Below, piece by piece: positions 1-64,000 of a stretch of DNA of 64,000 nt. The stretch comes from Flavobacterium panacagri (GTDB taxonomy: Bacteria > Bacteroidota > Bacteroidia > Flavobacteriales > Flavobacteriaceae). The translations under genes and the position numbers were made by a program. The notes beneath the pieces were generated by a model. It was not told the DNA's origin and searched no databases. It saw only the letters and a program-made list of their open reading frames with translations. The stretch is from the NCBI RefSeq assembly GCF_030378165.1, contig NZ_CP119766.1, positions 5,208,001 to 5,272,000 of the forward strand, read 5' to 3'. Every line of letters starts with the position of its first letter. The stretch's first letter is position 1.

Positions 1-2120
1 AAATTTCGGTTTTTATGGCTTAATTCTATTTCTTTTCCATAATTCAGATCTTTTGAAAGCGGAATTTCTCCATTGATTTCCATTTCAGGAAAGACCTCTT
101 CATTCTGAATTTTAAACTCAGAAATCACAGGCAATGGCGACCAATTATTTCTTTTCATTGCCGGTGGCGAAAAAGAAATAATTCCGTTTTTACCGCCCAG
201 AAAAATATTAGAATTATTGAAATAAAAGAAACCGCTCGAACTAAAAACATCTAGTCTGTTACCGCTGTTTACATGATAAATACTGATATCTTTTAGATTA
301 GATTTTACAAAAGCAATATTATTATTGTTGATGTTCAGCCAAAGATTTCCGTTGGCATCAGATAAAATATCGGTAATCCATTTTCCTGAAAGTTCTTTTA
401 GATTTTTTACAGGCTCAAATTCATTCTTTTTCGGATTAAACAGACACAATCCGAAACGCGTTGAAGCCCAGATTTTTCCCTTTACATCTACTAAAACATC
501 ACTAACATTTTCATCATGAGGCACTCCTTTTTCTTTGACAAAAAGTGATGAATACGTTTCTATTTTTCCTGAAGTAATATTGTACTTTACAACTCCGGTT
601 TCAGTCGCAAACCATACGTTATTTTTAGCATCTCTCTCGATAGCATTAATCTGAAAATCAGGTAAAAGTTTACTCGAAGTTTCTACTTGGAGTGTTTTAG
701 TATTTAGAATTACAGCTCCTTCTCCAAAAGACCCCACAATTATTTTATCCTCTGCAATTTTTCGAAAAGCAAAAACAGGCGATTTTTCAAATCCTGCCTT
801 TATTTCCCTCGAAGAATTATTCATGTAATTGTACACCAGAATGTTTCCGTCCCACAGTCCGCAATAAAAAATTCTTCCGTCATCAGAATAAATACTGGCG
901 ATATCTTTTCCGGTATTGTGTAAGGGAGTTGAGCCTTTAATATTCGAAATATAAAGTCCGTTATGATAGGTCGCCACAATTACTTTTTCATCGTAAGTCT
1001 TAGCAAAACCACGAATTCTAGGTGCCTGATTGCCAATAGAACGTGAAATATCTTTGTTTAAAGTAAACTGATTTTCATACGGATCGTATTTGTCCAAACC
1101 GTCTTCAGTTCCAATCCATAAGACACCGGATTTATCAAAATAAAGGGATGCAATTAAATTATCGACAAGCGAAGTATCATCAGACAAAATTGAATAATAC
1201 CATTTGTAATTGCCACTTTGAATGTCTTCCAGCTGATCGCAGACCAATAATCCGCCCAAAGTTCCAACCCAGTATTTTCCGTCGGGAGCTTGTGCAACGG
1301 ATAGAAAATAAGGGCCTAAAGCTCCTCTAACCTGTTTGTTATCAATATATAAATTAACAAATTGGTTTCTGGCTTTATCTAGTTTATACAATCCTTCACG
1401 AGTACCAATAAAAATATCCGACTTGGCATCTTCGTAAATAAAGTTGATGTATGGATTTTTGATGCTTGAATTTGGAACAGAAAGTGTATAGGTGTTAATC
1501 CTTACAATCGCGCCTTTTGTGTCCATTGTAATTTTGGCCACACCCGACTTTTCGTAGCTTCCCACCCAGACATTGCCTTTTTTATCTTCGAAAATTTCTT
1601 TAACGTAATCAAAACCTTTAAGCTTAATTTTATCAAATCGGTTTTCTTTCAGAGAAAATAAATAGGCTCCTTTGGTCTTGGTACCTACCCAGACTCTATT
1701 AAATTTATCTACATGAACTGATCTCACTTCATCATCTGGAAGGCTGTTTGGATCGCCTTTTTTATGAAAAAAAGTAGTAAAAACATGGGTATCCATCTGA
1801 AAAAGCGTCAATCCTTTTCGGGTTCCAATCCATAATTGATTGGCTTTTTCATCCAGTTCCAAAGCTGTGATATCGTCATTGTATAATTTATTTTTTCCAG
1901 GTGTAGAACTCATGTAGTTTTTGAATTGATAACCGTCAAAACGATTTAATCCAGAGAACGTTCCAAACCACATGAAACCTTTTTTGTCCTGTACAATATG
2001 ACGTACCGAATTATGAGATAACCCATTATTATCATTATAATGCGTAAATTTTATATTCTGTGAATAAGAATTATAAAAAAAGGCAATAAATAAAAATAAT
2101 ATAGGGTATTTTGGTTTCAT
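1..2120 (-). CDS. Hybrid two-component regulator (HTCS), N-terminal sensor part, truncated by window edge
   Basis: I read this frame directly; it is open from the ATG at 2118-2120 to base 1, so the 3' end lies outside the window. It starts with a signal peptide (MKPKYPILFLFIAFF, then SYSQN) followed by repeated propeller blades of the two-component regulator propeller type, with motifs such as GLSHNSVRHI, GFMWFGTFSGLNRFDGY, QLWIGTRKGL, NVWVGSYEKS and VLWIGTEDGLDKYD. The last residues read (SPP, then ELSHKNRNF) match the beginning of a Y_Y_Y domain. In complete family members a transmembrane segment, histidine kinase, receiver and AraC domain follow. Such proteins bind PUL breakdown products in the periplasm and switch on susCD operons. 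It is the last gene of the PUL and has its own promoter candidate overlapping the stop codon of the upstream gene. Whether its kinase residues are intact cannot be seen. Confidence 0.9.
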   Translation of the reverse strand, partial: MKPKYPILFLFIAFFYNSYSQNIKFTHYNDNNGLSHNSVRHIVQDKKGFMWFGTFSGLNRFDGYQFKNYMSSTPGKNKLYNDDITALELDEKANQLWIGTRKGLTLFQMDTHVFTTFFHKKGDPNSLPDDEVRSVHVDKFNRVWVGTKTKGAYLFSLKENRFDKIKLKGFDYVKEIFEDKKGNVWVGSYEKSGVAKITMDTKGAIVRINTYTLSVPNSSIKNPYINFIYEDAKSDIFIGTREGLYKLDKARNQFVNLYIDNKQVRGALGPYFLSVAQAPDGKYWVGTLGGLLVCDQLEDIQSGNYKWYYSILSDDTSLVDNLIASLYFDKSGVLWIGTEDGLDKYDPYENQFTLNKDISRSIGNQAPRIRGFAKTYDEKVIVATYHNGLYISNIKGSTPLHNTGKDIASIYSDDGRIFYCGLWDGNILVYNYMNNSSREIKAGFEKSPVFAFRKIAEDKIIVGSFGEGAVILNTKTLQVETSSKLLPDFQINAIERDAKNNVWFATETGVVKYNITSGKIETYSSLFVKEKGVPHDENVSDVLVDVKGKIWASTRFGLCLFNPKKNEFEPVKNLKELSGKWITDILSDANGNLWLNINNNNIAFVKSNLKDISIYHVNSGNRLDVFSSSGFFYFNNSNIFLGGKNGIISFSPPAMKRNNWSPLPVISEFKIQNEEVFPEMEINGEIPLSKDLNYGKEIELSHKNRN

Positions 2121-2167
2121 GGAAATAAATTATAAATGCAATTTAATCTTTTTGATTTAATAAATAT

Positions 2168-2175
2168 CAAAATTA
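2168..2175 (-). promoter_or_regulatory. Candidate Bacteroidota -7 element for the truncated HTCS
   Basis: The minus strand reads TAATTTTG, an exact match to TAnnTTTG, about 48 bases before the HTCS start codon. It overlaps the last codon of the metallophosphoesterase gene, so the regulator could be transcribed apart from the rest of the PUL. No clear -33 element was identified. Confidence 0.4.
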
Positions 2176-4002
2176 TTTAACAGATAAATTATCAATTTTG
2201 TTATTTTTCAAATCAATTTTAAAATGGTCGGAAGGCTCGCCATTCATGGTTTTGTAGAATATTTCTGCCCATAAAACCAGTTTTGGATCATCTGATTTTT
2301 TTAACTGCCTGCAGATCAATTCATATTCTTTTAATCTTTTCTTTCCAATTTTTGAAAAAGCTAGTTCATCGGCACTTTTTAAGCGGTAAAAATCGAAAAT
2401 CATATCAAAACCATTCCATGATTCAAAATCAGAAATAGTGAAAGAATTGGATTTCAAAACGGAATCAATATCTGTAGCATTAGAATTCATCAGCAATAAA
2501 TCTTTTCCTGAAAGATTCACAATCGATTTTAAAAAATCGGCTGGAAAATCTTCAGGTAGGAATCGTAACCGCACCAATTCTTTTAAATGCCAATTGGTAA
2601 ATTCTTCATAATCTTTGGCATTCAGAATTTCTTTCTGCCAAATGTCTTTACTATCAATTTCTTTTAAATGAGCATATTCTTCTTCGTAAAAAGGAAACAA
2701 ACTGTTGAATTTATTGACTTTGCTAATTACAATAGTTTCGACTTCCAAATCAAAATTAGAATGAATGGTCAATATTTTATAAGCTGGCATGTAAGCGGCA
2801 AGCGATGGCGTCTGAATATTAAACAACGTATTTCCTTTTGCAGATGTTCTTACGCCAGTATCGTTAATGTGCATGTGACCTCCAAAATGAATCTGAATTC
2901 CGGCATCTGCAAATTGCTGTGCGACTTCTTCATCGGGCACTCTTTGCAATTGCATTTTATTGGCGCCGAAAAGCTGTTTTAATTCAGGCGAAGCATCGTC
3001 ATTAAAATCAATCATTGGATAATGACTAAAAGCAATTAGTGTTTTTCCTTTTTGTTTCGCTTCCGCAGCAACTTTTTTTACCCACTTTAAAAGATGGTTT
3101 TTATAAATCAGAACGTTATTGTAACCCGTGTTCGCTCCCGAAAAATCATGCGGATCATTTGGTTTTCCTGACATTTTCTCATTCGGAACATACGCATTTG
3201 CATCTATTGCCAAAAGCCAAACTCCTTTAATTGGTTCCACCAAATAACTCGCATCGGGCAGATACAAATTAGTATTTTTTATTAGATACGTTCTTTTTTC
3301 TAAATCGGATTCTTTTTGAGCCTCTTCAAAATTGTAATTTTCATAGCTGTAGTTAGAAAATGGAGTTTCCCAATATAAATCGGTTTTCTTTGGAAAGAAA
3401 CCAAAATCACGCATTTCGTTTATAGTTTCTTTGTAACCCCAATTTTTTATATCAGCAGTAATTATCGGTTCTAGTTCGCTTTTATTTTTATTGAAGCTGT
3501 TCAAAGAACTGCTGATAATCTGTTCTTTTCCGTTTTTTCCTAAAAAATCAGTTTTAACAGCATCTTGAGAAAATGGTCGTACAACATCATGATTTCCTGT
3601 AGTCACATAAAAAGAAAGTCCGTGTTTTTGGGAATATTCATTGAGAATTTTTCGCAATCCGCGAACGTGAATAGGTTGTCCATCATCGCTGAAATCGCCT
3701 GGAAGAACGACTTGTTTGATACCTTTTTTAACAATATCATTTAAAGCTTCTAAAAAAGCGAAATAATTTTCATTGAAAATTCTCGTAGAATGCAACTGCG
3801 AATTCATAGTTCGGATATTGGCATATTCTCCCGTTACCGGATTTGGAATTCCTTTATAATCGCTGTCTTCAAATTGGGCAAAAATATCCTGTAAATGAGC
3901 ATCAGCTATAAAAGCAATCTGAACTTCTTTTTTCGTAGTCTGCTGTGATTTGCAGGAATATAAAGAAAGTAGTAGTACTAATATAGCCGATATTCTAAAC
4001 AT
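2173..4002 (-). CDS. Metallophosphoesterase lipoprotein (calcineurin-like)
   Basis: A 609-residue secreted phosphoesterase. The N-terminus is a lipoprotein signal (MFRISAILVLLLSLYSC), so the mature protein should be anchored through Cys17. The dimetal signature of the calcineurin-like family is complete and in order: DAH (IADAHLQD), GDFSDDG, GNHD, SHYP and GGHMH. It should hydrolyse phosphomono- or phosphodiesters in the periplasm or at the outer membrane; the substrate is not readable. Residues after about 410 form an alpha-rich C-terminal extension that I do not recognise. It sits at the end of the PUL behind the DUF4861 gene, which fits removal of phosphate groups from the glycan or its fragments. 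The gene's first codons were copied in a tandem duplication just upstream (see 4221-4262). Confidence 0.85.
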   Translation of the reverse strand: MFRISAILVLLLSLYSCKSQQTTKKEVQIAFIADAHLQDIFAQFEDSDYKGIPNPVTGEYANIRTMNSQLHSTRIFNENYFAFLEALNDIVKKGIKQVVLPGDFSDDGQPIHVRGLRKILNEYSQKHGLSFYVTTGNHDVVRPFSQDAVKTDFLGKNGKEQIISSSLNSFNKNKSELEPIITADIKNWGYKETINEMRDFGFFPKKTDLYWETPFSNYSYENYNFEEAQKESDLEKRTYLIKNTNLYLPDASYLVEPIKGVWLLAIDANAYVPNEKMSGKPNDPHDFSGANTGYNNVLIYKNHLLKWVKKVAAEAKQKGKTLIAFSHYPMIDFNDDASPELKQLFGANKMQLQRVPDEEVAQQFADAGIQIHFGGHMHINDTGVRTSAKGNTLFNIQTPSLAAYMPAYKILTIHSNFDLEVETIVISKVNKFNSLFPFYEEEYAHLKEIDSKDIWQKEILNAKDYEEFTNWHLKELVRLRFLPEDFPADFLKSIVNLSGKDLLLMNSNATDIDSVLKSNSFTISDFESWNGFDMIFDFYRLKSADELAFSKIGKKRLKEYELICRQLKKSDDPKLVLWAEIFYKTMNGEPSDHFKIDLKNNKIDNLSVK

Positions 4003-4220
4003 TTATTTTGTTTTTAATTTTATGATTATCCGTTATTTGTCCTATTTTTAAAAATAGAAAACCTGTAAAATCAGACGCGGATTAAACAGATTCGCTAACG
4101 AGAAAACGCGGATTAAAACGGATTTTTATTAATCTTTTTAAAAATATAAATAGGTTATCCTTTTAATCCGCATACTTACTTAAAGGATAATTCAATTATT
4201 TTTTAATGTATGCTTCCAAC
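3961..4220. repeat. Tandem duplication unit A (260 bp)
   Basis: This stretch is a diverged copy of 4221-4510. It starts inside the metallophosphoesterase gene (codon 14) and ends with a fragment (4196-4219) that still encodes LEAYIKK-stop, the C-terminus of the DUF4861 protein. Compared with unit B it has about a dozen substitutions and lacks roughly 30 bases in the right-hand part, apparently lost between short direct repeats (atccgttt). Confidence 0.85.
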
Positions 4221-4262
4221 TAAAGAAAGTAGTATTACCAATATAGCCGATATTCTATACAT
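4221..4262 (-). pseudogene. Duplicated 5' fragment of the metallophosphoesterase gene
   Basis: Forty-two bases on the minus strand encode MYRISAILVILLSL, nearly identical to the real N-terminus MFRISAILVLLLSL of the gene at 2173-4002. The frame leaves homology at the duplication joint and stops after 19 codons. It still carries its start codon, so a short hydrophobic peptide could be made, but I read it as a relic. Confidence 0.8.
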
Positions 4263-4510
4263 GTATTTTGTTTTTATTTTTATGATTATCCGTTATTTGT
4301 CCTGTTTTTAAAAATAGAAAACCTGTAAAATCAGACGCGGATTAAACAGATTCGCTAACGCGAAAACGCGGATAAAAACGGATTTTTATTAATCTTTTAA
4401 AAAATATAAATAGATTATCCGTTTTTATCCGCGTCTTTACGAAGTAAATCCGTTTAATCCGCGTCCTTGCTTAAAGGATAATTCAATTATTTTTTAATGT
4501 ATGCTTCCAA
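4221..4510. repeat. Tandem duplication unit B (290 bp) with a long hairpin
   Basis: Second copy of the duplicated segment, ending inside the functional DUF4861 gene. It contains an imperfect inverted repeat of about 48 bases per arm (4334-4382 and 4418-4465) rich in the words gcggattaaac and atccgcgt. The arm sequence also occurs at 54191-54240, so it is a dispersed palindromic element. Together units A and B fill the whole 484-base gap between the two genes. Confidence 0.85.
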
Positions 4511-5338
4511 TTTATCTAAAGTGTTTAGTTCTGTTTCTCTTGCACATGAAGATAAAATAGTTGTTTCTATGTTTTTTGCTGGTTTTGAGATTAATAAATA
4601 CTGCGTTCCGTCATCTGTATTTTTCTCAAAATCTTTTGGATTGTATTTAATTGCTCCTCCAACTTCAACAATTTCGGCAGCAACGTCTTCTGGATGTTTT
4701 CCCCAAACTGCGATATAATTTGCTCCTTTTTTCGTTGCCGAATCTTTAAAGTAGTTCACTCCTGTTGCAAATTGTACTTTTTCTCCAGTTAAAGAAACTG
4801 CTTCCACTTTTGCTTCTCTTTTACCTGAAAATACGGTCACGCGAACTAAAATGTCTACTTTCTTTCCTTTGTAAGGCACGCCTCTAGAAATCATTTCCAT
4901 CCAGGAAGTGGTATCTGTTTTTCCAACACGCGCCAAACGATTGGTAACTGGGTTTAAAGGCACTAATTTCTCTCCGTCCCAAAGTTTTACTCCTCCTAAA
5001 CCAACAGTTGAAGCTACTTTATAATAATCGGCTCCCCAACCTTCTTTTTGCTGTTCTGGTGTTGGATACCAATTTGCTTTTCTTAATTCTAAACCTGGTT
5101 TTGCTTTAGAATAAACGTCGATTGCTACTTTATCGCTAAAGTAAATTCGCAATGCCATCCACTCGTTTTCAACCGCTGGCCCGTGATGTCCAATCGTTTT
5201 ATATAAATCCCCTGAATCTGAGCCGATATCTGATAAATAAGTAATTTTGTCCGACTTCATATACAAACTGTTGTCTGTATTATTCTGTCCAAAACAAACG
5301 CAGCAAAAAAGTAAAGAGGTTACAATAGATAGTTTCAT
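4487..5338 (-). CDS. DUF4861 family secreted protein
   Basis: A 283-residue protein with a signal peptide (MKLSIVTSLLFCCVCFGQ). The motifs GHHGPAVENEWMALRIYF and, later, GGVKLWDGEKLVPL fit the DUF4861 family as I remember it. That family is found in PULs with polysaccharide lyases and glycosidases; its biochemical role is not settled. The fold is probably all-beta. The gene lies between the lyase-like gene and the metallophosphoesterase, on the same strand, so it is probably part of the same transcript. Its last seven codons are present a second time downstream because of the tandem duplication. Family assignment is by motif memory, not by search. Confidence 0.65.
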   Translation of the reverse strand: MKLSIVTSLLFCCVCFGQNNTDNSLYMKSDKITYLSDIGSDSGDLYKTIGHHGPAVENEWMALRIYFSDKVAIDVYSKAKPGLELRKANWYPTPEQQKEGWGADYYKVASTVGLGGVKLWDGEKLVPLNPVTNRLARVGKTDTTSWMEMISRGVPYKGKKVDILVRVTVFSGKREAKVEAVSLTGEKVQFATGVNYFKDSATKKGANYIAVWGKHPEDVAAEIVEVGGAIKYNPKDFEKNTDDGTQYLLISKPAKNIETTILSSCARETELNTLDKLEAYIKK

Positions 5339-5422
5339 AATTTAAAATATTATAGTTTAAGTTGTAATTCCTGTAAATTTAAAAACAACTTTTAAAAATC
5401 TACTACGAATTTCAATCTAATC

Positions 5423-7219
5423 CTAAAATATTGTCATTTGATGACGAAAAGGCGTGAATCCAGTTATGTAAACATGCTCTCCATTGGTACGCAAACTTCC
5501 CTGATGATAGGTGTATTGTTCGCTTTCCAGATTTTCGACATTTAAATGTTCACATTTTCCTGGCCCAAATTTTATGGCATCTCCTGCGGTGGCAACTTCT
5601 CCATAACCGTTTTTAAGAAAATAATTCTTCTTTTCATCAGCCGTTGCTCCATTTACAATACTTTTTTCGTTGAAACACATTTCGACTGTTACCTCGACAT
5701 TTGGCGGGCCATCTACTTTAAAATCCAAACTTAATGCTCCGTTATTCTCCGTAATTTCAATTACGGTAATTTGTTTTTTGACATTGCTTTTTGTTCTCGA
5801 ATCAAAATCCATTTTGTTCCAAAATCTTCCATCCAATGATTCTGATAATTTATAGTCTCCATCGGGTTTTCGATATTCAGGGGCAAGAGGCTGATAATAA
5901 TCTGCTTCTTTGGTTTCGGTCAAAATATATTTGTTGCCTTCTTTTACAATTCCGTTGCTGCTGAAATACCCCATTCTGAAAAACGAGGTCGACAAACGCA
6001 TGTATTTTAAAATAGCCTCTCCTTTTCTGTACATTAAAAAATTAGGGTTTGATGATCTTCCTGATACAATTTGAACCGGCTGATCATTTCCTCCAAATAA
6101 AGTAATAGACGTTTTTTCTCTTCTGATTCTAGCCAAATTAGAAAGAACAAAAAACTTTTCGAAATCATTTGGAACATTGCTTTCAGCTGGAACTTGCTTT
6201 TGAAGGTCTTCATTTTCCATAAAAAAAGCTAACGAATCGGATAAGATATCGCTTGTAAACTCAGGAAGTTTTTCAATCGTATTTACCATATAAACAAACA
6301 TCGGATTTTGAGTACGAATAGCCATATATCGATATTGCCAGTAAAATTTCGTCACTTTCAAAGCCATAAACTGATCCTGTCTTTTGGAATCGACAGTAAC
6401 CAGATCGCCGTTAGTTTCTGTATAATAGAAATACGTAATTAAATTTTTATTTACGATTTCCAATAATTGCGGTCTTTTCAGCAATCTTGCCATCGTAATT
6501 AAAGCTTTATCAATTACTGCCGAATAAATACCACTTCGTTCTGAATAATGCCCGTCTTCGTTGAGATAAATTCCTTCTGCCAACCATTCATCAATTCGGT
6601 TCACATATCTGGTATCTGGATAAAGCGCATTAATATTTGCTAAAGCGGCACAAATAACCCATCTATGGTTTGGTGTATGAACACCTCCCGTTATCATTGC
6701 CTCGCCTGCATTTAAAATAAATTGTTTTACTTTTTCACGAACTACTGCCAGCTCTTTCTGTTTACTTCTGTTCAATAAAACAGCAGCGGGGCAAATATAT
6801 TCTAAAATAAAAGCAGTATCTGGTGGAGATTGTCTGTTTCCTCCCGCATCTAAAGTTCCGTCGCTATATTGCCCTTTTAGTAAAACATCTATTGCTTCAT
6901 TTAATTTTTCGACTAAAACAGGCGACTTATAATATTCCGATCCCGAATTACAAAATGATGCTGAACAAACCGTTACAGTATTTGCAATGCCTCGAAAATT
7001 ACTTATTCTGATATTCGGATCCAATGACGGTCTGTTCAACAAACTTTTGACTTTCGTATCATTATTTTGAATTAGTTTTTTCATTAATTGAAGATCCTCT
7101 TTTGAGACTGTACCTTCTGAAAAAAAATCATTTACAAAAAGAGTATTACTCATTAAAACACCTCCTAATGATAAACTGCTTAATCTGATAAATTCGCCAC
7201 GGCTCATAGAATGTTTCAT
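5423..7219 (-). CDS. Secreted polysaccharide-lyase-like protein (alpha/alpha-toroid type), specificity unknown
   Basis: About 598 residues when started at the internal ATG (MKHSMSRGEF), where a signal-like segment begins; a longer start 18 codons upstream adds residues that do not look like a signal peptide. The leader (SRGEFIRLSSLSLGG) resembles a Tat leader but lacks the RR pair. The first two thirds are helix-rich with TPNHRWVICAALA, DEWLAEGIYLNEDGHYSE and RSGIYSAVIDKALITMA, reminiscent of the toroid domain of PL8/PL12-type lyases (DG-x-Y-x-E followed by Tyr). The last third is beta-rich (YILTETKEADYYQPLAPEY, LDFKVDGPPNVEVTVEM), as in those lyases. I cannot name the family. A lyase would imply uronic acid in the substrate, so this call conflicts somewhat with a pure mannose/GlcNAc glycan. 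Confidence 0.5.
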   Translation of the reverse strand: MKHSMSRGEFIRLSSLSLGGVLMSNTLFVNDFFSEGTVSKEDLQLMKKLIQNNDTKVKSLLNRPSLDPNIRISNFRGIANTVTVCSASFCNSGSEYYKSPVLVEKLNEAIDVLLKGQYSDGTLDAGGNRQSPPDTAFILEYICPAAVLLNRSKQKELAVVREKVKQFILNAGEAMITGGVHTPNHRWVICAALANINALYPDTRYVNRIDEWLAEGIYLNEDGHYSERSGIYSAVIDKALITMARLLKRPQLLEIVNKNLITYFYYTETNGDLVTVDSKRQDQFMALKVTKFYWQYRYMAIRTQNPMFVYMVNTIEKLPEFTSDILSDSLAFFMENEDLQKQVPAESNVPNDFEKFFVLSNLARIRREKTSITLFGGNDQPVQIVSGRSSNPNFLMYRKGEAILKYMRLSTSFFRMGYFSSNGIVKEGNKYILTETKEADYYQPLAPEYRKPDGDYKLSESLDGRFWNKMDFDSRTKSNVKKQITVIEITENNGALSLDFKVDGPPNVEVTVEMCFNEKSIVNGATADEKKNYFLKNGYGEVATAGDAIKFGPGKCEHLNVENLESEQYTYHQGSLRTNGEHVYITGFTPFRHQMTIF

Positions 7220-7267
7220 AATACTTTCTTTAATTAATGAAAAAACAGCTTTTACTTCAATTGTTTT

Positions 7268-7401
7268 AAACACATAGAGACATAGATTTTAATACTTGTT
7301 AAAAGGCGTTTCACTTGCATAAATGCACATAGCTATGTGTGAGAAATTAAGTTTCTTTCCCTCTTCCTTTTACGCAATTAAAACTATGTTCCTATGTGTT
7401 T
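7268..7401. repeat. Inverted repeat built on the word CATAG/CTATG
   Basis: Two arms of about 22 bases (7268-7290 and 7380-7401, rc nearly identical: AAACACATAG-GAACATAG-TTTT) enclose a central perfect 14-base palindrome CACATAGCTATGTG at 7326-7339. It fills the gap between the lyase-like gene and the small secreted gene. The pattern resembles dispersed palindromic elements of flavobacterial genomes. Confidence 0.7.
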
Positions 7402-7421
7402 AAAAATAAAACCCAATATTA

Positions 7422-7997
7422 CTAATCCACTACTTTTACCAAAGTCGGATTAATTCCTAACGGGTTCTTAATTACTTTACAGATTAAAGGAAACTCTGGA
7501 TTTTTTACAATCCACATTTCGGTTTCGTCTATTTGTGCTTTTACATGTAATGCATCAACTGCTTTTCCATCAATAGAAATTTCATTTTTATCATCACTTT
7601 TATTCAAAACATAAGTCGTGTTATTGTAAACAAATGAACCTTTTTTAACCAAATCCTGATAAGCTGACTGTGAAATCATAAAAAACGTTTCGGTTGGTTT
7701 TAAGTTCAGAACCGGTGCATATTCTCCCTGATTGAAACTTAATTCAGTTCCGTTTTTTACGGCTTCAGGAAGCATTACTATTTTACTTTTTACTCCTCTG
7801 GTTTCCAGTTTAAAAGCCAATGCATTGTTCGAAGTTTCAGCCGTAAGCTGTAAAGTTCTCGTTTGCCCGTGAAGCTTACAGACATAATGCAGTTGGGTAT
7901 TGTTTTTTAATGTTGGAATGTAATTCTGAGATATTCCTTTCTGATAAACAATGCAGAAAAGAATCATTAAAAATATATTTTTCATCTTGTTCATCAT
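7422..7997 (-). CDS. Small secreted PUL protein of unknown function
   Basis: A 191-residue protein with a signal peptide (MKNIFLMILFCIVYQKGIS) and a mature part of predicted beta character. I do not recognise a family. It starts one base after the stop codon of the first GH92 gene, so it is almost certainly co-transcribed and possibly translationally coupled with that mannosidase. Two start codons in a row of alternatives (MMNKMKN) leave the first residues uncertain. There is no lipobox, suggesting a soluble periplasmic protein. The close coupling suggests a helper or binding role for the mannosidase, but that is inference only. Confidence 0.7.
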   Translation of the reverse strand: MMNKMKNIFLMILFCIVYQKGISQNYIPTLKNNTQLHYVCKLHGQTRTLQLTAETSNNALAFKLETRGVKSKIVMLPEAVKNGTELSFNQGEYAPVLNLKPTETFFMISQSAYQDLVKKGSFVYNNTTYVLNKSDDKNEISIDGKAVDALHVKAQIDETEMWIVKNPEFPLICKVIKNPLGINPTLVKVVD

Positions 7998-7998
7998 T

Positions 7999-10272
7999 TT
8001 ATTTTGCTGGTGGTAAAATTGTTGTTCCCCAAGCCGAAGGTTTCGAATCCATTTCTAAAATTAATTCTCCTCCCTTATTAATATCATCATGTAAAATCCA
8101 TGCTTTGTTGTATGGTTTTCCGTTTAACAAAGCGGTTTTGATGTATTTGTTTTTATCACTCATTTTTTTAGTAGTGATTTTAAAACTTTTACCGTTTTCT
8201 AATTTCATAACCGTTTCTTTTATCAAAGGCGTATTAATCAAATAATAAGGCTGTCCGGCATTTGGATATAATCCCATCATGTGGAAAGCCAGCCACGAAG
8301 ACATTGCTCCCGAATCGTCATTACCTGGAAGTCCTTCTCTTGACGTATTGAAATTATCCTTGATAATCGTTCTGATTCTGTCACTGCTTAAATAGGGTTT
8401 TCCGATCCAGTGATACAAACAAGGCGTTAAGAATGAAGGTTCATTGGCAACATTGAATAAATTATTATCAAAGAAAATGTCCAATCGAGTTTCGAAAGCT
8501 TTTTCTCCACCTGATTTTTTTACCAGTTCCGGAATGTCGTGTGGTAAACTAAAGGAATATTCCCAAGAAGTTCCTTCGTAGAAAAACACACACCAATGGC
8601 AGACATACCAAGGAGATTCGATAATAACCGGCGTATATTTAAAAGTTGGTTTCTGGATTTTAGATTCTCCGAAAACGACATCATCCAGCCAGTTTCCGTC
8701 TTTGTCTTTTGGCATGATGAATGCTTTTGCTCCGTTATTTTCATAATCTGCACGCCATAAATTCTGCCAGTTTTCGGCTTGTTTCATGTATTGATTGTAC
8801 AATTCTGTTTTGCCCAAACCTTTGGCTACAGTCGCAATGTTATAATCGTTGTATGAATAATCGATTGTTCGGTTTCCTGCACGGTCGGTGCCGTAAGGAA
8901 CGTAACCTAATTTCAGATAATCTAAAAGTCCGCCACGTCCTTCTCTTTCTTCATTTCCTCCCGGCGGTACTGTTGCGTCTTTGATCATTGCCTGCAAAGC
9001 CAATTCGTAATCAATTCCTTTTAAGTTTTTTACAAAAGCATCTGCAATTACAACCTCAGCGTTAGAACCTCCCTGAGTTCTTCCGTTATCATTTCCGCTT
9101 CTTCCTTCGGGCATATAGCCTTCGCGTTTGTAGATATTCAGCATCGCATTGATGATATCTACTTTACGTTTAGAATCTATTAAAGTAATTAACGGACTTG
9201 AAGTTCTGAAGGTATCCCAAATCGTATAAAAATCATCATAATACGGTTCGTCATTCGTCCATAACGGATTTTCGCCTGTTCGATCCACCGGCATAATCAT
9301 CGTGTGGTACAAACCAGTATAGAACATTTTTCTGTATTCTACCGAAGTATCATCTGACAATTTGATTCGGCTTAATAAATCTTCCCATTTATTTTCTAAA
9401 GTGGCTAAAACGGTGTTGAAATTCCAATGCGGGATTTCAATTTCTATATTGTTTTTCGCTTTTAATTCACTTAAAAAGGAAATTCCGATTTTGACATTTA
9501 ATTCTTCTTTTCCCGAATTTCCAAAAGAAAGCAACGCTCCAGTCTTCTTTCCAGAATCAAATTGTGCTTTTTGATTGTTGTAAAATTTTCCGTCTTTAAA
9601 AGTGACATATTTGGCAATTGGCTGATCGAAAACGGCCCAGAAATAAACCGTATAAGCTCTTCCGTTATTCCATCCTCCTCGAATTCGGCTGTAACCTCTT
9701 ACTTCAGTATCTGAAACTATTTCGATTTGAGATCCTACAAACTGTTGTGCTTCTCTGGCATCAGGAATTTTTTCTTCTCCAAGGAAAAATCCTGGATCAA
9801 TCTTTAATTCTTTTGATTTATTTTTTGGGTAAGTAATTCTATAAAACGAAACTTTTTCCCCAGTTGTAATTTCTGTTTTAATGTTGTTCTCTTTGAAAAC
9901 CGTTTCATAATAACCCAGTTTTACATTCTCTTCTGTTCTAAAAGAAGTCTGATCCATTTTATCCAAAGCTCCCGAAAATGGCATAATCTGAATATTTCCA
10001 TATTTTGGGCCACCTCCCGTTCCGCTCACGTGTACCTGACTGAATCCTGTGACTTCTTTAGGCATTGGAAGCCATCCACTGTTTGGACTCGAAGTACAAT
10101 CCGGACTTGGTTTTACCATTCCGTAAGGACAGGAAGGGCCAATAAAAACCCTGCCCACTCCCTCTGAACCGATCATTGGGTCAACGTATTGATGAACTTT
10201 TTGCTGTGCGCTACCTGTAATAGTAAGAAATGATATTCCTAAAAAAAAGATAAACTTGGATGATATTTTCAT
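7999..10272 (-). CDS. GH92 alpha-mannosidase (copy a)
   Basis: About 757 residues from the ATG that begins MKISSKFIFFLG, a good signal peptide; a start 10 codons upstream is possible. The GH92 signatures are present: VDPMIGSEGVGRVFIGPSC, PYGMVKPSPD, GFSQVHVSGTGG, GRSGNDNGRTQGGSNAE, the EGTSWEYSFSLPHD segment expected to carry the general-acid Glu, and LPGNDDSGAMSSWLAFHMMG with the acidic pair of the general-base site. GH92 enzymes are calcium-dependent exo-alpha-mannosidases that remove terminal mannose with inversion. The Cys at the start of the mature protein is absent, so it is probably periplasmic. Length is normal for the family. Linkage preference cannot be deduced safely. Confidence 0.92.
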   Translation of the reverse strand: MKISSKFIFFLGISFLTITGSAQQKVHQYVDPMIGSEGVGRVFIGPSCPYGMVKPSPDCTSSPNSGWLPMPKEVTGFSQVHVSGTGGGPKYGNIQIMPFSGALDKMDQTSFRTEENVKLGYYETVFKENNIKTEITTGEKVSFYRITYPKNKSKELKIDPGFFLGEEKIPDAREAQQFVGSQIEIVSDTEVRGYSRIRGGWNNGRAYTVYFWAVFDQPIAKYVTFKDGKFYNNQKAQFDSGKKTGALLSFGNSGKEELNVKIGISFLSELKAKNNIEIEIPHWNFNTVLATLENKWEDLLSRIKLSDDTSVEYRKMFYTGLYHTMIMPVDRTGENPLWTNDEPYYDDFYTIWDTFRTSSPLITLIDSKRKVDIINAMLNIYKREGYMPEGRSGNDNGRTQGGSNAEVVIADAFVKNLKGIDYELALQAMIKDATVPPGGNEEREGRGGLLDYLKLGYVPYGTDRAGNRTIDYSYNDYNIATVAKGLGKTELYNQYMKQAENWQNLWRADYENNGAKAFIMPKDKDGNWLDDVVFGESKIQKPTFKYTPVIIESPWYVCHWCVFFYEGTSWEYSFSLPHDIPELVKKSGGEKAFETRLDIFFDNNLFNVANEPSFLTPCLYHWIGKPYLSSDRIRTIIKDNFNTSREGLPGNDDSGAMSSWLAFHMMGLYPNAGQPYYLINTPLIKETVMKLENGKSFKITTKKMSDKNKYIKTALLNGKPYNKAWILHDDINKGGELILEMDSKPSAWGTTILPPAK

Positions 10273-10382
10273 TGTGGTTACTTCTTTGTTTTTTGTTGGC
10301 ATGTATAATTATTTTTAATATTTCTCAAATAACTATAATTCTATTTTCCTTTACGTTAATAGGGCTTTAACCCAACGTTATA

Positions 10383-12695
10383 TTAATGTTTTTGCTGATC
10401 TGACATTTGTAAAATCAATTCGCCTCCATTAGTAATATTCTGATGTGAAAGCTCAAAATTTGACACTTCTTTCTGGTTGAATTTGATATCCTTTATATAT
10501 ACATTTTCAGGATTATTAGCAGTAGCTTTAATCACAAATGTTTTCCCTGAATAATATTTCGGATTTAATGTAATCGTGATTTTATTGAATATCGGACTTC
10601 CAATTTCATAAACGGCATCTTTGTCTGTTCCCCCGTTCATTTGGAATAAACCTAATTTCAATAAAACATTCAGGCTTCCCATTAATCCCTGATCTTCATC
10701 TCCGTTATAACCTGTTGATGGCGATAATCCGCTGAAAGTTTCTTTTACCACGTTTCTTGTCCAGTATTGCGTTAAATCAGGTCTTCCTAAAATGGTAAAA
10801 ATATTTGAGGTCTGCATAGACGGCTGATTTCCAAAATTTACTGGAATTCTGCTAAACTCCGGGTGTAATTCTGCATCGTGTGATGTACCAGAGGTATACT
10901 TTAGTTTTTTAGCAGCTTCAAATTGAGCATTCAATTTTTCTACTGCTTTTTCTTTTCCGCCCATTAAATCAGCCAAACCTAAAATATCATGTGGAACAAA
11001 CCAAGTTGATTGTGCGCCGTTTGATTCTATAAATCCGTTTTCGTATTGATACGGATCATAATTTTCACGCCATTTTCCATCCACATTTTTGGGACGCATC
11101 CAGCCTATTTTAGCATCAAAAACATTTTTATAGTTTTCGGCTCTTTTCATGAAATATTGATAATCATCTTCATGATTCAACTTTTTAGCCAATTGAGCCA
11201 AAGTCCAGTCCTGATAAGCATATTCTAAAGTCTGGCTCGCACCGTCTTCGTGGCTTCCGAAATTTCCATCTGGAAGCGGATACGGTACATATCCTTTTTC
11301 TAAATAATATTTTAAGCCTCCTCCAATATTGGTGTTGTGTTCATATCCGGCTTTTTCCATGATACCACCCGGCATATGATTTTTTTTAAGGGCAATATAA
11401 ATTTCCTCTAAATTTTCTTTTACAATTCCTTTTTGAATGGCGCTGACAATGAAAGGCGTTGCCGAAGCTCCCGTCATAACATACGTATCATTTCCTCCCG
11501 AAGGCCCGCGTGGGATTATGCCGCCGTCTTTATAATACTGCATTAACGAATACACAAATTCTTCCATAATCTCCGGATATACCAGTCCCCACAGGTTATT
11601 GATCGTCCATTGTGCGCCCCAAAAAGCATCTGAATTATAGTGATTGAATTTTGGTTTTCCGTCTGTATTTAACGGTAAATGTCCCACCCTGAATTTGTCC
11701 CCTGTATTATCAGGATAGGATCCATTTGCGTCACTAATCATTTTTCTCCCTTGCAGGGCATGCCATAAATCAGTGTAAAATCTTCTTTGGTCGGTTGCTG
11801 TGCCGCCTTCTACTTTTATTCTTCCTAATAAACTGCTCCATACTTTTCTGGAATCTTCAACTGTTTTATTAAAATCCCAATGGGTTAATTCGGTTTCAAT
11901 ATTGTTATCGGCATTTTCAATTGAAGTATAAGAAATACCGACTTTCATTAACACTTGTTCTTTGGTTTTACCAAAATGAATCAAATAATTTCCCGTTGTA
12001 TTATCTCTTTCAACAGAAGAAATTGGCTCATTTGTTTTCACTTTAAAAAATACCGTTAATGGTTTTGGACGTCTGAAATTGGTACTTAAAACCAAAGATC
12101 CGGATAGTTCAAAATCATTATTTTTTTCCAATGTTCCGTTTGTATTGTCACAAGGGCCTAAAACAGTATTTAAATTAAAAAGAACTGCTTTTTGTGCTTT
12201 TGCTGGAAAAGTATATTTATGAAAACCAACTCTTGGTGTGCTGGTTAATTCTGCTGTTATCTGATATCTATCTAATTTTAGCGAATGATATCCAGGCGTA
12301 ATAATTTCGGTCTGATGGCTGAATTTAGAATAAAAATTTTTGAAAATAGTCTTTTTATTTTCTTCTGAAATAGTCACGGGCATTACGGATACTCCCGACA
12401 TCTGCCATTCGTGAACGTGGCTGAAACCTTTTACTGTATCTGTAGTATATTTATAACCTCCTCCCCAATCGCCATTAATTTCAGTGTCCGGATTTAAATT
12501 AACCATTCCAAAAGGGCGACTCGCTGATGAAAAGAAAAACCATCTTGAATTTTCGGTGTCCAACAACGGATAAACCATGTCTGATAACTGTTTCTTCTTT
12601 AAAGAAACCGTTTTCTGAGCGTTGCACGACACTAAAAAAATAAGGGTTAAACTTATTGCGATACGTCCTATTTTATTGATTTGATTTAGTTCCAT
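10383..12695 (-). CDS. GH92-family glycosidase lipoprotein, divergent copy b
   Basis: A 770-residue protein with a lipoprotein signal (IAISLTLIFLVSCNAQ), so a surface or periplasmic lipoprotein. It has GH92 landmarks (RPFGMVNLNPD, GFSHVHEWQMSG, PRGPSGGNDTYVMTGASATP, FIESNGAQSTWFVPHD), but the acidic motif is GYNGDEDQGLMGSLNVLLK instead of the usual GND-D-x-G-x-M-S-A-W. It also has Trp-rich segments missing in copy a. So it is not a recent duplicate and may act on another linkage or on a substituted mannose. It precedes copy a on the same strand with a 110-base gap and is preceded by a 14-bp inverted repeat. GH92 membership is clear; activity is inferred. Confidence 0.88.
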   Translation of the reverse strand: MELNQINKIGRIAISLTLIFLVSCNAQKTVSLKKKQLSDMVYPLLDTENSRWFFFSSASRPFGMVNLNPDTEINGDWGGGYKYTTDTVKGFSHVHEWQMSGVSVMPVTISEENKKTIFKNFYSKFSHQTEIITPGYHSLKLDRYQITAELTSTPRVGFHKYTFPAKAQKAVLFNLNTVLGPCDNTNGTLEKNNDFELSGSLVLSTNFRRPKPLTVFFKVKTNEPISSVERDNTTGNYLIHFGKTKEQVLMKVGISYTSIENADNNIETELTHWDFNKTVEDSRKVWSSLLGRIKVEGGTATDQRRFYTDLWHALQGRKMISDANGSYPDNTGDKFRVGHLPLNTDGKPKFNHYNSDAFWGAQWTINNLWGLVYPEIMEEFVYSLMQYYKDGGIIPRGPSGGNDTYVMTGASATPFIVSAIQKGIVKENLEEIYIALKKNHMPGGIMEKAGYEHNTNIGGGLKYYLEKGYVPYPLPDGNFGSHEDGASQTLEYAYQDWTLAQLAKKLNHEDDYQYFMKRAENYKNVFDAKIGWMRPKNVDGKWRENYDPYQYENGFIESNGAQSTWFVPHDILGLADLMGGKEKAVEKLNAQFEAAKKLKYTSGTSHDAELHPEFSRIPVNFGNQPSMQTSNIFTILGRPDLTQYWTRNVVKETFSGLSPSTGYNGDEDQGLMGSLNVLLKLGLFQMNGGTDKDAVYEIGSPIFNKITITLNPKYYSGKTFVIKATANNPENVYIKDIKFNQKEVSNFELSHQNITNGGELILQMSDQQKH

Positions 12696-12777
12696 TTATT
12701 CTGTTTATTGATGAGGCACTATTGGTTTGTAGAGGATTCTTTGTACTGGCTTATTACGCTGAAGTGAAAAGAATGTT

Positions 12778-12833
12778 TACAAAGCTTAATCTTTCGTCGG
12801 GGTCTCAGGAATTACATTCGATTAAGCTTTGTA
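12778..12833. promoter_or_regulatory. Perfect 14-bp inverted repeat upstream of GH92 copy b
   Basis: Arms 12778-12791 and 12820-12833 (TACAAAGCTTAATC and its complement) are separated by 28 bases, 83 bases before the GH92 start codon. There is no T run after the stem in the direction of transcription, so it is not a typical terminator. It could be an operator, a leader hairpin or a dispersed repeat. Confidence 0.45.
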
Positions 12834-12908
12834 TTCATTCAAAAAATGAAAATGAAACTAAACTGGCTATCATGAGCAACCAAAAAAGACCAGTTTTCTT
12901 TTAGTAAA

Positions 12909-12940
12909 AAAGGAGAAGAATTTTTACGCTCTTCTCCTTT
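12909..12940 (-). terminator. Terminator hairpin after susCD1
   Basis: The arms AAAGGAGAAGA and TCTTCTCCTTT (12909-12919, 12930-12940) form a perfect 11-bp stem, followed on the minus strand by a T stretch. It lies 48 bases beyond the susD1 stop codon and should end or attenuate the susCD1 transcript before the GH92 genes. Confidence 0.8.
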
Positions 12941-12987
12941 CACAATTAAAATTGAATTACAATGCGTACTTAACTAAACTTTTATTC

Positions 12988-14601
12988 TTAATATCCATCA
13001 TTCTGAGTCAGAGCTGGATTTAAAACCATTGCATTTGTTGGGATTGGGAATACACGACGGTAAGTGTCTGTATTGGTTTTATACCCCCAAGATCCTTCAT
13101 ATTTTCCAAAACGGATCATATCGTTTCTATGCCAAGCTTCCCAAGCAAATTCACGGCTTCTTTCTTTATAAAGATCTTCTAGTGTTACACCGCTTAAAGC
13201 TGCAGATGTCGTACGATTAGAACGAACCATATTTACTAATGCATCAGAACTTTGTCCTAAAGTTACTGCTCCGCCACGTAAGATTGACTCTGCTTTCATT
13301 AAAAGCACATCTGAATAACGTAAGAAAGGAACATCGTTGTTTTGATTACGGTTTGTTGAAGTTGCGTCTGGATAAAATTTGATATTTCTGTATCCCATGT
13401 TCCAAGCGATTTCATCATTTCCAAGGTCAAATAAAGCAACACTTTGACGAGGAATAATATCTGGCGTTAGATTTACCTGATAGGTATAAGCTGCTCCACC
13501 ATCTGCTCCAGTGTAAAATTGATCGTATCCTTTTTTGGTCGTTGTTACTCTTACTGGCGTAACTCCATCATTCATGTACTGAAGTCCTGTAAGCCATTGT
13601 CTGTTACGAATGTCATTAGCATCATTAAAATAAGCATAGAATTCTGGCAACGTACTTCTTGGCGCACTTGGCGTGTAAGGCAGACCGAACTTCGCTCTTT
13701 CAGAACGTGGTACATCATAACGAGCATGATACATTTGTCCATTAAAACCAACTGTAACTGCTACTGGATCGTAAGGAACTGCAAAAATGAATTCTTTCAT
13801 TGCTGGTCCATTATTTGGATAAAACATTTGAAGGTATGTAGCTCTTGGCTCAACCGAATATAAACCAGAATTGATTACCTGATCGCAGGCTGCAATACAA
13901 TCTGTATAACGTGCTGTTCCTGTATAAATGTTTGCATTCAAATACAACTTCGCTAACATTGCATTAGCAGTTTGTTTATTTGGTCTACCGTAAGTAGCAA
14001 CTCCAGATGCCGCATTTAAATTTGGAACGGCACTTTTTAATTCTTTTTCAATGAAATTAAAAACTTCTGCTCTTGGTGTTTTAGCATGAGAAGAGAAATC
14101 TCCGTATAAAGTATCCAAAGGCACATCTCCATAACTGTCCATTAACATGAAATAAGAAATGGCACGCATCGTTTTTAATTCAGAAATCAAAGTTTTTTTG
14201 TCCGCACCTTCAGGCATTGCTTTTCTTAAAATAGAAATAGCCTGATTGCTTGTTCCAATTACTTTAGACGACCAATCCCAAAGACTTCCCACAATACCAT
14301 TGTCTGCATTCCAATCGTGGTAGTGCATGGCAATATAGTTTCGGTTATCAAACCAGTTTCCTCCTCTTGCAGGCAGAATCGCTTCGTCTGTAGTTAAAGA
14401 CTGAGACCACCACCAAGCAAATGAAAACTCACCTCTAAATGCGGCGTAAACCGGCCCTGTTGTTTGAATATATTGTGTTGAATTTTGCGGAAATACGTCA
14501 GGTGTCAACTGCGTTGTAATAGGCACATCAAGATCACTGCAAGACCATACTAAACCAGCCATCAATACTGGAAGACCTAAATATTTTAATATCTTTTTCA
14601 T
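12988..14601 (-). CDS. SusD/RagB-family glycan-binding lipoprotein (susD1)
   Basis: A 537-residue SusD-like outer-membrane lipoprotein; the signal ends in a lipobox (LMAGLVWSCSD), giving Cys21 as the anchor. The typical features are a Trp-rich N-terminal region (FAWWWSQSLTTDE), four TPR-like helices (MRAISYFMLMDSYGDVPLD), PNKQTANAMLAKLYLNA, and the C-terminal RSREFAWEAWHRNDMIRFGKY and RRVFPIPTNAM-NP. SusD caps its SusC partner and captures glycan at the cell surface. It follows susC1 by 18 bases, the usual operon pair. The ligand is not readable from sequence. Confidence 0.97.
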   Translation of the reverse strand: MKKILKYLGLPVLMAGLVWSCSDLDVPITTQLTPDVFPQNSTQYIQTTGPVYAAFRGEFSFAWWWSQSLTTDEAILPARGGNWFDNRNYIAMHYHDWNADNGIVGSLWDWSSKVIGTSNQAISILRKAMPEGADKKTLISELKTMRAISYFMLMDSYGDVPLDTLYGDFSSHAKTPRAEVFNFIEKELKSAVPNLNAASGVATYGRPNKQTANAMLAKLYLNANIYTGTARYTDCIAACDQVINSGLYSVEPRATYLQMFYPNNGPAMKEFIFAVPYDPVAVTVGFNGQMYHARYDVPRSERAKFGLPYTPSAPRSTLPEFYAYFNDANDIRNRQWLTGLQYMNDGVTPVRVTTTKKGYDQFYTGADGGAAYTYQVNLTPDIIPRQSVALFDLGNDEIAWNMGYRNIKFYPDATSTNRNQNNDVPFLRYSDVLLMKAESILRGGAVTLGQSSDALVNMVRSNRTTSAALSGVTLEDLYKERSREFAWEAWHRNDMIRFGKYEGSWGYKTNTDTYRRVFPIPTNAMVLNPALTQNDGY

Positions 14602-14619
14602 AATTTTTAGCTTTAATTT

Positions 14620-17600
14620 TTAGAAGATCACATTTAAACCAAACATATACGTTCTGGTTTTTGGATAGAAGTTATTGGAATCTACACCCGGAGCTGTTCC
14701 TCCTTGCTCAACTTCTGGATCAATTCCTGTGTACTTAGTAATAACAAATACATTGTTTATCGTTTGATAAATACGTACACTGCTGATGTACCTGCCGACT
14801 CTACCAAAGTTATATCCTAAAGTCATGTTGTCTAATCTTAGGTAACTGCCGTCTTCTATAAAACGATCCGAATACTTGAAAGAGTTTAAGTCATTTGGCG
14901 ACTCATTTCCAGCATCGACCAATATATTAGTCGTCATTGCAGTACTCGGTCTAAATAAATCGGCGCGAGTTGCATTGAAAATTTTGTTGCCAAAAACTCC
15001 TCTAAAGAAAATACTTAAATCAAATTTTTTGTATTGAAAATTATTTGCCCATCCTAATAATAATTTTGGCTGTGCGCTTCCTGCATAATGATAATCTACT
15101 CCAATTTGAGGTGTAGTAGTCAAATCACCGTTTTTGTCATAATACTGAGAAACTCCATCAGCATTTTTTCCTGCATATTTAAGTGTAAAGAATTGTCCTA
15201 ATGGTTTTCCTTCTTTAAAAATCTGTAAAGTACTACCTGTTTGCCCACCTCCGTCTGGCTGTACACGACGGATAGAATCTCCACCAACAAAGAACGGACT
15301 AGTTAATTTCACGATTTCATTCTTGTTATGTGCCAAGTTCAAGTTAGTTGTCCAGCTGAAATCTGCTGTTTTAACTGGAGTTGTGCTTAAACTCACCTCA
15401 ATACCTTTATTAGACATTGTTCCTCCATTTGCTACAATTGATCCTACTGGCACTAATACTGGATTTACGTTGTAGTTGAAAATCATGTCTGTTGTTTTCT
15501 TATCGTATACATCAACAGAACCTGTAACTTTTCCTTTTAAGATAGAGAAATCAAGACCAATATTTGATGTAGCCGTTTTTTCCCATTTCAAATCTGGGTT
15601 TGCTGCCTGATTTGGACCATAAGCTCCAATCTGTTGTCCATTGTAATAAAAAGTACCTAAACTTCCTGAGATAAATTGCGCTGTGTAAGCGTTAAATCCA
15701 GAAGAGTTACCCGTTACCCCCCAGCTTCCGCGAAGTTTCAAATCACTAAAGAAGTTTTGATTCTTCATGAAGTTTTCTTTGTCCAATCTCCAAGCACCAC
15801 CTACAGAAGGGAAATACCCCCATTTATTATTTTCTCCAAACATAGATCCACCATCTCTTCTGATTGATCCTTGTAAAAGATATTTGTCTTTATAATTATA
15901 GTTCAAACGTCCAAAATAAGAGATCAAACGTGTTTTCTGATAGGCTTTGCTATCTCCAAAGTTTACTACATAACCGTTAACTGAAGTATAATTACTTAAA
16001 GCTAAGTTATTATATCCAACATTGTCTACAGGAAAGTTAGTTGTTGTAGCTTGAAAACCATCTCCTAAAGTATTTTCCTGCCATGAATAACCAGCAACCG
16101 CTTTTATTTTATGTTCTCCAAATGTTCTATCCCAACTAAAGAAACTCTCAATAATATTGTTTCTGGTTTCGTACGAATTTCTCAATGCAGAACCATTTAT
16201 ACCAAAATTCACTAAAGATTTTGTCAAAGGTGGATCTGGGTTGTTGTAGAAGTTGGCACTATTGTATTGTGAATAATAGCTGTCATAAAACTCCCCGTGT
16301 GATGCTGTTAGTCTTTGATGCGCTAAATTTAAATTATAAGTAATTCCAAAAGGTAATTTTACTTCTGCTGTTAAATTCCCCACAAGGTTATCTGTTTTTG
16401 TTTCGTCTGTACCGTGTTCAATTAAAGCTACTGGGTTAAAATATCCTGTACTTATGAAATTTTCAAAAAAACTTCCGTCTTCGTTTCTTACCGGCGAAAC
16501 TGGAAGGTGGCTCGCTGCTTGTAAAAGAACAGTATTACGCTGTGGTACATTTTGATATTTTGTAGTAGAGTTAGTAACATTTAAACCAAATTTAACCTTG
16601 TCATCAAAAGCAAACTGCTCAACAGATAAACGAGCAATGATACGAGAGAAATCACTTTTCTGCATTACTCCTTCTTTATTAAATGAAGTAATACTTGCTG
16701 TATAATTTCCATGATCTCCGCCACCGCTCATAGACAAGTTATGGCTGCTTGATGCTGCACGTCCTGGTCTTAAAATTTCTTTCTGCCAGTCTGTGTTAGC
16801 TCCTTTATCATTTTCTGGAGTAAAATTCAAATTGTTTTTAACAGTAAAAGCTCTTAACTGATCTGCATTCATCATGTTTAGGCTGTTTGAAACTTCTTCC
16901 CAACCCACATAACCGTTGTATGCAATCTGCGTTCTTCCTTTACTTCCTTTTTTTGTTGTGACCATGATAACCCCGTTTGCGGCACGGTTACCGTAGATTG
17001 CTGTTGCTGCCGCATCTTTTAAAACGTCAATTGTAGCAATGTCATCTGGCGCAATTACAGAGATATCTACTCCCGGAATTCCATCAATTACATAAAATGG
17101 CCCTTGAGAACTATTTAACGTAGATGCTCCACGTAATACCACAGAAGCCGTTTTTGTAGGGTCACCACTTGATGAAATATTTAAACCAGAAACTTTACCT
17201 TGTAAAAGCTGTCCAACATCGCTGATGGCACCTCTATTTAAATCTTCAGCTTTAACCGAAGTCACAGAAGTCGTTAAGTTTTTACGAGATCCTTTTCCAT
17301 AACCTACTACAACTACCTGCTCTAAGCTTGTTGTGGTTGGCTGTAATCGAATTGAATAAGTTGTTTTTGTTCCATCTAATTTTACAGGCTGATCATCAAA
17401 TCCCATAAAAGAAAATATAAGTGTTGCGTTTTTGTTTGAAGCCGAAATTTTAAATTTCCCATCAAAATCTGTAGATGCTGTATTCGTTGTACCTTTTTCT
17501 AGTACATTGGCTGCTGGCAGTGGAACGCCTTTGTCATCTAAAACTACACCAGACACTTCTGTTTTTTGTGCCCATGTATTCATTGAGAAGCCAAAGCAAA

Positions 17601-17631
17601 AGGCTAATAATAAAAGTTTAAGTTTTTCCAT
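14620..17631 (-). CDS. SusC/RagA-family TonB-dependent transporter (susC1)
   Basis: A 1003-residue outer-membrane transporter. After the signal peptide (MEKLKLLLLAFCFGFSMNTWAQ) come a carboxypeptidase-D-like beta-sandwich (EVSGVVLDDKGVPLPAANV, residues about 24-95), the SusC signature near LEQVVVVGYGKGSRKNLTTS, the plug (LQGKVSGLNISSSG, VIDGIPGV, IDVLKDAAATAIYGNRAANG) and a 22-stranded barrel closing with FGLNVIF. The SusC/SusD pair imports oligosaccharides using TonB energy. The aromatic last residue is the usual barrel-assembly signal. Upstream is a 279-base gap in which I found no exact -7 element. One of two different SusCD pairs in this PUL. Confidence 0.97.
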   Translation of the reverse strand: MEKLKLLLLAFCFGFSMNTWAQKTEVSGVVLDDKGVPLPAANVLEKGTTNTASTDFDGKFKISASNKNATLIFSFMGFDDQPVKLDGTKTTYSIRLQPTTTSLEQVVVVGYGKGSRKNLTTSVTSVKAEDLNRGAISDVGQLLQGKVSGLNISSSGDPTKTASVVLRGASTLNSSQGPFYVIDGIPGVDISVIAPDDIATIDVLKDAAATAIYGNRAANGVIMVTTKKGSKGRTQIAYNGYVGWEEVSNSLNMMNADQLRAFTVKNNLNFTPENDKGANTDWQKEILRPGRAASSSHNLSMSGGGDHGNYTASITSFNKEGVMQKSDFSRIIARLSVEQFAFDDKVKFGLNVTNSTTKYQNVPQRNTVLLQAASHLPVSPVRNEDGSFFENFISTGYFNPVALIEHGTDETKTDNLVGNLTAEVKLPFGITYNLNLAHQRLTASHGEFYDSYYSQYNSANFYNNPDPPLTKSLVNFGINGSALRNSYETRNNIIESFFSWDRTFGEHKIKAVAGYSWQENTLGDGFQATTTNFPVDNVGYNNLALSNYTSVNGYVVNFGDSKAYQKTRLISYFGRLNYNYKDKYLLQGSIRRDGGSMFGENNKWGYFPSVGGAWRLDKENFMKNQNFFSDLKLRGSWGVTGNSSGFNAYTAQFISGSLGTFYYNGQQIGAYGPNQAANPDLKWEKTATSNIGLDFSILKGKVTGSVDVYDKKTTDMIFNYNVNPVLVPVGSIVANGGTMSNKGIEVSLSTTPVKTADFSWTTNLNLAHNKNEIVKLTSPFFVGGDSIRRVQPDGGGQTGSTLQIFKEGKPLGQFFTLKYAGKNADGVSQYYDKNGDLTTTPQIGVDYHYAGSAQPKLLLGWANNFQYKKFDLSIFFRGVFGNKIFNATRADLFRPSTAMTTNILVDAGNESPNDLNSFKYSDRFIEDGSYLRLDNMTLGYNFGRVGRYISSVRIYQTINNVFVITKYTGIDPEVEQGGTAPGVDSNNFYPKTRTYMFGLNVIF

Positions 17632-17910
17632 TGTGAATATTGGTTAATTGGTTAAATAGTACTGACGAAATTAGTGCTAATGAAATGTTAAGAAATGGAC
17701 AAGTTATTCATAAACATGGATAATTTCAATAAAGTCAGTGATAGCAAGGCTTAGCGAAGTTATTTTTATATTTTTATATAATCAAATACTTACTAATAAA
17801 TCGTTTTCGTGGAGATTTCATTTCATATTTTAGCTGTTATTTAGGTTTTGTTTATCAGGAATTAGTTAATTTTTTCTTTATATACGTATTAATCGTAATT
17901 AAGTATTAAT

Positions 17911-20085
17911 TTAATTATTCTCTGTCCATTTTATTTCCCAATTTTTAATTGATTCTCTTTCTTTCGTTTCATCAAATGGAGTATTATTTACGGCCGAATT
18001 TTTTAAAGCTTCTAAAAACATTTTCCATCTTGGCCAATAGAACCCTTTATACATTCCCTGCCACGATCTGGAAGCGTAATCATTCAAATGACCTTCTCCA
18101 CCCCAAAGTGTAATTAATGTTTTAGCATTTTTTGCATACAGTTTAGAAACTGAAGTAGTGCTTCCATAATCCGAAGCTGATTTTACCCATTGCTCTACAT
18201 TATTTAAAGGCTGTCCTGACATCATTTTATCGGTATCCAAAACTTGTTTTTCAATCTGTTTAAACAATTGATCTCCTTTTGCAATGTCTTTCTTTTGATA
18301 TGCCTTAACACACTCCATTAATTCTTCGTCAATTGCAAGTGAATTATAATGTCTTGAAACATCAATTAAATCGTATTGGATAAGGTTCGTTTTATTATAC
18401 TTTTTAGCTTCTTTGCTTAAAATATCCAAAGCTTCTTTTAGTTTAATTTTATCTCCTGGATTTCCTTTAAAATCAGTAATAGTTACTGTTGGTCGTTTAA
18501 ACAACAAATAAGCTCCTGCCCAATCGTTCCACCAGCGGGTTTCCCAATATTTGACATTATAAACAGATTGTAACAATAATTCCCAAGCTTGAAAAACAGG
18601 TTTTGATGAAGCCTGACCGTATCTTGCATTTAGATATTTAGTCAACCAGTCATTTACAGGCTGTTCTCCTTTAGTCCACGGAAGATCATAAATGTATTCG
18701 TAAACAACCGAATTATTATTTAATCCTTCCGGCATTGCGCCATAACCGACAACATTTCCTTTATGCGGATTTTTTAATAAACTCGTTAATTCGTCTTTAT
18801 AAAAATTCAGATCCCCATAAACTGGATTTGATCCTCCATAATTATGTACATAACCATAAGTCCATTGTTTACCATAAAAAGCTTCCTGATTATCCCATAC
18901 CTTATATCTGTCGTTAGCATAATCCTGAACCATCACTTTCTCATTTGGTACTTTGCTTAAAAATGCGCTTGTAGCTTCTTTAGTCCAAAATTCTTTATTA
19001 TCTCCAAAAAGCCATCCCTGCATTACCCAAACTGCACCGGGAGCTGCTTCGTTTATCGTTTCATAGACAGCGCTTCCATAATTAGAAAGTTCTTCATATT
19101 TATTATGTTCTGAAACAGGAGGTTCAATTTCGTTGAAAGAATCAGCCAAATAGAAATTAGACTTTCCGTACATTTTAGTATAAATTTCAATAAAACGTTT
19201 TCCTAATTTTTTGAATAACGGATCCTTAGAATCTAGCAGAAAAGTACTTGCAAAACCACCTCCTGACCAAGATTTCAATTCGGTTATTTTAGCTTCGGGA
19301 TGTTTTTCGGCGAAAGCCTTAGGTACATATCCGCTAAAGGCCGGTACAACTGGATGCATGTCCAGTGCTCTCATTCTTTCTAAGATTTTCTTTTGAAGCG
19401 CTTCTTTTTTAACGAACCATTCTTGTGGTAACGGGCCTTCTAAACTATTGATATTTCCCATTCGTTGCCACGGCAGATAAGCCGGCCCTGCAAAGTGAGA
19501 TTCTAACTGAGAATTTGTCAAACCATATTCTTTCCATAATTCCTGCCATACCGCTTCCTGACCTTCCATTGCAGTTGGAAGATTGATTCCGTGCAATGCC
19601 ATCCAGTCGATTTCTTGTTCCCAGCGTTTCCAATCCCACCATGGAGTGGTGTAGCCAAACGTACAGGCATTTAAATATTCTCTATATTCAAATGGTGTGT
19701 CTCCTTTTTTAGCATATTTTGGCCATGTTTTAGGCAAGTTAATTCTGTTTCCTTCCCAACTTACTAAAACAGCACCTATGTCTCTTAAAAAATTATAGGC
19801 TGCATAACAAACTGCGGTATTGTTTGATGCTTTTATTTTTACCTTATTATTAGCTGTTTCAATTTCAAACCAATCCGATTTGTTGTTTGTTTTATTTTCG
19901 GCAATGTTTAACTCAAACTCATTGGCACGATTTCCTACTAATCTTTCAATTACGCCGAAAGCACTTTTTGTTTTTTCATCAACTTGACAATGTGCTTTAA
20001 AAGAACCCAAAAACAACAGCATAAAAGCCATTACTGCCATTTTTAAGGAATCGTTCTTTTCAATTTTAAAATTCTCACTTTTCAT
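17911..20085 (-). CDS. GH89 alpha-N-acetylglucosaminidase
   Basis: A 724-residue NAGLU-type glycosidase. The order of segments matches the family: an N-terminal small domain (NEFELNIAE, VCYAAYNFLRDIGAVLVSWE), the catalytic barrel starting YREYLNACTFGYTTPWWDWK, then WMALHGINLPTAMEGQEAVW, LPWQRMGNINSLEGPLPQEW, YLADSFNEIEPP (predicted acid/base Glu region), MQGWLFG and YVHNYGGSNPVYGDL, then the helical C-terminal domain. GH89 removes terminal alpha-GlcNAc with retention, as in heparan sulfate or mucin caps. A hydrophobic segment (MAVMAFMLLFLGSFKAHCQ) serves as signal peptide; start may be at the first or an internal Met. It lies between the GDPD-phosphatase gene and susC1, fitting an alpha-GlcNAc-bearing PUL substrate. 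Confidence 0.95.
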   Translation of the reverse strand: MKSENFKIEKNDSLKMAVMAFMLLFLGSFKAHCQVDEKTKSAFGVIERLVGNRANEFELNIAENKTNNKSDWFEIETANNKVKIKASNNTAVCYAAYNFLRDIGAVLVSWEGNRINLPKTWPKYAKKGDTPFEYREYLNACTFGYTTPWWDWKRWEQEIDWMALHGINLPTAMEGQEAVWQELWKEYGLTNSQLESHFAGPAYLPWQRMGNINSLEGPLPQEWFVKKEALQKKILERMRALDMHPVVPAFSGYVPKAFAEKHPEAKITELKSWSGGGFASTFLLDSKDPLFKKLGKRFIEIYTKMYGKSNFYLADSFNEIEPPVSEHNKYEELSNYGSAVYETINEAAPGAVWVMQGWLFGDNKEFWTKEATSAFLSKVPNEKVMVQDYANDRYKVWDNQEAFYGKQWTYGYVHNYGGSNPVYGDLNFYKDELTSLLKNPHKGNVVGYGAMPEGLNNNSVVYEYIYDLPWTKGEQPVNDWLTKYLNARYGQASSKPVFQAWELLLQSVYNVKYWETRWWNDWAGAYLLFKRPTVTITDFKGNPGDKIKLKEALDILSKEAKKYNKTNLIQYDLIDVSRHYNSLAIDEELMECVKAYQKKDIAKGDQLFKQIEKQVLDTDKMMSGQPLNNVEQWVKSASDYGSTTSVSKLYAKNAKTLITLWGGEGHLNDYASRSWQGMYKGFYWPRWKMFLEALKNSAVNNTPFDETKERESIKNWEIKWTENN

Positions 20086-20138
20086 ATAAATAACCTATTA
20101 TTAAATTGTCTTAACTCATTTTAGCCTAACAAAAACAA

Positions 20139-20166
20139 GGGAGATTAAATTATTTATTAATCTCCC
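20139..20166. terminator. Hairpin upstream of the GH89 gene
   Basis: Perfect 10-bp stem GGGAGATTAA/TTAATCTCCC with an 8-base loop, 54 bases before the GH89 start. It could be a second terminator for the upstream phosphatase gene or a leader hairpin of the GH89 mRNA. No strong T run follows on the minus strand. Confidence 0.5.
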
Positions 20167-20464
20167 AACTCAAATAAAAACCTAACAAAAATTTATTACT
20201 AATAATTAACAAACTTAATTCAAGATTCAGAACGAAGAATGGGGTTCTGAACCGAAAATAAAATTACACTTATTGCTTTTTATTAAGATGGATTAATCAG
20301 TCAAAAATATAGACAGATTCTTTGTGTAGTTATTGCATTTGTTATCGCTAACAGCTGAAATTATTCTTTTTTTTGTGGATAAAAGAAAACTTGTACGACA
20401 ATGCTTAAATAACAGTATAAATGCCGAGAAAGCATTTCAATTGAAATTTGATCAAACAATAAAA
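20167..20464. other. Gap without recognised feature
   Basis: AT-rich DNA between two hairpins, upstream of GH89. I see no open frame of note, no exact -7 element and no repeat. Confidence 0.5.
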
Positions 20465-20498
20465 GCCTGCCATTGTTTCGTAAAAAACACTGGCAGGC
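20465..20498 (-). terminator. Terminator after the GDPD-phosphatase gene
   Basis: Stem of about 14 pairs with one mismatch (GCCTGCCATTGTTT against AAAACACTGGCAGGC), followed on the minus strand by TTTT. It lies 56 bases past the stop codon. Confidence 0.8.
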
Positions 20499-20553
20499 AA
20501 GATTGAACATTTGGGGGCTGTTCGTTATGCTATTATTATTTTAAGATTCTTAT

Positions 20554-22347
20554 TTACTTTAATACTGAAAGTATTTTATGGAATACTTCATTATTTTCAT
20601 AAACTCCTTGGAAATCTTTTGAATGTGGTCCGTAAGAAAAAATAGGAACCATAGTAGCTGTATGATCTACAGTAATAAAATCTCCTTCAATTTTATGTTC
20701 TTTTACATTTCCTTGCGGAATCGCAAAACCAGAAGTTTCATGATCCGCCGTAACGATTACTAATGTTCCTTCGTTTTTATCAGCAAATAGTAAAGCTTGA
20801 GTAATTGCCGTATCAAAATCTATGGTTTCAGCTACGATTCCTCCTGCATTATTCACATGACCAAAACTGTCGATCTGTGCGCCTTCGACCATTAAAAAGA
20901 AAGGTTTGTTTTTTTTGTTTAAAAATTCTAAGCTGTATTTTACGGCATCCGCCAATACTTCTCCTCTTCCTTCCAAAACTGATGGAACTCTATGCTGCGA
21001 AATAAAAACACCCACTGCATCATTATTCTCTGCCTGCAGTTCCTGTACCGCATTCAATAATTTGAATTTGGGAGCCAATGCAATATTTTTAAAAGTAGAA
21101 GCACCTCCTCCAACAAACAGATTTAATTTGCTTTTTAGTAAATCCTGCGCTATTAATTCTGTATTCGATCTTTCTTCAGTATGTGCATAAAAAGAGGCTG
21201 GTGTTGCTCCCGTAACCTCATCTGTTGTAATAATTCCTGTAGAGAAATTTCTTTTTTGTAATACTTCTAAGATATTCGGAATTGGTTTTCTCAAACTATC
21301 TGTCCCAATGGCTCTATTGTTGGTTTTCTGGCCTGTTGCCAATGCTGTTCCTGCCGCTGCAGAATCGGTTGTAAAATCATCTGCCGATTGTGTTTTTATA
21401 AAACCGATGCTTTTCATCTGCGTTACCGATAAAGCGCCGTCATTAGCCAAAACCGCTGAAGAAATTTGCGATAAACCATTACCATCTCCAATTAAAAGAA
21501 TCACATTTTTAACAGGAGTATCTTTTTGATCTGTTTTATAAGTGGGAACATACACTTTTGAAGAATTGCTAGCAGTAACCAATCTTTTTGGTAAAGCCTG
21601 CAGATACTGAACACAATTGTAAGGTGAATCAGTATTAATGATATCTACTCCGAGTTCTAAAAAAGCTTTCCAAGCTGTTTTAGTGTCTGGACAACCCCAA
21701 AAACGAAATGGTTTGTTTAAGCTTTTTCCTTTAGCAATAATTGAACTTATGCGATTACGATCATCATGTGTTAATCTTCCTAAACCATTCCAAACTGAAT
21801 ATTTTTTATAATCTACACTGATCATCGCTACTTTTTCCCAGTTTTCTTTTGAAATTGTTTTGTCTATTTCTTGAAAATCAAACCAGATAAAATCAGGGTA
21901 TTTTTTATACGTTTCTGCATCTGGTCTGTTTCCAGATATAACGATTCTAATATCCTTATTTTTTGTTATGGTCTCATATTTTTTTAAAACCGAAATAAGC
22001 TTATCTAAAGTAGCTACCGCTTCTGTTTTAATGTCAATCAGTAAAACTAATTTGTGCTCTTTTTTATAATTCATTTTTAGAGCCGTCTCTAACGGTTTTA
22101 AATACAAATCTTCTAAAGTTCTTGCAGCAGAAATTCCTTTTTGATCATGAGAGACATATAAACCATTATCTTTCAAAAAAATATCGGCTTCTATGGATGT
22201 CGCTCCATTGGCGTAAGCATTCCAAAAAGGAATGGTTTGTTCATAATCGTTATGAGAATGTACTGTAACTAAGTTCTGAGAATATAACTGATCACCTGCT
22301 CCCCAGAAAAACAAGGATAGCCAGATGAATAAAAATGATGTTTTCAT
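20554..22347 (-). CDS. GDPD/PI-PLC-like domain fused to alkaline phosphatase
   Basis: About 597 residues from the ATG that starts a signal peptide (MKTSFLFIWLSLFFWGAG); an upstream in-frame extension of 77 codons is unlikely. Residues about 25-260 are a phosphodiesterase of the GDPD/PI-PLC superfamily: HSHNDYEQ, SIEADIFLKDNGLYVSHD, LVLLIDIK, FWGCPDTKTAW, GVDIINTDSP. Residues about 275-597 are a PhoA-type alkaline phosphatase with all metal and nucleophile motifs: LIGDGNGLSQ, FTTDSAAAGTALATG (Ser nucleophile), TTDEVTGATPASF, VEGAQIDSFGHVNN, VTADHETSGFA. The order of domains predicts a two-step reaction: diester cleavage, then release of inorganic phosphate. It follows susCD2 and precedes GH89, so the substrate probably carries phosphodiesters. 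Periplasmic location is inferred. Confidence 0.9.
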   Translation of the reverse strand: MKTSFLFIWLSLFFWGAGDQLYSQNLVTVHSHNDYEQTIPFWNAYANGATSIEADIFLKDNGLYVSHDQKGISAARTLEDLYLKPLETALKMNYKKEHKLVLLIDIKTEAVATLDKLISVLKKYETITKNKDIRIVISGNRPDAETYKKYPDFIWFDFQEIDKTISKENWEKVAMISVDYKKYSVWNGLGRLTHDDRNRISSIIAKGKSLNKPFRFWGCPDTKTAWKAFLELGVDIINTDSPYNCVQYLQALPKRLVTASNSSKVYVPTYKTDQKDTPVKNVILLIGDGNGLSQISSAVLANDGALSVTQMKSIGFIKTQSADDFTTDSAAAGTALATGQKTNNRAIGTDSLRKPIPNILEVLQKRNFSTGIITTDEVTGATPASFYAHTEERSNTELIAQDLLKSKLNLFVGGGASTFKNIALAPKFKLLNAVQELQAENNDAVGVFISQHRVPSVLEGRGEVLADAVKYSLEFLNKKNKPFFLMVEGAQIDSFGHVNNAGGIVAETIDFDTAITQALLFADKNEGTLVIVTADHETSGFAIPQGNVKEHKIEGDFITVDHTATMVPIFSYGPHSKDFQGVYENNEVFHKILSVLK

Positions 22348-22473
22348 TTGGAATAAATTGATGGATTTTGAATGAACAAAATGGCAGGTAGTAGATTGGT
22401 AGGGCAAAAAAGGTCTGTCAACTGAAATGATCAGCCGAAACAAATATTTAATAAATAAATTTGGGATAAAAAA

Positions 22474-22575
22474 AACAGGGCGTTTTCTTAAAGGTTCAAA
22501 AACTACCCTGCTTTTAACAACTAACACAAAAAGACTGCCTATTTCATAAATAGCGTACAATAAAATGGCAGTCTT
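22474..22575 (-). terminator. Two terminator-like hairpins after susCD2
   Basis: The first stem pairs AAGACTGCC (22531-22539) with GGCAGTCTT (22567-22575) and is followed on the minus strand by TTTTTG. The second pairs AACAGGG with CCCTGCTT (22474-22512) and is followed by a long T run. Both lie between the susD2 stop and the next gene, so the susCD2 transcript should mostly end here. Confidence 0.75.
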
Positions 22576-22605
22576 CAATTCAACGTATAAAAAAACAAAC
22601 TTAAA

Positions 22606-24348
22606 CTAGTATCCTTTATTCTGTACTAAATATCCAGGAGTGTTAGATGCACCGTCAATTGCTACCTGTGGAATTGGGAACAATCTTTTGTTTACATCTG
22701 TATCTGATTTTTCAGTCCATTTATCTTCAAAATGACTGAAACGGATTTGAGTATTTCTTCTTAAACCTTCCCAGTAAAATTCGAAACCATATTCTCTGTA
22801 CAAAATATCTAAGCTGATTGCAGGAAGCGCAGCAGGAATTGGAGCACGAGCCGTTCTTGAAGTTCTAACTGTATTCATATCTGCCAACGCACCAGCGTTA
22901 TCTCCTTTTCTTAATTTAGCTTCAGCACGCATCATAAAAATTTCAGCATATCTCAATAGTACCATATCTACACTGCTGTAGTAGTTTCCGTCTGGAGAAG
23001 TGTGGCTAAACTGGTATTTAGAAACTCTGTATCCAGAATAGTGCATACTTCCTTCATTTGTAAAATCAACTTTCAAAGTAAGGTTAACATATCCAACGTT
23101 TTTGTCTGGTCCATTACCTTTGATTTGTTTTACAGGATAAATTCTATATCCAGTATCACATTTGTAAAAAGCTCCGTTAGCATCTTTTCTAGCTGCCCAA
23201 GGAATGCCTCTCATAATTCCTCTGTCGATTTCAAATTCTTCTGCTTTTACACAATAATAATGGTTCTCATCATTTAAAGGAGAAAATCCAGTAAGATCTT
23301 TTAAATTATCTGGCACCTTTGCATTGTTTTTGTAAAATCTTGCATCAGCATCAGCAGGATCTACAGAACCATAAGCATCAACCCAAGTTTGGTAAAAATC
23401 TGATGTAATTGCTGGACCATCTGTTCCATCTGCATTAATCGATTCAGGTCTTGGAAACATTGATCCAGGAATTGACCAATAAGCCCAACGGTTGTTTTCG
23501 TCTTTTAAAACACCACGCTGATCCATTGCAAAAATCACCTCTTTATTTGAGTTGTTATCATCATCAAATAAATCAAAATACTCAGGAGATAAACTGAATT
23601 TACCAGAGTTGATAATATTATCTGTGTATTTAATAACCTTATCCATATCTGCCGGTGCAAATGAAGGCGTTCCATAAGGATCACGATACACTGCAGCATT
23701 CAAATTAAGCCTTGCAAGAAGTCCCCAAACTGCCGCTTGTGTCATTCTTCCTGGCCCTTTATCTGTATTGATCACATCAGCAACAGATAATAATTCGTTT
23801 TCGATGTACGTAACTGCATCTTGTCCTCTCAAAATTTCTGAAGTAGAAGCCGATGATTCTTTTTTGAATACCAATCCCCAGCTGTCTAATGTCATCATAT
23901 TTAAGTAAGCTCTTAACGCTTTCATCTCGTAAAGTGCTCCTTGTGCTTCTTTATTACCATCTTCTGCAAGAGGCGTTAATACTTCGATTGCAGAAAGTGT
24001 TCTAGAAATATTCTTTGTAAGTTCGTTCCATGTACTTGTTACAAGATCATTTGTAGGCGTTGTTGTGTGTGCGTGAACTGCTAAATATTTACCGCCATCA
24101 TACCAATCTGTTCCTCCTCTGTAAGGTAAAATACCTTCGTCACTCGCAATTAACTGAAGACCAAAATTGTTTGTATGGATCCAAGTCGCTTTTAATTGTC
24201 CGTAAGCTGGAGCAATTGCTCCACTGATTGCTTCTGCTTGTCCTGCTCCATTTAAAGATTCGTCCAGGACTTTTTCTTCTAAATTTGTACAGCTCCAGGT
24301 AAATAATACACCTAATGCAAGAGCTGCTATTACTATTTTATTTTTCAT
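22606..24348 (-). CDS. SusD/RagB-family glycan-binding lipoprotein (susD2)
   Basis: A 580-residue SusD homologue with lipobox (LGVLFTWSCTN). Family segments are visible: LIASDEGILPYRGGTDWYDG, MKALRAYLNMMTLDSWG, AAVWGLLARLNLNAAVYRD, YAEIFMMRAEAKLRKGDNAG, YREYGFEFYWEGLRRNTQIR and KRLFPIPQVAI. It follows susC2 by 17 bases. It is longer than and clearly different from susD1, so the two pairs probably take up different fragments of the glycan or different glycans. Ligand unknown. Confidence 0.97.
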   Translation of the reverse strand: MKNKIVIAALALGVLFTWSCTNLEEKVLDESLNGAGQAEAISGAIAPAYGQLKATWIHTNNFGLQLIASDEGILPYRGGTDWYDGGKYLAVHAHTTTPTNDLVTSTWNELTKNISRTLSAIEVLTPLAEDGNKEAQGALYEMKALRAYLNMMTLDSWGLVFKKESSASTSEILRGQDAVTYIENELLSVADVINTDKGPGRMTQAAVWGLLARLNLNAAVYRDPYGTPSFAPADMDKVIKYTDNIINSGKFSLSPEYFDLFDDDNNSNKEVIFAMDQRGVLKDENNRWAYWSIPGSMFPRPESINADGTDGPAITSDFYQTWVDAYGSVDPADADARFYKNNAKVPDNLKDLTGFSPLNDENHYYCVKAEEFEIDRGIMRGIPWAARKDANGAFYKCDTGYRIYPVKQIKGNGPDKNVGYVNLTLKVDFTNEGSMHYSGYRVSKYQFSHTSPDGNYYSSVDMVLLRYAEIFMMRAEAKLRKGDNAGALADMNTVRTSRTARAPIPAALPAISLDILYREYGFEFYWEGLRRNTQIRFSHFEDKWTEKSDTDVNKRLFPIPQVAIDGASNTPGYLVQNKGY

Positions 24349-24365
24349 GTTCTCTTTTTTTTTGA

Positions 24366-27335
24366 TTAAAATGCAACGTTTAAGCCAAATACAATTGTTC
24401 TGCTTCGTGGATAACTGAAGTAATCAATTCCAAAAGACTGAATGTCTCCAACTGATGTTCCTGTATTAATTTCAGGATCGTAACCGCTGTATTTTGTAAT
24501 TACAAATAAGTTTTGTCCAGTTATAGAAAGACGAATATTGTCCATTACATCACCAAGACCAACTAATCTAGGACTTAAATTATATCCTAAAGTCGCATTG
24601 TTTAATCTTAAGAAACTACCATCTTCTAAGTATCTAGTAGAAACTGTGTTTGAATTTGTAGAAGCTTCGTTTAAATATTGTGAAGCTCTATCTGTTGTGT
24701 TGAAAGAGTTTGCTAAACTTCCTCTGTTGAATGAAGTCATGGCAACGTGGTTGTAAATTTTATTACCTCCTGCTCCGTTAAAATTAAATCCTAAATCAAG
24801 ATTTTTATATTTAAAGTTCAAGTAGAAAGCATAGATATAATCTGGTAATGCACTTCCAGCAACGATACGGTCATTGTCAAGAATAGAACCATCTCCATTT
24901 GTATCTGCAAACTGATTCAAACCATTAGAACCAATCCCAGTAAAATTAAGCATGTAGAAAGAACCAATTGAATGTCCGTTTAAAACTCCGTTGATTGTTG
25001 CACCAGATTGTCCTCCACCTTGCGCACCTCCTGTTGTTAAAATTTGGTATGGAGAATTCTCTACTTTATTATTGGTAAATGAAATATTTCCACCAACACT
25101 GTATGAGAAATCTTTGCTTTTATCACTGCTGTAATCTAAAGCTACCTCGATACCATTATTTTTAATCTGCATCGCTGGAATGTTTGTCCAATATTTAGAT
25201 GTAGGCTGAATAGGATCTGTTGGAGCAACTTCTAACAAAATGTTTTCAGAAACTTTATTAAAATAATCTACTGTACCAGAAAGTCTATTATTAAATAAAC
25301 TAAAATCTAAACCAACGTTTGTTTGTGTAGAAACTTCCCACTGAATATTTGGATTAGCCAAACGTGTGTAGATTGAACCATAAGGATAACCGCTCAAATC
25401 TGTAGCAGATGGATCTAATGGATACGTATCGTTTCCTGTGTTACTTTCTGTATAACTTGCTTTTGTAATTTTAGAAGGAATTTCTTGAGATCCTGTCTGA
25501 CCCCAGCTCGCTCTTAATTTAAGGTTGTTTAAAGTTTCAGATTCTTTTAAGAAATCTTCTTTAGTAATATTCCAACCTAATGCTACAGATGGAAAATATC
25601 CATATCTGTTGTTTTTACCAAACTTAGAAGAACCGTCAGCACGCATTGTTGCTGTCAATAAATATTTGTTGTCGTATCCGTAGTTTAATCTACCAAAGAA
25701 AGACTGAAGCTCGTTTTCTACAGCAGAAGAAGATTGTGTTGTACGCTCACTTGCTGTTTCGATTTGATTTTTCGGCTCTACCCCATTATTAGGAAATCCT
25801 GATAAGTTGTAGCTTTTTTGGTAAACTTGTATTTTTTGGTAAGACTGACCCGCTAAAACAGTAAAACTATGGGCTTTTTTGTTAAAATTATAGGTCAATG
25901 TATTCTCATATAAAACGTTATTATTATTTGTAATAACATTGTTCAATGAACCTAAAGTTGTGTTTGTTGCAGACGCATAAGGTAAAACCTGAATATCTCT
26001 TTCAGACATAGAATAATCTACTCCAAGGTTAAACTTGTACGTTAATCCTTTTATGAATTCATAAGATGGAGAGATATTAGCCAAAATACGGTTGTTGTTT
26101 GTAACATCTGAGTAATTTCTCTCGCTGATTAAAGGATTTAAGATATCGTTGCTCAAATTAACATTTGGCTCTCCGTTTACATAAACCGCATCAGTAGGGT
26201 TCATTGTCAACATGTTTCCTACAATACTTCTAGCATCTGGTCTTTCATTTTCAAGCTTAGTTCCAGTCAAATTAAATGTGATATTAAATTTATCATCTAA
26301 AGCTTTCTGACTTAAATTTAAACGTCCAGAATAACGTTTCAAATCACTATTTCTTAAAACACCTTCTTGATTATCTACACCAACAGAAGCTGCATAAGTT
26401 GATTTTTCTGTTCCACCGCTCATCGATAAATTAACGTTTTGAGAAACTCCCGTTCTAGTTAATTCATCCTGCCAATCTGTATTTGCCCCTCCGTCTTGAA
26501 GGTTTCCGTTTACAGTTGCAACTTGTCTTCTAAACTCGTCTGCACTAAAAACATCCACTTTATTAGCCAATGAAGAAAAACCAGTAGTCACAGAAAGATT
26601 AATCTTTGATTGTCCTTTTGCTCCTTTTTTAGTTGTAATTACAACTACTCCATTTGCTGCCCTAGATCCATAGATAGCAGAAGCAGAAGCATCTTTAAGG
26701 ACTTCAATACTTTCAATATCCTGAGGATTGATAAAGTTTAACGGGTTCGAAGCTACTCCTGTATTGCTGTTATCCAAAGCAAATCCATCTACTACATAAA
26801 GAGGTGTTGTTCCAGAACGTAAACTTCCAACTCCACGAATAATAATATCTTGATTTGCACCAGGCTCACCACTTGCCGCCATAACATTAACTCCGGCAAC
26901 TTTACCTTGAATTAACTGACCTGCATTGGCAACAACTCCTTTGTTAAAATTCTCACTTTTTACAGAACCAATAGCTCCAGTTACGTCAGATCTTTTTTGA
27001 GAACCGTAACCAACCACTACTACTTCATTTAAAGTACTAACCTCTTCTGCTAAAGAAACAGTTAGTTTTTGAGTTCCTGAGAAAGAAACTTCTTTTGTTT
27101 TAAATCCAACATAAGAAAAAACCAAAACACCATCATTTTGTTGTGCCTTAATTTTAAAATTTCCATCAAAATCTGTAGTAACTGCCCCTTTTGGTTCTCC
27201 TTTAATATAAACAGAGACACCAGGAACTGGTACTTTTTCAACATCAGAAATTACAATTCCTGATACATTTATCTGCCCATAGGAGTATGACATACATCCA
27301 AAGGCAAGAATTAGCAATGCATAAATTTTTTTCAT
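24366..27335 (-). CDS. SusC/RagA-family TonB-dependent transporter (susC2)
   Basis: A 989-residue outer-membrane transporter: signal peptide (MKKIYALLILAFGCMSYSYG), carboxypeptidase-D-like domain (INVSGIVISDVEKVPVPGVS), the conserved LNEVVVVGYGSQKRSDVTG, plug (LIQGKVAGVNVMAASGEPG, YVVDGFALDN, IEVLKDASASAIYGSRAANG) and a barrel ending FGLNVAF. It starts the susCD2 operon directly behind the regulator gene on the same strand, the usual place for the operon a regulator controls. An exact -7 element stands 24 bases before the start codon. Confidence 0.97.
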   Translation of the reverse strand: MKKIYALLILAFGCMSYSYGQINVSGIVISDVEKVPVPGVSVYIKGEPKGAVTTDFDGNFKIKAQQNDGVLVFSYVGFKTKEVSFSGTQKLTVSLAEEVSTLNEVVVVGYGSQKRSDVTGAIGSVKSENFNKGVVANAGQLIQGKVAGVNVMAASGEPGANQDIIIRGVGSLRSGTTPLYVVDGFALDNSNTGVASNPLNFINPQDIESIEVLKDASASAIYGSRAANGVVVITTKKGAKGQSKINLSVTTGFSSLANKVDVFSADEFRRQVATVNGNLQDGGANTDWQDELTRTGVSQNVNLSMSGGTEKSTYAASVGVDNQEGVLRNSDLKRYSGRLNLSQKALDDKFNITFNLTGTKLENERPDARSIVGNMLTMNPTDAVYVNGEPNVNLSNDILNPLISERNYSDVTNNNRILANISPSYEFIKGLTYKFNLGVDYSMSERDIQVLPYASATNTTLGSLNNVITNNNNVLYENTLTYNFNKKAHSFTVLAGQSYQKIQVYQKSYNLSGFPNNGVEPKNQIETASERTTQSSSAVENELQSFFGRLNYGYDNKYLLTATMRADGSSKFGKNNRYGYFPSVALGWNITKEDFLKESETLNNLKLRASWGQTGSQEIPSKITKASYTESNTGNDTYPLDPSATDLSGYPYGSIYTRLANPNIQWEVSTQTNVGLDFSLFNNRLSGTVDYFNKVSENILLEVAPTDPIQPTSKYWTNIPAMQIKNNGIEVALDYSSDKSKDFSYSVGGNISFTNNKVENSPYQILTTGGAQGGGQSGATINGVLNGHSIGSFYMLNFTGIGSNGLNQFADTNGDGSILDNDRIVAGSALPDYIYAFYLNFKYKNLDLGFNFNGAGGNKIYNHVAMTSFNRGSLANSFNTTDRASQYLNEASTNSNTVSTRYLEDGSFLRLNNATLGYNLSPRLVGLGDVMDNIRLSITGQNLFVITKYSGYDPEINTGTSVGDIQSFGIDYFSYPRSRTIVFGLNVAF

Positions 27336-27358
27336 TTAAATTACTTTTTTTGTTTTGC

Positions 27359-27366
27359 CAAAAGTA
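27359..27366 (-). promoter_or_regulatory. Candidate -7 element for susC2
   Basis: The minus strand reads TACTTTTG, an exact TAnnTTTG. TTTTG lies 15 bases further upstream, slightly close for a -33 box. A small palindrome CCTCC-AAAA-GGAGG at 27379-27392 overlaps that region and could bind the neighbouring regulator. Confidence 0.5.
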
Positions 27367-27512
27367 TTTTAACGATCCCTCCAAAAGGAGGATTTTTGTT
27401 TTTCAAAAGAGGACTTTTAATTCAATTTAGGATAGAATTAACGCTGAAAAAGGGTGAATTTTGTACATTAACATTAGCCTAACTTTGTGCAAATACAGGG
27501 CTAACAGAAAAC

Positions 27513-30500
27513 CTAAAGCGAATATTCTTTATATTCCTTCGGACTTTTGCCAAAATACTTCTTAAAAGAGCGTCCAAAGTATTTTGGATCATTATAACCA
27601 CATTCAAAACTGATTTCAGAGATGTTCAATTTTTTAGTTTTTAATAATAATTCGGCTTTCTGCAAGCGAAGAGACATTAAAATATCTGATGGAGACTGGT
27701 TCAAAATTTCTTTAAACAAACGGTAACATTTAACTCTAGAAATACCTAATTGTTCCCCCATCATTTCAACATTAAAGGCTGGATTCTGTAATTCTTCTTT
27801 AATGATTTCTAAAGCCTTTTTCAGAAGCTTTTCGTTAGGTGTGATATTCTCATTATTTTCTGTCAGGATTTCAAATATCTTCTGCTGGATTTTATACTCT
27901 TTTACAGGTTCGCTATTTTGATTGATCAGCCTATTAATCTTTTTGCTAATAAATGATAAACTTGCCGGCAGTTTAATATGAGTATCAATACCCAATTCTA
28001 ACAATTGTTCATCCTGTTCGTAGTTAATATTCTCAGAGATATAAATAAGCGGCATTTTTTCAACGCTTACCTCTTTATTTTGTTTTAGAAAATTAGTAAG
28101 CTCTCTAGAGAATTCTGCCTGATAAAAAACTAATGCGGCAATTTCAGCCTGTTTAATAATAGCATTTAAATTTGAAACGGAACTCTCAAAAATCACATTA
28201 TACTTGTCGCTTTCCAAAATCTGATTGGCTGCAGGAGTATTGTACGGATCACCAAAAACCAAAAGACATTTTTTATCTGGAGAAAACTGATCTTGATGAT
28301 TGAAGTTTTTCCAGGAGATTGTTTCTTTTAAATTAACTTTAGAATCGACAACTTCGATAGGAATACGTAATCTGGCTTGAAACAGTTCTTCAGACGAAGA
28401 AATAATTTCTCCATTCATATCTTGAAGCAAAACTTCTAAAGCTTTAAAATATGGGCTATAATGCGATATATTGTACCAGTTATTTTTTAGAATAACACTA
28501 TCTGAAATCGTTTTTATTTCTATAAAATCATTTTGATAAGCAATGGTAATTTTTAAAGTACTATCCTTATCTGAATACTTGCTTAAATCATTAAAAAAAT
28601 ACTGCATCGAAAGTTTTAAGCGTAAAACGTCCACAGCGGCAAAACAATCGGTATTATCTATTTCGCAATTAAAGTTTACTTCATTAAGCTGCGAATCTTT
28701 TTTTAGTTTTTCGACATTATTTTTTAGAACAGGGAATAAATTCACTGCCGTTTTTTTAACAGGCCCTAAATCTTTCACATGTTCCAGATAATTCCATTCC
28801 GAAATAAGATTAACCAATTTCCCTGATTCGAATAATAAAGCGCGTTGTGTTTCGGTATCTTTTTTTAAGGAGCTGGAAGTTTTAATTATTTTTGAAATTG
28901 GTTCCTGAAATTCAGCCAGCATAAATGTTTTGAACTTTTCAATTTCGAAATTTTCATTTTTTAAATTGCTGTGAAGAATTAGAAGTTTTTCTTTTTGCTC
29001 TTCAATTTTTTTATTTTTTTGATCGAGCTCTGCATTAATTTCTTCCAGATTTTTTTTCTGATTCTCGATAACAGCTGTTCTTGCTTTTACCAACTCTTCC
29101 ATGTATTGTTGCTGTGCCACCGCAGTTTTATTTTTGATATAAATCACCACCAGACAACCCAGCAATATAAGGGTCGATAATAAAATATAAAATAAAATCG
29201 ATTCATAAAAAGCTTCAGTAATATGAAGTGTAAAAAAAGCAGGTTCGGGAATACCGTCTATTCCTTCCTTTATCACAAAACTGTAATCTCCAGAAGACAA
29301 ACCAGCATACTCAATTTTATTATCGGCAGGCAATAAAATCCAATTTTCATCTTTTCCCTCCAGTTTGTAATAAATATTAGCTCTTTTATTATGAGGAAAT
29401 AAAATGGGAATAACTTCTATTTTTAATTCGTTGTCACTAAAACCTTTTTCAATCGCGGACAAATAATTTTCATTTCCATCTATTTTCAATTTAATTTTTG
29501 CTTTTGCATTATTACCTTGAATGGTATTGGGATTAAAATAATTGAGTCCGCCTACACCGCCAAAGAATAAATTCCCTTTTGAATCTTGATAATATGCGCC
29601 TTCTGAAAACTCTGTAGCCTGCCAGCCATAATTAGGATTATATGAAGTAACCGAATAATTTTTCTTGTCAATAGAAGCAATTCCTTTTGTGGTGCTCAAC
29701 CATACTTTATCTCCATTATCGATCAGTCCGTAAACCATATGACTTGGCAGACCTTCAGCTTCTGTAATGTTTTTGACAACACCTTTTCTTTTATTAAAAA
29801 TAGTTACGCCACCCAAAGAAGCAATCCAGTAATTATCTGATTCATTATCCACAAAAACAGAATAAATACTGTTTCCTAAAATTCCTTCTTTGGTCGTTAT
29901 TTTTTGTAATGTGCCATTTGTTAAATTAAAAATAACTACACCGCTATTTTCGGTTGCCAATATCAAATTCTGATTGCTTTTTTTGACACACCTAATATGA
30001 TATTTACTGAGCAGTTCTTGTCCTTTAAACTTTTCAAACTTTCCTGTTGCCAAATTGAACTTAGCCAAACCTCCCCAGCATCCCATCCAAAGCTGTTTGT
30101 TTTGATCTTCAAAAATAGAATAACATCTGCCAATAGACATTCCTGCAATACTATTCTTCTCAAAACTTGTGATATTATGATCCGAAATACGCAGAATTCC
30201 CTCATAAGTACCTGCCCAAACCGATCCATCGCTGGAAGTAAATAATGTTCGTATTCTTTCCCAATCTGGACTTGACGCTGCTTTATTACTATTAAACTTC
30301 TGAAAAGAATTGCTTGATTCATTGTAATAATAAAGTCCTCTTGTATAATAACCTAACCAAATTTTTCCTTTGCTGTCTTTGGTAACTGCTCTGATGGTTT
30401 CATTTGGAAGATTGGGTTCTTTAACTGGATGTGGCATCACCGAATTTATCTTTTCAGAACCACTGTATGCCATACTCAATCCTCCATCTTTCTGTCCTAA

Positions 30501-31211
30501 CCAGATATTTCCAAAATTATCCTCATGAATGGTTTCTATTTCATTATTTTTAAAGGAATAAGGCGAATATAAATCGGATGTGAAGTGCTGTATATTATTT
30601 TCGTCTAATTCATTAGTAATAATATACAATCCGTTTTCACGCGTCGCAAACCAGATATTTCCAGCTTTGTCTTTTAGGATATCATTTATAATAAGGTTTG
30701 GATACTTTTTAAGCAGAATACTTTTCAGGTTTGGATAATCTGAATTTTTAATAGTATTACGGGCAATTTCTACAAAAGATTTATTCTTGAGTTCGTAATA
30801 TTTTTTCCCTGTTTCTACAACAATATTTCCTTTTTGAGATAAATAAATATCTGTTGGAAGACTTTTGAATTTAAATTCCTGAAACTCATTGTTGCCAATA
30901 TATCGGTTAACATGTCCTTCTTTAGTAATCAGCCAAATTTGTCCTTCTGAATCTTTTTCTAATTTAGTAATATAGTTACTTGATATTGTTTTAGGATCAG
31001 TGCTATTGTTTTTGAAAATTTTGAAATTATAACCATCAAAATAATTTAAACCGTCCCAAGTTGCAATCCACAATCCTCCATCTTTACTGCTTTCTATATC
31101 TACTACAGAATTATTAGACAACCCTTGATTGGTGGTAAAATTCTCAAATTTTATCTGCTGTCCAAATGAATATATTGTGAAAAAGTAAAGAAATAGTAAT
31201 ATCCTAGTCAT
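27513..31211 (-). CDS. HTCS-like regulator with degenerate phosphorelay (AraC output)
   Basis: About 1232 residues from MTRILLFLYFF, a signal peptide; a start 7 codons upstream would overlap a near -7 element (TATCCTTG at 31230-31237), so I prefer the later ATG. Order: two-component regulator propeller (IKFENFTTNQGLSNNSV, GLWIATWDGLNYFDGYNF and further blades, residues about 20-600), Y_Y_Y domain, membrane helix (about 670-695), coiled coil, a kinase-like region, a receiver-like region (about 980-1095) and an intact AraC HTH (ISRVKCYRLFKEILNQSP, ISEISFECGYNDPKYFGRSF). Where HisKA should read SHELRTPL it reads FMLAEFQEPISKI, without His. The ATP lid motifs DxGxG are not visible, and the receiver has VFYQAEF where the phosphoryl Asp is expected. 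It is therefore probably not a working phosphorelay, yet its sensor and DNA-binding ends look sound. Confidence 0.9.
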   Translation of the reverse strand: MTRILLFLYFFTIYSFGQQIKFENFTTNQGLSNNSVVDIESSKDGGLWIATWDGLNYFDGYNFKIFKNNSTDPKTISSNYITKLEKDSEGQIWLITKEGHVNRYIGNNEFQEFKFKSLPTDIYLSQKGNIVVETGKKYYELKNKSFVEIARNTIKNSDYPNLKSILLKKYPNLIINDILKDKAGNIWFATRENGLYIITNELDENNIQHFTSDLYSPYSFKNNEIETIHEDNFGNIWLGQKDGGLSMAYSGSEKINSVMPHPVKEPNLPNETIRAVTKDSKGKIWLGYYTRGLYYYNESSNSFQKFNSNKAASSPDWERIRTLFTSSDGSVWAGTYEGILRISDHNITSFEKNSIAGMSIGRCYSIFEDQNKQLWMGCWGGLAKFNLATGKFEKFKGQELLSKYHIRCVKKSNQNLILATENSGVVIFNLTNGTLQKITTKEGILGNSIYSVFVDNESDNYWIASLGGVTIFNKRKGVVKNITEAEGLPSHMVYGLIDNGDKVWLSTTKGIASIDKKNYSVTSYNPNYGWQATEFSEGAYYQDSKGNLFFGGVGGLNYFNPNTIQGNNAKAKIKLKIDGNENYLSAIEKGFSDNELKIEVIPILFPHNKRANIYYKLEGKDENWILLPADNKIEYAGLSSGDYSFVIKEGIDGIPEPAFFTLHITEAFYESILFYILLSTLILLGCLVVIYIKNKTAVAQQQYMEELVKARTAVIENQKKNLEEINAELDQKNKKIEEQKEKLLILHSNLKNENFEIEKFKTFMLAEFQEPISKIIKTSSSLKKDTETQRALLFESGKLVNLISEWNYLEHVKDLGPVKKTAVNLFPVLKNNVEKLKKDSQLNEVNFNCEIDNTDCFAAVDVLRLKLSMQYFFNDLSKYSDKDSTLKITIAYQNDFIEIKTISDSVILKNNWYNISHYSPYFKALEVLLQDMNGEIISSSEELFQARLRIPIEVVDSKVNLKETISWKNFNHQDQFSPDKKCLLVFGDPYNTPAANQILESDKYNVIFESSVSNLNAIIKQAEIAALVFYQAEFSRELTNFLKQNKEVSVEKMPLIYISENINYEQDEQLLELGIDTHIKLPASLSFISKKINRLINQNSEPVKEYKIQQKIFEILTENNENITPNEKLLKKALEIIKEELQNPAFNVEMMGEQLGISRVKCYRLFKEILNQSPSDILMSLRLQKAELLLKTKKLNISEISFECGYNDPKYFGRSFKKYFGKSPKEYKEYSL

Positions 31212-31366
31212 CGTTTGTATTTTAACTGACAAGGATACAATCGGAAGTTTATTTAATCATAAACTGTATGTTAAGTTAAAAACGAAAACTAATTAAAGCC
31301 CACTAATTATCAGGAACTGTAAGTTTTTTACAGCAGAGTTAAAATAAAGAACTGAATCAATAATTC

Positions 31367-32347
31367 TTAAGCCTTAAAAGTTTCAGGAAATTGATACGAT
31401 TTAAAAAACTCATAGGCTCTTTTTTCTGCATAAGAATAAGTTGAATTACGTAACGGAAAAGCGCAATGTCCGCCATATTTTGGAGTTTCAAGAAATACAT
31501 ATTCACTATCTTGCGCAATCGCTCTTGGATAGCATCTCTCCCCTAAAAAAGGATCATCAAGCGAATTTATAATTAAAACGGGAGTCGTAATATTTTTAAG
31601 CGAAAATTCTGGAGAAACTTTGTGATAATAGTCTTCTCTGCTTGCAAAACCATGAAGCGGTGCTGTAAAATATTGATCGACTTCATCAAAAGAAGAAATT
31701 TTATCAATCTGGTCACGATTTATAAAATCAGGAAACTGAACGGCTTTGTATTTCAGCTTTTTCTTAATATCGATGGTAAAATTCTTTAAATAGACTTTAT
31801 TAAAACCTTGTTTCAAAACCGCAGCGCTTGTAGCAATATGAGTGGGCACCGAAATCGAAACCGCTGCTTTTATACGCGCATCAATTTTTGTCCAGCCCAA
31901 ATAATTCAAAAGCTGTACACCGCCCATTGAATAACCAATCAAATAAATTTCTTCGAATCCTTTTTGCAAAGTAAACTGTACTACTTCATTAAGATCATCC
32001 ACCGCACCATGATGATAAAGTCTTGGAAGTCGGTTCATCTCGCCGCCACAGGTTCTATTATTCCAAGCAAAAACAGAAAAACCTTGATCCAGAAAATAAG
32101 ATGCACAGCTATTATTATAGGTTCTACGAGAATCTCCTTCTAAGCCATGACATAAAATAACGGCCTTCTTCGAATTGTTTAGAACAAAGTCAATATTGAT
32201 AAAATCTCCGTCATTTAACTCCAGTTTGTGTCTTGTATAATCCGGAGCATCGAACTTTTTAATCAAAGCGGCATAAATGGTGGAAATATGCCTATTGCGA
32301 TGAATAATCGAAGGAAAATTATATTCTGATTGTTCAATTATCGGCAT
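31367..32347 (-). CDS. YheT-like alpha/beta hydrolase
   Basis: A 326-residue alpha/beta hydrolase of the YheT/COG0429 type: RNRHISTIYAAL near the N-terminus, oxyanion region CHGLEGDSRRTY, nucleophile elbow GYSMGG, acid NSLDDPF and His in YGGHCAF. These give a complete Ser-Asp-His triad. No signal peptide, so cytosolic esterase of unknown substrate. It is the first non-PUL gene beyond the regulator and has its own promoter candidate. Confidence 0.9.
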   Translation of the reverse strand: MPIIEQSEYNFPSIIHRNRHISTIYAALIKKFDAPDYTRHKLELNDGDFINIDFVLNNSKKAVILCHGLEGDSRRTYNNSCASYFLDQGFSVFAWNNRTCGGEMNRLPRLYHHGAVDDLNEVVQFTLQKGFEEIYLIGYSMGGVQLLNYLGWTKIDARIKAAVSISVPTHIATSAAVLKQGFNKVYLKNFTIDIKKKLKYKAVQFPDFINRDQIDKISSFDEVDQYFTAPLHGFASREDYYHKVSPEFSLKNITTPVLIINSLDDPFLGERCYPRAIAQDSEYVFLETPKYGGHCAFPLRNSTYSYAEKRAYEFFKSYQFPETFKA

Positions 32348-32375
32348 AATAAAAAGTTTTTTATGGTGCGTACTA

Positions 32376-32383
32376 CAAAGCTA
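32376..32383 (-). promoter_or_regulatory. Candidate -7 element for the YheT-like gene
   Basis: The minus strand reads TAGCTTTG, an exact TAnnTTTG, 29 bases before the start codon. Confidence 0.45.
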
Positions 32384-32511
32384 AGAAATCAATTAATATG
32401 AAAGTAAAATCTGTCCTTTTTATTTTCTAAATAATTAGTAAAAAAGAAGTTTGGATATAAAAACTGCAGAGATTCATCTAATTTTATTAGAATATTCTTT
32501 ATATCCATAAC

Positions 32512-32550
32512 AAAATCCTGATTTCGAGTTCAACTCAAAATCAGGATTTT
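32512..32550 (-). terminator. Terminator after the RidA gene
   Basis: A nearly continuous stem: AAAATCCTGATTT pairs with AAATCAGGATTTT, and GAGTT with AACTC inside. It lies 25 bases past the RidA stop codon and ends in a T run on the minus strand side. Confidence 0.8.
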
Positions 32551-32574
32551 TACTATTTGCTCCTATTTTTATAA

Positions 32575-32964
32575 TTACTTTACAACAGTTGCTTCCAATT
32601 CCACTTTCAAAGTCTCAAAAAGGCTTTTTACTTCCAAAACAGTACTGGATTGTTTAATCTCATTTTCATGGATCCAATTCTGAAAAACATCAAAATTTTC
32701 AAATAACGAAGCACTGTCTGTGGTGTAAATATTTAATCGGACGATATTCTTTAATTGATAATTCGCATCAGAAATCACTTTTTCTAGATTATCTAATGTT
32801 TGTAGAAGCTGACTTCTCATATCGGCATTACTAGAAATTCCATTGTCGTCTATTGCCGTTTGTCCAGAAACATATAGCGTACCTTGAACATTTGTAACTT
32901 CTACTGCCTGGGCATAATTTCTAGCATACTGCCATTTCCAAGGATTTATTACTCGTTTTTCCAT
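32575..32964 (-). CDS. RidA/YjgF-family protein
   Basis: A 129-residue member of the RidA (Rid/YjgF/UK114) family, with NVQGTLYVSGQTAID, the central MRSQLLQTLDNLEKVISDA and a C-terminal ELEATVVK. RidA enzymes hydrolyse reactive enamine/imine intermediates of PLP enzymes as trimers. The catalytic Arg of true RidA (around residue 105 in a C-R-x-A context) is not evident here: the region reads SSTVLEVKSLFETLKVELEA, so it may belong to another Rid subfamily. Cytosolic. Next to a Crp/Fnr regulator on the same strand, 84 bases apart. Confidence 0.85.
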   Translation of the reverse strand: MEKRVINPWKWQYARNYAQAVEVTNVQGTLYVSGQTAIDDNGISSNADMRSQLLQTLDNLEKVISDANYQLKNIVRLNIYTTDSASLFENFDVFQNWIHENEIKQSSTVLEVKSLFETLKVELEATVVK

Positions 32965-33047
32965 CTTTAAATTTTTAAAATTAACAGATGCAAAAATCAG
33001 CAGACTAAATTTTTTAAAGGCGTGACAAATATCACTATTTACAAGCC

Positions 33048-33620
33048 TTACATAAAAAGGCGGCTCAATGTCTCGCGCGAAACTCCTAAATAAGAAGCTA
33101 AAGAAGTTTTAGGAACACGTTGTAAAAGAGAGGAATTTTTAAGAAGCAACTGTTCGTATCTTTCTCTTGCGTTTGAAGTCAAAAAAGATAATATTCGTGT
33201 TTGAGAACCAATATGCCCAGCTATTGATTTTCTAAGAAAAAAACGTTCCATTTTCTGCAAGTCATTACAAAGCTTTTCGAAGTTTTCAAATGAAAGACTG
33301 TACACAATTGTATCCTCAATACACTCTAATGACAATGTGGCTTTCGTTTGTGTATAAAAAGCCTGAAAATCGGTTTCCCACCAATCTTCCATGGCAAATG
33401 AAACAATGTGTTTTTTAGCATCTTGATCTTCATAAACCAACTTTACAAGTCCCGCTAATAAAAAATATACATTGCGAACTTCATTTCCTTCTTCAATAAT
33501 AAATTGACCTTTCTTAAATGTTTCCAGTTTAAAATGAGAAACAATGAATGAAGCTTCTTCATCTGTCAAAAGGACAACTTTTTCTATATGGTTTCTTAAA
33601 AATTGTTCAGGATTATTCAT
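33048..33620 (-). CDS. Crp/Fnr-family transcription regulator
   Basis: A 190-residue regulator: cyclic-nucleotide-binding-like beta roll (FKKGQFIIEEGNEVRNVYFLLAGLVKLVY, split here at residues about 32-62), dimer helix, and a short C-terminal HTH (PKTSLASYLGVSRETLSRLF). No Cys cluster for an iron-sulfur centre as in Fnr. This short form is common in Bacteroidota; the effector and targets are generally unknown. It has its own promoter candidate, and the RidA gene follows on the same strand, possibly as its target. Confidence 0.92.
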   Translation of the reverse strand: MNNPEQFLRNHIEKVVLLTDEEASFIVSHFKLETFKKGQFIIEEGNEVRNVYFLLAGLVKLVYEDQDAKKHIVSFAMEDWWETDFQAFYTQTKATLSLECIEDTIVYSLSFENFEKLCNDLQKMERFFLRKSIAGHIGSQTRILSFLTSNARERYEQLLLKNSSLLQRVPKTSLASYLGVSRETLSRLFM

Positions 33621-33643
33621 AAAAAGGTTTTCAAAATAAATAA

Positions 33644-33651
33644 CAAAAATA
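33644..33651 (-). promoter_or_regulatory. Candidate -7 element for the Crp/Fnr gene
   Basis: The minus strand reads TATTTTTG, an exact TAnnTTTG, 24 bases before the start; TTTG occurs 22 bases further upstream as a possible -33 box. Confidence 0.5.
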
Positions 33652-33725
33652 CAGCTTCAAAAAACAAAAAATCCAAATCCCAAGAAATTTGGAATTTGGA
33701 TTTTTAATATTCGAATTTATATTGT

Positions 33726-34415
33726 TTAGTCTAAAACAAAACTTACGCTGACATTTGCTGTAATTTCGATTTCTCCAATAGCTAAAGTTTCATTTGAAGC
33801 TCCCATTGAATCTGCTTCTTTCATTCTCATCGCAGCATACATTGGCTGTGGATGATAAACTTGTGAATTGTCTGAAATTGTAAACGCTTTACCTACTTTC
33901 TGTCCTAAAACAGATACGTATTCTTCTGCCTTTACTTTAGCATCTTTCATCGCTAATTTTCTAGCTTCCGATTGATATTGTGCTAATTTAGAAGATTCAA
34001 AAGAAACTCTATCAATACGATTAATTCCTTGCTGTACCAAACCTTCCATTAATTCATCATATTTAGACAAATCTTTTACTACAATTTCTACCGTTTGTGT
34101 AGCGTTGTAAGAAGTTTTCTTTTTCTCATAATCGTATTGCGGATTTAGAGAAACTTGTTTTGTTTTGAAATCTGCTGTTGGAACATTCATTTTTTTGATG
34201 AATTTTAAAACAGCGTCCATCTTTTCGTCATTCTGTTTTTTAACGTCTTTAGCATTATTCCCTTTTGTTTCAACCGTAGCTGAAATACAAACCTGATCAG
34301 GTGCTACTTTTACTTTTCCTTCCCCATTTACATTGATTAGAGGTATTTGTTTGATTTCCTGGCCGTAAGACATAGTCATAAACATGATTGTTAAAAATAA
34401 TACTAGTTTTTTCAT
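33726..34415 (-). CDS. SIMPL-domain (DUF541) secreted protein
   Basis: A 229-residue protein with signal peptide (MKKLVLFLTIMFMTMSYG) and one SIMPL/DUF541 domain: INVNGEGKVKVAPDQVCIS at the start, QNDEKMDAVLKFIKKMNV, IDRVSFESSKLAQYQSEARK and LAIGEIEITANVSVSFVL at the end. Family members form periplasmic oligomers; function is poorly understood. Separated by 51 bases from the rhomboid gene upstream, so possibly one transcript. Confidence 0.9.
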   Translation of the reverse strand: MKKLVLFLTIMFMTMSYGQEIKQIPLINVNGEGKVKVAPDQVCISATVETKGNNAKDVKKQNDEKMDAVLKFIKKMNVPTADFKTKQVSLNPQYDYEKKKTSYNATQTVEIVVKDLSKYDELMEGLVQQGINRIDRVSFESSKLAQYQSEARKLAMKDAKVKAEEYVSVLGQKVGKAFTISDNSQVYHPQPMYAAMRMKEADSMGASNETLAIGEIEITANVSVSFVLD

Positions 34416-34466
34416 TTTTGTTAAATTTTAATATTTACTAAAGGCTTTTCAAAAGTTATGCCAGCA

Positions 34467-35105
34467 TTATAATTTTCCCAATTTTGCCATTCCAAAAAGA
34501 ATCACAATTGGAATAGCCAACAGAATTACCATCATAGTTTGATCGGCAAATAAAGAAGGTTCTTTTATCAAAGTGATCACATAACCGCCTATAGCACCAC
34601 CAAAGTGAGCTGTATGGCCAATATTGTCGTTTTTAGCTTTCATTCCATAAATCGAATACAATAAATATAAAATTCCGAAAATATAGGCCGGCATCGGAAT
34701 AACAAAAAATATTCCCAGCATCATATCAGGTCTTAATAATATCGCAGAATACAAAACTCCCGTTACAGCTCCGGAAGCTCCAACAGCACGGTAGCTATAA
34801 TCATTTTTATGAAAAAGCATCGTCAGAAGGCTTCCGAAAATCAAACTTCCAAAATAAATAAGGACAAAAGAAAAATTTCCGAGTAAATCTAACACAACAG
34901 GCGCAAAAAAGTAAAGTGTCAGCATATTGAAAATTAAATGCATCATGTCTACATGCAAAAAACCAGAAGACAGCATCCTAAATTGTTCTCCAGAACGAAT
35001 ACTTCCTACATGAAATTCATACTTTCTAAAAAAATAAAGATCATTAAAACCTTTGTAACTAATAAGTGCGTTAGCAACTATAATCCCTACTACAATGATA
35101 TTCAT
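34467..35105 (-). CDS. Rhomboid-family intramembrane serine protease
   Basis: A 212-residue polytopic membrane protein with about six transmembrane helices. The catalytic motifs are complete: HLIFNM in the second helix (oxyanion side), Ser in GASGAVTG, and His in GHTAHFGGAIGG. It should cleave transmembrane helices within the inner membrane. Length is at the short end typical for the bacterial core rhomboid without extra domains. Substrates cannot be named. Confidence 0.94.
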   Translation of the reverse strand: MNIIVVGIIVANALISYKGFNDLYFFRKYEFHVGSIRSGEQFRMLSSGFLHVDMMHLIFNMLTLYFFAPVVLDLLGNFSFVLIYFGSLIFGSLLTMLFHKNDYSYRAVGASGAVTGVLYSAILLRPDMMLGIFFVIPMPAYIFGILYLLYSIYGMKAKNDNIGHTAHFGGAIGGYVITLIKEPSLFADQTMMVILLAIPIVILFGMAKLGKL

Positions 35106-35195
35106 AAATACTAATTATTGTGAATTGTAAATATAATCATTCTTAAAGATAAGTTAGCAAGAATGCAAAATATCGACCGATAATGATTTTTAATT

Positions 35196-35203
35196 TATCT
35201 TTG
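35196..35203 (+). promoter_or_regulatory. Candidate -7 element for the acyltransferase gene
   Basis: TATCTTTG, an exact TAnnTTTG, only 14 bases before the start codon, which would give a very short leader. Confidence 0.5.
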
Positions 35204-35217
35204 TAAAAAAATTTTAC

Positions 35218-36090
35218 ATGCAGTTTCTTGTTTATATTTTGGCCTACCCTTTACTTTGGCTAATCTCTATATTACCTTTTCCTATATTTTACTTATTCTC
35301 AGATTTTGTTTATTTTCTGATTTACAGAGTTATTGGATATCGTAAAAAAGTGGTCCGTGAAAATCTGGCACTTACTTTACCACATTTAAGTGATGCTGAA
35401 AGGAAAGACATCGAAAAAAAATTCTACAAACATATGTGCGATATGTTTTTGGAAATGGTCAAAACGATGAGTATGTCTCCTGAAGAAATGGAAAGAAGAT
35501 TTCATGTAACCAATATCGATTTGGTCTTGGATTATGCTAAAAAAGGAAAAAGCGTCATTCTTGTAGCTTCACATTATGCAAGTTATGAATGGCTTTTAAC
35601 GATAAATCCTAAACTTGGATTTCAAGGTGTTGCTGTTTATAAAAAACTAGCCAATCCCTATTTTGATAAATTAGTTCGAAAAATCCGTTCAAAATATAAT
35701 ACTGAAATGATCGAAACCAGAAAAGCAATTCCAACCATGGCTCAAAACCAGCGTAATGGAGTTTTAAGCATGTATGGTCTGGCAAGCGATCAATCGCCTA
35801 AACTGGATAGAATTTTTCATTCGATGAAATTTATGGGAGTTGAAGTTCCTGTTCATACTGGAGCCGAAATGCTGGCTAAAAAATACGATCTGGCCGTAAT
35901 TATGGTAAAAGTCGAAAAAGTTAAGAGAGGATTTTACGAAGCTACCTTTTTATCTCTTGCAGACAATCCAAAAGATTTTGAAGACTTCGAGATTACAGAA
36001 ATGTATTTAAAAGAAGTTGAAAAACAAATTCTCGCAAAACCGGAGTTCTATTTATGGACGCACAAAAGATGGAAACATAAAATTAATTAA
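35218..36090 (+). CDS. LpxL/HtrB-like lysophospholipid acyltransferase (lipid A late acyltransferase type)
   Basis: A 290-residue protein with a single N-terminal membrane segment (LVYILAYPLLWLISILPF) and the LPLAT fold: the catalytic H-x4-E in ASHYASYEW, then GFQGVAVYKKLANPYFD, and YGLASDQSPK as block III. It matches the lipid A acyltransferase family, which transfers acyl chains from acyl-ACP to lipid A precursors at the inner membrane. Bacteroidota often carry one such enzyme. It is transcribed alone, divergent from the rhomboid gene and closed by a strong terminator. Confidence 0.92.
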   Translation: MQFLVYILAYPLLWLISILPFPIFYLFSDFVYFLIYRVIGYRKKVVRENLALTLPHLSDAERKDIEKKFYKHMCDMFLEMVKTMSMSPEEMERRFHVTNIDLVLDYAKKGKSVILVASHYASYEWLLTINPKLGFQGVAVYKKLANPYFDKLVRKIRSKYNTEMIETRKAIPTMAQNQRNGVLSMYGLASDQSPKLDRIFHSMKFMGVEVPVHTGAEMLAKKYDLAVIMVKVEKVKRGFYEATFLSLADNPKDFEDFEITEMYLKEVEKQILAKPEFYLWTHKRWKHKIN

Positions 36091-36097
36091 TGATTAA

Positions 36098-36134
36098 AAA
36101 AGTCCGAAAAACAAATGTTGTTTTTCGGACTTTT
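36098..36134 (+). terminator. Strong terminator after the acyltransferase gene
   Basis: A perfect 17-bp stem with a 3-base loop (arms 36098-36114 and 36118-36134, core AGTCCGAAAAACAA) followed by T-rich DNA, 7 bases past the stop. It has T runs on both strands. Confidence 0.9.
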
Positions 36135-36270
36135 CTTTTAAAATGCGAAACCTGTAAATGCTCGGATCACATTTTTTTCCACCACAATGAAACATTTTAC
36201 TACCAATGAAACATTCCTACGGAATGACATCATGATGTGAAAATTGAAAAAACTTTTTTTATTGAAAGCA

Positions 36271-36304
36271 AAAAAGCCTCTTTTGTTGCAAATAGAGGCT
36301 TTTT
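36271..36304 (-). terminator. Terminator after glmM
   Basis: AAAAAGCCTC and GAGGCTTTTT form a 10-bp stem 21 bases beyond the glmM stop codon, with a T run on the minus strand. Between this and the previous hairpin lies a short stretch with the word ATTCCTACGGAAT, which recurs in the repeat block at 47.1 kb. Confidence 0.85.
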
Positions 36305-36324
36305 TATGATTTAAAACTAAAATC

Positions 36325-37713
36325 TTAGATTCCAGCAATAACTTTAATTTCGTCAATAATACGAAGTGCCAATTTATCTGCAGCTTCCTGCGAAGGTGCT
36401 TCGGTATAAATACGAATAATTGGTTCTGTGTTTGATTTTCTTAAATGAACCCATTCTGTAGCAAAATCAATTTTTACACCGTCAATTGTCGAGATATCTT
36501 CGTTTTTATATTTCTCTGTCATTTGAGTTAAAATCGCATCGACATCAATCTGCGGTGTCAATTCAATTTTATTTTTACTCATATAATATTCCGGATAAGA
36601 AGCTCTCAAAGCTGCAACCGACATTTTTTTGTTTGCTAAATGTGTTAAGAATAAAGCAACTCCAACCAAACTATCGCGTCCGTAATGTAATTCAGGATAG
36701 ATAATTCCACCGTTTCCTTCACCACCAATTACAGCATTGTTTTTCTTCATTAATTCTACCACATTTACCTCTCCTACTGCACTTGCTTCGTAGTTTCCGT
36801 TGTGGGCTTTTGTAACGTCTCTTAATGCACGAGAAGAAGACATATTAGAAACTGTATTTCCAGGAGTTTTACTTAAAACATAATCTGCTACAGCAACTAG
36901 TGTATATTCTTCACCAAACATTTCTCCGTCTTCGCTGATGAACGCCAAACGATCTACGTCTGGATCTACCACGATTCCGAAATCCGCTTTTTCTTTTACA
37001 ACTAATTCTGAAATATCCGTTAAATGCTCTTTTAAAGGTTCTGGATTATGAGGGAAATGTCCGTTTGGTTCGCAGTATAATTCTACTACTTCCACTCCCA
37101 TTTGTTTCAGAAGTTTTGGAATAATAATTCCTCCCGAAGAATTTACACCGTCAACAACCACTTTAAATTTAGCTTCTTTAACAACTTCTATATCAACCAA
37201 AGGCAAATTTAAAACCTCGTCGATATGAATATCCATATAAGCATCATTCAAAATGATTTCGCCTAAACTATCAACGTCAGAAAAATCGAAAGCTTCTGCT
37301 TCAGCAATTTCTAAAATTTTAGCACCATCAGCGCCGCTTAAGAATTCTCCTTTAGCATTTAATAATTTTAAGGCATTCCATTGTTTTGGATTGTGAGAAG
37401 CTGTTAAGATAATTCCTCCGTCTGCTTTTTCTAATGGAACAGCTACTTCAACCGTTGGTGTTGTAGAAAGTCCAAGATCAATCACATTGATTCCTAAACC
37501 AATTAAAGTATTTACAACTAAATTGTGGATCATTGGCCCAGAAATTCTGGCATCACGACCAATTACCACGGTTAATTTATCTTTAGCAATGTTATTTTTT
37601 AAGAAAGTTCCGTATGCCGACGCAAACTTCACTGCATCAACAGGAGTCAAATTATCTCCTACTTTTCCTCCGATCGTCCCACGGATTCCAGAAATAGATT
37701 TTATTAGAGTCAT
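36325..37713 (-). CDS. glmM: Phosphoglucosamine mutase (phosphohexomutase family)
   Basis: A 462-residue alpha-D-phosphohexomutase: SISGIRGTIGG at the start, active phosphoserine loop TASHNPKQWN (Ser106), metal site DPDVDR, sugar loop GEGNGGIIY and phosphate-binding RKSNTEPIIRIY. It interconverts glucosamine-6-P and glucosamine-1-P for UDP-GlcNAc, peptidoglycan and LPS. The Bacteroidota enzymes of this size are annotated as GlmM, but a phosphomannomutase role cannot be excluded. It is transcribed alone and has an exact -7 element. Confidence 0.9.
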   Translation of the reverse strand: MTLIKSISGIRGTIGGKVGDNLTPVDAVKFASAYGTFLKNNIAKDKLTVVIGRDARISGPMIHNLVVNTLIGLGINVIDLGLSTTPTVEVAVPLEKADGGIILTASHNPKQWNALKLLNAKGEFLSGADGAKILEIAEAEAFDFSDVDSLGEIILNDAYMDIHIDEVLNLPLVDIEVVKEAKFKVVVDGVNSSGGIIIPKLLKQMGVEVVELYCEPNGHFPHNPEPLKEHLTDISELVVKEKADFGIVVDPDVDRLAFISEDGEMFGEEYTLVAVADYVLSKTPGNTVSNMSSSRALRDVTKAHNGNYEASAVGEVNVVELMKKNNAVIGGEGNGGIIYPELHYGRDSLVGVALFLTHLANKKMSVAALRASYPEYYMSKNKIELTPQIDVDAILTQMTEKYKNEDISTIDGVKIDFATEWVHLRKSNTEPIIRIYTEAPSQEAADKLALRIIDEIKVIAGI

Positions 37714-37739
37714 TTTTGTGAGTTAGGGTTATTTTTTTA

Positions 37740-37747
37740 CAAATATA
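37740..37747 (-). promoter_or_regulatory. Candidate -7 element for glmM
   Basis: The minus strand reads TATATTTG, an exact TAnnTTTG, 27 bases before the start codon. Confidence 0.45.
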
Positions 37748-37753
37748 AAAAAG

Positions 37754-37909
37754 TTACCGAGTTACTAAGGCGCTAAGTTTCTAAGATTTCAATTTTAACT
37801 TATAAGAAAGCACTTTCATTGCGTATTTTTATAACAAAATGATTTAAAAAAGTTTTTATACATTTACTAAAACAACTCGGAAACTTAGCCACTAAGATTC
37901 TCAGCAATT
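37754..37909. repeat. Imperfect inverted repeat (ctaag/cttag words)
   Basis: The left part (accgagttactaaggcgct) and the right part (actcggaaacttagccacta) are roughly complementary over about 30 bases, spaced by about 90. The element occupies the gap between glmM and the divergent AcpH-like gene. I take it for a dispersed flavobacterial palindromic element. Confidence 0.55.
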
Positions 37910-37918
37910 ATAGAAAAA

Positions 37919-38503
37919 ATGAATTTCTTAGCCCATATATATCTTTCTGGAGAAAATGATTTGATTAAAATAGGGAATTTTATGGCCGATGGAATTCGCG
38001 GCAAACAATTTGAACATTTTCCCGAAGATGTTCAAAGAGGAATTTTACTGCATCGTTTCATTGACACTTATACCGATTCTCACGATATTTTCAGAAAAAG
38101 CACCAAACGATTACACGATAGATATCATCATTATTCTGGCGTTATTGTAGATATTGTTTACGATCATTTTCTGGCAAAAAACTGGACAAAATATTCAGAC
38201 GAAAAACTAGAAACTTTTATCAATAGATTCTACAATTCATTACACGATAATTATGATATTTTAACAGAAAAAACACAGGGTTTAATGCCATACATGATCG
38301 AAAGAAACTGGCTTTTAAGTTATCGCACCACCGAAGGAATCCACCAGATTCTGACACAAATGGACCGCAGATCTAAAAACATTTCTAAAATGCAATATGC
38401 GGTAGAAGAATTAAATGAATTTTATGATGATTTTGAAGAAGAATTCACTTCTTTTTTTGAAGAAATAAAAGTACAAGCCAAAGCAAAATTGATTACGCTT
38501 TAA
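37919..38503 (+). CDS. Acyl carrier protein phosphodiesterase family (AcpH/DUF479)
   Basis: A 194-residue protein with the family pattern MNFLAHIYLSG, IGNFMADGIRGKQ, GILLHRFIDTYTDSH and IVDIVYDHFLAKNW; the His/Asp residues resemble an HD-type metal site. AcpH removes the 4'-phosphopantetheine arm from ACP; in Bacteroidota the activity is inferred from homology. Cytosolic. It is followed by the ggt gene after 33 bases, so the two may be co-transcribed. Confidence 0.88.
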   Translation: MNFLAHIYLSGENDLIKIGNFMADGIRGKQFEHFPEDVQRGILLHRFIDTYTDSHDIFRKSTKRLHDRYHHYSGVIVDIVYDHFLAKNWTKYSDEKLETFINRFYNSLHDNYDILTEKTQGLMPYMIERNWLLSYRTTEGIHQILTQMDRRSKNISKMQYAVEELNEFYDDFEEEFTSFFEEIKVQAKAKLITL

Positions 38504-38536
38504 CAGCTTTAGTTTTCATTACAAATCACATTACAC

Positions 38537-40216
38537 ATGAAAAAAATTACGCTTTTAATAGCTCTCATTTATATTAATACTAACGCGCAGCAAGCAAATC
38601 CAACAGGATTAGTTGTAACCAAAGCAATGGTCGTTTCGGCTCGTGAAGAGGCTTCTAAAATTGGTTCAGACATTATGAAACGAGGCGGCAATGCATTTGA
38701 TGCTATGGTTGGAACCGAATTGGCATTGGCAGTCGCTTTTCCTTTTGCGGGAAATATTGGCGGCGGCGGTTTTATGGTATATAGAAAAGCAAATGGCGAA
38801 GTAGGTTCTTTAGATTATCGTGAAAAAGCACCATTGGCCGCTACAAAAGATATGTTTCTAGACAGCGATGGAAATGTCATTAAAGGCAAAAGTACCGAGA
38901 CAGCTCTAGCAATTGGCGTTCCGGGAACTATCGCTGGAGTTTTTGCCGTTCATAAAAAATACGGCACCATGCCTATTGCTAAAATTTTAGAACCTGTAAT
39001 TGCTTTGGCTGAAAGAGGTGTTATAGTTACCAAAAAACAAGAAAAAAGTTTAAACGATTATCATGATAAAATTGTTAAGATAAACGGAGAGAATTCTCTT
39101 TTATCTGGAACTTTCAAAGAGAATGATACGATCAAATATCCAGCGCTGGCAAAGACTTTAAAAAGAATTCAGAAAAAAGGAAGAAATGAATTCTATAAAG
39201 GTGAGACAGCTAAAATTTTAGTTGATTATCTGAAGAAAAAAGGTGGCATCATTACAATGGAAGATTTGGCAAAATATGAAGCCAAATGGAGAAAACCGCT
39301 TCAGTTTACATACAAAGATTTAAAAATCACTTCGATGTCTCCACCAAGCAGCGGCGGCATCTGTTTGGCGCAGATTTTAAAAATGCTGGAACCGTATGAT
39401 TTATCCAAAATGGGACATAATTCTCCTGATGCCATTCAAGTTATTGTAGAAGCTGAAAGAAGAGCTTATGCTGATAGAAGCTACTTTTTAGGAGATCCGG
39501 ATTTTGTCAAAATTCCAGTAAAAGAATTATTAGATCAAAATTACTTACGTGATCGAATGGCAAGTTTTAATCCAGAAAAAGCCACTTTGTCTTCTGAAAT
39601 AAAAGAAGGAAAAGTCAATTATGCTGAAAGCACCGAAACGACTCATTATTCTATTGTAGATCAATTTGGAAATGCAATTGCAGCAACCACAACTTTAAAT
39701 GATGGATACGGTTCTAAATATTACTGCGATGAATTAGGTTTCTTTTTGAATAATGAAATGGATGATTTTAGTGCTAAACCAGGTTCGCCAAATATGTTTG
39801 GTTTGGTTGGAAATGAAGCCAACAGTATTGCACCGCAAAAGCGTATGTTGAGTTCGATGACACCAACAATTGTGGAGAAAAACGGAAAATTGTTTATGGT
39901 TGTGGGAACTCCGGGCGGTTCTACTATTATCACCTCAGTTTTGCAAACTATTTTAAATGTATACGAATACAATCTGAGCATGCAGGAAGCAGTAAATGCA
40001 CCACGTTTTCATCATCAGTGGCTTCCTGATTTGATTACTTTTGAACCAAATGCTTTTGAGACAAAAACAATAGACAAACTAAAAGCTAAAAATTACTTAA
40101 TCAATGAAAAACCAACTCCAATCATCGGAAAAGTGGATGCCATTTTAATCTTGCCTGACAGTAAATTAGAAGGCGGAGCTGACTTTAGAGGAGATGATAA
40201 AGCAGTTGGCTTTTAA
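38537..40216 (+). CDS. ggt: Gamma-glutamyltransferase (glutathione hydrolase)
   Basis: A 559-residue periplasmic Ntn-hydrolase with signal peptide (MKKITLLIALIYINTNAQ). It is made as a precursor and cleaved before a Thr: the motif TETTHYSIVD is present, giving Thr368 as the predicted nucleophile and splitting it into about 367 and 192 residues. Other signatures are GGNAFDAMVGTELAL, PFAGNIGGGGFMVY, SMSPPSSGGICLAQIL and GTPGGSTIITSVLQ. It hydrolyses glutathione and other gamma-glutamyl compounds. Normal length. Confidence 0.95.
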   Translation: MKKITLLIALIYINTNAQQANPTGLVVTKAMVVSAREEASKIGSDIMKRGGNAFDAMVGTELALAVAFPFAGNIGGGGFMVYRKANGEVGSLDYREKAPLAATKDMFLDSDGNVIKGKSTETALAIGVPGTIAGVFAVHKKYGTMPIAKILEPVIALAERGVIVTKKQEKSLNDYHDKIVKINGENSLLSGTFKENDTIKYPALAKTLKRIQKKGRNEFYKGETAKILVDYLKKKGGIITMEDLAKYEAKWRKPLQFTYKDLKITSMSPPSSGGICLAQILKMLEPYDLSKMGHNSPDAIQVIVEAERRAYADRSYFLGDPDFVKIPVKELLDQNYLRDRMASFNPEKATLSSEIKEGKVNYAESTETTHYSIVDQFGNAIAATTTLNDGYGSKYYCDELGFFLNNEMDDFSAKPGSPNMFGLVGNEANSIAPQKRMLSSMTPTIVEKNGKLFMVVGTPGGSTIITSVLQTILNVYEYNLSMQEAVNAPRFHHQWLPDLITFEPNAFETKTIDKLKAKNYLINEKPTPIIGKVDAILILPDSKLEGGADFRGDDKAVGF

Positions 40217-40256
40217 TACTTATTCGTTTTTATTTTTTTAATCTAACATTATAAAC

Positions 40257-40264
40257 TAATTTTG
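40257..40264 (+). promoter_or_regulatory. Candidate -7 element for the ClC gene
   Basis: TAATTTTG, an exact TAnnTTTG, 24 bases before the start codon. Confidence 0.45.
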
Positions 40265-40288
40265 TAAGAACGAATAATTTTAAAAAGA

Positions 40289-42073
40289 ATGCTCAAAAAA
40301 TATTTCAGAAGACTCGAAAGCATCATTGCTTTGGCACAATCCTTAATGACTCCAAAGCAGTTTCTTTTTTTGTCAAGCGTTCTTATTGGGATTTCGTGCT
40401 CTCTTGCTGTTATCGTACTAAAAACTTTCGCACACAGCGTTTTCTCCTTTGCAACTTACATTAACGGAATCTTAAAGTTAAGCTTTATTAATAGTATCCT
40501 TCCGATTGTCGGAATTCTATTGACTGTTTTTGTTGTAAAAAAAGTCCTAAATGGAAGTATCCAAAAAGGAACTTCTCAAATACTTTATGCTGTAGCCAAA
40601 AAAGCCAGTATCATTCCGAGAAAGCAGATGTATGCTCAAATCGTAACGAGTTCGTTAACAGTTGGCTTAGGAGGTTCTGCCGGTTTAGAAAGTCCGATTG
40701 TAATTACAGGTGCCGCATTTGGTTCTAATTATGCTCAGAATTATAAAATGCAGTATAAGGACAGAACCTTATTAATTGGATGTGGTGTTGCTGCTGGAAT
40801 TGCCGCTGCTTTTAATGCTCCAATTGCCGGTGTTCTTTTTGCAATTGAAGTTTTATTGGTAGACGTGAGCATTTCTGCTTTTACACCGATTATGATTTCT
40901 GCGGCAACCGGTGCATTAGTTTCAGCTATTGTTTTGGACGAAAGCATTCTTTTAAGCTTCAAAAAACAAGAAACATTCGATTATCACAATATTCCTTTTT
41001 ATGTAATATTAGGGGTTTTAACAGGGCTAACAGCAATTTATTATTCCCGAAATTTCCAGAGAGTAGAACATTATTTTGCCAAACAACAGATCAATCCTTA
41101 TAAAAAAGCATTAATTGGCTCGTCACTTTTAGCATTGCTGATTTTTGTTTTTCCAACTCTATTTGGCGAAGGATATGAAAGCATTAGAACCTTATCTGAA
41201 ACCGATCCTGGAAAATTATTAGACAATACTCTTTTTGCAGATTTTAGAAATAATCAATGGGTTTTACTGCTTTTTGTGGGTGCCACTATGATGATGAAAG
41301 TTTTTGCCTCGGGACTAACTCTTGGAAGCGGTGGAAATGGAGGAAACTTTGCTCCTTCTCTATTTTTAGGTTCTTATCTGGGATATTTCTTTTCTAAGCT
41401 AATAACAATGATAGGTTTGTCAAAACTACCAATTACCAACTTTACCATGGTTGGAATGGCGGGTATTTTGAGTGGATTATTTCACGCTCCATTAACGGCA
41501 ATATTTTTAATTGCAGAAATCACAGGAGGTTACGGTTTAATGATTCCGCTTATGATTGTTTCTTCCATCAGTTTTGCAATTTCAAAACGTTACGAAAAAT
41601 ATTCGCTTGACGTAAAAGGATTAGTAAAAAAAGGTCACGCTTTTACCAGTAATAAAGATTCTAATATTCTTTCCACTTTAGACATTGATACTATTATTCA
41701 ATGTGATTATTTAACAGTTCACCCGGAAGAAAATTTGAGCAAATTGGTTGATCTTATTTCTCATTCCAATCAAGTCGTTTTTGCGGTTGTTGACAATGAA
41801 AAAGAATTGGTTGGTGTAGTCCATTTTAATGATATCCGAGAAATTATCTTTAATTCCTATCGAGTAAAATACACTCAGATAAAAGATGTTATGAAAACTC
41901 CTGCCGCAACAATTTCTTCTTTTGACAGCATGGAAATTGTAATGAGTAAATTCGAAAAATCTAAATCGGCATTTCTTCCGGTTTTACGAAATGGAAAATA
42001 CTACGGTTTCATATCCAAATCTATAGCATTGGAAGCTTACAGAACCAAACTACGCGCTATGACGATAGAATAA
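40289..42073 (+). CDS. ClC-family chloride channel/antiporter with CBS pair
   Basis: A 594-residue membrane protein. The ClC core (residues about 20-440) has GGSAGLESPIVITGAAFG with the gating Glu region, GVAAGIAAAFNAPIAGVLFAIE, and SGGNGGNFAPSLFLGSYLG. Two CBS domains follow (about 455-525 and 530-590: VDLISHSNQVVFAVVDNEK, IKDVMKTPAATISSFDS), which sense adenine nucleotides in relatives. The first selectivity loop departs from GSGIP, as is common in this branch. It moves anions across the inner membrane, as channel or H+ antiporter. The stop codon is one base before the fic-promoter palindrome. Confidence 0.93.
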   Translation: MLKKYFRRLESIIALAQSLMTPKQFLFLSSVLIGISCSLAVIVLKTFAHSVFSFATYINGILKLSFINSILPIVGILLTVFVVKKVLNGSIQKGTSQILYAVAKKASIIPRKQMYAQIVTSSLTVGLGGSAGLESPIVITGAAFGSNYAQNYKMQYKDRTLLIGCGVAAGIAAAFNAPIAGVLFAIEVLLVDVSISAFTPIMISAATGALVSAIVLDESILLSFKKQETFDYHNIPFYVILGVLTGLTAIYYSRNFQRVEHYFAKQQINPYKKALIGSSLLALLIFVFPTLFGEGYESIRTLSETDPGKLLDNTLFADFRNNQWVLLLFVGATMMMKVFASGLTLGSGGNGGNFAPSLFLGSYLGYFFSKLITMIGLSKLPITNFTMVGMAGILSGLFHAPLTAIFLIAEITGGYGLMIPLMIVSSISFAISKRYEKYSLDVKGLVKKGHAFTSNKDSNILSTLDIDTIIQCDYLTVHPEENLSKLVDLISHSNQVVFAVVDNEKELVGVVHFNDIREIIFNSYRVKYTQIKDVMKTPAATISSFDSMEIVMSKFEKSKSAFLPVLRNGKYYGFISKSIALEAYRTKLRAMTIE

Positions 42074-42074
42074 C

Positions 42075-42118
42075 CTTAATATCGGATAAGTTAAAAATTT
42101 TTATTATCCGATATTAAG
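42075..42118. promoter_or_regulatory. Perfect 15-bp palindrome over the fic promoter (candidate operator)
   Basis: Arms CTTAATATCGGATAA (42075-42089) and its exact complement (42104-42118) are 14 bases apart; the spacer gttaaaaattttta is also near-palindromic. The right arm ends 3 bases before an exact -7 element, so it covers the region where a -33 box should be. The right arm is not followed by a T run, which argues against a simple terminator for the ClC gene. Confidence 0.65.
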
Positions 42119-42121
42119 AAG

Positions 42122-42129
42122 TACTTTTG
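42122..42129 (+). promoter_or_regulatory. -7 element of the fic gene
   Basis: TACTTTTG, an exact TAnnTTTG, directly after the palindrome and 7 bases before the start codon. Transcription would begin at or next to the start codon, making a leaderless or nearly leaderless mRNA. Confidence 0.5.
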
Positions 42130-42136
42130 TAGGATT

Positions 42137-43090
42137 ATGTGGAATATAAACCTAACATACAGAGAAGAATTTCAATCAACATTTGATCGGTTGTACCAAA
42201 AAAGGCAGGAACTGCAAACCAGCAGACCATTGCCTAATATCGCTTTGAATAAAATCCGTGAAAGTTTATCTCTAGAATGGACTTACAATTCAAATAGTAT
42301 TGAAGGAAATACAATGAGTCTACGCGAAACCCAAATGGTAATCCAGGAAGGCATTACGATTAAGGGAAAATCTCTTCGCGAACATTTTGAAACACACAAT
42401 CACGATAAAGCAATCGACTATCTATATTCAATTGTAGATGAAAATTACAAGCTTAGAAGTATTGACATACTTTCTATCCATGGTCTTGTTTTACGATCCA
42501 TTGAGGATGATTTTGCTGGGCGAATTCGAAATGGTGGTGTTCGTATTTCAGGAGCTAATTTTATGCCTCCAAACGCCAATAAGGTTTCAGATTATCTTGA
42601 TGAATTAATTGAGTTTATCAATACAAATCCGTTAGGACTAAACGATATTGAATTGGCAACAATTTACCATCATAAACTAGTCTGGATTCATCCCTTTTTT
42701 GATGGAAACGGCCGTACAGTTCGTCTAAGCATGAATTTATTATTGATGCGTTGTGGTTTTCCCCCTGCCATTATACTAAAAAATGACAGGAAAAAATATT
42801 ACGAAGCGCTTAATCAAGCCAATAATGGTAATTATCAAAAACTAACACTTTTGATGTGTCAGGCACTTGAACGAACACTTAATATTTATTTAAGCGCTAT
42901 GCCAGGAAGCAGTTATGATTATCAATCTATTCAAAACATTGTTAGCGAACCTGATACACCTTATGGTCAGGAATATGTAAGTTTATTAGCCAGAACAGGG
43001 AAAATAGACGCTTATAAAGAAGGCAGAAACTGGTACACCACCAAAGAAGCCATCGAAGATTATATAGCAACCCGAAAAAGAAAACGCTAG
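42137..43090 (+). CDS. Fic-family AMP-transferase with C-terminal excisionase-like HTH
   Basis: A 317-residue class II Fic protein. The inhibitory helix motif [ST]xxxE[GN] is S52-NSI-E56-G57 (in NSNSIEGNT), and the active-site motif HPFFDGNGRTVR begins at His185 and is complete. Such proteins transfer AMP from ATP to Ser/Thr/Tyr of targets and are held off by Glu56. Residues about 275-317 (GQEYVSLLARTGKIDAYKEG, RNWYTTKEAIEDYIATRK) resemble the excisionase/MerR-like winged helix, so it may also bind DNA. Upstream is a perfect palindrome over its promoter, which suggests autoregulation. No toxin partner gene is adjacent. Confidence 0.93.
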   Translation: MWNINLTYREEFQSTFDRLYQKRQELQTSRPLPNIALNKIRESLSLEWTYNSNSIEGNTMSLRETQMVIQEGITIKGKSLREHFETHNHDKAIDYLYSIVDENYKLRSIDILSIHGLVLRSIEDDFAGRIRNGGVRISGANFMPPNANKVSDYLDELIEFINTNPLGLNDIELATIYHHKLVWIHPFFDGNGRTVRLSMNLLLMRCGFPPAIILKNDRKKYYEALNQANNGNYQKLTLLMCQALERTLNIYLSAMPGSSYDYQSIQNIVSEPDTPYGQEYVSLLARTGKIDAYKEGRNWYTTKEAIEDYIATRKRKR

Positions 43091-43106
43091 TTTATACTAG
43101 CGTTTT
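43081..43106 (+). terminator. Terminator overlapping the fic stop codon
   Basis: AAAACGCTAG and CTAGCGTTTT form a perfect 10-bp stem with a 6-base loop and a T run. The fic stop codon TAG is inside the left arm. Confidence 0.9.
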
Positions 43107-43166
43107 TTGTTACTAATTGTAACATAAAGTTTTGCTATCGAGCACTAAAAGAACAAATCAAAGTGG

Positions 43167-43174
43167 TAACTTTG
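43167..43174 (+). promoter_or_regulatory. Candidate -7 element for uvrA
   Basis: TAACTTTG, an exact TAnnTTTG, 16 bases before the chosen ATG. Confidence 0.5.
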
Positions 43175-43190
43175 CGTTTTGCTCAAAATT

Positions 43191-46022
43191 ATGTTAGAAA
43201 AAGACAATACTATTGAAGTTCTTGGTGCAAGAGTTCATAATCTTAAAAATATAGACATTTCTATTCCGCGTGAAAAACTGGTTGTAATCACTGGTTTATC
43301 GGGTTCGGGAAAATCATCCTTGGCATTTGATACCATTTATGCTGAAGGCCAGCGTCGTTATGTTGAAACTTTTTCGGCATACGCCAGACAATTCCTTGGT
43401 GGACTGGAACGTCCTGATGTTGATAAAATTGACGGACTTTCGCCAGTAATTGCCATTGAACAAAAAACAACCAGCAAAAGTCCGCGTTCGACTGTTGGAA
43501 CCATTACTGAAATTTACGATTTCCTTAGACTTTTATACGCTCGTGGTGCTGATGCATACAGTTATAACACAGGCGAAAAAATGGTTTCGTATTCTGATGA
43601 GCAGATTAAAGATCTGATTATTCAAGATTATAAAGGAAAACGAATCAATATTTTGGCTCCGGTTATTAAAGCGAGAAAAGGACATTATGCCGAATTATTC
43701 CAGCAAATTACAAAACAAGGATTTTTAAAAGTTCGTGTAAATGGCGAAGTTCAGGATTTGGTCTCTGGAATGAAATTGGATCGTTACAAAACACACGATA
43801 TTGAAATTGTGGTAGACAGAATGCAGATTGAAGATACACCTGACAATCAGAAAAGATTGGCTGAAAGCATCAATACTGCCATGCATCATGGTGAAAATGT
43901 CCTGATGATTTTAGATCAGGATTCTAATGAAGTTCGTTATTTCAGCCGAAATTTGATGTGCCCTTCAACCGGAATATCTTATCAAAATCCGGAACCGAAT
44001 TTATTTTCTTTTAACTCACCAAAAGGAGCTTGTCCGCATTGCAACGGATTAGGAACGGTTCATGAAATCAATGTAAAAAAGATTATTCCAAATCCGAAAT
44101 TGTCTATTAAAAGTGGTGGTTTTGCTCCGCTTGGCGAATACAAATCTTCATGGATTTTCAAACAACTGGAAACCATTGGAGAAAAATTCGGATTTAAAAT
44201 TACCGATCCAATCGAGAAGATCCCCGAAGAAGCCATGACCATGATTTTGCATGGCGGAAAAGATAAATTTGCCGTCAACTCAAAAGATCTTGGTGTAACC
44301 AGAGAATACAAAATTGATTTTGAAGGGATTTCAAATTTCATCAAAAATCAATATGATGAAAGTGCTACAACTAGTATCAAACGATGGGCAAAAGATTTTA
44401 TGGACGAAATTCCATGTCCGGTTTGTGATGGTTCCCGTCTTAAAAAAGAAGCTTTATTTTTTAGAGTAAATGAAAAAAATATCACGGAATTGTGTGATAT
44501 GGATATTTCAGATTTAACAGCATGGTTTCAAGATTTGAATAGCCATTTGACTGACAAACAGCTTTTGATTGCTTCTGAGGTTGTAAAAGAAATCAAAGAC
44601 CGTTTGAACTTCTTAATGAATGTTGGTTTGAATTATTTGGCTTTAAGCCGAAGTTCAAAATCGCTTTCTGGAGGAGAAGCACAACGTATCAGATTAGCAA
44701 CACAAATTGGCTCCCAGTTAGTTGGAGTTTTATATATTTTGGATGAGCCAAGTATTGGTTTACACCAAAGAGACAACGAAAAATTGATTCATTCTTTGGA
44801 GCAATTACGTGATATTGGAAACTCGGTTATTGTAGTGGAACACGATAAAGACATGATCGAAACAGCCGATTATGTAATTGATATTGGGCCAAAAGCTGGA
44901 AAATATGGTGGAGAAATCATTAGCATTGGAACTCCAAAAGAAACTTTAAAATCAAACACGATTACCGCTCAATATCTGAATGGTAAAATGAAATTTGACA
45001 TTCCAAAGAAAAGAAGAAAAGGAAACGGAAAATTCTTAAAACTGACTGGAGCAACAGGAAATAACTTAAAAAATGTCTCAATTGAGATTCCTTTAGGACA
45101 AATGACCTGCGTTACGGGAGTTTCGGGTAGTGGAAAATCAACTTTAATTAATGAAACACTTTATCCGATTTTAAATGCCTACTATTTTAATGGTGTAAAA
45201 AAACCACAGCCTTATAAAAAAATTGAAGGTTTAGAACATATTGACAAAGTTATCGATATTGACCAAAGTCCGATTGGGCGTACTCCACGTTCGAATCCTG
45301 CGACTTATACGGAAGTTTTTACAGAAATCAGAAATTTGTTTACGATGACTTCAGAAAGCATGATTCGAGGTTATAAAGCAGGACGTTTCAGTTTTAACGT
45401 AAAAGGCGGACGATGTGAAACTTGTGAAGGTTCTGGAGTAAGAACAATCGAAATGAACTTTTTACCAGATGTTTATGTAGAATGCGAAACTTGCCAAGGA
45501 AAACGTTTTAACAGAGAAACTTTAGAAATTCGTTATAAAGGAAAATCTATTTCTGATGTTTTAGATATGACAGTTGATGAAGCAGTTCCATTTTTTGAGA
45601 ACATCCCAAAGATTCATAGAAAAATCAAAACCATTCAGGACGTTGGTTTAGGATATATTACACTTGGTCAGCAAAGTACAACACTTTCCGGTGGTGAGGC
45701 ACAGCGTATTAAACTGGCCGGAGAATTGTCTAAAAAAGATACAGGAAATACCTTTTATATTCTAGATGAACCTACTACAGGATTACACTTTGAAGATATT
45801 CGCGTTTTGATGGAAGTTATCAATAAACTGGTTGACAAAGGAAATACGATTTTGGTAATCGAACATAATATGGACGTTATCAAACTGGCAGATTATATTA
45901 TCGACATTGGCCCAGAAGGCGGTAAAGGTGGTGGACAATTAGTTGCCAAAGGAACTCCTGAAGAAGTAGCTAAGAATAAAAAGAGTTACACTGCTAAGTT
46001 TTTGAAGAAAGAATTAGAGTAA
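43191..46022 (+). CDS. uvrA: Excinuclease ABC subunit A
   Basis: 943 residues from the ATG that begins [14 protein letters not shown]; a TTG 12 bases upstream would add LKI only and lies too near the -7 element. Two ABC modules: Walker [14 protein letters not shown] and [13 protein letters not shown], signatures [12 protein letters not shown] and [12 protein letters not shown], Walker [12 protein letters not shown] and [11 protein letters not shown]. Zinc centres are CPHCNGLG with CPVCDGSRL, and CETCEGSG with CETCQGKRF. UvrA recognises DNA damage and loads UvrB in nucleotide excision repair. Complete and normal in length; closed by a hairpin at 46031. Confidence 0.97.
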
Positions 46023-46030
46023 AAAAAATA

Positions 46031-46064
46031 TCTTTGTCAAGGTTTTCAAGCTTTGACAAAGATT
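46031..46064 (+). terminator. Hairpin after uvrA
   Basis: ATCTTTGTCAA and TTGACAAAGAT form an 11-bp stem 8 bases past the stop. The word CTTTGTCAA/TTGACAAAG recurs at 54058-54097, so this may be a dispersed repeat used as terminator. Confidence 0.7.
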
Positions 46065-46123
46065 CTTATATTTTCATAATTTAACAGTAATTATTTTATA
46101 TTTTAGCTCTAAAAAAGCGAAAT

Positions 46124-47032
46124 ATGAAAACCACCGTATTATTTATTATAATATCGATATTCTCTCTTACCTCCTATTCCCAATCTCAAAAAGACAGTCT
46201 CAATAAAGTTGTCCGAGAACGAGTTAAAAATATAAAAGAAGACCAATCGGATAATCCTTATTATACCAAAAAAGAAAAGGAGGACGAATATTTAAACGAA
46301 AATAACATCTTTCAAGCTTTAGCGAAGCCAAGTCAAAATAGTGATTTAGCAAACTTTTTTAAGATTCATCTGGAGAAAAAACTTCTCAAAAAAATTGATT
46401 TTACCTCAATTAAGGACTCTTATTTGTATGATAATTTTTCAAACAGCAAATACAATTATACCATTCGATTAACTTTCGAATTAAGTAAAACAGGCAAAGC
46501 AACAAACTGCCGAATTAATACTGGTGACAAAGAATTGGACAGAAAAGTTATTGAAGTTTTCAAAAAATTTCCTTTAGAAAAACTAGGATTGAAAGAAAGT
46601 GATAAATCGGGTAAAATCAGTGTGCAGTTATTTGCTAAAGAAGATAAAGAAGTTGTAATAAAAGCAAGTCAATTTGTTGTAATAGATGCACCTCCAGTTG
46701 TAAAAGATTGTCAAGATTTACAAATGTACTGGCAGCTTAATAAATGTCTTTACGATAAGTTACATCAATATATATTGCAAAACATTTCATTAAAAATACT
46801 TAACAGCCAAGAATTAAGAGGCGAAATTATTTTCAGTCCGCGTTTTACAATTAACAAGGAAGGAAAAATTACGCATGTAAATTCGATCGCGCCAAATAAG
46901 ATTATTAAAGACGAAATTGATCGCGTTATACTTTCGTTTAATGAAATAATTAAACCAGGGAAAAGAAATAATGTTCCTAAAGATACTTATTGCGAGACTT
47001 ATAAAACTATTACAATAGAAAATTTGAAGTAA
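46124..47032 (+). CDS. Secreted protein with two TonB_C-like domains
   Basis: A 302-residue protein with signal peptide (MKTTVLFIIISIFSLTSYSQ) and no other membrane helix. Two segments resemble the TonB C-terminal domain: residues about 105-165 (YTIRLTFELSKTGKATNCRI, RKVIEVFKKFP) and about 225-300 (RGEIIFSPRFTINKEGKITH, DEIDRVILSFNEI). True TonB has an N-terminal inner-membrane anchor and a Pro-rich linker; this protein has neither, so an energy-transducing role is doubtful. It could instead be a periplasmic TonB_C-like protein of unknown role. It stands alone between uvrA and a repeat block. Confidence 0.6.
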   Translation: MKTTVLFIIISIFSLTSYSQSQKDSLNKVVRERVKNIKEDQSDNPYYTKKEKEDEYLNENNIFQALAKPSQNSDLANFFKIHLEKKLLKKIDFTSIKDSYLYDNFSNSKYNYTIRLTFELSKTGKATNCRINTGDKELDRKVIEVFKKFPLEKLGLKESDKSGKISVQLFAKEDKEVVIKASQFVVIDAPPVVKDCQDLQMYWQLNKCLYDKLHQYILQNISLKILNSQELRGEIIFSPRFTINKEGKITHVNSIAPNKIIKDEIDRVILSFNEIIKPGKRNNVPKDTYCETYKTITIENLK

Positions 47033-47051
47033 CAACCCGTTATAGATATTG

Positions 47052-47237
47052 ACCGATCCTACGGATCTTTTGCTGTGTCGTTCGTTCTAACGACGGATTA
47101 AAATCCGTCGCTACAAAATTTGGTCGAGCCAATGGCTCTTTTAATTGAGTTCATTAGGAACGATTAATATTGTAGCAACGGATTTTAATCCGTTGATTTT
47201 ATTAATTCGCAACGTTAATTGAGTTCCGTAGGAACGG
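47052..47237. repeat. Cluster of palindromic (REP/BIME-like) elements
   Basis: Five short palindromes follow one another: GATCCTACGGATC; CGACGGAT-TAAA-ATCCGTCG (47091-47110); GAGCCAATGGCTC; CAACGGAT-TTTA-ATCCGTTG (47176-47195); and GTTCCGTAGGAAC. The second and fourth are variants of one unit. The arrangement is like the REP/BIME blocks of other bacteria. No transposase is in the window. Confidence 0.7.
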
Positions 47238-47470
47238 TATATTTAATTTTGATGTAATAATTAATTCAGAATTCTATTTGTATAAACAATTAGTAATGAA
47301 ACCAAAACCTCAATTTCATCATTACCTAAACTTTACTTTTAGATTATAATTCCTGTTTTCTGTAACAATTCTAGAAAAAAGTGTTAATTTAGTATCCGCT
47401 TTTTTTGAAAAAATACAAAGTTAAAAGAGAGATCTTTCAATTAAACCAACTATTTATTTGGAAACCAACT
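47238..47470. other. AT-rich gap without recognised feature
   Basis: No open frame, palindrome or exact -7 element was seen between the repeat block and the candidate structured RNA. Confidence 0.5.
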
Positions 47471-47562
47471 GCCCTAGCCCTCATGGTCCCGAAGCTTCGA
47501 GAGACATCCTTTTGCTGTGGGGTTCACAGCAAAAGATACAGCGGACAGCAGGAATAAGCTTC
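47471..47562 (+). ncRNA. Candidate structured RNA upstream of the LOG-family gene
   Basis: A GC-rich island of about 90 bases in AT-rich DNA. It begins GCCCTAGCCCTCATGG, has a perfect 10-bp stem TTTTGCTGTG/CACAGCAAAA (47510-47519 with 47525-47534) and ends with ATACAGCGGACAGCAGGAAT. The constant flanks around a variable hairpin are a pattern I remember from many flavobacterial intergenic regions, and it may be the flavo-1 motif of comparative RNA screens; I cannot confirm that here. Strand is set by the order of the flanks. Function unknown. Confidence 0.5.
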
Positions 47563-47617
47563 TCCTTTCAAATATGATAGAAAATATAGAATAACATAAT
47601 AAATTAAAATACCTAAA

Positions 47618-48346
47618 ATGAGATTAGAAGATTTTGATAATGATGAAGACAAAGTAATTCAGGACCGTTTGAAGCAAAAAACGTGGAATGAAATTAGAAC
47701 CAATGACAGCTGGGCAATTTTTAAAATTATGTCTGAGTTTGTAAATGGCTATGAGGCAATGGGACGAATTGGGCCTTGTGTTTCTATTTTTGGTTCTGCT
47801 AGAACCAAGCCGGACGATAAATACTATCAATTGGCAGAAAAAATTGCTTATAAAATCAGTAAAGCAGGTTATGGTGTAATTACAGGCGGTGGCCCTGGAA
47901 TTATGGAAGCTGGTAACAAAGGTGCGCATTTAGGAGGCGGAACTTCGGTTGGTCTAAACATCGAATTGCCATTTGAACAGCATTTTAACCCTTATATCGA
48001 TCACGATAAAAACTTGAACTTCGATTATTTCTTTGTGAGAAAAGTAATGTTCGTCAAATATTCTCAAGGTTTTGTGGTTATGCCAGGTGGTTTTGGAACT
48101 TTGGACGAAATGTTTGAAGCAATCACTTTGATTCAGACGAAAAAAATTGGAAAATTCCCGATCATTTTGGTAGGAGTTGAATTTTGGTCTGGTTTAATCG
48201 AATGGGTAAAAACAGTATTGGTCGAAAAAATGCATACGGTTAGTCCAGAAGATTTGGATTTATTTAAGATCGTAGACTCCGAAGATGAAGTAGTTGATGT
48301 TTTGGATAAATTCTATAAGAAATACGATTTAAGTCCGAATTTCTAA
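47618..48346 (+). CDS. LOG-family protein (TIGR00730, nucleotide 5'-monophosphate phosphoribohydrolase type)
   Basis: A 242-residue Rossmann-fold protein: GPCVSIFGSART, GYGVITGGGPGIMEAGNKGA, the LOG motif MPGGFGTLDEMFEAITLIQT and FPIILVGVEFW. Family members cleave the N-glycosidic bond of AMP or cytokinin-like nucleotides, releasing base and ribose-5-phosphate. The key PGGxGTxxE is intact, so it should be active. Cytosolic. Its long upstream region holds the candidate structured RNA, and a hairpin follows the gene. Confidence 0.93.
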   Translation: MRLEDFDNDEDKVIQDRLKQKTWNEIRTNDSWAIFKIMSEFVNGYEAMGRIGPCVSIFGSARTKPDDKYYQLAEKIAYKISKAGYGVITGGGPGIMEAGNKGAHLGGGTSVGLNIELPFEQHFNPYIDHDKNLNFDYFFVRKVMFVKYSQGFVVMPGGFGTLDEMFEAITLIQTKKIGKFPIILVGVEFWSGLIEWVKTVLVEKMHTVSPEDLDLFKIVDSEDEVVDVLDKFYKKYDLSPNF

Positions 48347-48461
48347 TTTTTTTAACTATATGAGTAATATTAGGAATTACAACTTTGTTATTAAAGTACT
48401 ATAATTCAAGTTCACTTACATGGCTTATATGGTTAAATTTCATTAAATATCGTAAAAATTG

Positions 48462-48485
48462 AAAGCTGTTTTTTGAAACAGCTTT
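48462..48485 (+). terminator. Terminator after the LOG-family gene
   Basis: AAAGCTGTTT and AAACAGCTTT form a 10-bp stem followed by TTTT. Confidence 0.85.
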
Positions 48486-48563
48486 TTTTATACTATTTTT
48501 ACAAAAATCCGAAGTAGCTTTATGTACGTAACTTAAGTATATCTGATAAATTTTGCGCCATTC

Positions 48564-51395
48564 TTGAAATTGTTTTTTAAAATTATCTGCCCGATTGTAG
48601 TTTTATTGTTCTCCATAAAACTTTCAGCACAACATCTTTCTAAGATGGAGGTGGCGGTAAATCTCGAACTAAAAACACTGAACGTAAAACAGGACATTAC
48701 GTATCATAATACTTCTGAAGATTCTCTGATAACTATTGTTTTAAACGATTGGAACAATGCTTTTGCAGATAAGAATACTCCGCTTGCAAGACGTTTTTCT
48801 GATGAATTTTACAGAGGTTTTCATTTAGCAAAAGCGGCAGACAGAGGAAAAACTACCATTCTAAATCTACTCGATACTGATTTTACAGCTCTGGAATGGG
48901 AACGAACCGAAAAAAATCCAGATTATATCATCATAAAATTAAATCGAAAGTTATTTCCAGGTCAAAAAATCGATTTACATCTGACTTATATCGTAAAAGT
49001 TCCTAATGATAAATTTACTGATTTTGGTTTTGATCAAAATGGTGGCATGGCACTTAAAAACTGGTTTCTGAGTCCTGCCCGTTTTGAAAACCATGGATTT
49101 ATAAAATACAACAATTTCAATTTAGATGATATTGCCAATGCAACAACAGATTATGCAATTGAAGTTAAAATCCCAAATCCATATGTTATTACAACCGATT
49201 TAAATTCGGTTTCTAAAGATGTTTCCAACAGAGACTACAGCATTTATTCTTTTAGCGGTAAAAACAGAACAGATTTTAGTCTTTATATTGAAAAACAAAG
49301 CACTTTTAGAACTTATGATAACAGTTTGCTAGAAGTAGAAACCAATCTAAAAAACAAAAAAATCGATGAAATTCAGAAAGCCATAATCATTGATCGTGTT
49401 GTTTCTTTTGCATCGGATTTTATTGGGAAATATCCACATGAAAAAATCACAGTTTCACAAGCAGATTATGATCGAAATCCTTTTTATGGACTAAATCAGC
49501 TACCTTCTTTTATTAGTCCGTTTTCAGATGAATTTATGTTTGAGATTCAATTCTTAAAAACATTTTTAAACAATTATCTCAAAAATAGTCTTCGCGTGGA
49601 TTCTCGAAAAGACAATTGGGTTTATGATGGAATCCAGATTTATGCCATGATGAAATATATGGAAGAAAATCATCTGGATAAAAAAATGCTGGGAAGACTT
49701 TCGGACATGAAACTCTTTAAAAGCTATAATATTACCAATCTGACTTTTAACGAGCAGTACAGCTATTATTATATGCTAATGGCTCGTAAAAATCTGGATC
49801 AGCCATTGGGAGATCCAAAAAATACTCTAATTAAATTCAACGAACAAATTGCCAGTAAATACCGCGCTGGTTTAAGTTTGAGTTATTTAGACGATTATTT
49901 AAATCATGATATTGTTCCAGAAAGCGTAAAAGAATTTTATGATCTCAACAAAATACAGCAAACGAATCGTTATGATCTGGAAAAAATATTGATTAATAAA
50001 ACTCCCAAAAATCTAGATTGGTTCTTTAATACCATAATTGACTCTCGAGAAATAATTGATTATAAATTTACTCACGTTTCCAGAACAGTAGACAGCGTAA
50101 GCTTTTCGATTAAAAACAAAACCGGAATTTATGCTCCAATTCCTGTTTATGGCCTTAAAAAAAACAAAGTCGTTTTTAAAGAATGGATTGAGCCTAAAAA
50201 CAAAGATTCTGTTTATGAATTTGACAGAAAAAATGCAGATAAAATTGTTTTAAACTATGACAATGAAGTTCCAGAATACAACCAGAGAAACAATTGGAAA
50301 TCATTGAAAAGCCTTGTTATAACCAATCGTCCAATTAAGTTTAATTTTGCGAAAGATTTAGAAGACCCATTTTACAATCAGATTTTATATATTCCGACGC
50401 TTACTTACAATTACTACGATGGTTTTACTCCAGGAATCCGTTTTCATAATAAAACCATTTTGGACAAACCTTTTAATTTTGATATAAATCCAGCGTATTC
50501 TATCAAGGCAGGAACACTCTCTGGTTCTTCTGCTTTTTCTTGGAACGAATATTATAGAAACAGCACTTTATACAATGTCCGCTACTCTATTAGTCAAAAT
50601 TATTTTCATTATGCGCCGGATGCTACTTATTTAAGATTGAATCCGATGGTGCAGTTTCGTATTCGTGAAAAAGATTTTAGAGACAATAGAAAGCAATTGT
50701 TTTTATTCCGTCAAGTTATCGTAAATCGAGAAGCAAGTACATACATTACAGACAATTCAAAACCAAATTATTCCATTTTTAACGCGAGATATTCCAATAC
50801 TAAAACTGAATTAATCGATCATTTTAACTTCATGACTGATTTACAGTTTTCAAGCGGATTTGGAAAAGTGTCTGGAGAGATTGAATACAGAAGATTATTT
50901 CAAAACAACCGAAAATTAAACTTAAGATTATTTGCTGGAAGTTTTATGTACAACACAACAAATTCAGATTATTTTAGTTTTGGTTTAGACCGTCCTACTG
51001 ATTATTTATTTGATTATAATCTATTTGGAAGATCAGAAAGCACTGGTTTTTTCAGTCAGCAGTATGTAATTGCAGAAGGAGGTTTTAAGTCTCAATTGGA
51101 ACCTTCCTACGCCAATCAATGGATGACGACTTTAAATGCCAGTTATGCCGTTTGGAATTGGGTAGAATTATATGGAGACATTGGTTTTATGAAAAATAAA
51201 CATCAAAGCGAGTTCTTTGCTTATGATACCGGAGTACGTTTAAATCTAGTCCCAGACTACTTTGAACTTTATTTTCCAGTTTATTCAAATAATGGATGGG
51301 AAATTTCACAACCTAGATACAATGAAAAAATACGATTTATAATCACTTTCTCACCAAAAACATTAGTCACTCTTTTTACCCGAAAATGGTTTTAA
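48564..51395 (+). CDS. Outer-membrane protein: catalytically dead M1-peptidase-like domain plus beta-barrel
   Basis: 943 residues starting from TTG, the only start codon in frame before a signal peptide (LFFKIICPIVVLLFSIKLSAQ). Residues about 25-230 are a beta-sandwich like the N-terminal domain of M1 aminopeptidases (VNLELKTLNVKQDITYHN, NWFLSPARFENHGF). Residues about 260-470 are helical and align with the M1 catalytic domain, but the zinc motif HEXXH is missing: where it should be the protein reads FLKTFLNNYLKN, and the later WLNEGF motif is WVYDGIQIYAMMKYMEE. Residues about 580-943 are beta-strand-rich (YIPTLTYNYYDGFTPGIRF) and end in KWF, typical of an outer-membrane barrel. So it probably is not a peptidase and may bind peptides or proteins at the outer membrane. 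Confidence 0.75.
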   Translation: MKLFFKIICPIVVLLFSIKLSAQHLSKMEVAVNLELKTLNVKQDITYHNTSEDSLITIVLNDWNNAFADKNTPLARRFSDEFYRGFHLAKAADRGKTTILNLLDTDFTALEWERTEKNPDYIIIKLNRKLFPGQKIDLHLTYIVKVPNDKFTDFGFDQNGGMALKNWFLSPARFENHGFIKYNNFNLDDIANATTDYAIEVKIPNPYVITTDLNSVSKDVSNRDYSIYSFSGKNRTDFSLYIEKQSTFRTYDNSLLEVETNLKNKKIDEIQKAIIIDRVVSFASDFIGKYPHEKITVSQADYDRNPFYGLNQLPSFISPFSDEFMFEIQFLKTFLNNYLKNSLRVDSRKDNWVYDGIQIYAMMKYMEENHLDKKMLGRLSDMKLFKSYNITNLTFNEQYSYYYMLMARKNLDQPLGDPKNTLIKFNEQIASKYRAGLSLSYLDDYLNHDIVPESVKEFYDLNKIQQTNRYDLEKILINKTPKNLDWFFNTIIDSREIIDYKFTHVSRTVDSVSFSIKNKTGIYAPIPVYGLKKNKVVFKEWIEPKNKDSVYEFDRKNADKIVLNYDNEVPEYNQRNNWKSLKSLVITNRPIKFNFAKDLEDPFYNQILYIPTLTYNYYDGFTPGIRFHNKTILDKPFNFDINPAYSIKAGTLSGSSAFSWNEYYRNSTLYNVRYSISQNYFHYAPDATYLRLNPMVQFRIREKDFRDNRKQLFLFRQVIVNREASTYITDNSKPNYSIFNARYSNTKTELIDHFNFMTDLQFSSGFGKVSGEIEYRRLFQNNRKLNLRLFAGSFMYNTTNSDYFSFGLDRPTDYLFDYNLFGRSESTGFFSQQYVIAEGGFKSQLEPSYANQWMTTLNASYAVWNWVELYGDIGFMKNKHQSEFFAYDTGVRLNLVPDYFELYFPVYSNNGWEISQPRYNEKIRFIITFSPKTLVTLFTRKWF

Positions 51396-51583
51396 TCAAA
51401 TAAATTTTAAACAAAAACTTGCGAAATTATCAACAATTATATTTTTTTCATAAAAATAACATAAAAAAAATACGTAGTTTTTTGATTTTAAATACAAATA
51501 ATTAAATTATATTTAGTTTAAAGAATTATGATTATTGATTGTTTTTAAGTAATTTCGCGACATAAACATGACCCTTCAAGATT

Positions 51584-53998
51584 ATGATAAAAGAAATAAA
51601 CAATACTACATTGACATTTGAAGATTTCAAAACTGAGGTATTGAATGACTATAGAACTGCTGTAATCAGTCGTGAATGTAGTCTTTTAGGTCGAAAAGAA
51701 GTATTAACAGGAAAAGCTAAATTTGGAATTTTTGGCGATGGAAAAGAAGTGCCGCAGCTGGCAATGGCTAAGGCTTTTAAAAACGGGGATTTCCGCTCTG
51801 GATACTATCGCGATCAGACTTTTATGATGGCTATTGGCGAATTGGATGCAAAACAGTTTTTTGCTGGTTTATATGGTCATACGGATTTGGCTTTCGATCC
51901 AATGTCTGCTGGAAGACAAATGGGCGGACACTTTGTGACGCACAGTTTAAACGAAGATGGTTCTTGGAAAGACTTAACCAAACAAAAAAATTCAAGCTCG
52001 GATATATCGCCAACTGCAGGTCAAATGCCAAGATTATTGGGATTAGCGCAAGCTTCTAAAATTTATAGAAATGTTGATGGTATTACCATCAAAGACAAAT
52101 TCTCTGTTAATGGTGACGAAGTAGCTTGGGGAACAATTGGTAACGCAAGTACTTCTGAAGGTTTGTTTTTTGAAACTATAAACGCTGCAGGAGTTTTACA
52201 GGTACCAATGGTAATGAGTGTTTGGGATGATGAATATGGAATTTCTGTTCACGCTAAACACCAAACTACTAAAGAAAATATTTCTGAGATTTTAAAAGGA
52301 TATCAACGTGATGAAGATGCTAAAGGCTACGAAATCTTTAGAGTAAAAGGATGGGATTATGCTGAATTGATTTCGACCTATGAAAGAGCTGGAGCAATTG
52401 CAAGAGAAGAACATATTCCTGTTTTAATTCACGTAAGTGAGTTAACACAACCTCAGGGCCATTCTACTTCTGGTTCTCACGAACGTTACAAAAGTGCTGA
52501 AAGACTGGCTTGGGAAAAAGATTTTGACTGTATCCGCCAAATGCGTTTATGGATGATTGCAATCAACATTGCTTCTCCTGAAGAATTAGCTGAACTTGAT
52601 TTCGAATTAAAGAAACTTGTTTTAGAAGCTAAAAAAGAAGCTTGGAATTCCTTTATCAATCCAATTATTGAAGAGCAAAAAAATCTTCTAAACTTATTGG
52701 AACAAATTGCAGAAGCAAGCATCAATCATAAAGAAAGAATTAAAAAATTAATTGCTGAATTAAGTGCGATAAAAGCACCTTTAAAGAAAGAATTATTAGT
52801 TTACGCTAGAAAGATTCTTCGTTTTATTGAAGTTCCAAACAGTAAAATTCTTTTATCAAACTGGATCACAAGTTTCTTAACTGAAACTCAAGAAAAGTTC
52901 AGCAGCAATTTACATTCTGAATCTGCTCAAAATGTATTTTCTGTAGAAAAAGTTATTCCAAAATATGCAGAAAATGCAAAACCAGATTTAGACGGAAGAA
53001 TGATTCTTCGTGATAATTTTGATGCCTTATTTGCAAAATATCCTGAAACTTTAATTTTCGGTGAAGATGTTGGAAACATTGGAGACGTAAATCAAGGTTT
53101 GGAAGGAATGCAGGAAAAATATGGAGAGCTTCGTGTTGCCGATGTTGGAATTCGTGAAGCGACCATTATCGGTCAGGGAATCGGAATGGCATTGAGAGGT
53201 TTACGTCCTATTGCAGAAATTCAATACTTAGATTATTTATTGTATGCTATTCAGATCATGAGTGATGATTTAGCAACATTACAATATAGAACTGTTGGAA
53301 AACAAAAAGCACCTTTAATCATTAGAACCCGCGGACATCGTTTGGAAGGTATCTGGCACTCTGGTTCTCCAATGGGAATGATTATCAATGCTATTCGTGG
53401 TATTCATGTTTTAGTTCCAAGGGATATGACACAAGCTGCTGGTTTTTATAACACATTGTTAGAATGTGACGAGCCTGCTTTGGTTATTGAATGCCTTAAC
53501 GGATACCGATTAAAAGAAAAAACTCCTTTAAATTTTGGTGAATTTAAAACGCCTATAGGAGTTGTGGAGACTTTAAGAGAAGGTTCTGATATTACTCTAG
53601 TTTCTTATGGATCAACTTTAAGACTGGTTCAACAAGTTGCTGGCGAATTGGCAGAAAAAGACATCAATTGTGAAGTGATTGATATTCAGTCTTTACTTCC
53701 ATTTGACATCAATAAAGATATTGTAAAAAGTGTCGCTAAAACAAATCGTCTTTTAGTAATTGACGAAGACGTTCCTGGCGGAGCATCAGCTTTCATTTTA
53801 CAACAGATTTTAGAAGAACAAGACGCTTATAAATATTTAGACAGCAAACCACAAACACTTGCTGCAAAAGCGCACAGACCAGCATACGGAACTGATGGCG
53901 ATTATTTCTCAAAACCTTCTGCCGAAGATATTTTCGAGAAAGTTTACGATATGATGCATGAAGTTAATCCTTCTAAATACCCGGCTTTATACCAGTAA
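51584..53998 (+). CDS. Fused E1 alpha/beta of a 2-oxoacid dehydrogenase (branched-chain type)
   Basis: An 804-residue TPP enzyme. Residues about 15-400 are the E1 alpha part (RSGYYRDQTFMMAIGE, GRQMGGHF, TPP/Mg motif GDEVAWGTIGNASTSEG, QPQGHSTSGSHERYKS). After a linker (about 400-465), residues about 470-804 are the E1 beta part (ILRDNFDALFAKYP, FGEDVGNIGDVNQG, RPIAEIQYLDYL, LVPRDMTQAAGF, DEDVPGGASAFI). Alpha and beta are separate genes in most bacteria; the fusion is common in Bacteroidota. It decarboxylates branched-chain 2-oxoacids or related substrates and passes the acyl group to E2, which is not in the window. A palindromic terminator follows. Confidence 0.93.
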   Translation: MIKEINNTTLTFEDFKTEVLNDYRTAVISRECSLLGRKEVLTGKAKFGIFGDGKEVPQLAMAKAFKNGDFRSGYYRDQTFMMAIGELDAKQFFAGLYGHTDLAFDPMSAGRQMGGHFVTHSLNEDGSWKDLTKQKNSSSDISPTAGQMPRLLGLAQASKIYRNVDGITIKDKFSVNGDEVAWGTIGNASTSEGLFFETINAAGVLQVPMVMSVWDDEYGISVHAKHQTTKENISEILKGYQRDEDAKGYEIFRVKGWDYAELISTYERAGAIAREEHIPVLIHVSELTQPQGHSTSGSHERYKSAERLAWEKDFDCIRQMRLWMIAINIASPEELAELDFELKKLVLEAKKEAWNSFINPIIEEQKNLLNLLEQIAEASINHKERIKKLIAELSAIKAPLKKELLVYARKILRFIEVPNSKILLSNWITSFLTETQEKFSSNLHSESAQNVFSVEKVIPKYAENAKPDLDGRMILRDNFDALFAKYPETLIFGEDVGNIGDVNQGLEGMQEKYGELRVADVGIREATIIGQGIGMALRGLRPIAEIQYLDYLLYAIQIMSDDLATLQYRTVGKQKAPLIIRTRGHRLEGIWHSGSPMGMIINAIRGIHVLVPRDMTQAAGFYNTLLECDEPALVIECLNGYRLKEKTPLNFGEFKTPIGVVETLREGSDITLVSYGSTLRLVQQVAGELAEKDINCEVIDIQSLLPFDINKDIVKSVAKTNRLLVIDEDVPGGASAFILQQILEEQDAYKYLDSKPQTLAAKAHRPAYGTDGDYFSKPSAEDIFEKVYDMMHEVNPSKYPALYQ

Positions 53999-54019
53999 TT
54001 TAGAATGTTTTAGATATAA

Positions 54020-54047
54020 AAAAAGCTCCAAAATTTTGGAGCTTTTT
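54020..54047 (+). terminator. Terminator after the E1 gene
   Basis: A perfect 28-base palindrome (AAAAAGCTCCAAAA and its complement) with a T run, 21 bases past the stop codon. Confidence 0.85.
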
Positions 54048-54057
54048 TTATATCTAT

Positions 54058-54240
54058 TCTTTGTCAACTTTGTCAAATTTTAAAACTTTGACAAAGTTCT
54101 TTACGCAATCTTTGTGGAGCTACTTGCGAAGATTTCTCCCTTTGGTCGAAATGACAAAAATGAGATTAATCCATTGCAATAAAACAAAAATTCGCGTCAA
54201 TCCGCGCTTTCGCGAAAGCGAATCCGTTTCATCCGCGTTC
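54058..54240. repeat. Cluster of three dispersed repeat types
   Basis: From left to right: CTTTGTCAA/TTGACAAAG words (54058-54097) as after uvrA; a stretch with TTGCGAAGATTTCTCCC and GTCGAAATGAC (54124-54153) of a type I know from flavobacterial gaps; and 54191-54240, which has the arm sequence of the long hairpin at 4334-4465 and a perfect palindrome CGCTTTCGCGAAAGCG (54205-54220). No gene is present. Confidence 0.65.
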
Positions 54241-54251
54241 CATACTACGAA

Positions 54252-54986
54252 TTAAATATCTTTCAATATAGCTCTGGCTCTTTCTAAATCTTCAGCCGTA
54301 TCGATTCCAATTCCAACATGAGTTGTTTCTACCATTTTAATTTTTTTTCCGAACTCTAAATAACGTAATTGCTCTAGTTTCTCAGAAGCTTCTAAAGATT
54401 TCATAGGAAGACTATAAAAGTCTAATAAAGCTTGTTTTCTAAAAGCATAAATTCCGATATGCTGAAAATATCGCACACCAACATTTTGCTCTCTTGGATA
54501 CGGAATTACAGAACGGGAAAAGTACAAAGCAAACTGTGACTGATCTACCACCACTTTTACATTATTCGGGTTATTGATTTCGTCTTCATTTTTAATTTCA
54601 CGCATCAGCGAAGCCAAATCAACTTTTTTATCTGGATCATTTTTAAAAACTGATAAAACTTGTGCTAAAGGTTCAGCTTCTGTAAAAGGCTCGTCTCCCT
54701 GAACATTTACTACAATATCCACATCAAGATCTGCAATAGCTTCCGCAATTCGGTCGCTTCCGGATTCGTGTTCCTTGATGCTCATTATCGCTTTTCCGCC
54801 GTTCGAAACAATTTCTTCAAAAATTAGATCAGAGTCGGTTACTACAAAAACATCTTCAAATAGTTTTGTTGAAACTGCCGCTTCGTACGTTCTTAAAATT
54901 ATTGTTTTGCCTCCCAAATCCTGCATCAACTTTGCAGGAAAACGTGTGGAAGCATATCGTGCAGGAATTACCGCTATTATTTTCAT
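54252..54986 (-). CDS. kdsB: CMP-KDO synthetase (3-deoxy-manno-octulosonate cytidylyltransferase)
   Basis: A 244-residue cytosolic enzyme with all family motifs: [53 protein letters not shown]-like [21 protein letters not shown] and [13 protein letters not shown]. It activates KDO with CTP for attachment to lipid A. Normal length. An exact -7 element lies 27 bases before the start. Confidence 0.97.
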
Positions 54987-55012
54987 TTTATTCTTTTTTT
55001 ATTCTCAAAAAT

Positions 55013-55020
55013 CAAATATA
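55013..55020 (-). promoter_or_regulatory. Candidate -7 element for kdsB
   Basis: The minus strand reads TATATTTG, an exact TAnnTTTG. Confidence 0.45.
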
Positions 55021-55047
55021 AGTCGTTACGCTATTATTGCGAAACAT

Positions 55048-55077
55048 TTTTTTTGCCACAAATTTCACGAATTAACA
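55048..55077. repeat. Left 30-bp inverted repeat flanking the small lipoprotein gene
   Basis: Contains TTTGCCACAAATTTCACGAA; its reverse complement occurs at 55638-55667 with one mismatch in 30. It ends 4 bases beyond the stop codon of the lipoprotein gene. Confidence 0.85.
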
Positions 55078-55081
55078 CAAA

Positions 55082-55624
55082 TTATTTTTTAGCAAGTCTT
55101 AATTCAGTTAACAATTGATTATAACTTTTTAAATTTTTAGAATTATAATCATAAACTTTAATTATCAGAGTAGAATCACCATTTATTATTGAAAACGAAT
55201 CCCCCGCATTTCCAGGAAATCTTTCCGTAGCTTTAGATTGAATCATTCTTTTCATGTACTCAATTATCGCTTTTTTGTTTGAATTCGTTAATTTAATTAT
55301 TTTCTTTACTGCAATTGTTTCAACATTTCCCCCAATTGAATCTCGTTTATCACAATCAATATCTATTTTAGTATAAGTCAGAAAATAATCTTTATAATTT
55401 TTTTTCTTCGTAAATATTTTTAACTCTTCAGAATGTCCTCCCCATTCTCCACATTCACTAAAAAAAGCACTAATTTTTAAATTATTATCACCCCCAGAAC
55501 TCCCTAATGTAATCGGATCAAAAAAATCGATTGATTTATCTTTTAATTGAGTCTGAGTTGATTCTTCTTTTTTAGAACAACTTAAACTGACCAACAAAAA
55601 ACATAACAATATTTTTTTCATCAT
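55082..55624 (-). CDS. Small lipoprotein of unknown function inside an inverted-repeat pair
   Basis: A 180-residue protein with lipoprotein signal (MKKILLCFLLVSLSC); the next Met downstream is an equally good start. The mature part (KISAFFSECGEWGGHSEELK, YTKIDIDCDKRDSIGG) has two further Cys, which could form a disulfide. I do not recognise a family. The gene is framed by 30-bp inverted repeats and seems more AT-rich than the helicase and kdsB genes on either side. It probably sits in the periplasm or outer membrane. Confidence 0.75.
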   Translation of the reverse strand: MMKKILLCFLLVSLSCSKKEESTQTQLKDKSIDFFDPITLGSSGGDNNLKISAFFSECGEWGGHSEELKIFTKKKNYKDYFLTYTKIDIDCDKRDSIGGNVETIAVKKIIKLTNSNKKAIIEYMKRMIQSKATERFPGNAGDSFSIINGDSTLIIKVYDYNSKNLKSYNQLLTELRLAKK

Positions 55625-55637
55625 TAAGTAAATTTGA

Positions 55638-55667
55638 TGTTAATTCGTGAAATCTGTGGCAAAAAAA
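55638..55667. repeat. Right 30-bp inverted repeat flanking the small lipoprotein gene
   Basis: Starts TGTTAATTCGTGAAATCTGT, 14 bases upstream of the lipoprotein start codon, and matches the complement of 55048-55077 at 29 of 30 positions. It ends directly at the stop codon of the helicase gene. Confidence 0.85.
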
Positions 55668-57077
55668 CTACTCTTCAAAACTCTCGTCTTTAAAACCGAT
55701 CAAATATAATTTATTTTTAGCACGTGTCATTGCCGTATAAAGCCATCTGATGTAATCTCGATCGATTCCGTCTGGTAAATACGGCTGTTCTACAAAAACA
55801 GTATTCCATTGTCCTCCCTGCGATTTATGACAGGTAATAGCGTAAGAGAATTTAACCTGCAATCCGTTAAAATATTCGTTTTCTTTTACTTTTTGAAATC
55901 TTTTGTATTTCGTAGTTTCATCTTCATAATCCTTCATTACTTCTTCATACAAACGATTCGATTCTTCGTAAGTTAAAGAAGGAGATTCGCTTTTTAAAGT
56001 ATCTAAAATCAAAACGGTTTCAAAAGGCTTTTGGTTAGGATAATCGACCATTCTGATTTTTACTTTGGCAAATGTAAATCCATATAATTCTCTGATTCCG
56101 AATAATTCTAAAACTTCAATAATATCTCCATTGGCAATAAATCCTGCTTCATCCGTTTCTTTGAGCCAGAAATAATTGTTTTTTACAACCATCAGAAAAT
56201 CCCCCACAGAAAGTTCGCTTTCTTTAAATAAAATTCGGCTTCTGATTTGTTCGTTATACTGATTGGCTCTTTTATTGGAACGAACAATAAAAGCCGTGTC
56301 TTCAATACTGTAATTGCTGTACGCCATATTAATCGCGTCCTGAATATCGTAGCCGTCTGTTAATCGGACAATATCTTTAAATTTCTTTACATTAAATCGG
56401 AATTCGGTAATAAAGCTTTCTTTGAGTAATTCACGCAATTCTGTAGCATTATACAAAATCCCTGAACTTTCTTCCTGACGCATTACTTCGTCTAATTCGA
56501 TATGTTCAATTTCTTTACTATAATGAAAACCCAAAGTATCAATGTCTAAAGCTGGACTTACGTCTAAATTAACCGGCGGAAGCTGAGCCGTATCTCCTAA
56601 AAGGATCATTTTACAGTTTTGACCCGAATACACATAGTTGATTAAATCATCCAGAAGAGAACCACTGTCTAAAGTGCTATCTGAAATCATCGAAGCCTCA
56701 TCGACGATAAAAATGGTGTTTTTATGTTTGTTAACTTGTTTCGTAAAAGCTACTCCTCCGCCCGATGATTTTTTAGGGAAATATATTTTTTTATGAATTG
56801 TAAAAGCAGCTGTATTCGAATAATTTGAAATTACTTTGGCCGCGCGTCCTGTTGGTGCCAGCAAAACATATTTCTTATTAATGTCACCCAAATTATTTAC
56901 GATTGTTGATATTACAGTCGTTTTTCCTGTTCCAGCATATCCTTTTAAAACGAAAATAGTGTCGTTTTGTGGTTCGGTTAAAAAAATAGCGATTTTTTGA
57001 AAAAAGATATCCTGTTTAAGCGTTGGAGCAAAAGGAAATCGTTTTTGTAAAATACCGTAAAAGTGTGCTGAATTCAT
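55668..57077 (-). CDS. RecD-like ATP-dependent helicase (AAA/UvrD_C_2 type)
   Basis: About 469 residues from MNSAHFYGILQKRFPF; a start 16 codons upstream runs into repeat DNA and is unlikely. Superfamily 1B helicase motifs: I (Walker A) LKGYAGTGKTTVIST, Ia APTGRAAKVI, II FIVDEASMIS, III ILLGDTAQLPPV, V-VI FSYAITCHKSQGGQW and WLYTAMTRAKNKLYL. It is the short cytosolic form found in Bacteroidota, lacking the long N-terminal part of RecD2. It should unwind DNA 5' to 3'; partners are not visible here. Confidence 0.9.
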   Translation of the reverse strand: MNSAHFYGILQKRFPFAPTLKQDIFFQKIAIFLTEPQNDTIFVLKGYAGTGKTTVISTIVNNLGDINKKYVLLAPTGRAAKVISNYSNTAAFTIHKKIYFPKKSSGGGVAFTKQVNKHKNTIFIVDEASMISDSTLDSGSLLDDLINYVYSGQNCKMILLGDTAQLPPVNLDVSPALDIDTLGFHYSKEIEHIELDEVMRQEESSGILYNATELRELLKESFITEFRFNVKKFKDIVRLTDGYDIQDAINMAYSNYSIEDTAFIVRSNKRANQYNEQIRSRILFKESELSVGDFLMVVKNNYFWLKETDEAGFIANGDIIEVLELFGIRELYGFTFAKVKIRMVDYPNQKPFETVLILDTLKSESPSLTYEESNRLYEEVMKDYEDETTKYKRFQKVKENEYFNGLQVKFSYAITCHKSQGGQWNTVFVEQPYLPDGIDRDYIRWLYTAMTRAKNKLYLIGFKDESFEE

Positions 57078-57110
57078 AAGGAAAATTTGAATCGCAAAGG
57101 TCGCTTTTTT

Positions 57111-57257
57111 AAATGGCAAATTCAAATTTCAAAAGTCAATGCCAATGGCAAAAATCAATTTCAATCTAGGAAGTGCAAAAATCAATGGCAATGGCAATTT
57201 CAATGGCAAACTACAACTTCAAAAAACAATTTCAATTTCAATGGCAAAAACAATTTT
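57111..57257. repeat. Degenerate short-word array (CAATGGCAA / TTTCAA)
   Basis: About 150 bases made of irregularly alternating words CAATGG, CAATTT, GGCAAA and TTTCAA on the plus strand. There is no fixed period and no spacer, so it is not CRISPR. It lies directly upstream of the helicase gene, and an open frame runs through it by chance. Confidence 0.75.
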
Positions 57258-57415
57258 TATCTTAAAAATAAAAGCGATTTCTAAAACTTAAATTCATTTA
57301 CAGACTTAAGCAGCTCATAATAAACAAAATGATAATATTCTGCTAACTTTCTTGTAATATTAAATTTTGAAATTGCATATTAATTAAGTCTTTTTCATTG
57401 ATATTGAAATTGACA

Positions 57416-57442
57416 TTGTTATTTTTTTTATTTGTAAGTTTG
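57416..57442 (+). promoter_or_regulatory. Promoter of the DUF3822-rsmD pair
   Basis: TTG (57416-57418) and an exact -7 element TAAGTTTG (57435-57442) with a 16-base spacer. Predicted transcription start near 57449, which excludes the upstream TTG at 57398 as translation start. The gap 57258-57415 has no other feature I recognise. Confidence 0.5.
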
Positions 57443-57496
57443 TGGTCGCTTAAATTCTTTCTTGATTTAAAACAGGTAACGAATTGTAAATCAACT

Positions 57497-58318
57497 ATGT
57501 CATTACACAACACCAACATTACTTCAAAAAATTACAAAAAACTTTCTATTCAGGTTTCACTGTCTGGATTTTCATATTGCTGTTTTGATACTTTAAACAA
57601 CGTTATTACTTCGTTTAAAGAAATTAAATTTGATACTTCAAACAAAACGGCTAAAATTGAAGATTTGTTTAGAGATGCATTCAAAAATAATCCTGAACTA
57701 AAAGGTAATTATGATGATATAATGGTTATTCATACTAACAATCTTTCGACTTTTGTTCCGACTGCTTTGTTTGATGAAAATTATTTGGGAAGTTACCTTC
57801 AATACAATACAAAAGTATTTGAAACAGACTTTTTTACTTTTGACCGAATTCAGAATTACGAAATGAATTCTATCTATATACCGTATGTAAATATCAATAA
57901 TTTCCTGATTGATAATGTAGGATCTTTCAATTATAGACATGCGAACAGTATTTTGGTCGAAAAACTTTTGGATAATTCCAGAAATGATGATGAAAAGAAA
58001 ATGGTCATCAATTTTAATCCTGGCAATTTTGAAATCATAGTGGTTCAGAATCAGAAGCTTTTGTTATTCAATTCATTTGAATATCAAACCCCTGAAGATT
58101 TCATTTATTACATTTTGTTTACAGCAGAACAGTTAAGCATGAACCCAGAAAGTTTCAGATTAGAATTTTTGGGAACTATATCAGAAAATGATCCATTTTA
58201 TCAGATAGCTTACAAATATGTACGCCATATTTCTTTTTTGGACGTTACTAAACTTCAGGAAAAAAATAGTTTTTCAACAGCTCAAAATCAAAAACATTAT
58301 ATCTTATTTCAATCATGA
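57497..58318 (+). CDS. DUF3822 family protein
   Basis: 273 residues from the ATG that begins MSLHNTNITSKNYKK; the frame is open further upstream but only over promoter DNA. The sequence (LSIQVSLSGFSYCCFDTLNN, ELKGNYDDIMVIHTNN, VINFNPGNFEIIVVQNQKLL) fits DUF3822, a Bacteroidota family with an actin-like (ASKHA) fold by remote similarity and unknown role. It overlaps the rsmD start by four bases (ATGA), indicating translational coupling; this pairing is common in the phylum. Confidence 0.85.
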   Translation: MSLHNTNITSKNYKKLSIQVSLSGFSYCCFDTLNNVITSFKEIKFDTSNKTAKIEDLFRDAFKNNPELKGNYDDIMVIHTNNLSTFVPTALFDENYLGSYLQYNTKVFETDFFTFDRIQNYEMNSIYIPYVNINNFLIDNVGSFNYRHANSILVEKLLDNSRNDDEKKMVINFNPGNFEIIVVQNQKLLLFNSFEYQTPEDFIYYILFTAEQLSMNPESFRLEFLGTISENDPFYQIAYKYVRHISFLDVTKLQEKNSFSTAQNQKHYILFQS

Positions 58319-58920
58319 GAATCATTTCAGGAAAATACAAAGGGCGTCGAATTAATCCGCCAAAAAATCTGCCTGTAAGACCAACGACTGATATGAGTAA
58401 AGAAGCATTGTTTAATGTTTTGAATAATCATTTCAATTTTGACAGCTTAAAGGTTTTAGATTTATTTTCAGGAACTGGTAATATCAGTTTTGAATTCGCT
58501 TCACGTGGAAGCGCACCAATTACCTCTGTAGATGGCGACTTTGGTTGCGTAAAATTTATCAAACAAGTTTCATCAGAATTTGATTTCGATATCGCTGCAA
58601 CTAAAAGTGACGTTTTTAAGTTTTTGGATAACGCGAAAACGACTTACGATATCATTTTTGCAGATCCACCATACGGATTGGATCAGGCCACTTTTGAAAA
58701 GATTGTTTTAACTGTCTTTGAAAGAGGCTTACTAGAAGAAGACGGAATGATGATTATCGAACATTCAAAATATACTAAAATGGAACATTTAAGCAATTTT
58801 TCATTTCAAAAAAGTTATGGAGGTTCGTTTTTTAGCTTCTTCGAACTGCATTCTACAGACGACGATGAAGAACTTCCGGGTGAATCTCCATTAAAAATTG
58901 TTGAAGAAGACGAAGGATAG
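58315..58920 (+). CDS. rsmD: 16S rRNA (guanine-N2)-methyltransferase RsmD
   Basis: A 201-residue Rossmann methyltransferase: RIISGKYKGRRINPPKN, RPTTDMSKEALFNVL, SAM-binding LDLFSGTGNISFEFASRG and catalytic ADPPYGL. It methylates G966 (E. coli numbering) of 16S rRNA during 30S assembly. The acidic C-terminal tail (DDDEELPGESPLKIVEEDEG) is an addition compared with E. coli. A bidirectional terminator follows. Confidence 0.95.
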   Translation: MRIISGKYKGRRINPPKNLPVRPTTDMSKEALFNVLNNHFNFDSLKVLDLFSGTGNISFEFASRGSAPITSVDGDFGCVKFIKQVSSEFDFDIAATKSDVFKFLDNAKTTYDIIFADPPYGLDQATFEKIVLTVFERGLLEEDGMMIIEHSKYTKMEHLSNFSFQKSYGGSFFSFFELHSTDDDEELPGESPLKIVEEDEG

Positions 58921-58942
58921 TCTGAATTAATATTAAAATATT

Positions 58943-58984
58943 AAAACCCCAAATTCCAATTTGAAAGTTGAAATTTGGGGTTTT
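58943..58984. terminator. Bidirectional terminator between rsmD and the barrel gene
   Basis: AAAACCCCAAATT and AATTTGGGGTTTT form a 13-bp stem with A and T runs on opposite sides, serving both convergent genes. Confidence 0.88.
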
Positions 58985-59004
58985 TATTTTACATTTTATA
59001 TTCT

Positions 59005-61122
59005 TTATCTAATTCTACTTTCATTCTCATTTACACTCTTTTCTTTAAATTCACTTTCTTTTATTTTTCCAAAAGAATAACGGAGCGTAATCGAAACTTC
59101 ATTGGCATCGACCAAATATCTAGCTCTTGAACTTATGTTATTGATTGTAAAACGCTCTGAATAAATAGTATTCCTAAAAATATCATTGTAATTCAAAGTA
59201 CAAGTCCAGTTTTTACCAAAAGATTTAGCCAACGATAGATCAAAAATCAGTTTTGCATTTCGTTCAAAAACGCCTTCTTTTTGTTTGGTTGCGCCCCAAA
59301 AGGACAAAACGAAAGTAAAATCTTTTGGTAGTTTGAATATATTATTGGAATAGTAATACAAATAGGTTTTCGAAGAATTAAATACTGCCGATTCATCTTC
59401 AATTTTATTAGTTGCAAAAATTAAAGAATTCATATTTGTCCAAAATTTATAAGTGAAAGGCAATGTAAATTCAATATTATAACCAGATTCCTTTTGGAAG
59501 TTTTTCTCCGTAAAAGTCAAAACGTTATTCTGATCATCAAATACAAAATCCTGATAAGCAGGATTTTTGTTTTGATACAAAGTCAGTTTTACAGATTTGT
59601 CATGATATTGAAAAACAGTTGAAATTACATCTATAGAAGTCGGCCCCAAATTGATATTACTTCCATAAATAAAATACGGATTGATGTAAGTCGCAATCAT
59701 ACTCAAAGAAGAATAATTGGGTCTTGAAATACTTTTAGCATAATCTACAATTAGACTTTTAGTACTGTCAATTGCGAATGAAAACTGGGCTTTTGGAAAA
59801 AGATTGGTATAATTTTTATCAATCAAAAAAACATCATCTGTATTGTATTTTCCGCTAACATTGGTGTTTTCCAATCTAAGTCCAATTGAGAAATTGATTT
59901 TTTTAATTTTCCCCGTAAGCTGTGTATAGAAAGCAGAATTAGCTTCTTTAAAATTATAATCGAAAGTCGTGTTTTCATTTTTATCATAATCAAAAACATC
60001 GTGATCCGATTTAGATTTGGCACTTGAATACAGTCCGCCGTATTCCCAGTTCCACTCATTTTTAAACTTTTTTTCTAAATCAATTCTTCCTGAAAAAACA
60101 TCAACATTAAACTTTTGGTCACGATTTTGCGATAATTCCAATTCCGTTTCATTAAAATCATTTTGAACCAAACTCCACAAATGCTGCTTAAAATTGGAAC
60201 CCTGAAAACCAACAAACAGCTTTTTATCTATCGCTTTTATTTTCTTCGAATAATTAATAAATGAATTGATAAAATTCTTAGCACTTGAATTATCGCTGAA
60301 CGTATAAACATTATTTTCTTCGTTTTGATTTTTGTTGAAAGTAAAAGTGTTGATATCAAAAGTGTCACTTCGTCTTTTACCATTTACATTCACTGAGAAA
60401 TAATCTTCCTCATTAATTTTATAAAATAAACCTCCGCCAAAAATATACTCGTTTCTATACGTAACAGCTGAAACATCATAATCTGAAACAATATTCGCCT
60501 GCGGAATTTGATAGGCAATATTATGGTTTTCCCAAGGATTCAATTTATTGTAATTGAAATTAGCTTTCCATTCCAGTTTATTCTTTTTAAAATTCGAATT
60601 AAAACCTAAATAATTATTGTAATTCTTTTTGAAAGAAGCAGTTTCAGAAACATTAGTTTTAAATCCGTCTTTTCTGCTTAATTTCCGGGTAATCAAAATC
60701 ACTGCACGACCTTCAGCTTCATATTTTGAAGATGGATTTTGAATGATCTCTATGGTTTTAATATCATCAACAGACAACGCGTTCAAATCGTTCATTCCTA
60801 CCTTTTGATTATCGATGTAAATCAACGGATTTCCTTTGCCTACAATCGAAATGCTTTCGCGATCTGCACTAACTTGTACGTTGGGAAGTTTGGAAAGCAA
60901 ATCGACCGGATTGGGAATCGCATTATAAACAGAATTGGCCACATCTACTTTTATATTTCTATTCGTATTGGTAAAAGTCTTTTTGTTTTGGGCAATGACA
61001 ACTTCTTTCAATTCCTCATTAGAAGTTGAGTCTTTTGGTATTTCATTTTGCGCATTGGCAATAAATGAAAGACAGAAAAGCAACAAAGCAATTAAAAGTT
61101 TTAGTGGCAGAAAAACATTCAT
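59005..61122 (-). CDS. TonB-receptor-like outer-membrane barrel (OMP_b-brl_3 type)
   Basis: About 705 residues from MNVFLPLKLLIALLLFCLS, a signal peptide; a start 10 codons upstream is unlikely. A short N-terminal stretch (LKEVVIAQNKKTFTNTNRN) leads into a plug (VDLLSKLPNVQVSADRESIS, IYIDNQKVGMND, IETIEIIQNPSSKYEAEG-like with GRAVILITRK) and a large barrel of the OMP_b-brl_3 group. It lacks the usual N-terminal carboxypeptidase-D-like domain. No SusD partner is present. The divergent neighbour is a sensor kinase/response regulator pair, so the barrel may be its target. Ligand unknown. Confidence 0.88.
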   Translation of the reverse strand: MNVFLPLKLLIALLLFCLSFIANAQNEIPKDSTSNEELKEVVIAQNKKTFTNTNRNIKVDVANSVYNAIPNPVDLLSKLPNVQVSADRESISIVGKGNPLIYIDNQKVGMNDLNALSVDDIKTIEIIQNPSSKYEAEGRAVILITRKLSRKDGFKTNVSETASFKKNYNNYLGFNSNFKKNKLEWKANFNYNKLNPWENHNIAYQIPQANIVSDYDVSAVTYRNEYIFGGGLFYKINEEDYFSVNVNGKRRSDTFDINTFTFNKNQNEENNVYTFSDNSSAKNFINSFINYSKKIKAIDKKLFVGFQGSNFKQHLWSLVQNDFNETELELSQNRDQKFNVDVFSGRIDLEKKFKNEWNWEYGGLYSSAKSKSDHDVFDYDKNENTTFDYNFKEANSAFYTQLTGKIKKINFSIGLRLENTNVSGKYNTDDVFLIDKNYTNLFPKAQFSFAIDSTKSLIVDYAKSISRPNYSSLSMIATYINPYFIYGSNINLGPTSIDVISTVFQYHDKSVKLTLYQNKNPAYQDFVFDDQNNVLTFTEKNFQKESGYNIEFTLPFTYKFWTNMNSLIFATNKIEDESAVFNSSKTYLYYYSNNIFKLPKDFTFVLSFWGATKQKEGVFERNAKLIFDLSLAKSFGKNWTCTLNYNDIFRNTIYSERFTINNISSRARYLVDANEVSITLRYSFGKIKESEFKEKSVNENESRIR

Positions 61123-61274
61123 TTTATAGTATTTTGGTTTATGACGTTGCAAAAATGCTTTGAAAAACCAATTGCGAAGGTTAATGAGAGGTTAATGCGG
61201 AGTTAACGGACTATTTATGCTTTAAAAACATTATTTTTGACGAAGAAAATTACCCTATTAATTTTTAAACCTCC

Positions 61275-61329
61275 CGCAGATTTAGCTGATTTAGGAGATA
61301 AAAAATCTGCTGAATCAGCTAAATCTGCG
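61275..61329. repeat. Perfect 17-bp inverted repeat in the divergent gap
   Basis: CGCAGATTTAGCTGATT (61275-61291) and its exact complement (61313-61329) are 21 bases apart, between the start of the barrel gene and the sensor kinase gene. It is either a dispersed element or an operator for the adjacent response regulator. Confidence 0.6.
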
Positions 61330-61403
61330 AGAAAAAAATCTAGAACTAATTTTTATAAACTTGTTTAATGTTCGTAATATATTAGCCGTAATTTGAAACA
61401 AAA

Positions 61404-62762
61404 ATGAAACAAAGGATCAATTTATTAATCTCATTTTCTGTAATCGCACTGATTGTGCTGATGACCGTACAATGTTATTTAGTAAAAACGGCTTACGAGT
61501 ACAAAGTGGCTCAGTTTCACGCACAGATTAAAAATGAAATTGCTCAAGTCACTAATAACTACAGTGATATCGATTCGGCTTTGGTTGCAAAAAAAGAAGC
61601 GCTTTACAAAAGTCTTTCTGAGAATTACATTAAAGGGAAAAATTCCAAACTGGATATTACAACTGGCGTTTTAAGAAATAACTATCAGAGCGCATTAACG
61701 AAACAAATTCAACGAAAATTCGAAAGAGACTTACCTAATTTCAAAATCGATTTTGCCATCGTTTTAAATAAATTCATATTATATCAAAACGAAAAAGAAG
61801 CTGATACTATTTTCTCTGAAAAACCTTTTATCGAGAATAAATTATATGGAAATCTAGCTTCTTTAAATCACGCTTTTTTAGTTCGGAATTATGTTGGAAC
61901 AACTAATGGGATTTTTGAAAATGAGGAATATCAGTTATTAACAGAAGATTCGATGTACGTTTCAGTTATCGACTGGGAAATGATTATTTTAAGAAGAATG
62001 ACTTTCATTCTGATTCTTTCTTTATTATCAATTTTAACGCTTGTTACACTTTTTATCATTGCTTTAAAAGCTTTAATTAAACAAAAAAAAGTAAGTGATG
62101 TCAAAACTGATTTCATCAACAACATCACACACGAATTGAAAACACCTTTGGCTACTTTAGGAATTTCGACAAAGATTTTAGAGCAGAAAAACATTCGTGA
62201 CAATGACGAAAATTTCAATGCAATTGTCAATACGATTTCACGCCAGAACAATCGCTTACAGAGTTTAATTGATCAAGTTATGGCTAATTCTCTGGCAGAA
62301 AATGAACTTGAATTACAGAAAGAAAAAATTGAAACTGAAGATTTTTTACTCTCTATTGTAAATGATTTTAAATTAACGTTTCCGAAAATCAATCTTAAAA
62401 CCGATTTTCAGACTCAGAAAACAATTTTAGTCTTAGATAAATTTCATTTGACAACCGCGTTTCTAAATGTTTTGGAAAATGCCGTAAAATATGGTTCCAA
62501 TACCATTACTGTCAAAACGAAAATGATCGAAAATCAGTTTTCAATAAGCATTGAAGATGATGGAATTGGAATTGCCAAAAACAAACAATCCCTTCTTTTT
62601 GAAAAATTTTATCGCGTTGAGCAAGGAAATCTTCACAATACAAAAGGCCTAGGTCTAGGTTTGTATTATGTCGCTCAAATTGTAAAAGCACATCAGGGCT
62701 CTGTTAGCGTTATGAGCGATTTAGGAAAAGGAACCCAGTTTACTATTTTATTAAAAGTTTAA
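61404..62762 (+). CDS. Sensor histidine kinase
   Basis: A 452-residue inner-membrane kinase: helix at about 8-26, periplasmic sensor of about 170 residues with no recognised fold, second helix at about 200-222, HisKA with FINNITHELKTPLATLG (His243 phosphorylated), N box LNVLENAVKYG, G1 DDGIGIA, G2 GLGLGLYYV and a final GKGTQFTILLKV. All kinase residues are intact. The response regulator follows 10 bases later. The layout is like the RprXY-type kinase pair of Bacteroides, but that name is not established here. Confidence 0.95.
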   Translation: MKQRINLLISFSVIALIVLMTVQCYLVKTAYEYKVAQFHAQIKNEIAQVTNNYSDIDSALVAKKEALYKSLSENYIKGKNSKLDITTGVLRNNYQSALTKQIQRKFERDLPNFKIDFAIVLNKFILYQNEKEADTIFSEKPFIENKLYGNLASLNHAFLVRNYVGTTNGIFENEEYQLLTEDSMYVSVIDWEMIILRRMTFILILSLLSILTLVTLFIIALKALIKQKKVSDVKTDFINNITHELKTPLATLGISTKILEQKNIRDNDENFNAIVNTISRQNNRLQSLIDQVMANSLAENELELQKEKIETEDFLLSIVNDFKLTFPKINLKTDFQTQKTILVLDKFHLTTAFLNVLENAVKYGSNTITVKTKMIENQFSISIEDDGIGIAKNKQSLLFEKFYRVEQGNLHNTKGLGLGLYYVAQIVKAHQGSVSVMSDLGKGTQFTILLKV

Positions 62763-62772
62763 ATCCCTTATT

Positions 62773-63459
62773 TTGAAAAAATTACTTTTAGCTGAAGATG
62801 ATTTTGATTTTGCAACAATTCTAAAACAATATTTAGAACTAAACCAATTTGAAGTAACCTGGGCAGAAAATGGCGAAATCGCTTTAGATTATTTTAAAAA
62901 ACAAACTTTTGATATTTGTGTTTTGGATGTCATGATGCCGATATTGGACGGATTTTCTTTGGCTGAAAAAATCATTACAATCAATCCCGAAACACCTTTT
63001 ATTTTCTTAACAGCCAGAAAATTGAAAGAAGACAAACTCATTGGCTTAAAATTGGGGGCAGACGACTATATTGCAAAACCTTTTGAAGTTGATGAACTAG
63101 TTTTGCGTTTGCAGAATATCCTAAAAAGAATTGAACAAAAGAGAACTTTGGAAGGAAGTAATACAATTGAAATTGGTTCGTATATTTTTGACAATGTTCG
63201 GCTAACCCTTAATAACAAAAATCACGTGCAACAGCTTACAGAAATGGAAGCTTCTCTTATTGAGTATTTATATTTAAACCATAATCAGTTATTAAAGAGA
63301 GATCAAATTTTGATGTCGATCTGGAAAAAAGATGATTATTTTTCTGGACGAAGCATGGATGTTTTTATCAGCCGACTTAGAAAATATTTCAATTCAGATC
63401 CAAAAATCAAAATTGAAAGCGTCCGCAGTATTGGGTTAGAATTTAAAATTGAAAAATAG
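62773..63459 (+). CDS. OmpR-family response regulator
   Basis: 228 residues starting from TTG, as no ATG lies in frame near the start of the receiver (KKLLLAEDDFDF). Receiver: acidic pocket EDD, phosphoryl Asp52 in CVLDVMMPILDG, Thr in FLTARK and Lys in DYIAKPFE. C-terminal winged helix: LTEMEASLIEYLYLNHNQLL and SMDVFISRLRKYF. It should bind DNA as a dimer when phosphorylated by the adjacent kinase. The gene ends 3 bases before the convergent barrel gene, leaving no room for a terminator. Confidence 0.96.
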   Translation: MKKLLLAEDDFDFATILKQYLELNQFEVTWAENGEIALDYFKKQTFDICVLDVMMPILDGFSLAEKIITINPETPFIFLTARKLKEDKLIGLKLGADDYIAKPFEVDELVLRLQNILKRIEQKRTLEGSNTIEIGSYIFDNVRLTLNNKNHVQQLTEMEASLIEYLYLNHNQLLKRDQILMSIWKKDDYFSGRSMDVFISRLRKYFNSDPKIKIESVRSIGLEFKIEK

Positions 63460-63462
63460 TTT

Positions 63463-64000
63463 TTATTTCAGTCTTTTAACTCCAAAATAATATTTAAATT
63501 CTATACCGTAAACACCAACATTATCTGTTGATTCAGTTCCTGGATTTAATTTATTAAAAGAATTCGAAACCCTAATTGTATTGTAGCATAAATTGATTGC
63601 CAATGCATTTGAGTACCAAGTATCAAAATTAATCACAACCCCCACGCCAATCCCTAAATTATGCTGTGAAATCGACGTATTTCTTTCTGTTGTACCCGCA
63701 CCAAATTGACTAGTTGAACTTATCGTTTCTTTAGCATTAACTATTGAATACATATATTTGGGCAAGATTTGTATGTAGGCATTATCATTATAATTACCCA
63801 ACGCAATTTTGGGAGTAAAACTAAAATTGACAGTAGAAAAGGTTTTATCTGAAACACTAACTATTGAATTAGAATCTTGTCTGTTTTTAAATTTTCCAAA
63901 CATATAATTAGCTTCAATTTCTGGCAGAAAAAAACCGAAGAGTCTATATTCTACTCCTGTAGAAAGACTTACTGCTGGAGAGGACTGTAAATCTTTTTCA
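63463..64000 (-). CDS. Outer-membrane beta-barrel protein, C-terminal part (5' end outside window)
   Basis: The frame is open from the stop at 63463 to the end of the window, so the internal Met at 63903 is not the start. I read about 178 residues. They alternate polar and hydrophobic in strands (SPAVSLSTGVEYRLFGFFLP, NFSFTPKIALGNYNDNAYIQ, HNLGIGVGVVINF, GVYGIEFKYYFG) in the manner of small outer-membrane barrels. The family cannot be named. It converges with the response regulator gene. Confidence 0.75.
   Translation of the reverse strand, partial: EKDLQSSPAVSLSTGVEYRLFGFFLPEIEANYMFGKFKNRQDSNSIVSVSDKTFSTVNFSFTPKIALGNYNDNAYIQILPKYMYSIVNAKETISSTSQFGAGTTERNTSISQHNLGIGVGVVINFDTWYSNALAINLCYNTIRVSNSFNKLNPGTESTDNVGVYGIEFKYYFGVKRLK

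What the first reader, a model, noticed from the sequence alone, without database searches (positions are those of the whole stretch)
2120..31211. A PUL that couples alpha-mannosidases and alpha-GlcNAc-ase with three phosphoester hydrolase domains
Two GH92 enzymes, one GH89, a GDPD-alkaline phosphatase fusion and a metallophosphoesterase lipoprotein share one strand with two SusCD pairs and two HTCS-type regulators. GH92 enzymes acting on mannose in phosphodiester linkage are known, and alpha-GlcNAc-phosphate caps occur in eukaryotic glycans. I infer a phosphorylated mannose/GlcNAc glycan (phosphomannan, phospho-N-glycan or GPI-like) as substrate. The lyase-like and DUF4861 genes do not fit this simply and may serve another part of the glycan.
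Basis: partly seen in the sequence, partly recalled or inferred. Interest (0 to 1): 0.75.

Follow-up and report, generated by a model that had tools for sequence, protein, structure and literature searches.

The report
Candidate plant sphingolipid-sugar utilization locus
A Flavobacterium carries a gene cluster that looks built to strip and eat the sugar-inositol-phosphate head group of plant membrane sphingolipids (GIPCs), abundant lipids for which I found no described bacterial utilization system in the papers I could search.

Summary
The substrate guess is only partly right. Just left of the window the PUL continues with myo-inositol oxygenase (MIOX), GH2, a homologue of human glucosaminide N-acetyltransferase (HGSNAT), a symporter and GH28. 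The unclassified lyase-like gene is tied to inositol use: 73 of 78 genomes carrying it have MIOX (42 within 10 kb) and 3 of the other 5 have IolD; in 121 Flavobacterium genomes, 11 of 11 carriers have MIOX against 9 of 110 others. Related loci add GH115, GH88, PI-PLC, arabinofuranosidase, NagB and UxaC. Together these families match the plant sphingolipid (GIPC) head, GlcN(Ac)/Man-GlcA-inositol-phosphate with Gal and Ara, better than phosphomannan or N-glycans; GPI is the main rival. The GDPD-AP/SusCD2/regulator part is a separate four-gene PUL, beside the first here and on other contigs in some relatives. No activity is shown, and the lyase fold could not be predicted (server busy).

The parts
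3..2120 (-). HTCS0, hybrid two-component regulator of PUL 1 (N-terminal part; the gene continues to G000:C1:5206086, left of the window)
   Evidence: Reg_prop, Y_Y_Y, HisKA, HATPase_c, Response_reg, HTH_18. Left of it, outside the window: MIOX (G000:C1:5204723-5205610), GH2, HGSNAT homologue, SSS symporter, GH28
2173..4002 (-). Metallophosphoesterase lipoprotein (MPE), proposed inositol-phosphate phosphatase or phosphodiesterase
   Evidence: PF00149; motifs ADAH, GDFSDDG, GNHD, GGHMH; present with HTCS0 and MIOX also in 9 of 9 lyase-less Flavobacterium loci
4487..5338 (-). DUF4861 protein, function unknown
   Evidence: PF16153 132.7 bits; no solved relative; in 3 of 9 lyase-less Flavobacterium MIOX loci; a longer DUF4861 protein between lyase and GH88 in L056
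5423..7273 (-). Lyase-like protein without a Pfam family; proposed uronate-acting enzyme on the GlcA of the head group
   Evidence: no significant family and no solved relative; N202-H203-R204-W205, R246 and Y250 invariant in 53 of 53 aligned sequences; tied to MIOX or iol
7422..7997 (-). X191, small protein of unknown function with a signal-like start, conserved in Flavobacterium loci
7999..10302 (-). GH92a alpha-mannosidase
   Evidence: Glu576 aligned with a Glu of 6f8z
10383..12695 (-). GH92b alpha-mannosidase; homologues of 65-69% identity in four MIOX loci of other genera, 53-55% in two more
12988..14601 (-). SusD1
14620..17631 (-). SusC1
17911..20085 (-). GH89 alpha-N-acetylglucosaminidase
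   Evidence: aligned to solved NAGLU 4xwh over 629 residues, E 4.4e-121
20554..22578 (-). GDPD/PI-PLC-like domain fused to alkaline phosphatase; part of PUL 2
   Evidence: occurs as a module with SusCD2 and HTCS1
22606..24348 (-). SusD2 (PUL 2)
24366..27335 (-). SusC2 (PUL 2)
27513..31232 (-). HTCS1-type regulator of PUL 2 without detectable kinase or receiver domains

Best explanation
The locus is a polysaccharide-utilization-type system for glycosyl-inositol-phosphate head groups, most likely those of plant glycosyl inositol phosphorylceramides (GIPCs), [Ara/Gal/Man]-GlcN(Ac)- or Man-GlcA-(alpha1,2)-inositol-1-phosphate. Proposed order: a phosphodiesterase (the GDPD-like/AP fusion here; PI-PLC-C1 in some relatives) frees the head group or its phosphate; SusCD import it; GH2 and GH92a/b remove outer Gal and Man; the HGSNAT homologue acetylates terminal alpha-GlcN across the inner membrane so that GH89 can remove alpha-GlcNAc, the same pair of steps as in lysosomal heparan breakdown; the GlcA is removed by a lyase-like and/or GH28 route here, by GH115 in some relatives; MPE and AP take off phosphate; inositol enters by the SSS symporter and MIOX turns it into glucuronate for the UxaC pathway. 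Shown: gene content, co-localisation, homologies, catalytic motifs. Inferred: all substrate specificities, the order and place of steps, and the lyase activity.
For: MIOX (PF05153, 370.5 bits) lies 475 bp from HTCS0 on the same strand. Lyase and MIOX: 11 of 11 versus 9 of 110 in 121 Flavobacterium genomes, Fisher p 1.3e-10, within 11 kb in the 9 of 11 where both are on one contig; 4 of 4 versus 15 of 243 in a 247-genome class sample; 73 of 78 lyase genomes have MIOX and 3 of the other 5 have IolD over its cut-off; in L087 an iol set (IolB family, PfkB kinase, IolD, aldolase) follows the lyase directly. MIOX loci without the lyase keep GH92a/b, MPE, HTCS0, HGSNAT, GH28 (9 of 9 in Flavobacterium) or carry GH115, PI-PLC, arabinofuranosidase, UxuA, UxaC, NagB. 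Control: a separate MIOX clade (100/100 support) has any of eight glycan/phosphate families in 1 of 13 loci versus 18 of 20 in the clade of the window. HGSNAT homologue matches solved human HGSNAT, E 8e-16; GH89 matches solved NAGLU. [quoted passage not shown] Own genome has UxaC and no PI-PLC-C1, leaving the GDPD-like domain as candidate for that step.
Against: No activity, expression or growth data. No GH115, and no gene recognised as GH88, in the part of the window's own PUL that I searched, so its GlcA step rests on the lyase-like or GH28 protein, neither shown to act on GlcA; GH28 and DUF4861 are usual in pectin loci (recalled). 9 of 20 Flavobacterium MIOX loci lack the lyase. 36 of 78 lyase loci have no MIOX within 10 kb, and many Spirosoma-type loci show only SusCD and lyase among the tested families. 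Two of the 31 distant MIOX genes are of the other clade by score (L042 and L046, 317-320 bits); in the family sample the lyase is in 3 of 149 genomes, all 3 with MIOX, but one of these (G075) has only such an other-clade MIOX on another contig. Of the 78, L041 (shortened lyase frame) and L089 (MAG) have neither MIOX nor IolD over cut-off. Relatives share ancestry, so the Fisher values overstate independence, and the families of the control comparison were chosen after seeing some of the loci. One relative (L145) has a frame that reads to me like a sulfatase, not searched. I did not search for ceramide or sphingoid-base genes.
Confidence: 0.62

Rival explanations
1. The substrate is the GPI-anchor glycan or free GPI-type lipids (ethanolamine-P-Man3-GlcN-inositol-P): GH92s remove Man, HGSNAT plus GH89 remove GlcN, phosphodiesterases remove ethanolamine and lipid, MIOX takes inositol.
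For: Man, alpha-GlcN, inositol and two kinds of phosphodiester are all in GPI (structure in PMC11907402, passages); HGSNAT homologue and GH89 present; PI-PLC-C1 in relatives; GH125 next to GH92b in L142.
Against: GPI cores have no uronic acid, yet related loci carry GH115 (442.5 bits), GH88, GH28 and the lyase-like protein; GH2 and arabinofuranosidases fit Gal/Ara-rich plant GIPC.
Confidence: 0.15
2. The substrate is a fungal or bacterial inositol sphingolipid (Man-Ins-P-Cer, GlcN-Ins-P-Cer, bacterial ceramide phosphoinositol).
For: Inositol, Man and GlcN are present in fungal GIPCs (PMC6151786, passages); some gut Bacteroidetes make inositol lipids (PMC9246714, passages).
Against: The core structures seen in those passages lack GlcA; the uronate and arabinose enzymes would be unexplained.
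Confidence: 0.07
3. One reading: phosphomannan or phosphorylated N-glycan.
For: Two GH92s with phosphoesterases on one strand.
Against: MIOX and iol linkage has no role; GH92s closest to ordinary mannosidases, CcMan5 among the most distant of 14.
Confidence: 0.04
4. Mosaic: unrelated neighbouring PULs (a pectin-type set with GH28, lyase-like and DUF4861; a separate inositol cassette; a separate phosphate-scavenging GDPD-AP PUL) with no common substrate.
For: GDPD-AP/SusCD2/HTCS1 occurs apart from the MIOX PUL; the lyase and DUF4861 come and go; many lyase loci have none of the other tested families within 10 kb.
Against: The combination of MIOX with GH92, GH89, HGSNAT, GH28 or GH115 recurs in different orders in several families of Bacteroidota; 8 of 8 close GDPD-AP forms (68% identity or more) are in MIOX genomes even when not on one contig, though these species are related.
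Confidence: 0.1
5. Heparan-sulfate-like glycosaminoglycan degradation, where the HGSNAT/NAGLU pair is classical.
For: HGSNAT and NAGLU homologues in one PUL.
Against: No gene recognised as heparin lyase or sulfatase among the PUL's proteins searched; MIOX and GH92 unexplained.
Confidence: 0.02

Closest known systems
Bacteroidota polysaccharide utilization loci (SusCD + HTCS + GHs), e.g. yeast-mannan PULs of Bacteroides with GH92 (recalled)
   Same: SusCD pairs, HTCS, GH92 exo-mannosidases on one strand
   Different: continues into inositol oxidation (MIOX), GlcN acetylation and phosphoester hydrolysis; predicted substrate is a lipid head group rather than a polysaccharide
Lysosomal heparan degradation step pair HGSNAT + NAGLU (pathway recalled)
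   Same: homologues of both human proteins: acetyl transfer to terminal alpha-GlcN, then GH89 removal; plant GIPC has the GlcNAc(a1-4)GlcA unit that heparan also has (recalled)
   Different: bacterial, in a PUL; no sulfatase recognised among the proteins searched; predicted GlcN-GlcA-inositol substrate
MIOX + SSS cassettes of other Flavobacteriaceae (MIOX clade T2)
   Same: SSS symporter and MIOX (13 of 13)
   Different: none of eight tested glycan/phosphate families in 12 of 13 such loci; separate clade
Alginate/heparin-type toroid polysaccharide lyases (PL5, PL8, PL12, PL15, PL17, PL21; recalled)
   Same: an invariant N-H-x-W motif followed about 48 residues later by an invariant Tyr resembles their catalytic Asn/His...Tyr arrangement (recalled)
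   Different: no significant sequence match to any Pfam family or solved structure; fold not tested

Membership tests
Polysaccharide utilization locus | adjacent susC/susD pair with CAZyme genes and a sensor-regulator | tested here: met
Polysaccharide utilization locus | co-induction by one glycan | not testable with these tools
   needs RNA-seq
Hybrid two-component system (HTCS) | propeller sensor + His kinase + receiver + AraC in one chain, first regulator | tested here: met
   HTCS0
Hybrid two-component system (HTCS) | same, for the second regulator 27513-31232 | tested here: not met
   no HisKA, HATPase or receiver hit; propeller and AraC present
GH92 enzyme specific for mannose phosphodiester (CcMan5-like) | closest relationship to CcMan5 among solved GH92s | tested here: not met
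   CcMan5 rows rank 12-13 and 13-14 of 14
Myo-inositol oxygenase | full-length PF05153 with metal-ligand motifs | tested here: met
   (370.5 bits, positions 2-249 of 249); IHDLGK, WGHDEY, RYHSFY, NPYDLY (role of motifs recalled)
HGSNAT/NagX-type acetyltransferase | homology to HGSNAT with the WNGxTxxD segment | tested here: met
   Pfam gave no family
Polysaccharide lyase family | sequence or fold similarity to a known PL family | tested here: inconclusive
   no significant Pfam or PDB match; weak Lyase_8_N hits in 6 of 53 rows, best E 0.069, and DUF771 in 18 rows, best E 0.0022; fold prediction unavailable (server busy)
GIPC utilization | enzyme activity on GlcN(Ac)/Man-GlcA-Ins | not testable with these tools
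   biochemistry needed
GIPC utilization | an enzyme family for each unit of the head-group core (Man, GlcN(Ac), GlcA, phosphate, inositol) in one locus | tested here: met
   G061 (L137+L097): GH92a/b, HGSNAT, GH89, GH115, PI-PLC, MPE, MIOX, plus an arabinofuranosidase, NagB, UxaC (most named by similarity to Pfam-checked relatives); no GH2 seen there

The most novel reading that the evidence does not exclude
The lyase-like protein founds a new polysaccharide-lyase family that cuts the GlcN(Ac)- or Man-GlcA bond of plant GIPC head groups by beta-elimination, standing where related species have a GH115 alpha-glucuronidase; with it, Bacteroidota of several families carry dedicated loci that turn plant membrane sphingolipid heads completely into central metabolites.
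Probability: 0.35. Interest if true: 0.82.

Novelty: new variant of a known kind. Interest (0 to 1): 0.72.

Why it matters
GIPCs are described as the predominant lipid of the outer leaflet of the plant plasma membrane (PMC7980081, abstract start in the listing) and as major sphingolipids on Earth (PMC11907402, passages), and they are the targets of NLP toxins (PMC6743777, passages). I found no paper that describes a bacterial locus for eating their head groups, judging from titles and abstract starts of the listings (0, 1, 0, 5, 3, 10 of 16, and 1 papers listed; only open-licence PMC papers, no preprints, were held) and passages of PMC9246714. A candidate locus with a family for each core unit makes the question testable, suggests a supply of GIPC-trimming enzymes for glycolipid analysis, and extends the PUL idea from polysaccharides to the polar heads of membrane lipids.

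Tried and rejected
Rejected: phosphomannan/phospho-N-glycan as substrate (MIOX linkage unexplained; CcMan5 distant); heparan sulfate (no heparin lyase or sulfatase recognised among the PUL's proteins searched); one single PUL for the whole range (GDPD-AP/SusCD2/HTCS1 is separable).

Led nowhere: search of the lyase-like profile against solved structures (nothing significant) and Pfam at E up to 1 (only weak, inconsistent matches); DUF4861 against solved structures (none); papers on GH92 with phosphomannose (none held). Structure prediction of the lyase-like protein never started: the server answered 'busy', so no fold search was made.

Own error corrected: I placed G006 (L112) with the glycan-type MIOX loci after seeing its neighbours; by score (313 bits) and by the tree it belongs to the other clade. 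The counts used are those, with L112 in the control clade; it is the one control locus that has such genes, and its MIOX frame holds 2 in-frame TGA. L146 (MIOX locus of G542, a lyase genome whose MIOX stands on another contig and has none of the eight families) was left out of the 20; with it the count would be 18 of 21. MIOX neighbourhoods were fetched for all 13 members of the other clade, but not for the 10 MIOX rows under 325 bits (G312, G349, G357, G389, G421, G451, G452, G455, G481, G509). The 78 loci are those whose DNA matched one of two peptide patterns, so the search is not exhaustive. Only the top 25 of 167 families were shown.
Full report
WHAT IS THERE. The window is part of a 5.98-Mb chromosome (G000:C1:5208001-5272000), taken to be Flavobacterium from its nearest relatives (e.g. 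L012, Flavobacterium quisquiliarum, lyase-like protein 99% identical). The listed genes are open frames on the - strand: metallophosphoesterase (2173-4002), DUF4861 (4487-5338), a 616-aa lyase-like protein without a Pfam family (5423-7273), a 191-aa protein with a signal-like start (7422-7997), GH92a (7999-10302), GH92b (10383-12695), SusD1/SusC1 (12988-17631), GH89 (17911-20085), a GDPD-like domain fused to alkaline phosphatase (20554-22578), SusD2/SusC2 (22606-27335) and an HTCS-type regulator (27513-31232). Gaps between neighbours are 1-484 bp. Motifs of the phosphatase, phosphodiesterase, GH89 and GH92 proteins are intact as far as pattern searches show (motif roles recalled).

WHAT THE WINDOW CUTS OFF. 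The regulator at 3-2120 continues left of the window and is complete in HTCS domains. Beyond it, on the same strand, lie a myo-inositol oxygenase (G000:C1:5204723-5205610, PF05153 370.5 bits), a GH2 enzyme, a protein homologous to human heparan-alpha-glucosaminide N-acetyltransferase (E 8e-16 to the solved human enzyme), an SSS symporter and GH28-type enzymes. Inositol oxygenase turns inositol into glucuronate (established knowledge); the genome also has glucuronate isomerase UxaC elsewhere.

LINK TO INOSITOL. I used the lyase-like protein as a tag. A pattern-based scan of the genome collection gave 78 loci from Flavobacterium, Maribacter, Salegentibacter, Pontibacter, Spirosoma, Niabella, Ferruginibacter, Runella and others. 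42 of 78 have MIOX within 10 kb (43 by a looser tblastn count). Of the genomes of the 36 others, 31 have a MIOX somewhere (two of these, L042 and L046, are of the other MIOX clade by score), and of the last 5, 3 have IolD over its cut-off; the other 2 are L041, whose lyase frame is short, and L089, a MAG. In L087 the IolD gene is part of a set (IolB family, PfkB kinase, aldolase) directly behind the lyase. In 121 Flavobacterium genomes the lyase is in 11 and MIOX in 20, and all 11 lyase genomes have MIOX (9 of 110 among the rest; Fisher p 1.3e-10). In the 9 genomes where both are on one contig they are 7-11 kb apart; in the other 2 (G179, G221, fragmented assemblies) they are on different contigs. 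In a class-wide sample of 247 genomes the figures are 4 of 4 against 15 of 243. In a family sample of 149 the lyase is in 3, all with MIOX, but in one (G075) this is the other-clade MIOX on another contig. Species share ancestry, so the p-values are too small, but the pairing spans several families.

LOCI WITHOUT THE LYASE. Nine Flavobacterium species have the same PUL with MIOX but no lyase; GH92a/b, X191, MPE, HTCS0, MIOX, GH2, HGSNAT, SSS and GH28 are seen in 9 of 9 and DUF4861 in 3 of 9. In four other genomes of the family the MIOX locus holds GH92b (65-69% identical), MPE and HTCS0 homologues with a GH115 alpha-glucuronidase-family protein, and in three of these four PI-PLC (the GH115 of L095 is a divergent one, 64.5 bits). 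The clearest is G061 (L137 + L097): GH89 - MFS transporter - NagB-type deaminase - SusC - SusD-like (by position, not searched) - GH92b - GH92a - X191 - PI-PLC - GH115 - MPE - HTCS0 - arabinofuranosidase (Alpha-L-AF_C) - MIOX - SSS - HGSNAT-like, with UxaC two genes on (GH115 442.5 bits). There, PI-PLC and GH115 stand where lyase-like and DUF4861 stand in the window. L100, L143, L144 and L147 combine MIOX with GH89, HGSNAT and GH28. GH88 (unsaturated glucuronyl hydrolase family) stands close to the lyase in L040 and L056, 2 of 78. Only 2 of 78 lyase loci (L041, L047) also show GH115.

CONTROL. MIOX proteins fall into two clades separated with 100/100 support. The clade that does not include the window's type sits with an SSS symporter (13 of 13); 1 of its 13 loci (L112) has any of GH92, GH115, HGSNAT, GH89, PI-PLC, MPE, a second metallophosphoesterase type, or GH28 within the 20-kb stretch, against 18 of 20 lyase-less loci of the window's clade (9 of 11 outside Flavobacterium, p 3.7e-4). 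The families were chosen after seeing some of these loci, and L146 was left out (18 of 21 with it).

WHAT SUBSTRATE FITS. [quoted passage not shown] PMC12201980 (passages) adds fucose; PMC9113257 (passages) says the GlcA-IPC step is specific to plants. Families for each unit occur in these loci: arabinofuranosidase/GH43 (Ara), GH2 (Gal), GH92 (Man), HGSNAT then GH89 (GlcN), GH115/GH28/lyase/GH88 (GlcA), PI-PLC or GDPD-like, AP and MPE (phosphate), MIOX or iol (inositol), NagB and UxaC/UxuA (sugar catabolism). GPI and fungal inositol lipids would leave the GlcA, Gal and Ara enzymes without a role. This is an inference from gene content; no activity was shown.

THE SECOND MODULE. GDPD-AP, SusD2, SusC2 and the HTCS1 regulator form a four-gene set that lies on a contig other than that of MIOX in the draft genomes G163, G197, G238 and G249 (in G249 close to a contig end) and beside the MIOX PUL in G000, G190 and G230. 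Its eight closest forms (68% identity or more) all lie in MIOX genomes (8 of 8 against 12 of 113), while three forms at 53-60% (G257, G165, G219) do not. In all, 31 of 121 genomes have a homologue at E 1e-60 or better, about 20 of them only at 40-42% identity, and the window genome itself has a second copy at 41%. In G238 the module is followed by another GH92a and X191 copy, and in G257 (L128) it lies beside an MPE homologue (51%) and a 288-aa GH92-like frame. The window genome has no PI-PLC-C1, so the GDPD-like barrel is my candidate for the phosphodiester step.

THE LYASE-LIKE PROTEIN. 53 aligned sequences (52 relatives, 41-80% identical to it) share invariant N202-H203-R204-W205, R246 and Y250, which resembles the Asn/His...Tyr arrangement of toroid polysaccharide lyases (recalled). 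No significant match to Pfam or the PDB was found and the fold could not be predicted. Its role as a lyase is therefore a hypothesis.

VERDICT. Observation confirmed; interpretation partly supported. Best reading: two PULs, probably cooperating, for glycosyl-inositol-phosphate head groups, most likely plant GIPC. Confidence that inositol is a product: about 0.9. Confidence in plant GIPC in particular: about 0.6.

Noticed in passing
L087:11781-16515: Chitinophagaceae lyase locus with an iol set (IolB family, PfkB kinase, IolD over cut-off, aldolase) directly behind the lyase; its genome has no MIOX: an alternative inositol catabolic route with the same lyase.
   Followed up: yes
L043:11845-13578: Two endonuclease/exonuclease/phosphatase-family proteins directly behind the lyase, a fold shared with sphingomyelinase-type phospholipases C (recalled); the genome has IolD and no MIOX.
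   Followed up: partly
window:27513-31232: HTCS-like regulator with propeller, Y_Y_Y and AraC domains but no detectable kinase or receiver domain.
   Followed up: partly
L101-L113 (MIOX-centred loci): A second MIOX clade in Flavobacteriaceae paired with an SSS symporter (13 of 13) and, in 12 of 13, with none of eight tested glycan/phosphate families: perhaps a free-inositol uptake cassette.
   Followed up: partly
L091:9808-11736: NagB-like deaminase fused to a PIG-L-type domain between SusC1 and GH89 in Flavobacterium limi; a close homologue (87%) also lies between GH89 and SusC in G061 (L137).
   Followed up: partly
L142:15677-17116: GH125 exo-mannosidase next to GH92b in a MIOX/GH115/PI-PLC locus.
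   Followed up: no
G000:C1 near 2.88 Mb and 4.67 Mb (L001-L004): Four further full-length GH92 genes in the same genome, not in this cluster.
   Followed up: no
window:7422-7997: Small protein X191 of unknown function between GH92a and the lyase, in 25 of 78 lyase loci (all Flavobacterium), 9 of 9 lyase-less Flavobacterium loci, G061, and beside the GDPD-AP module in L125.
   Followed up: no
L145:13347-15074: A frame that reads like a sulfatase some kilobases from MIOX and GH92b in G502; not searched.
   Followed up: no
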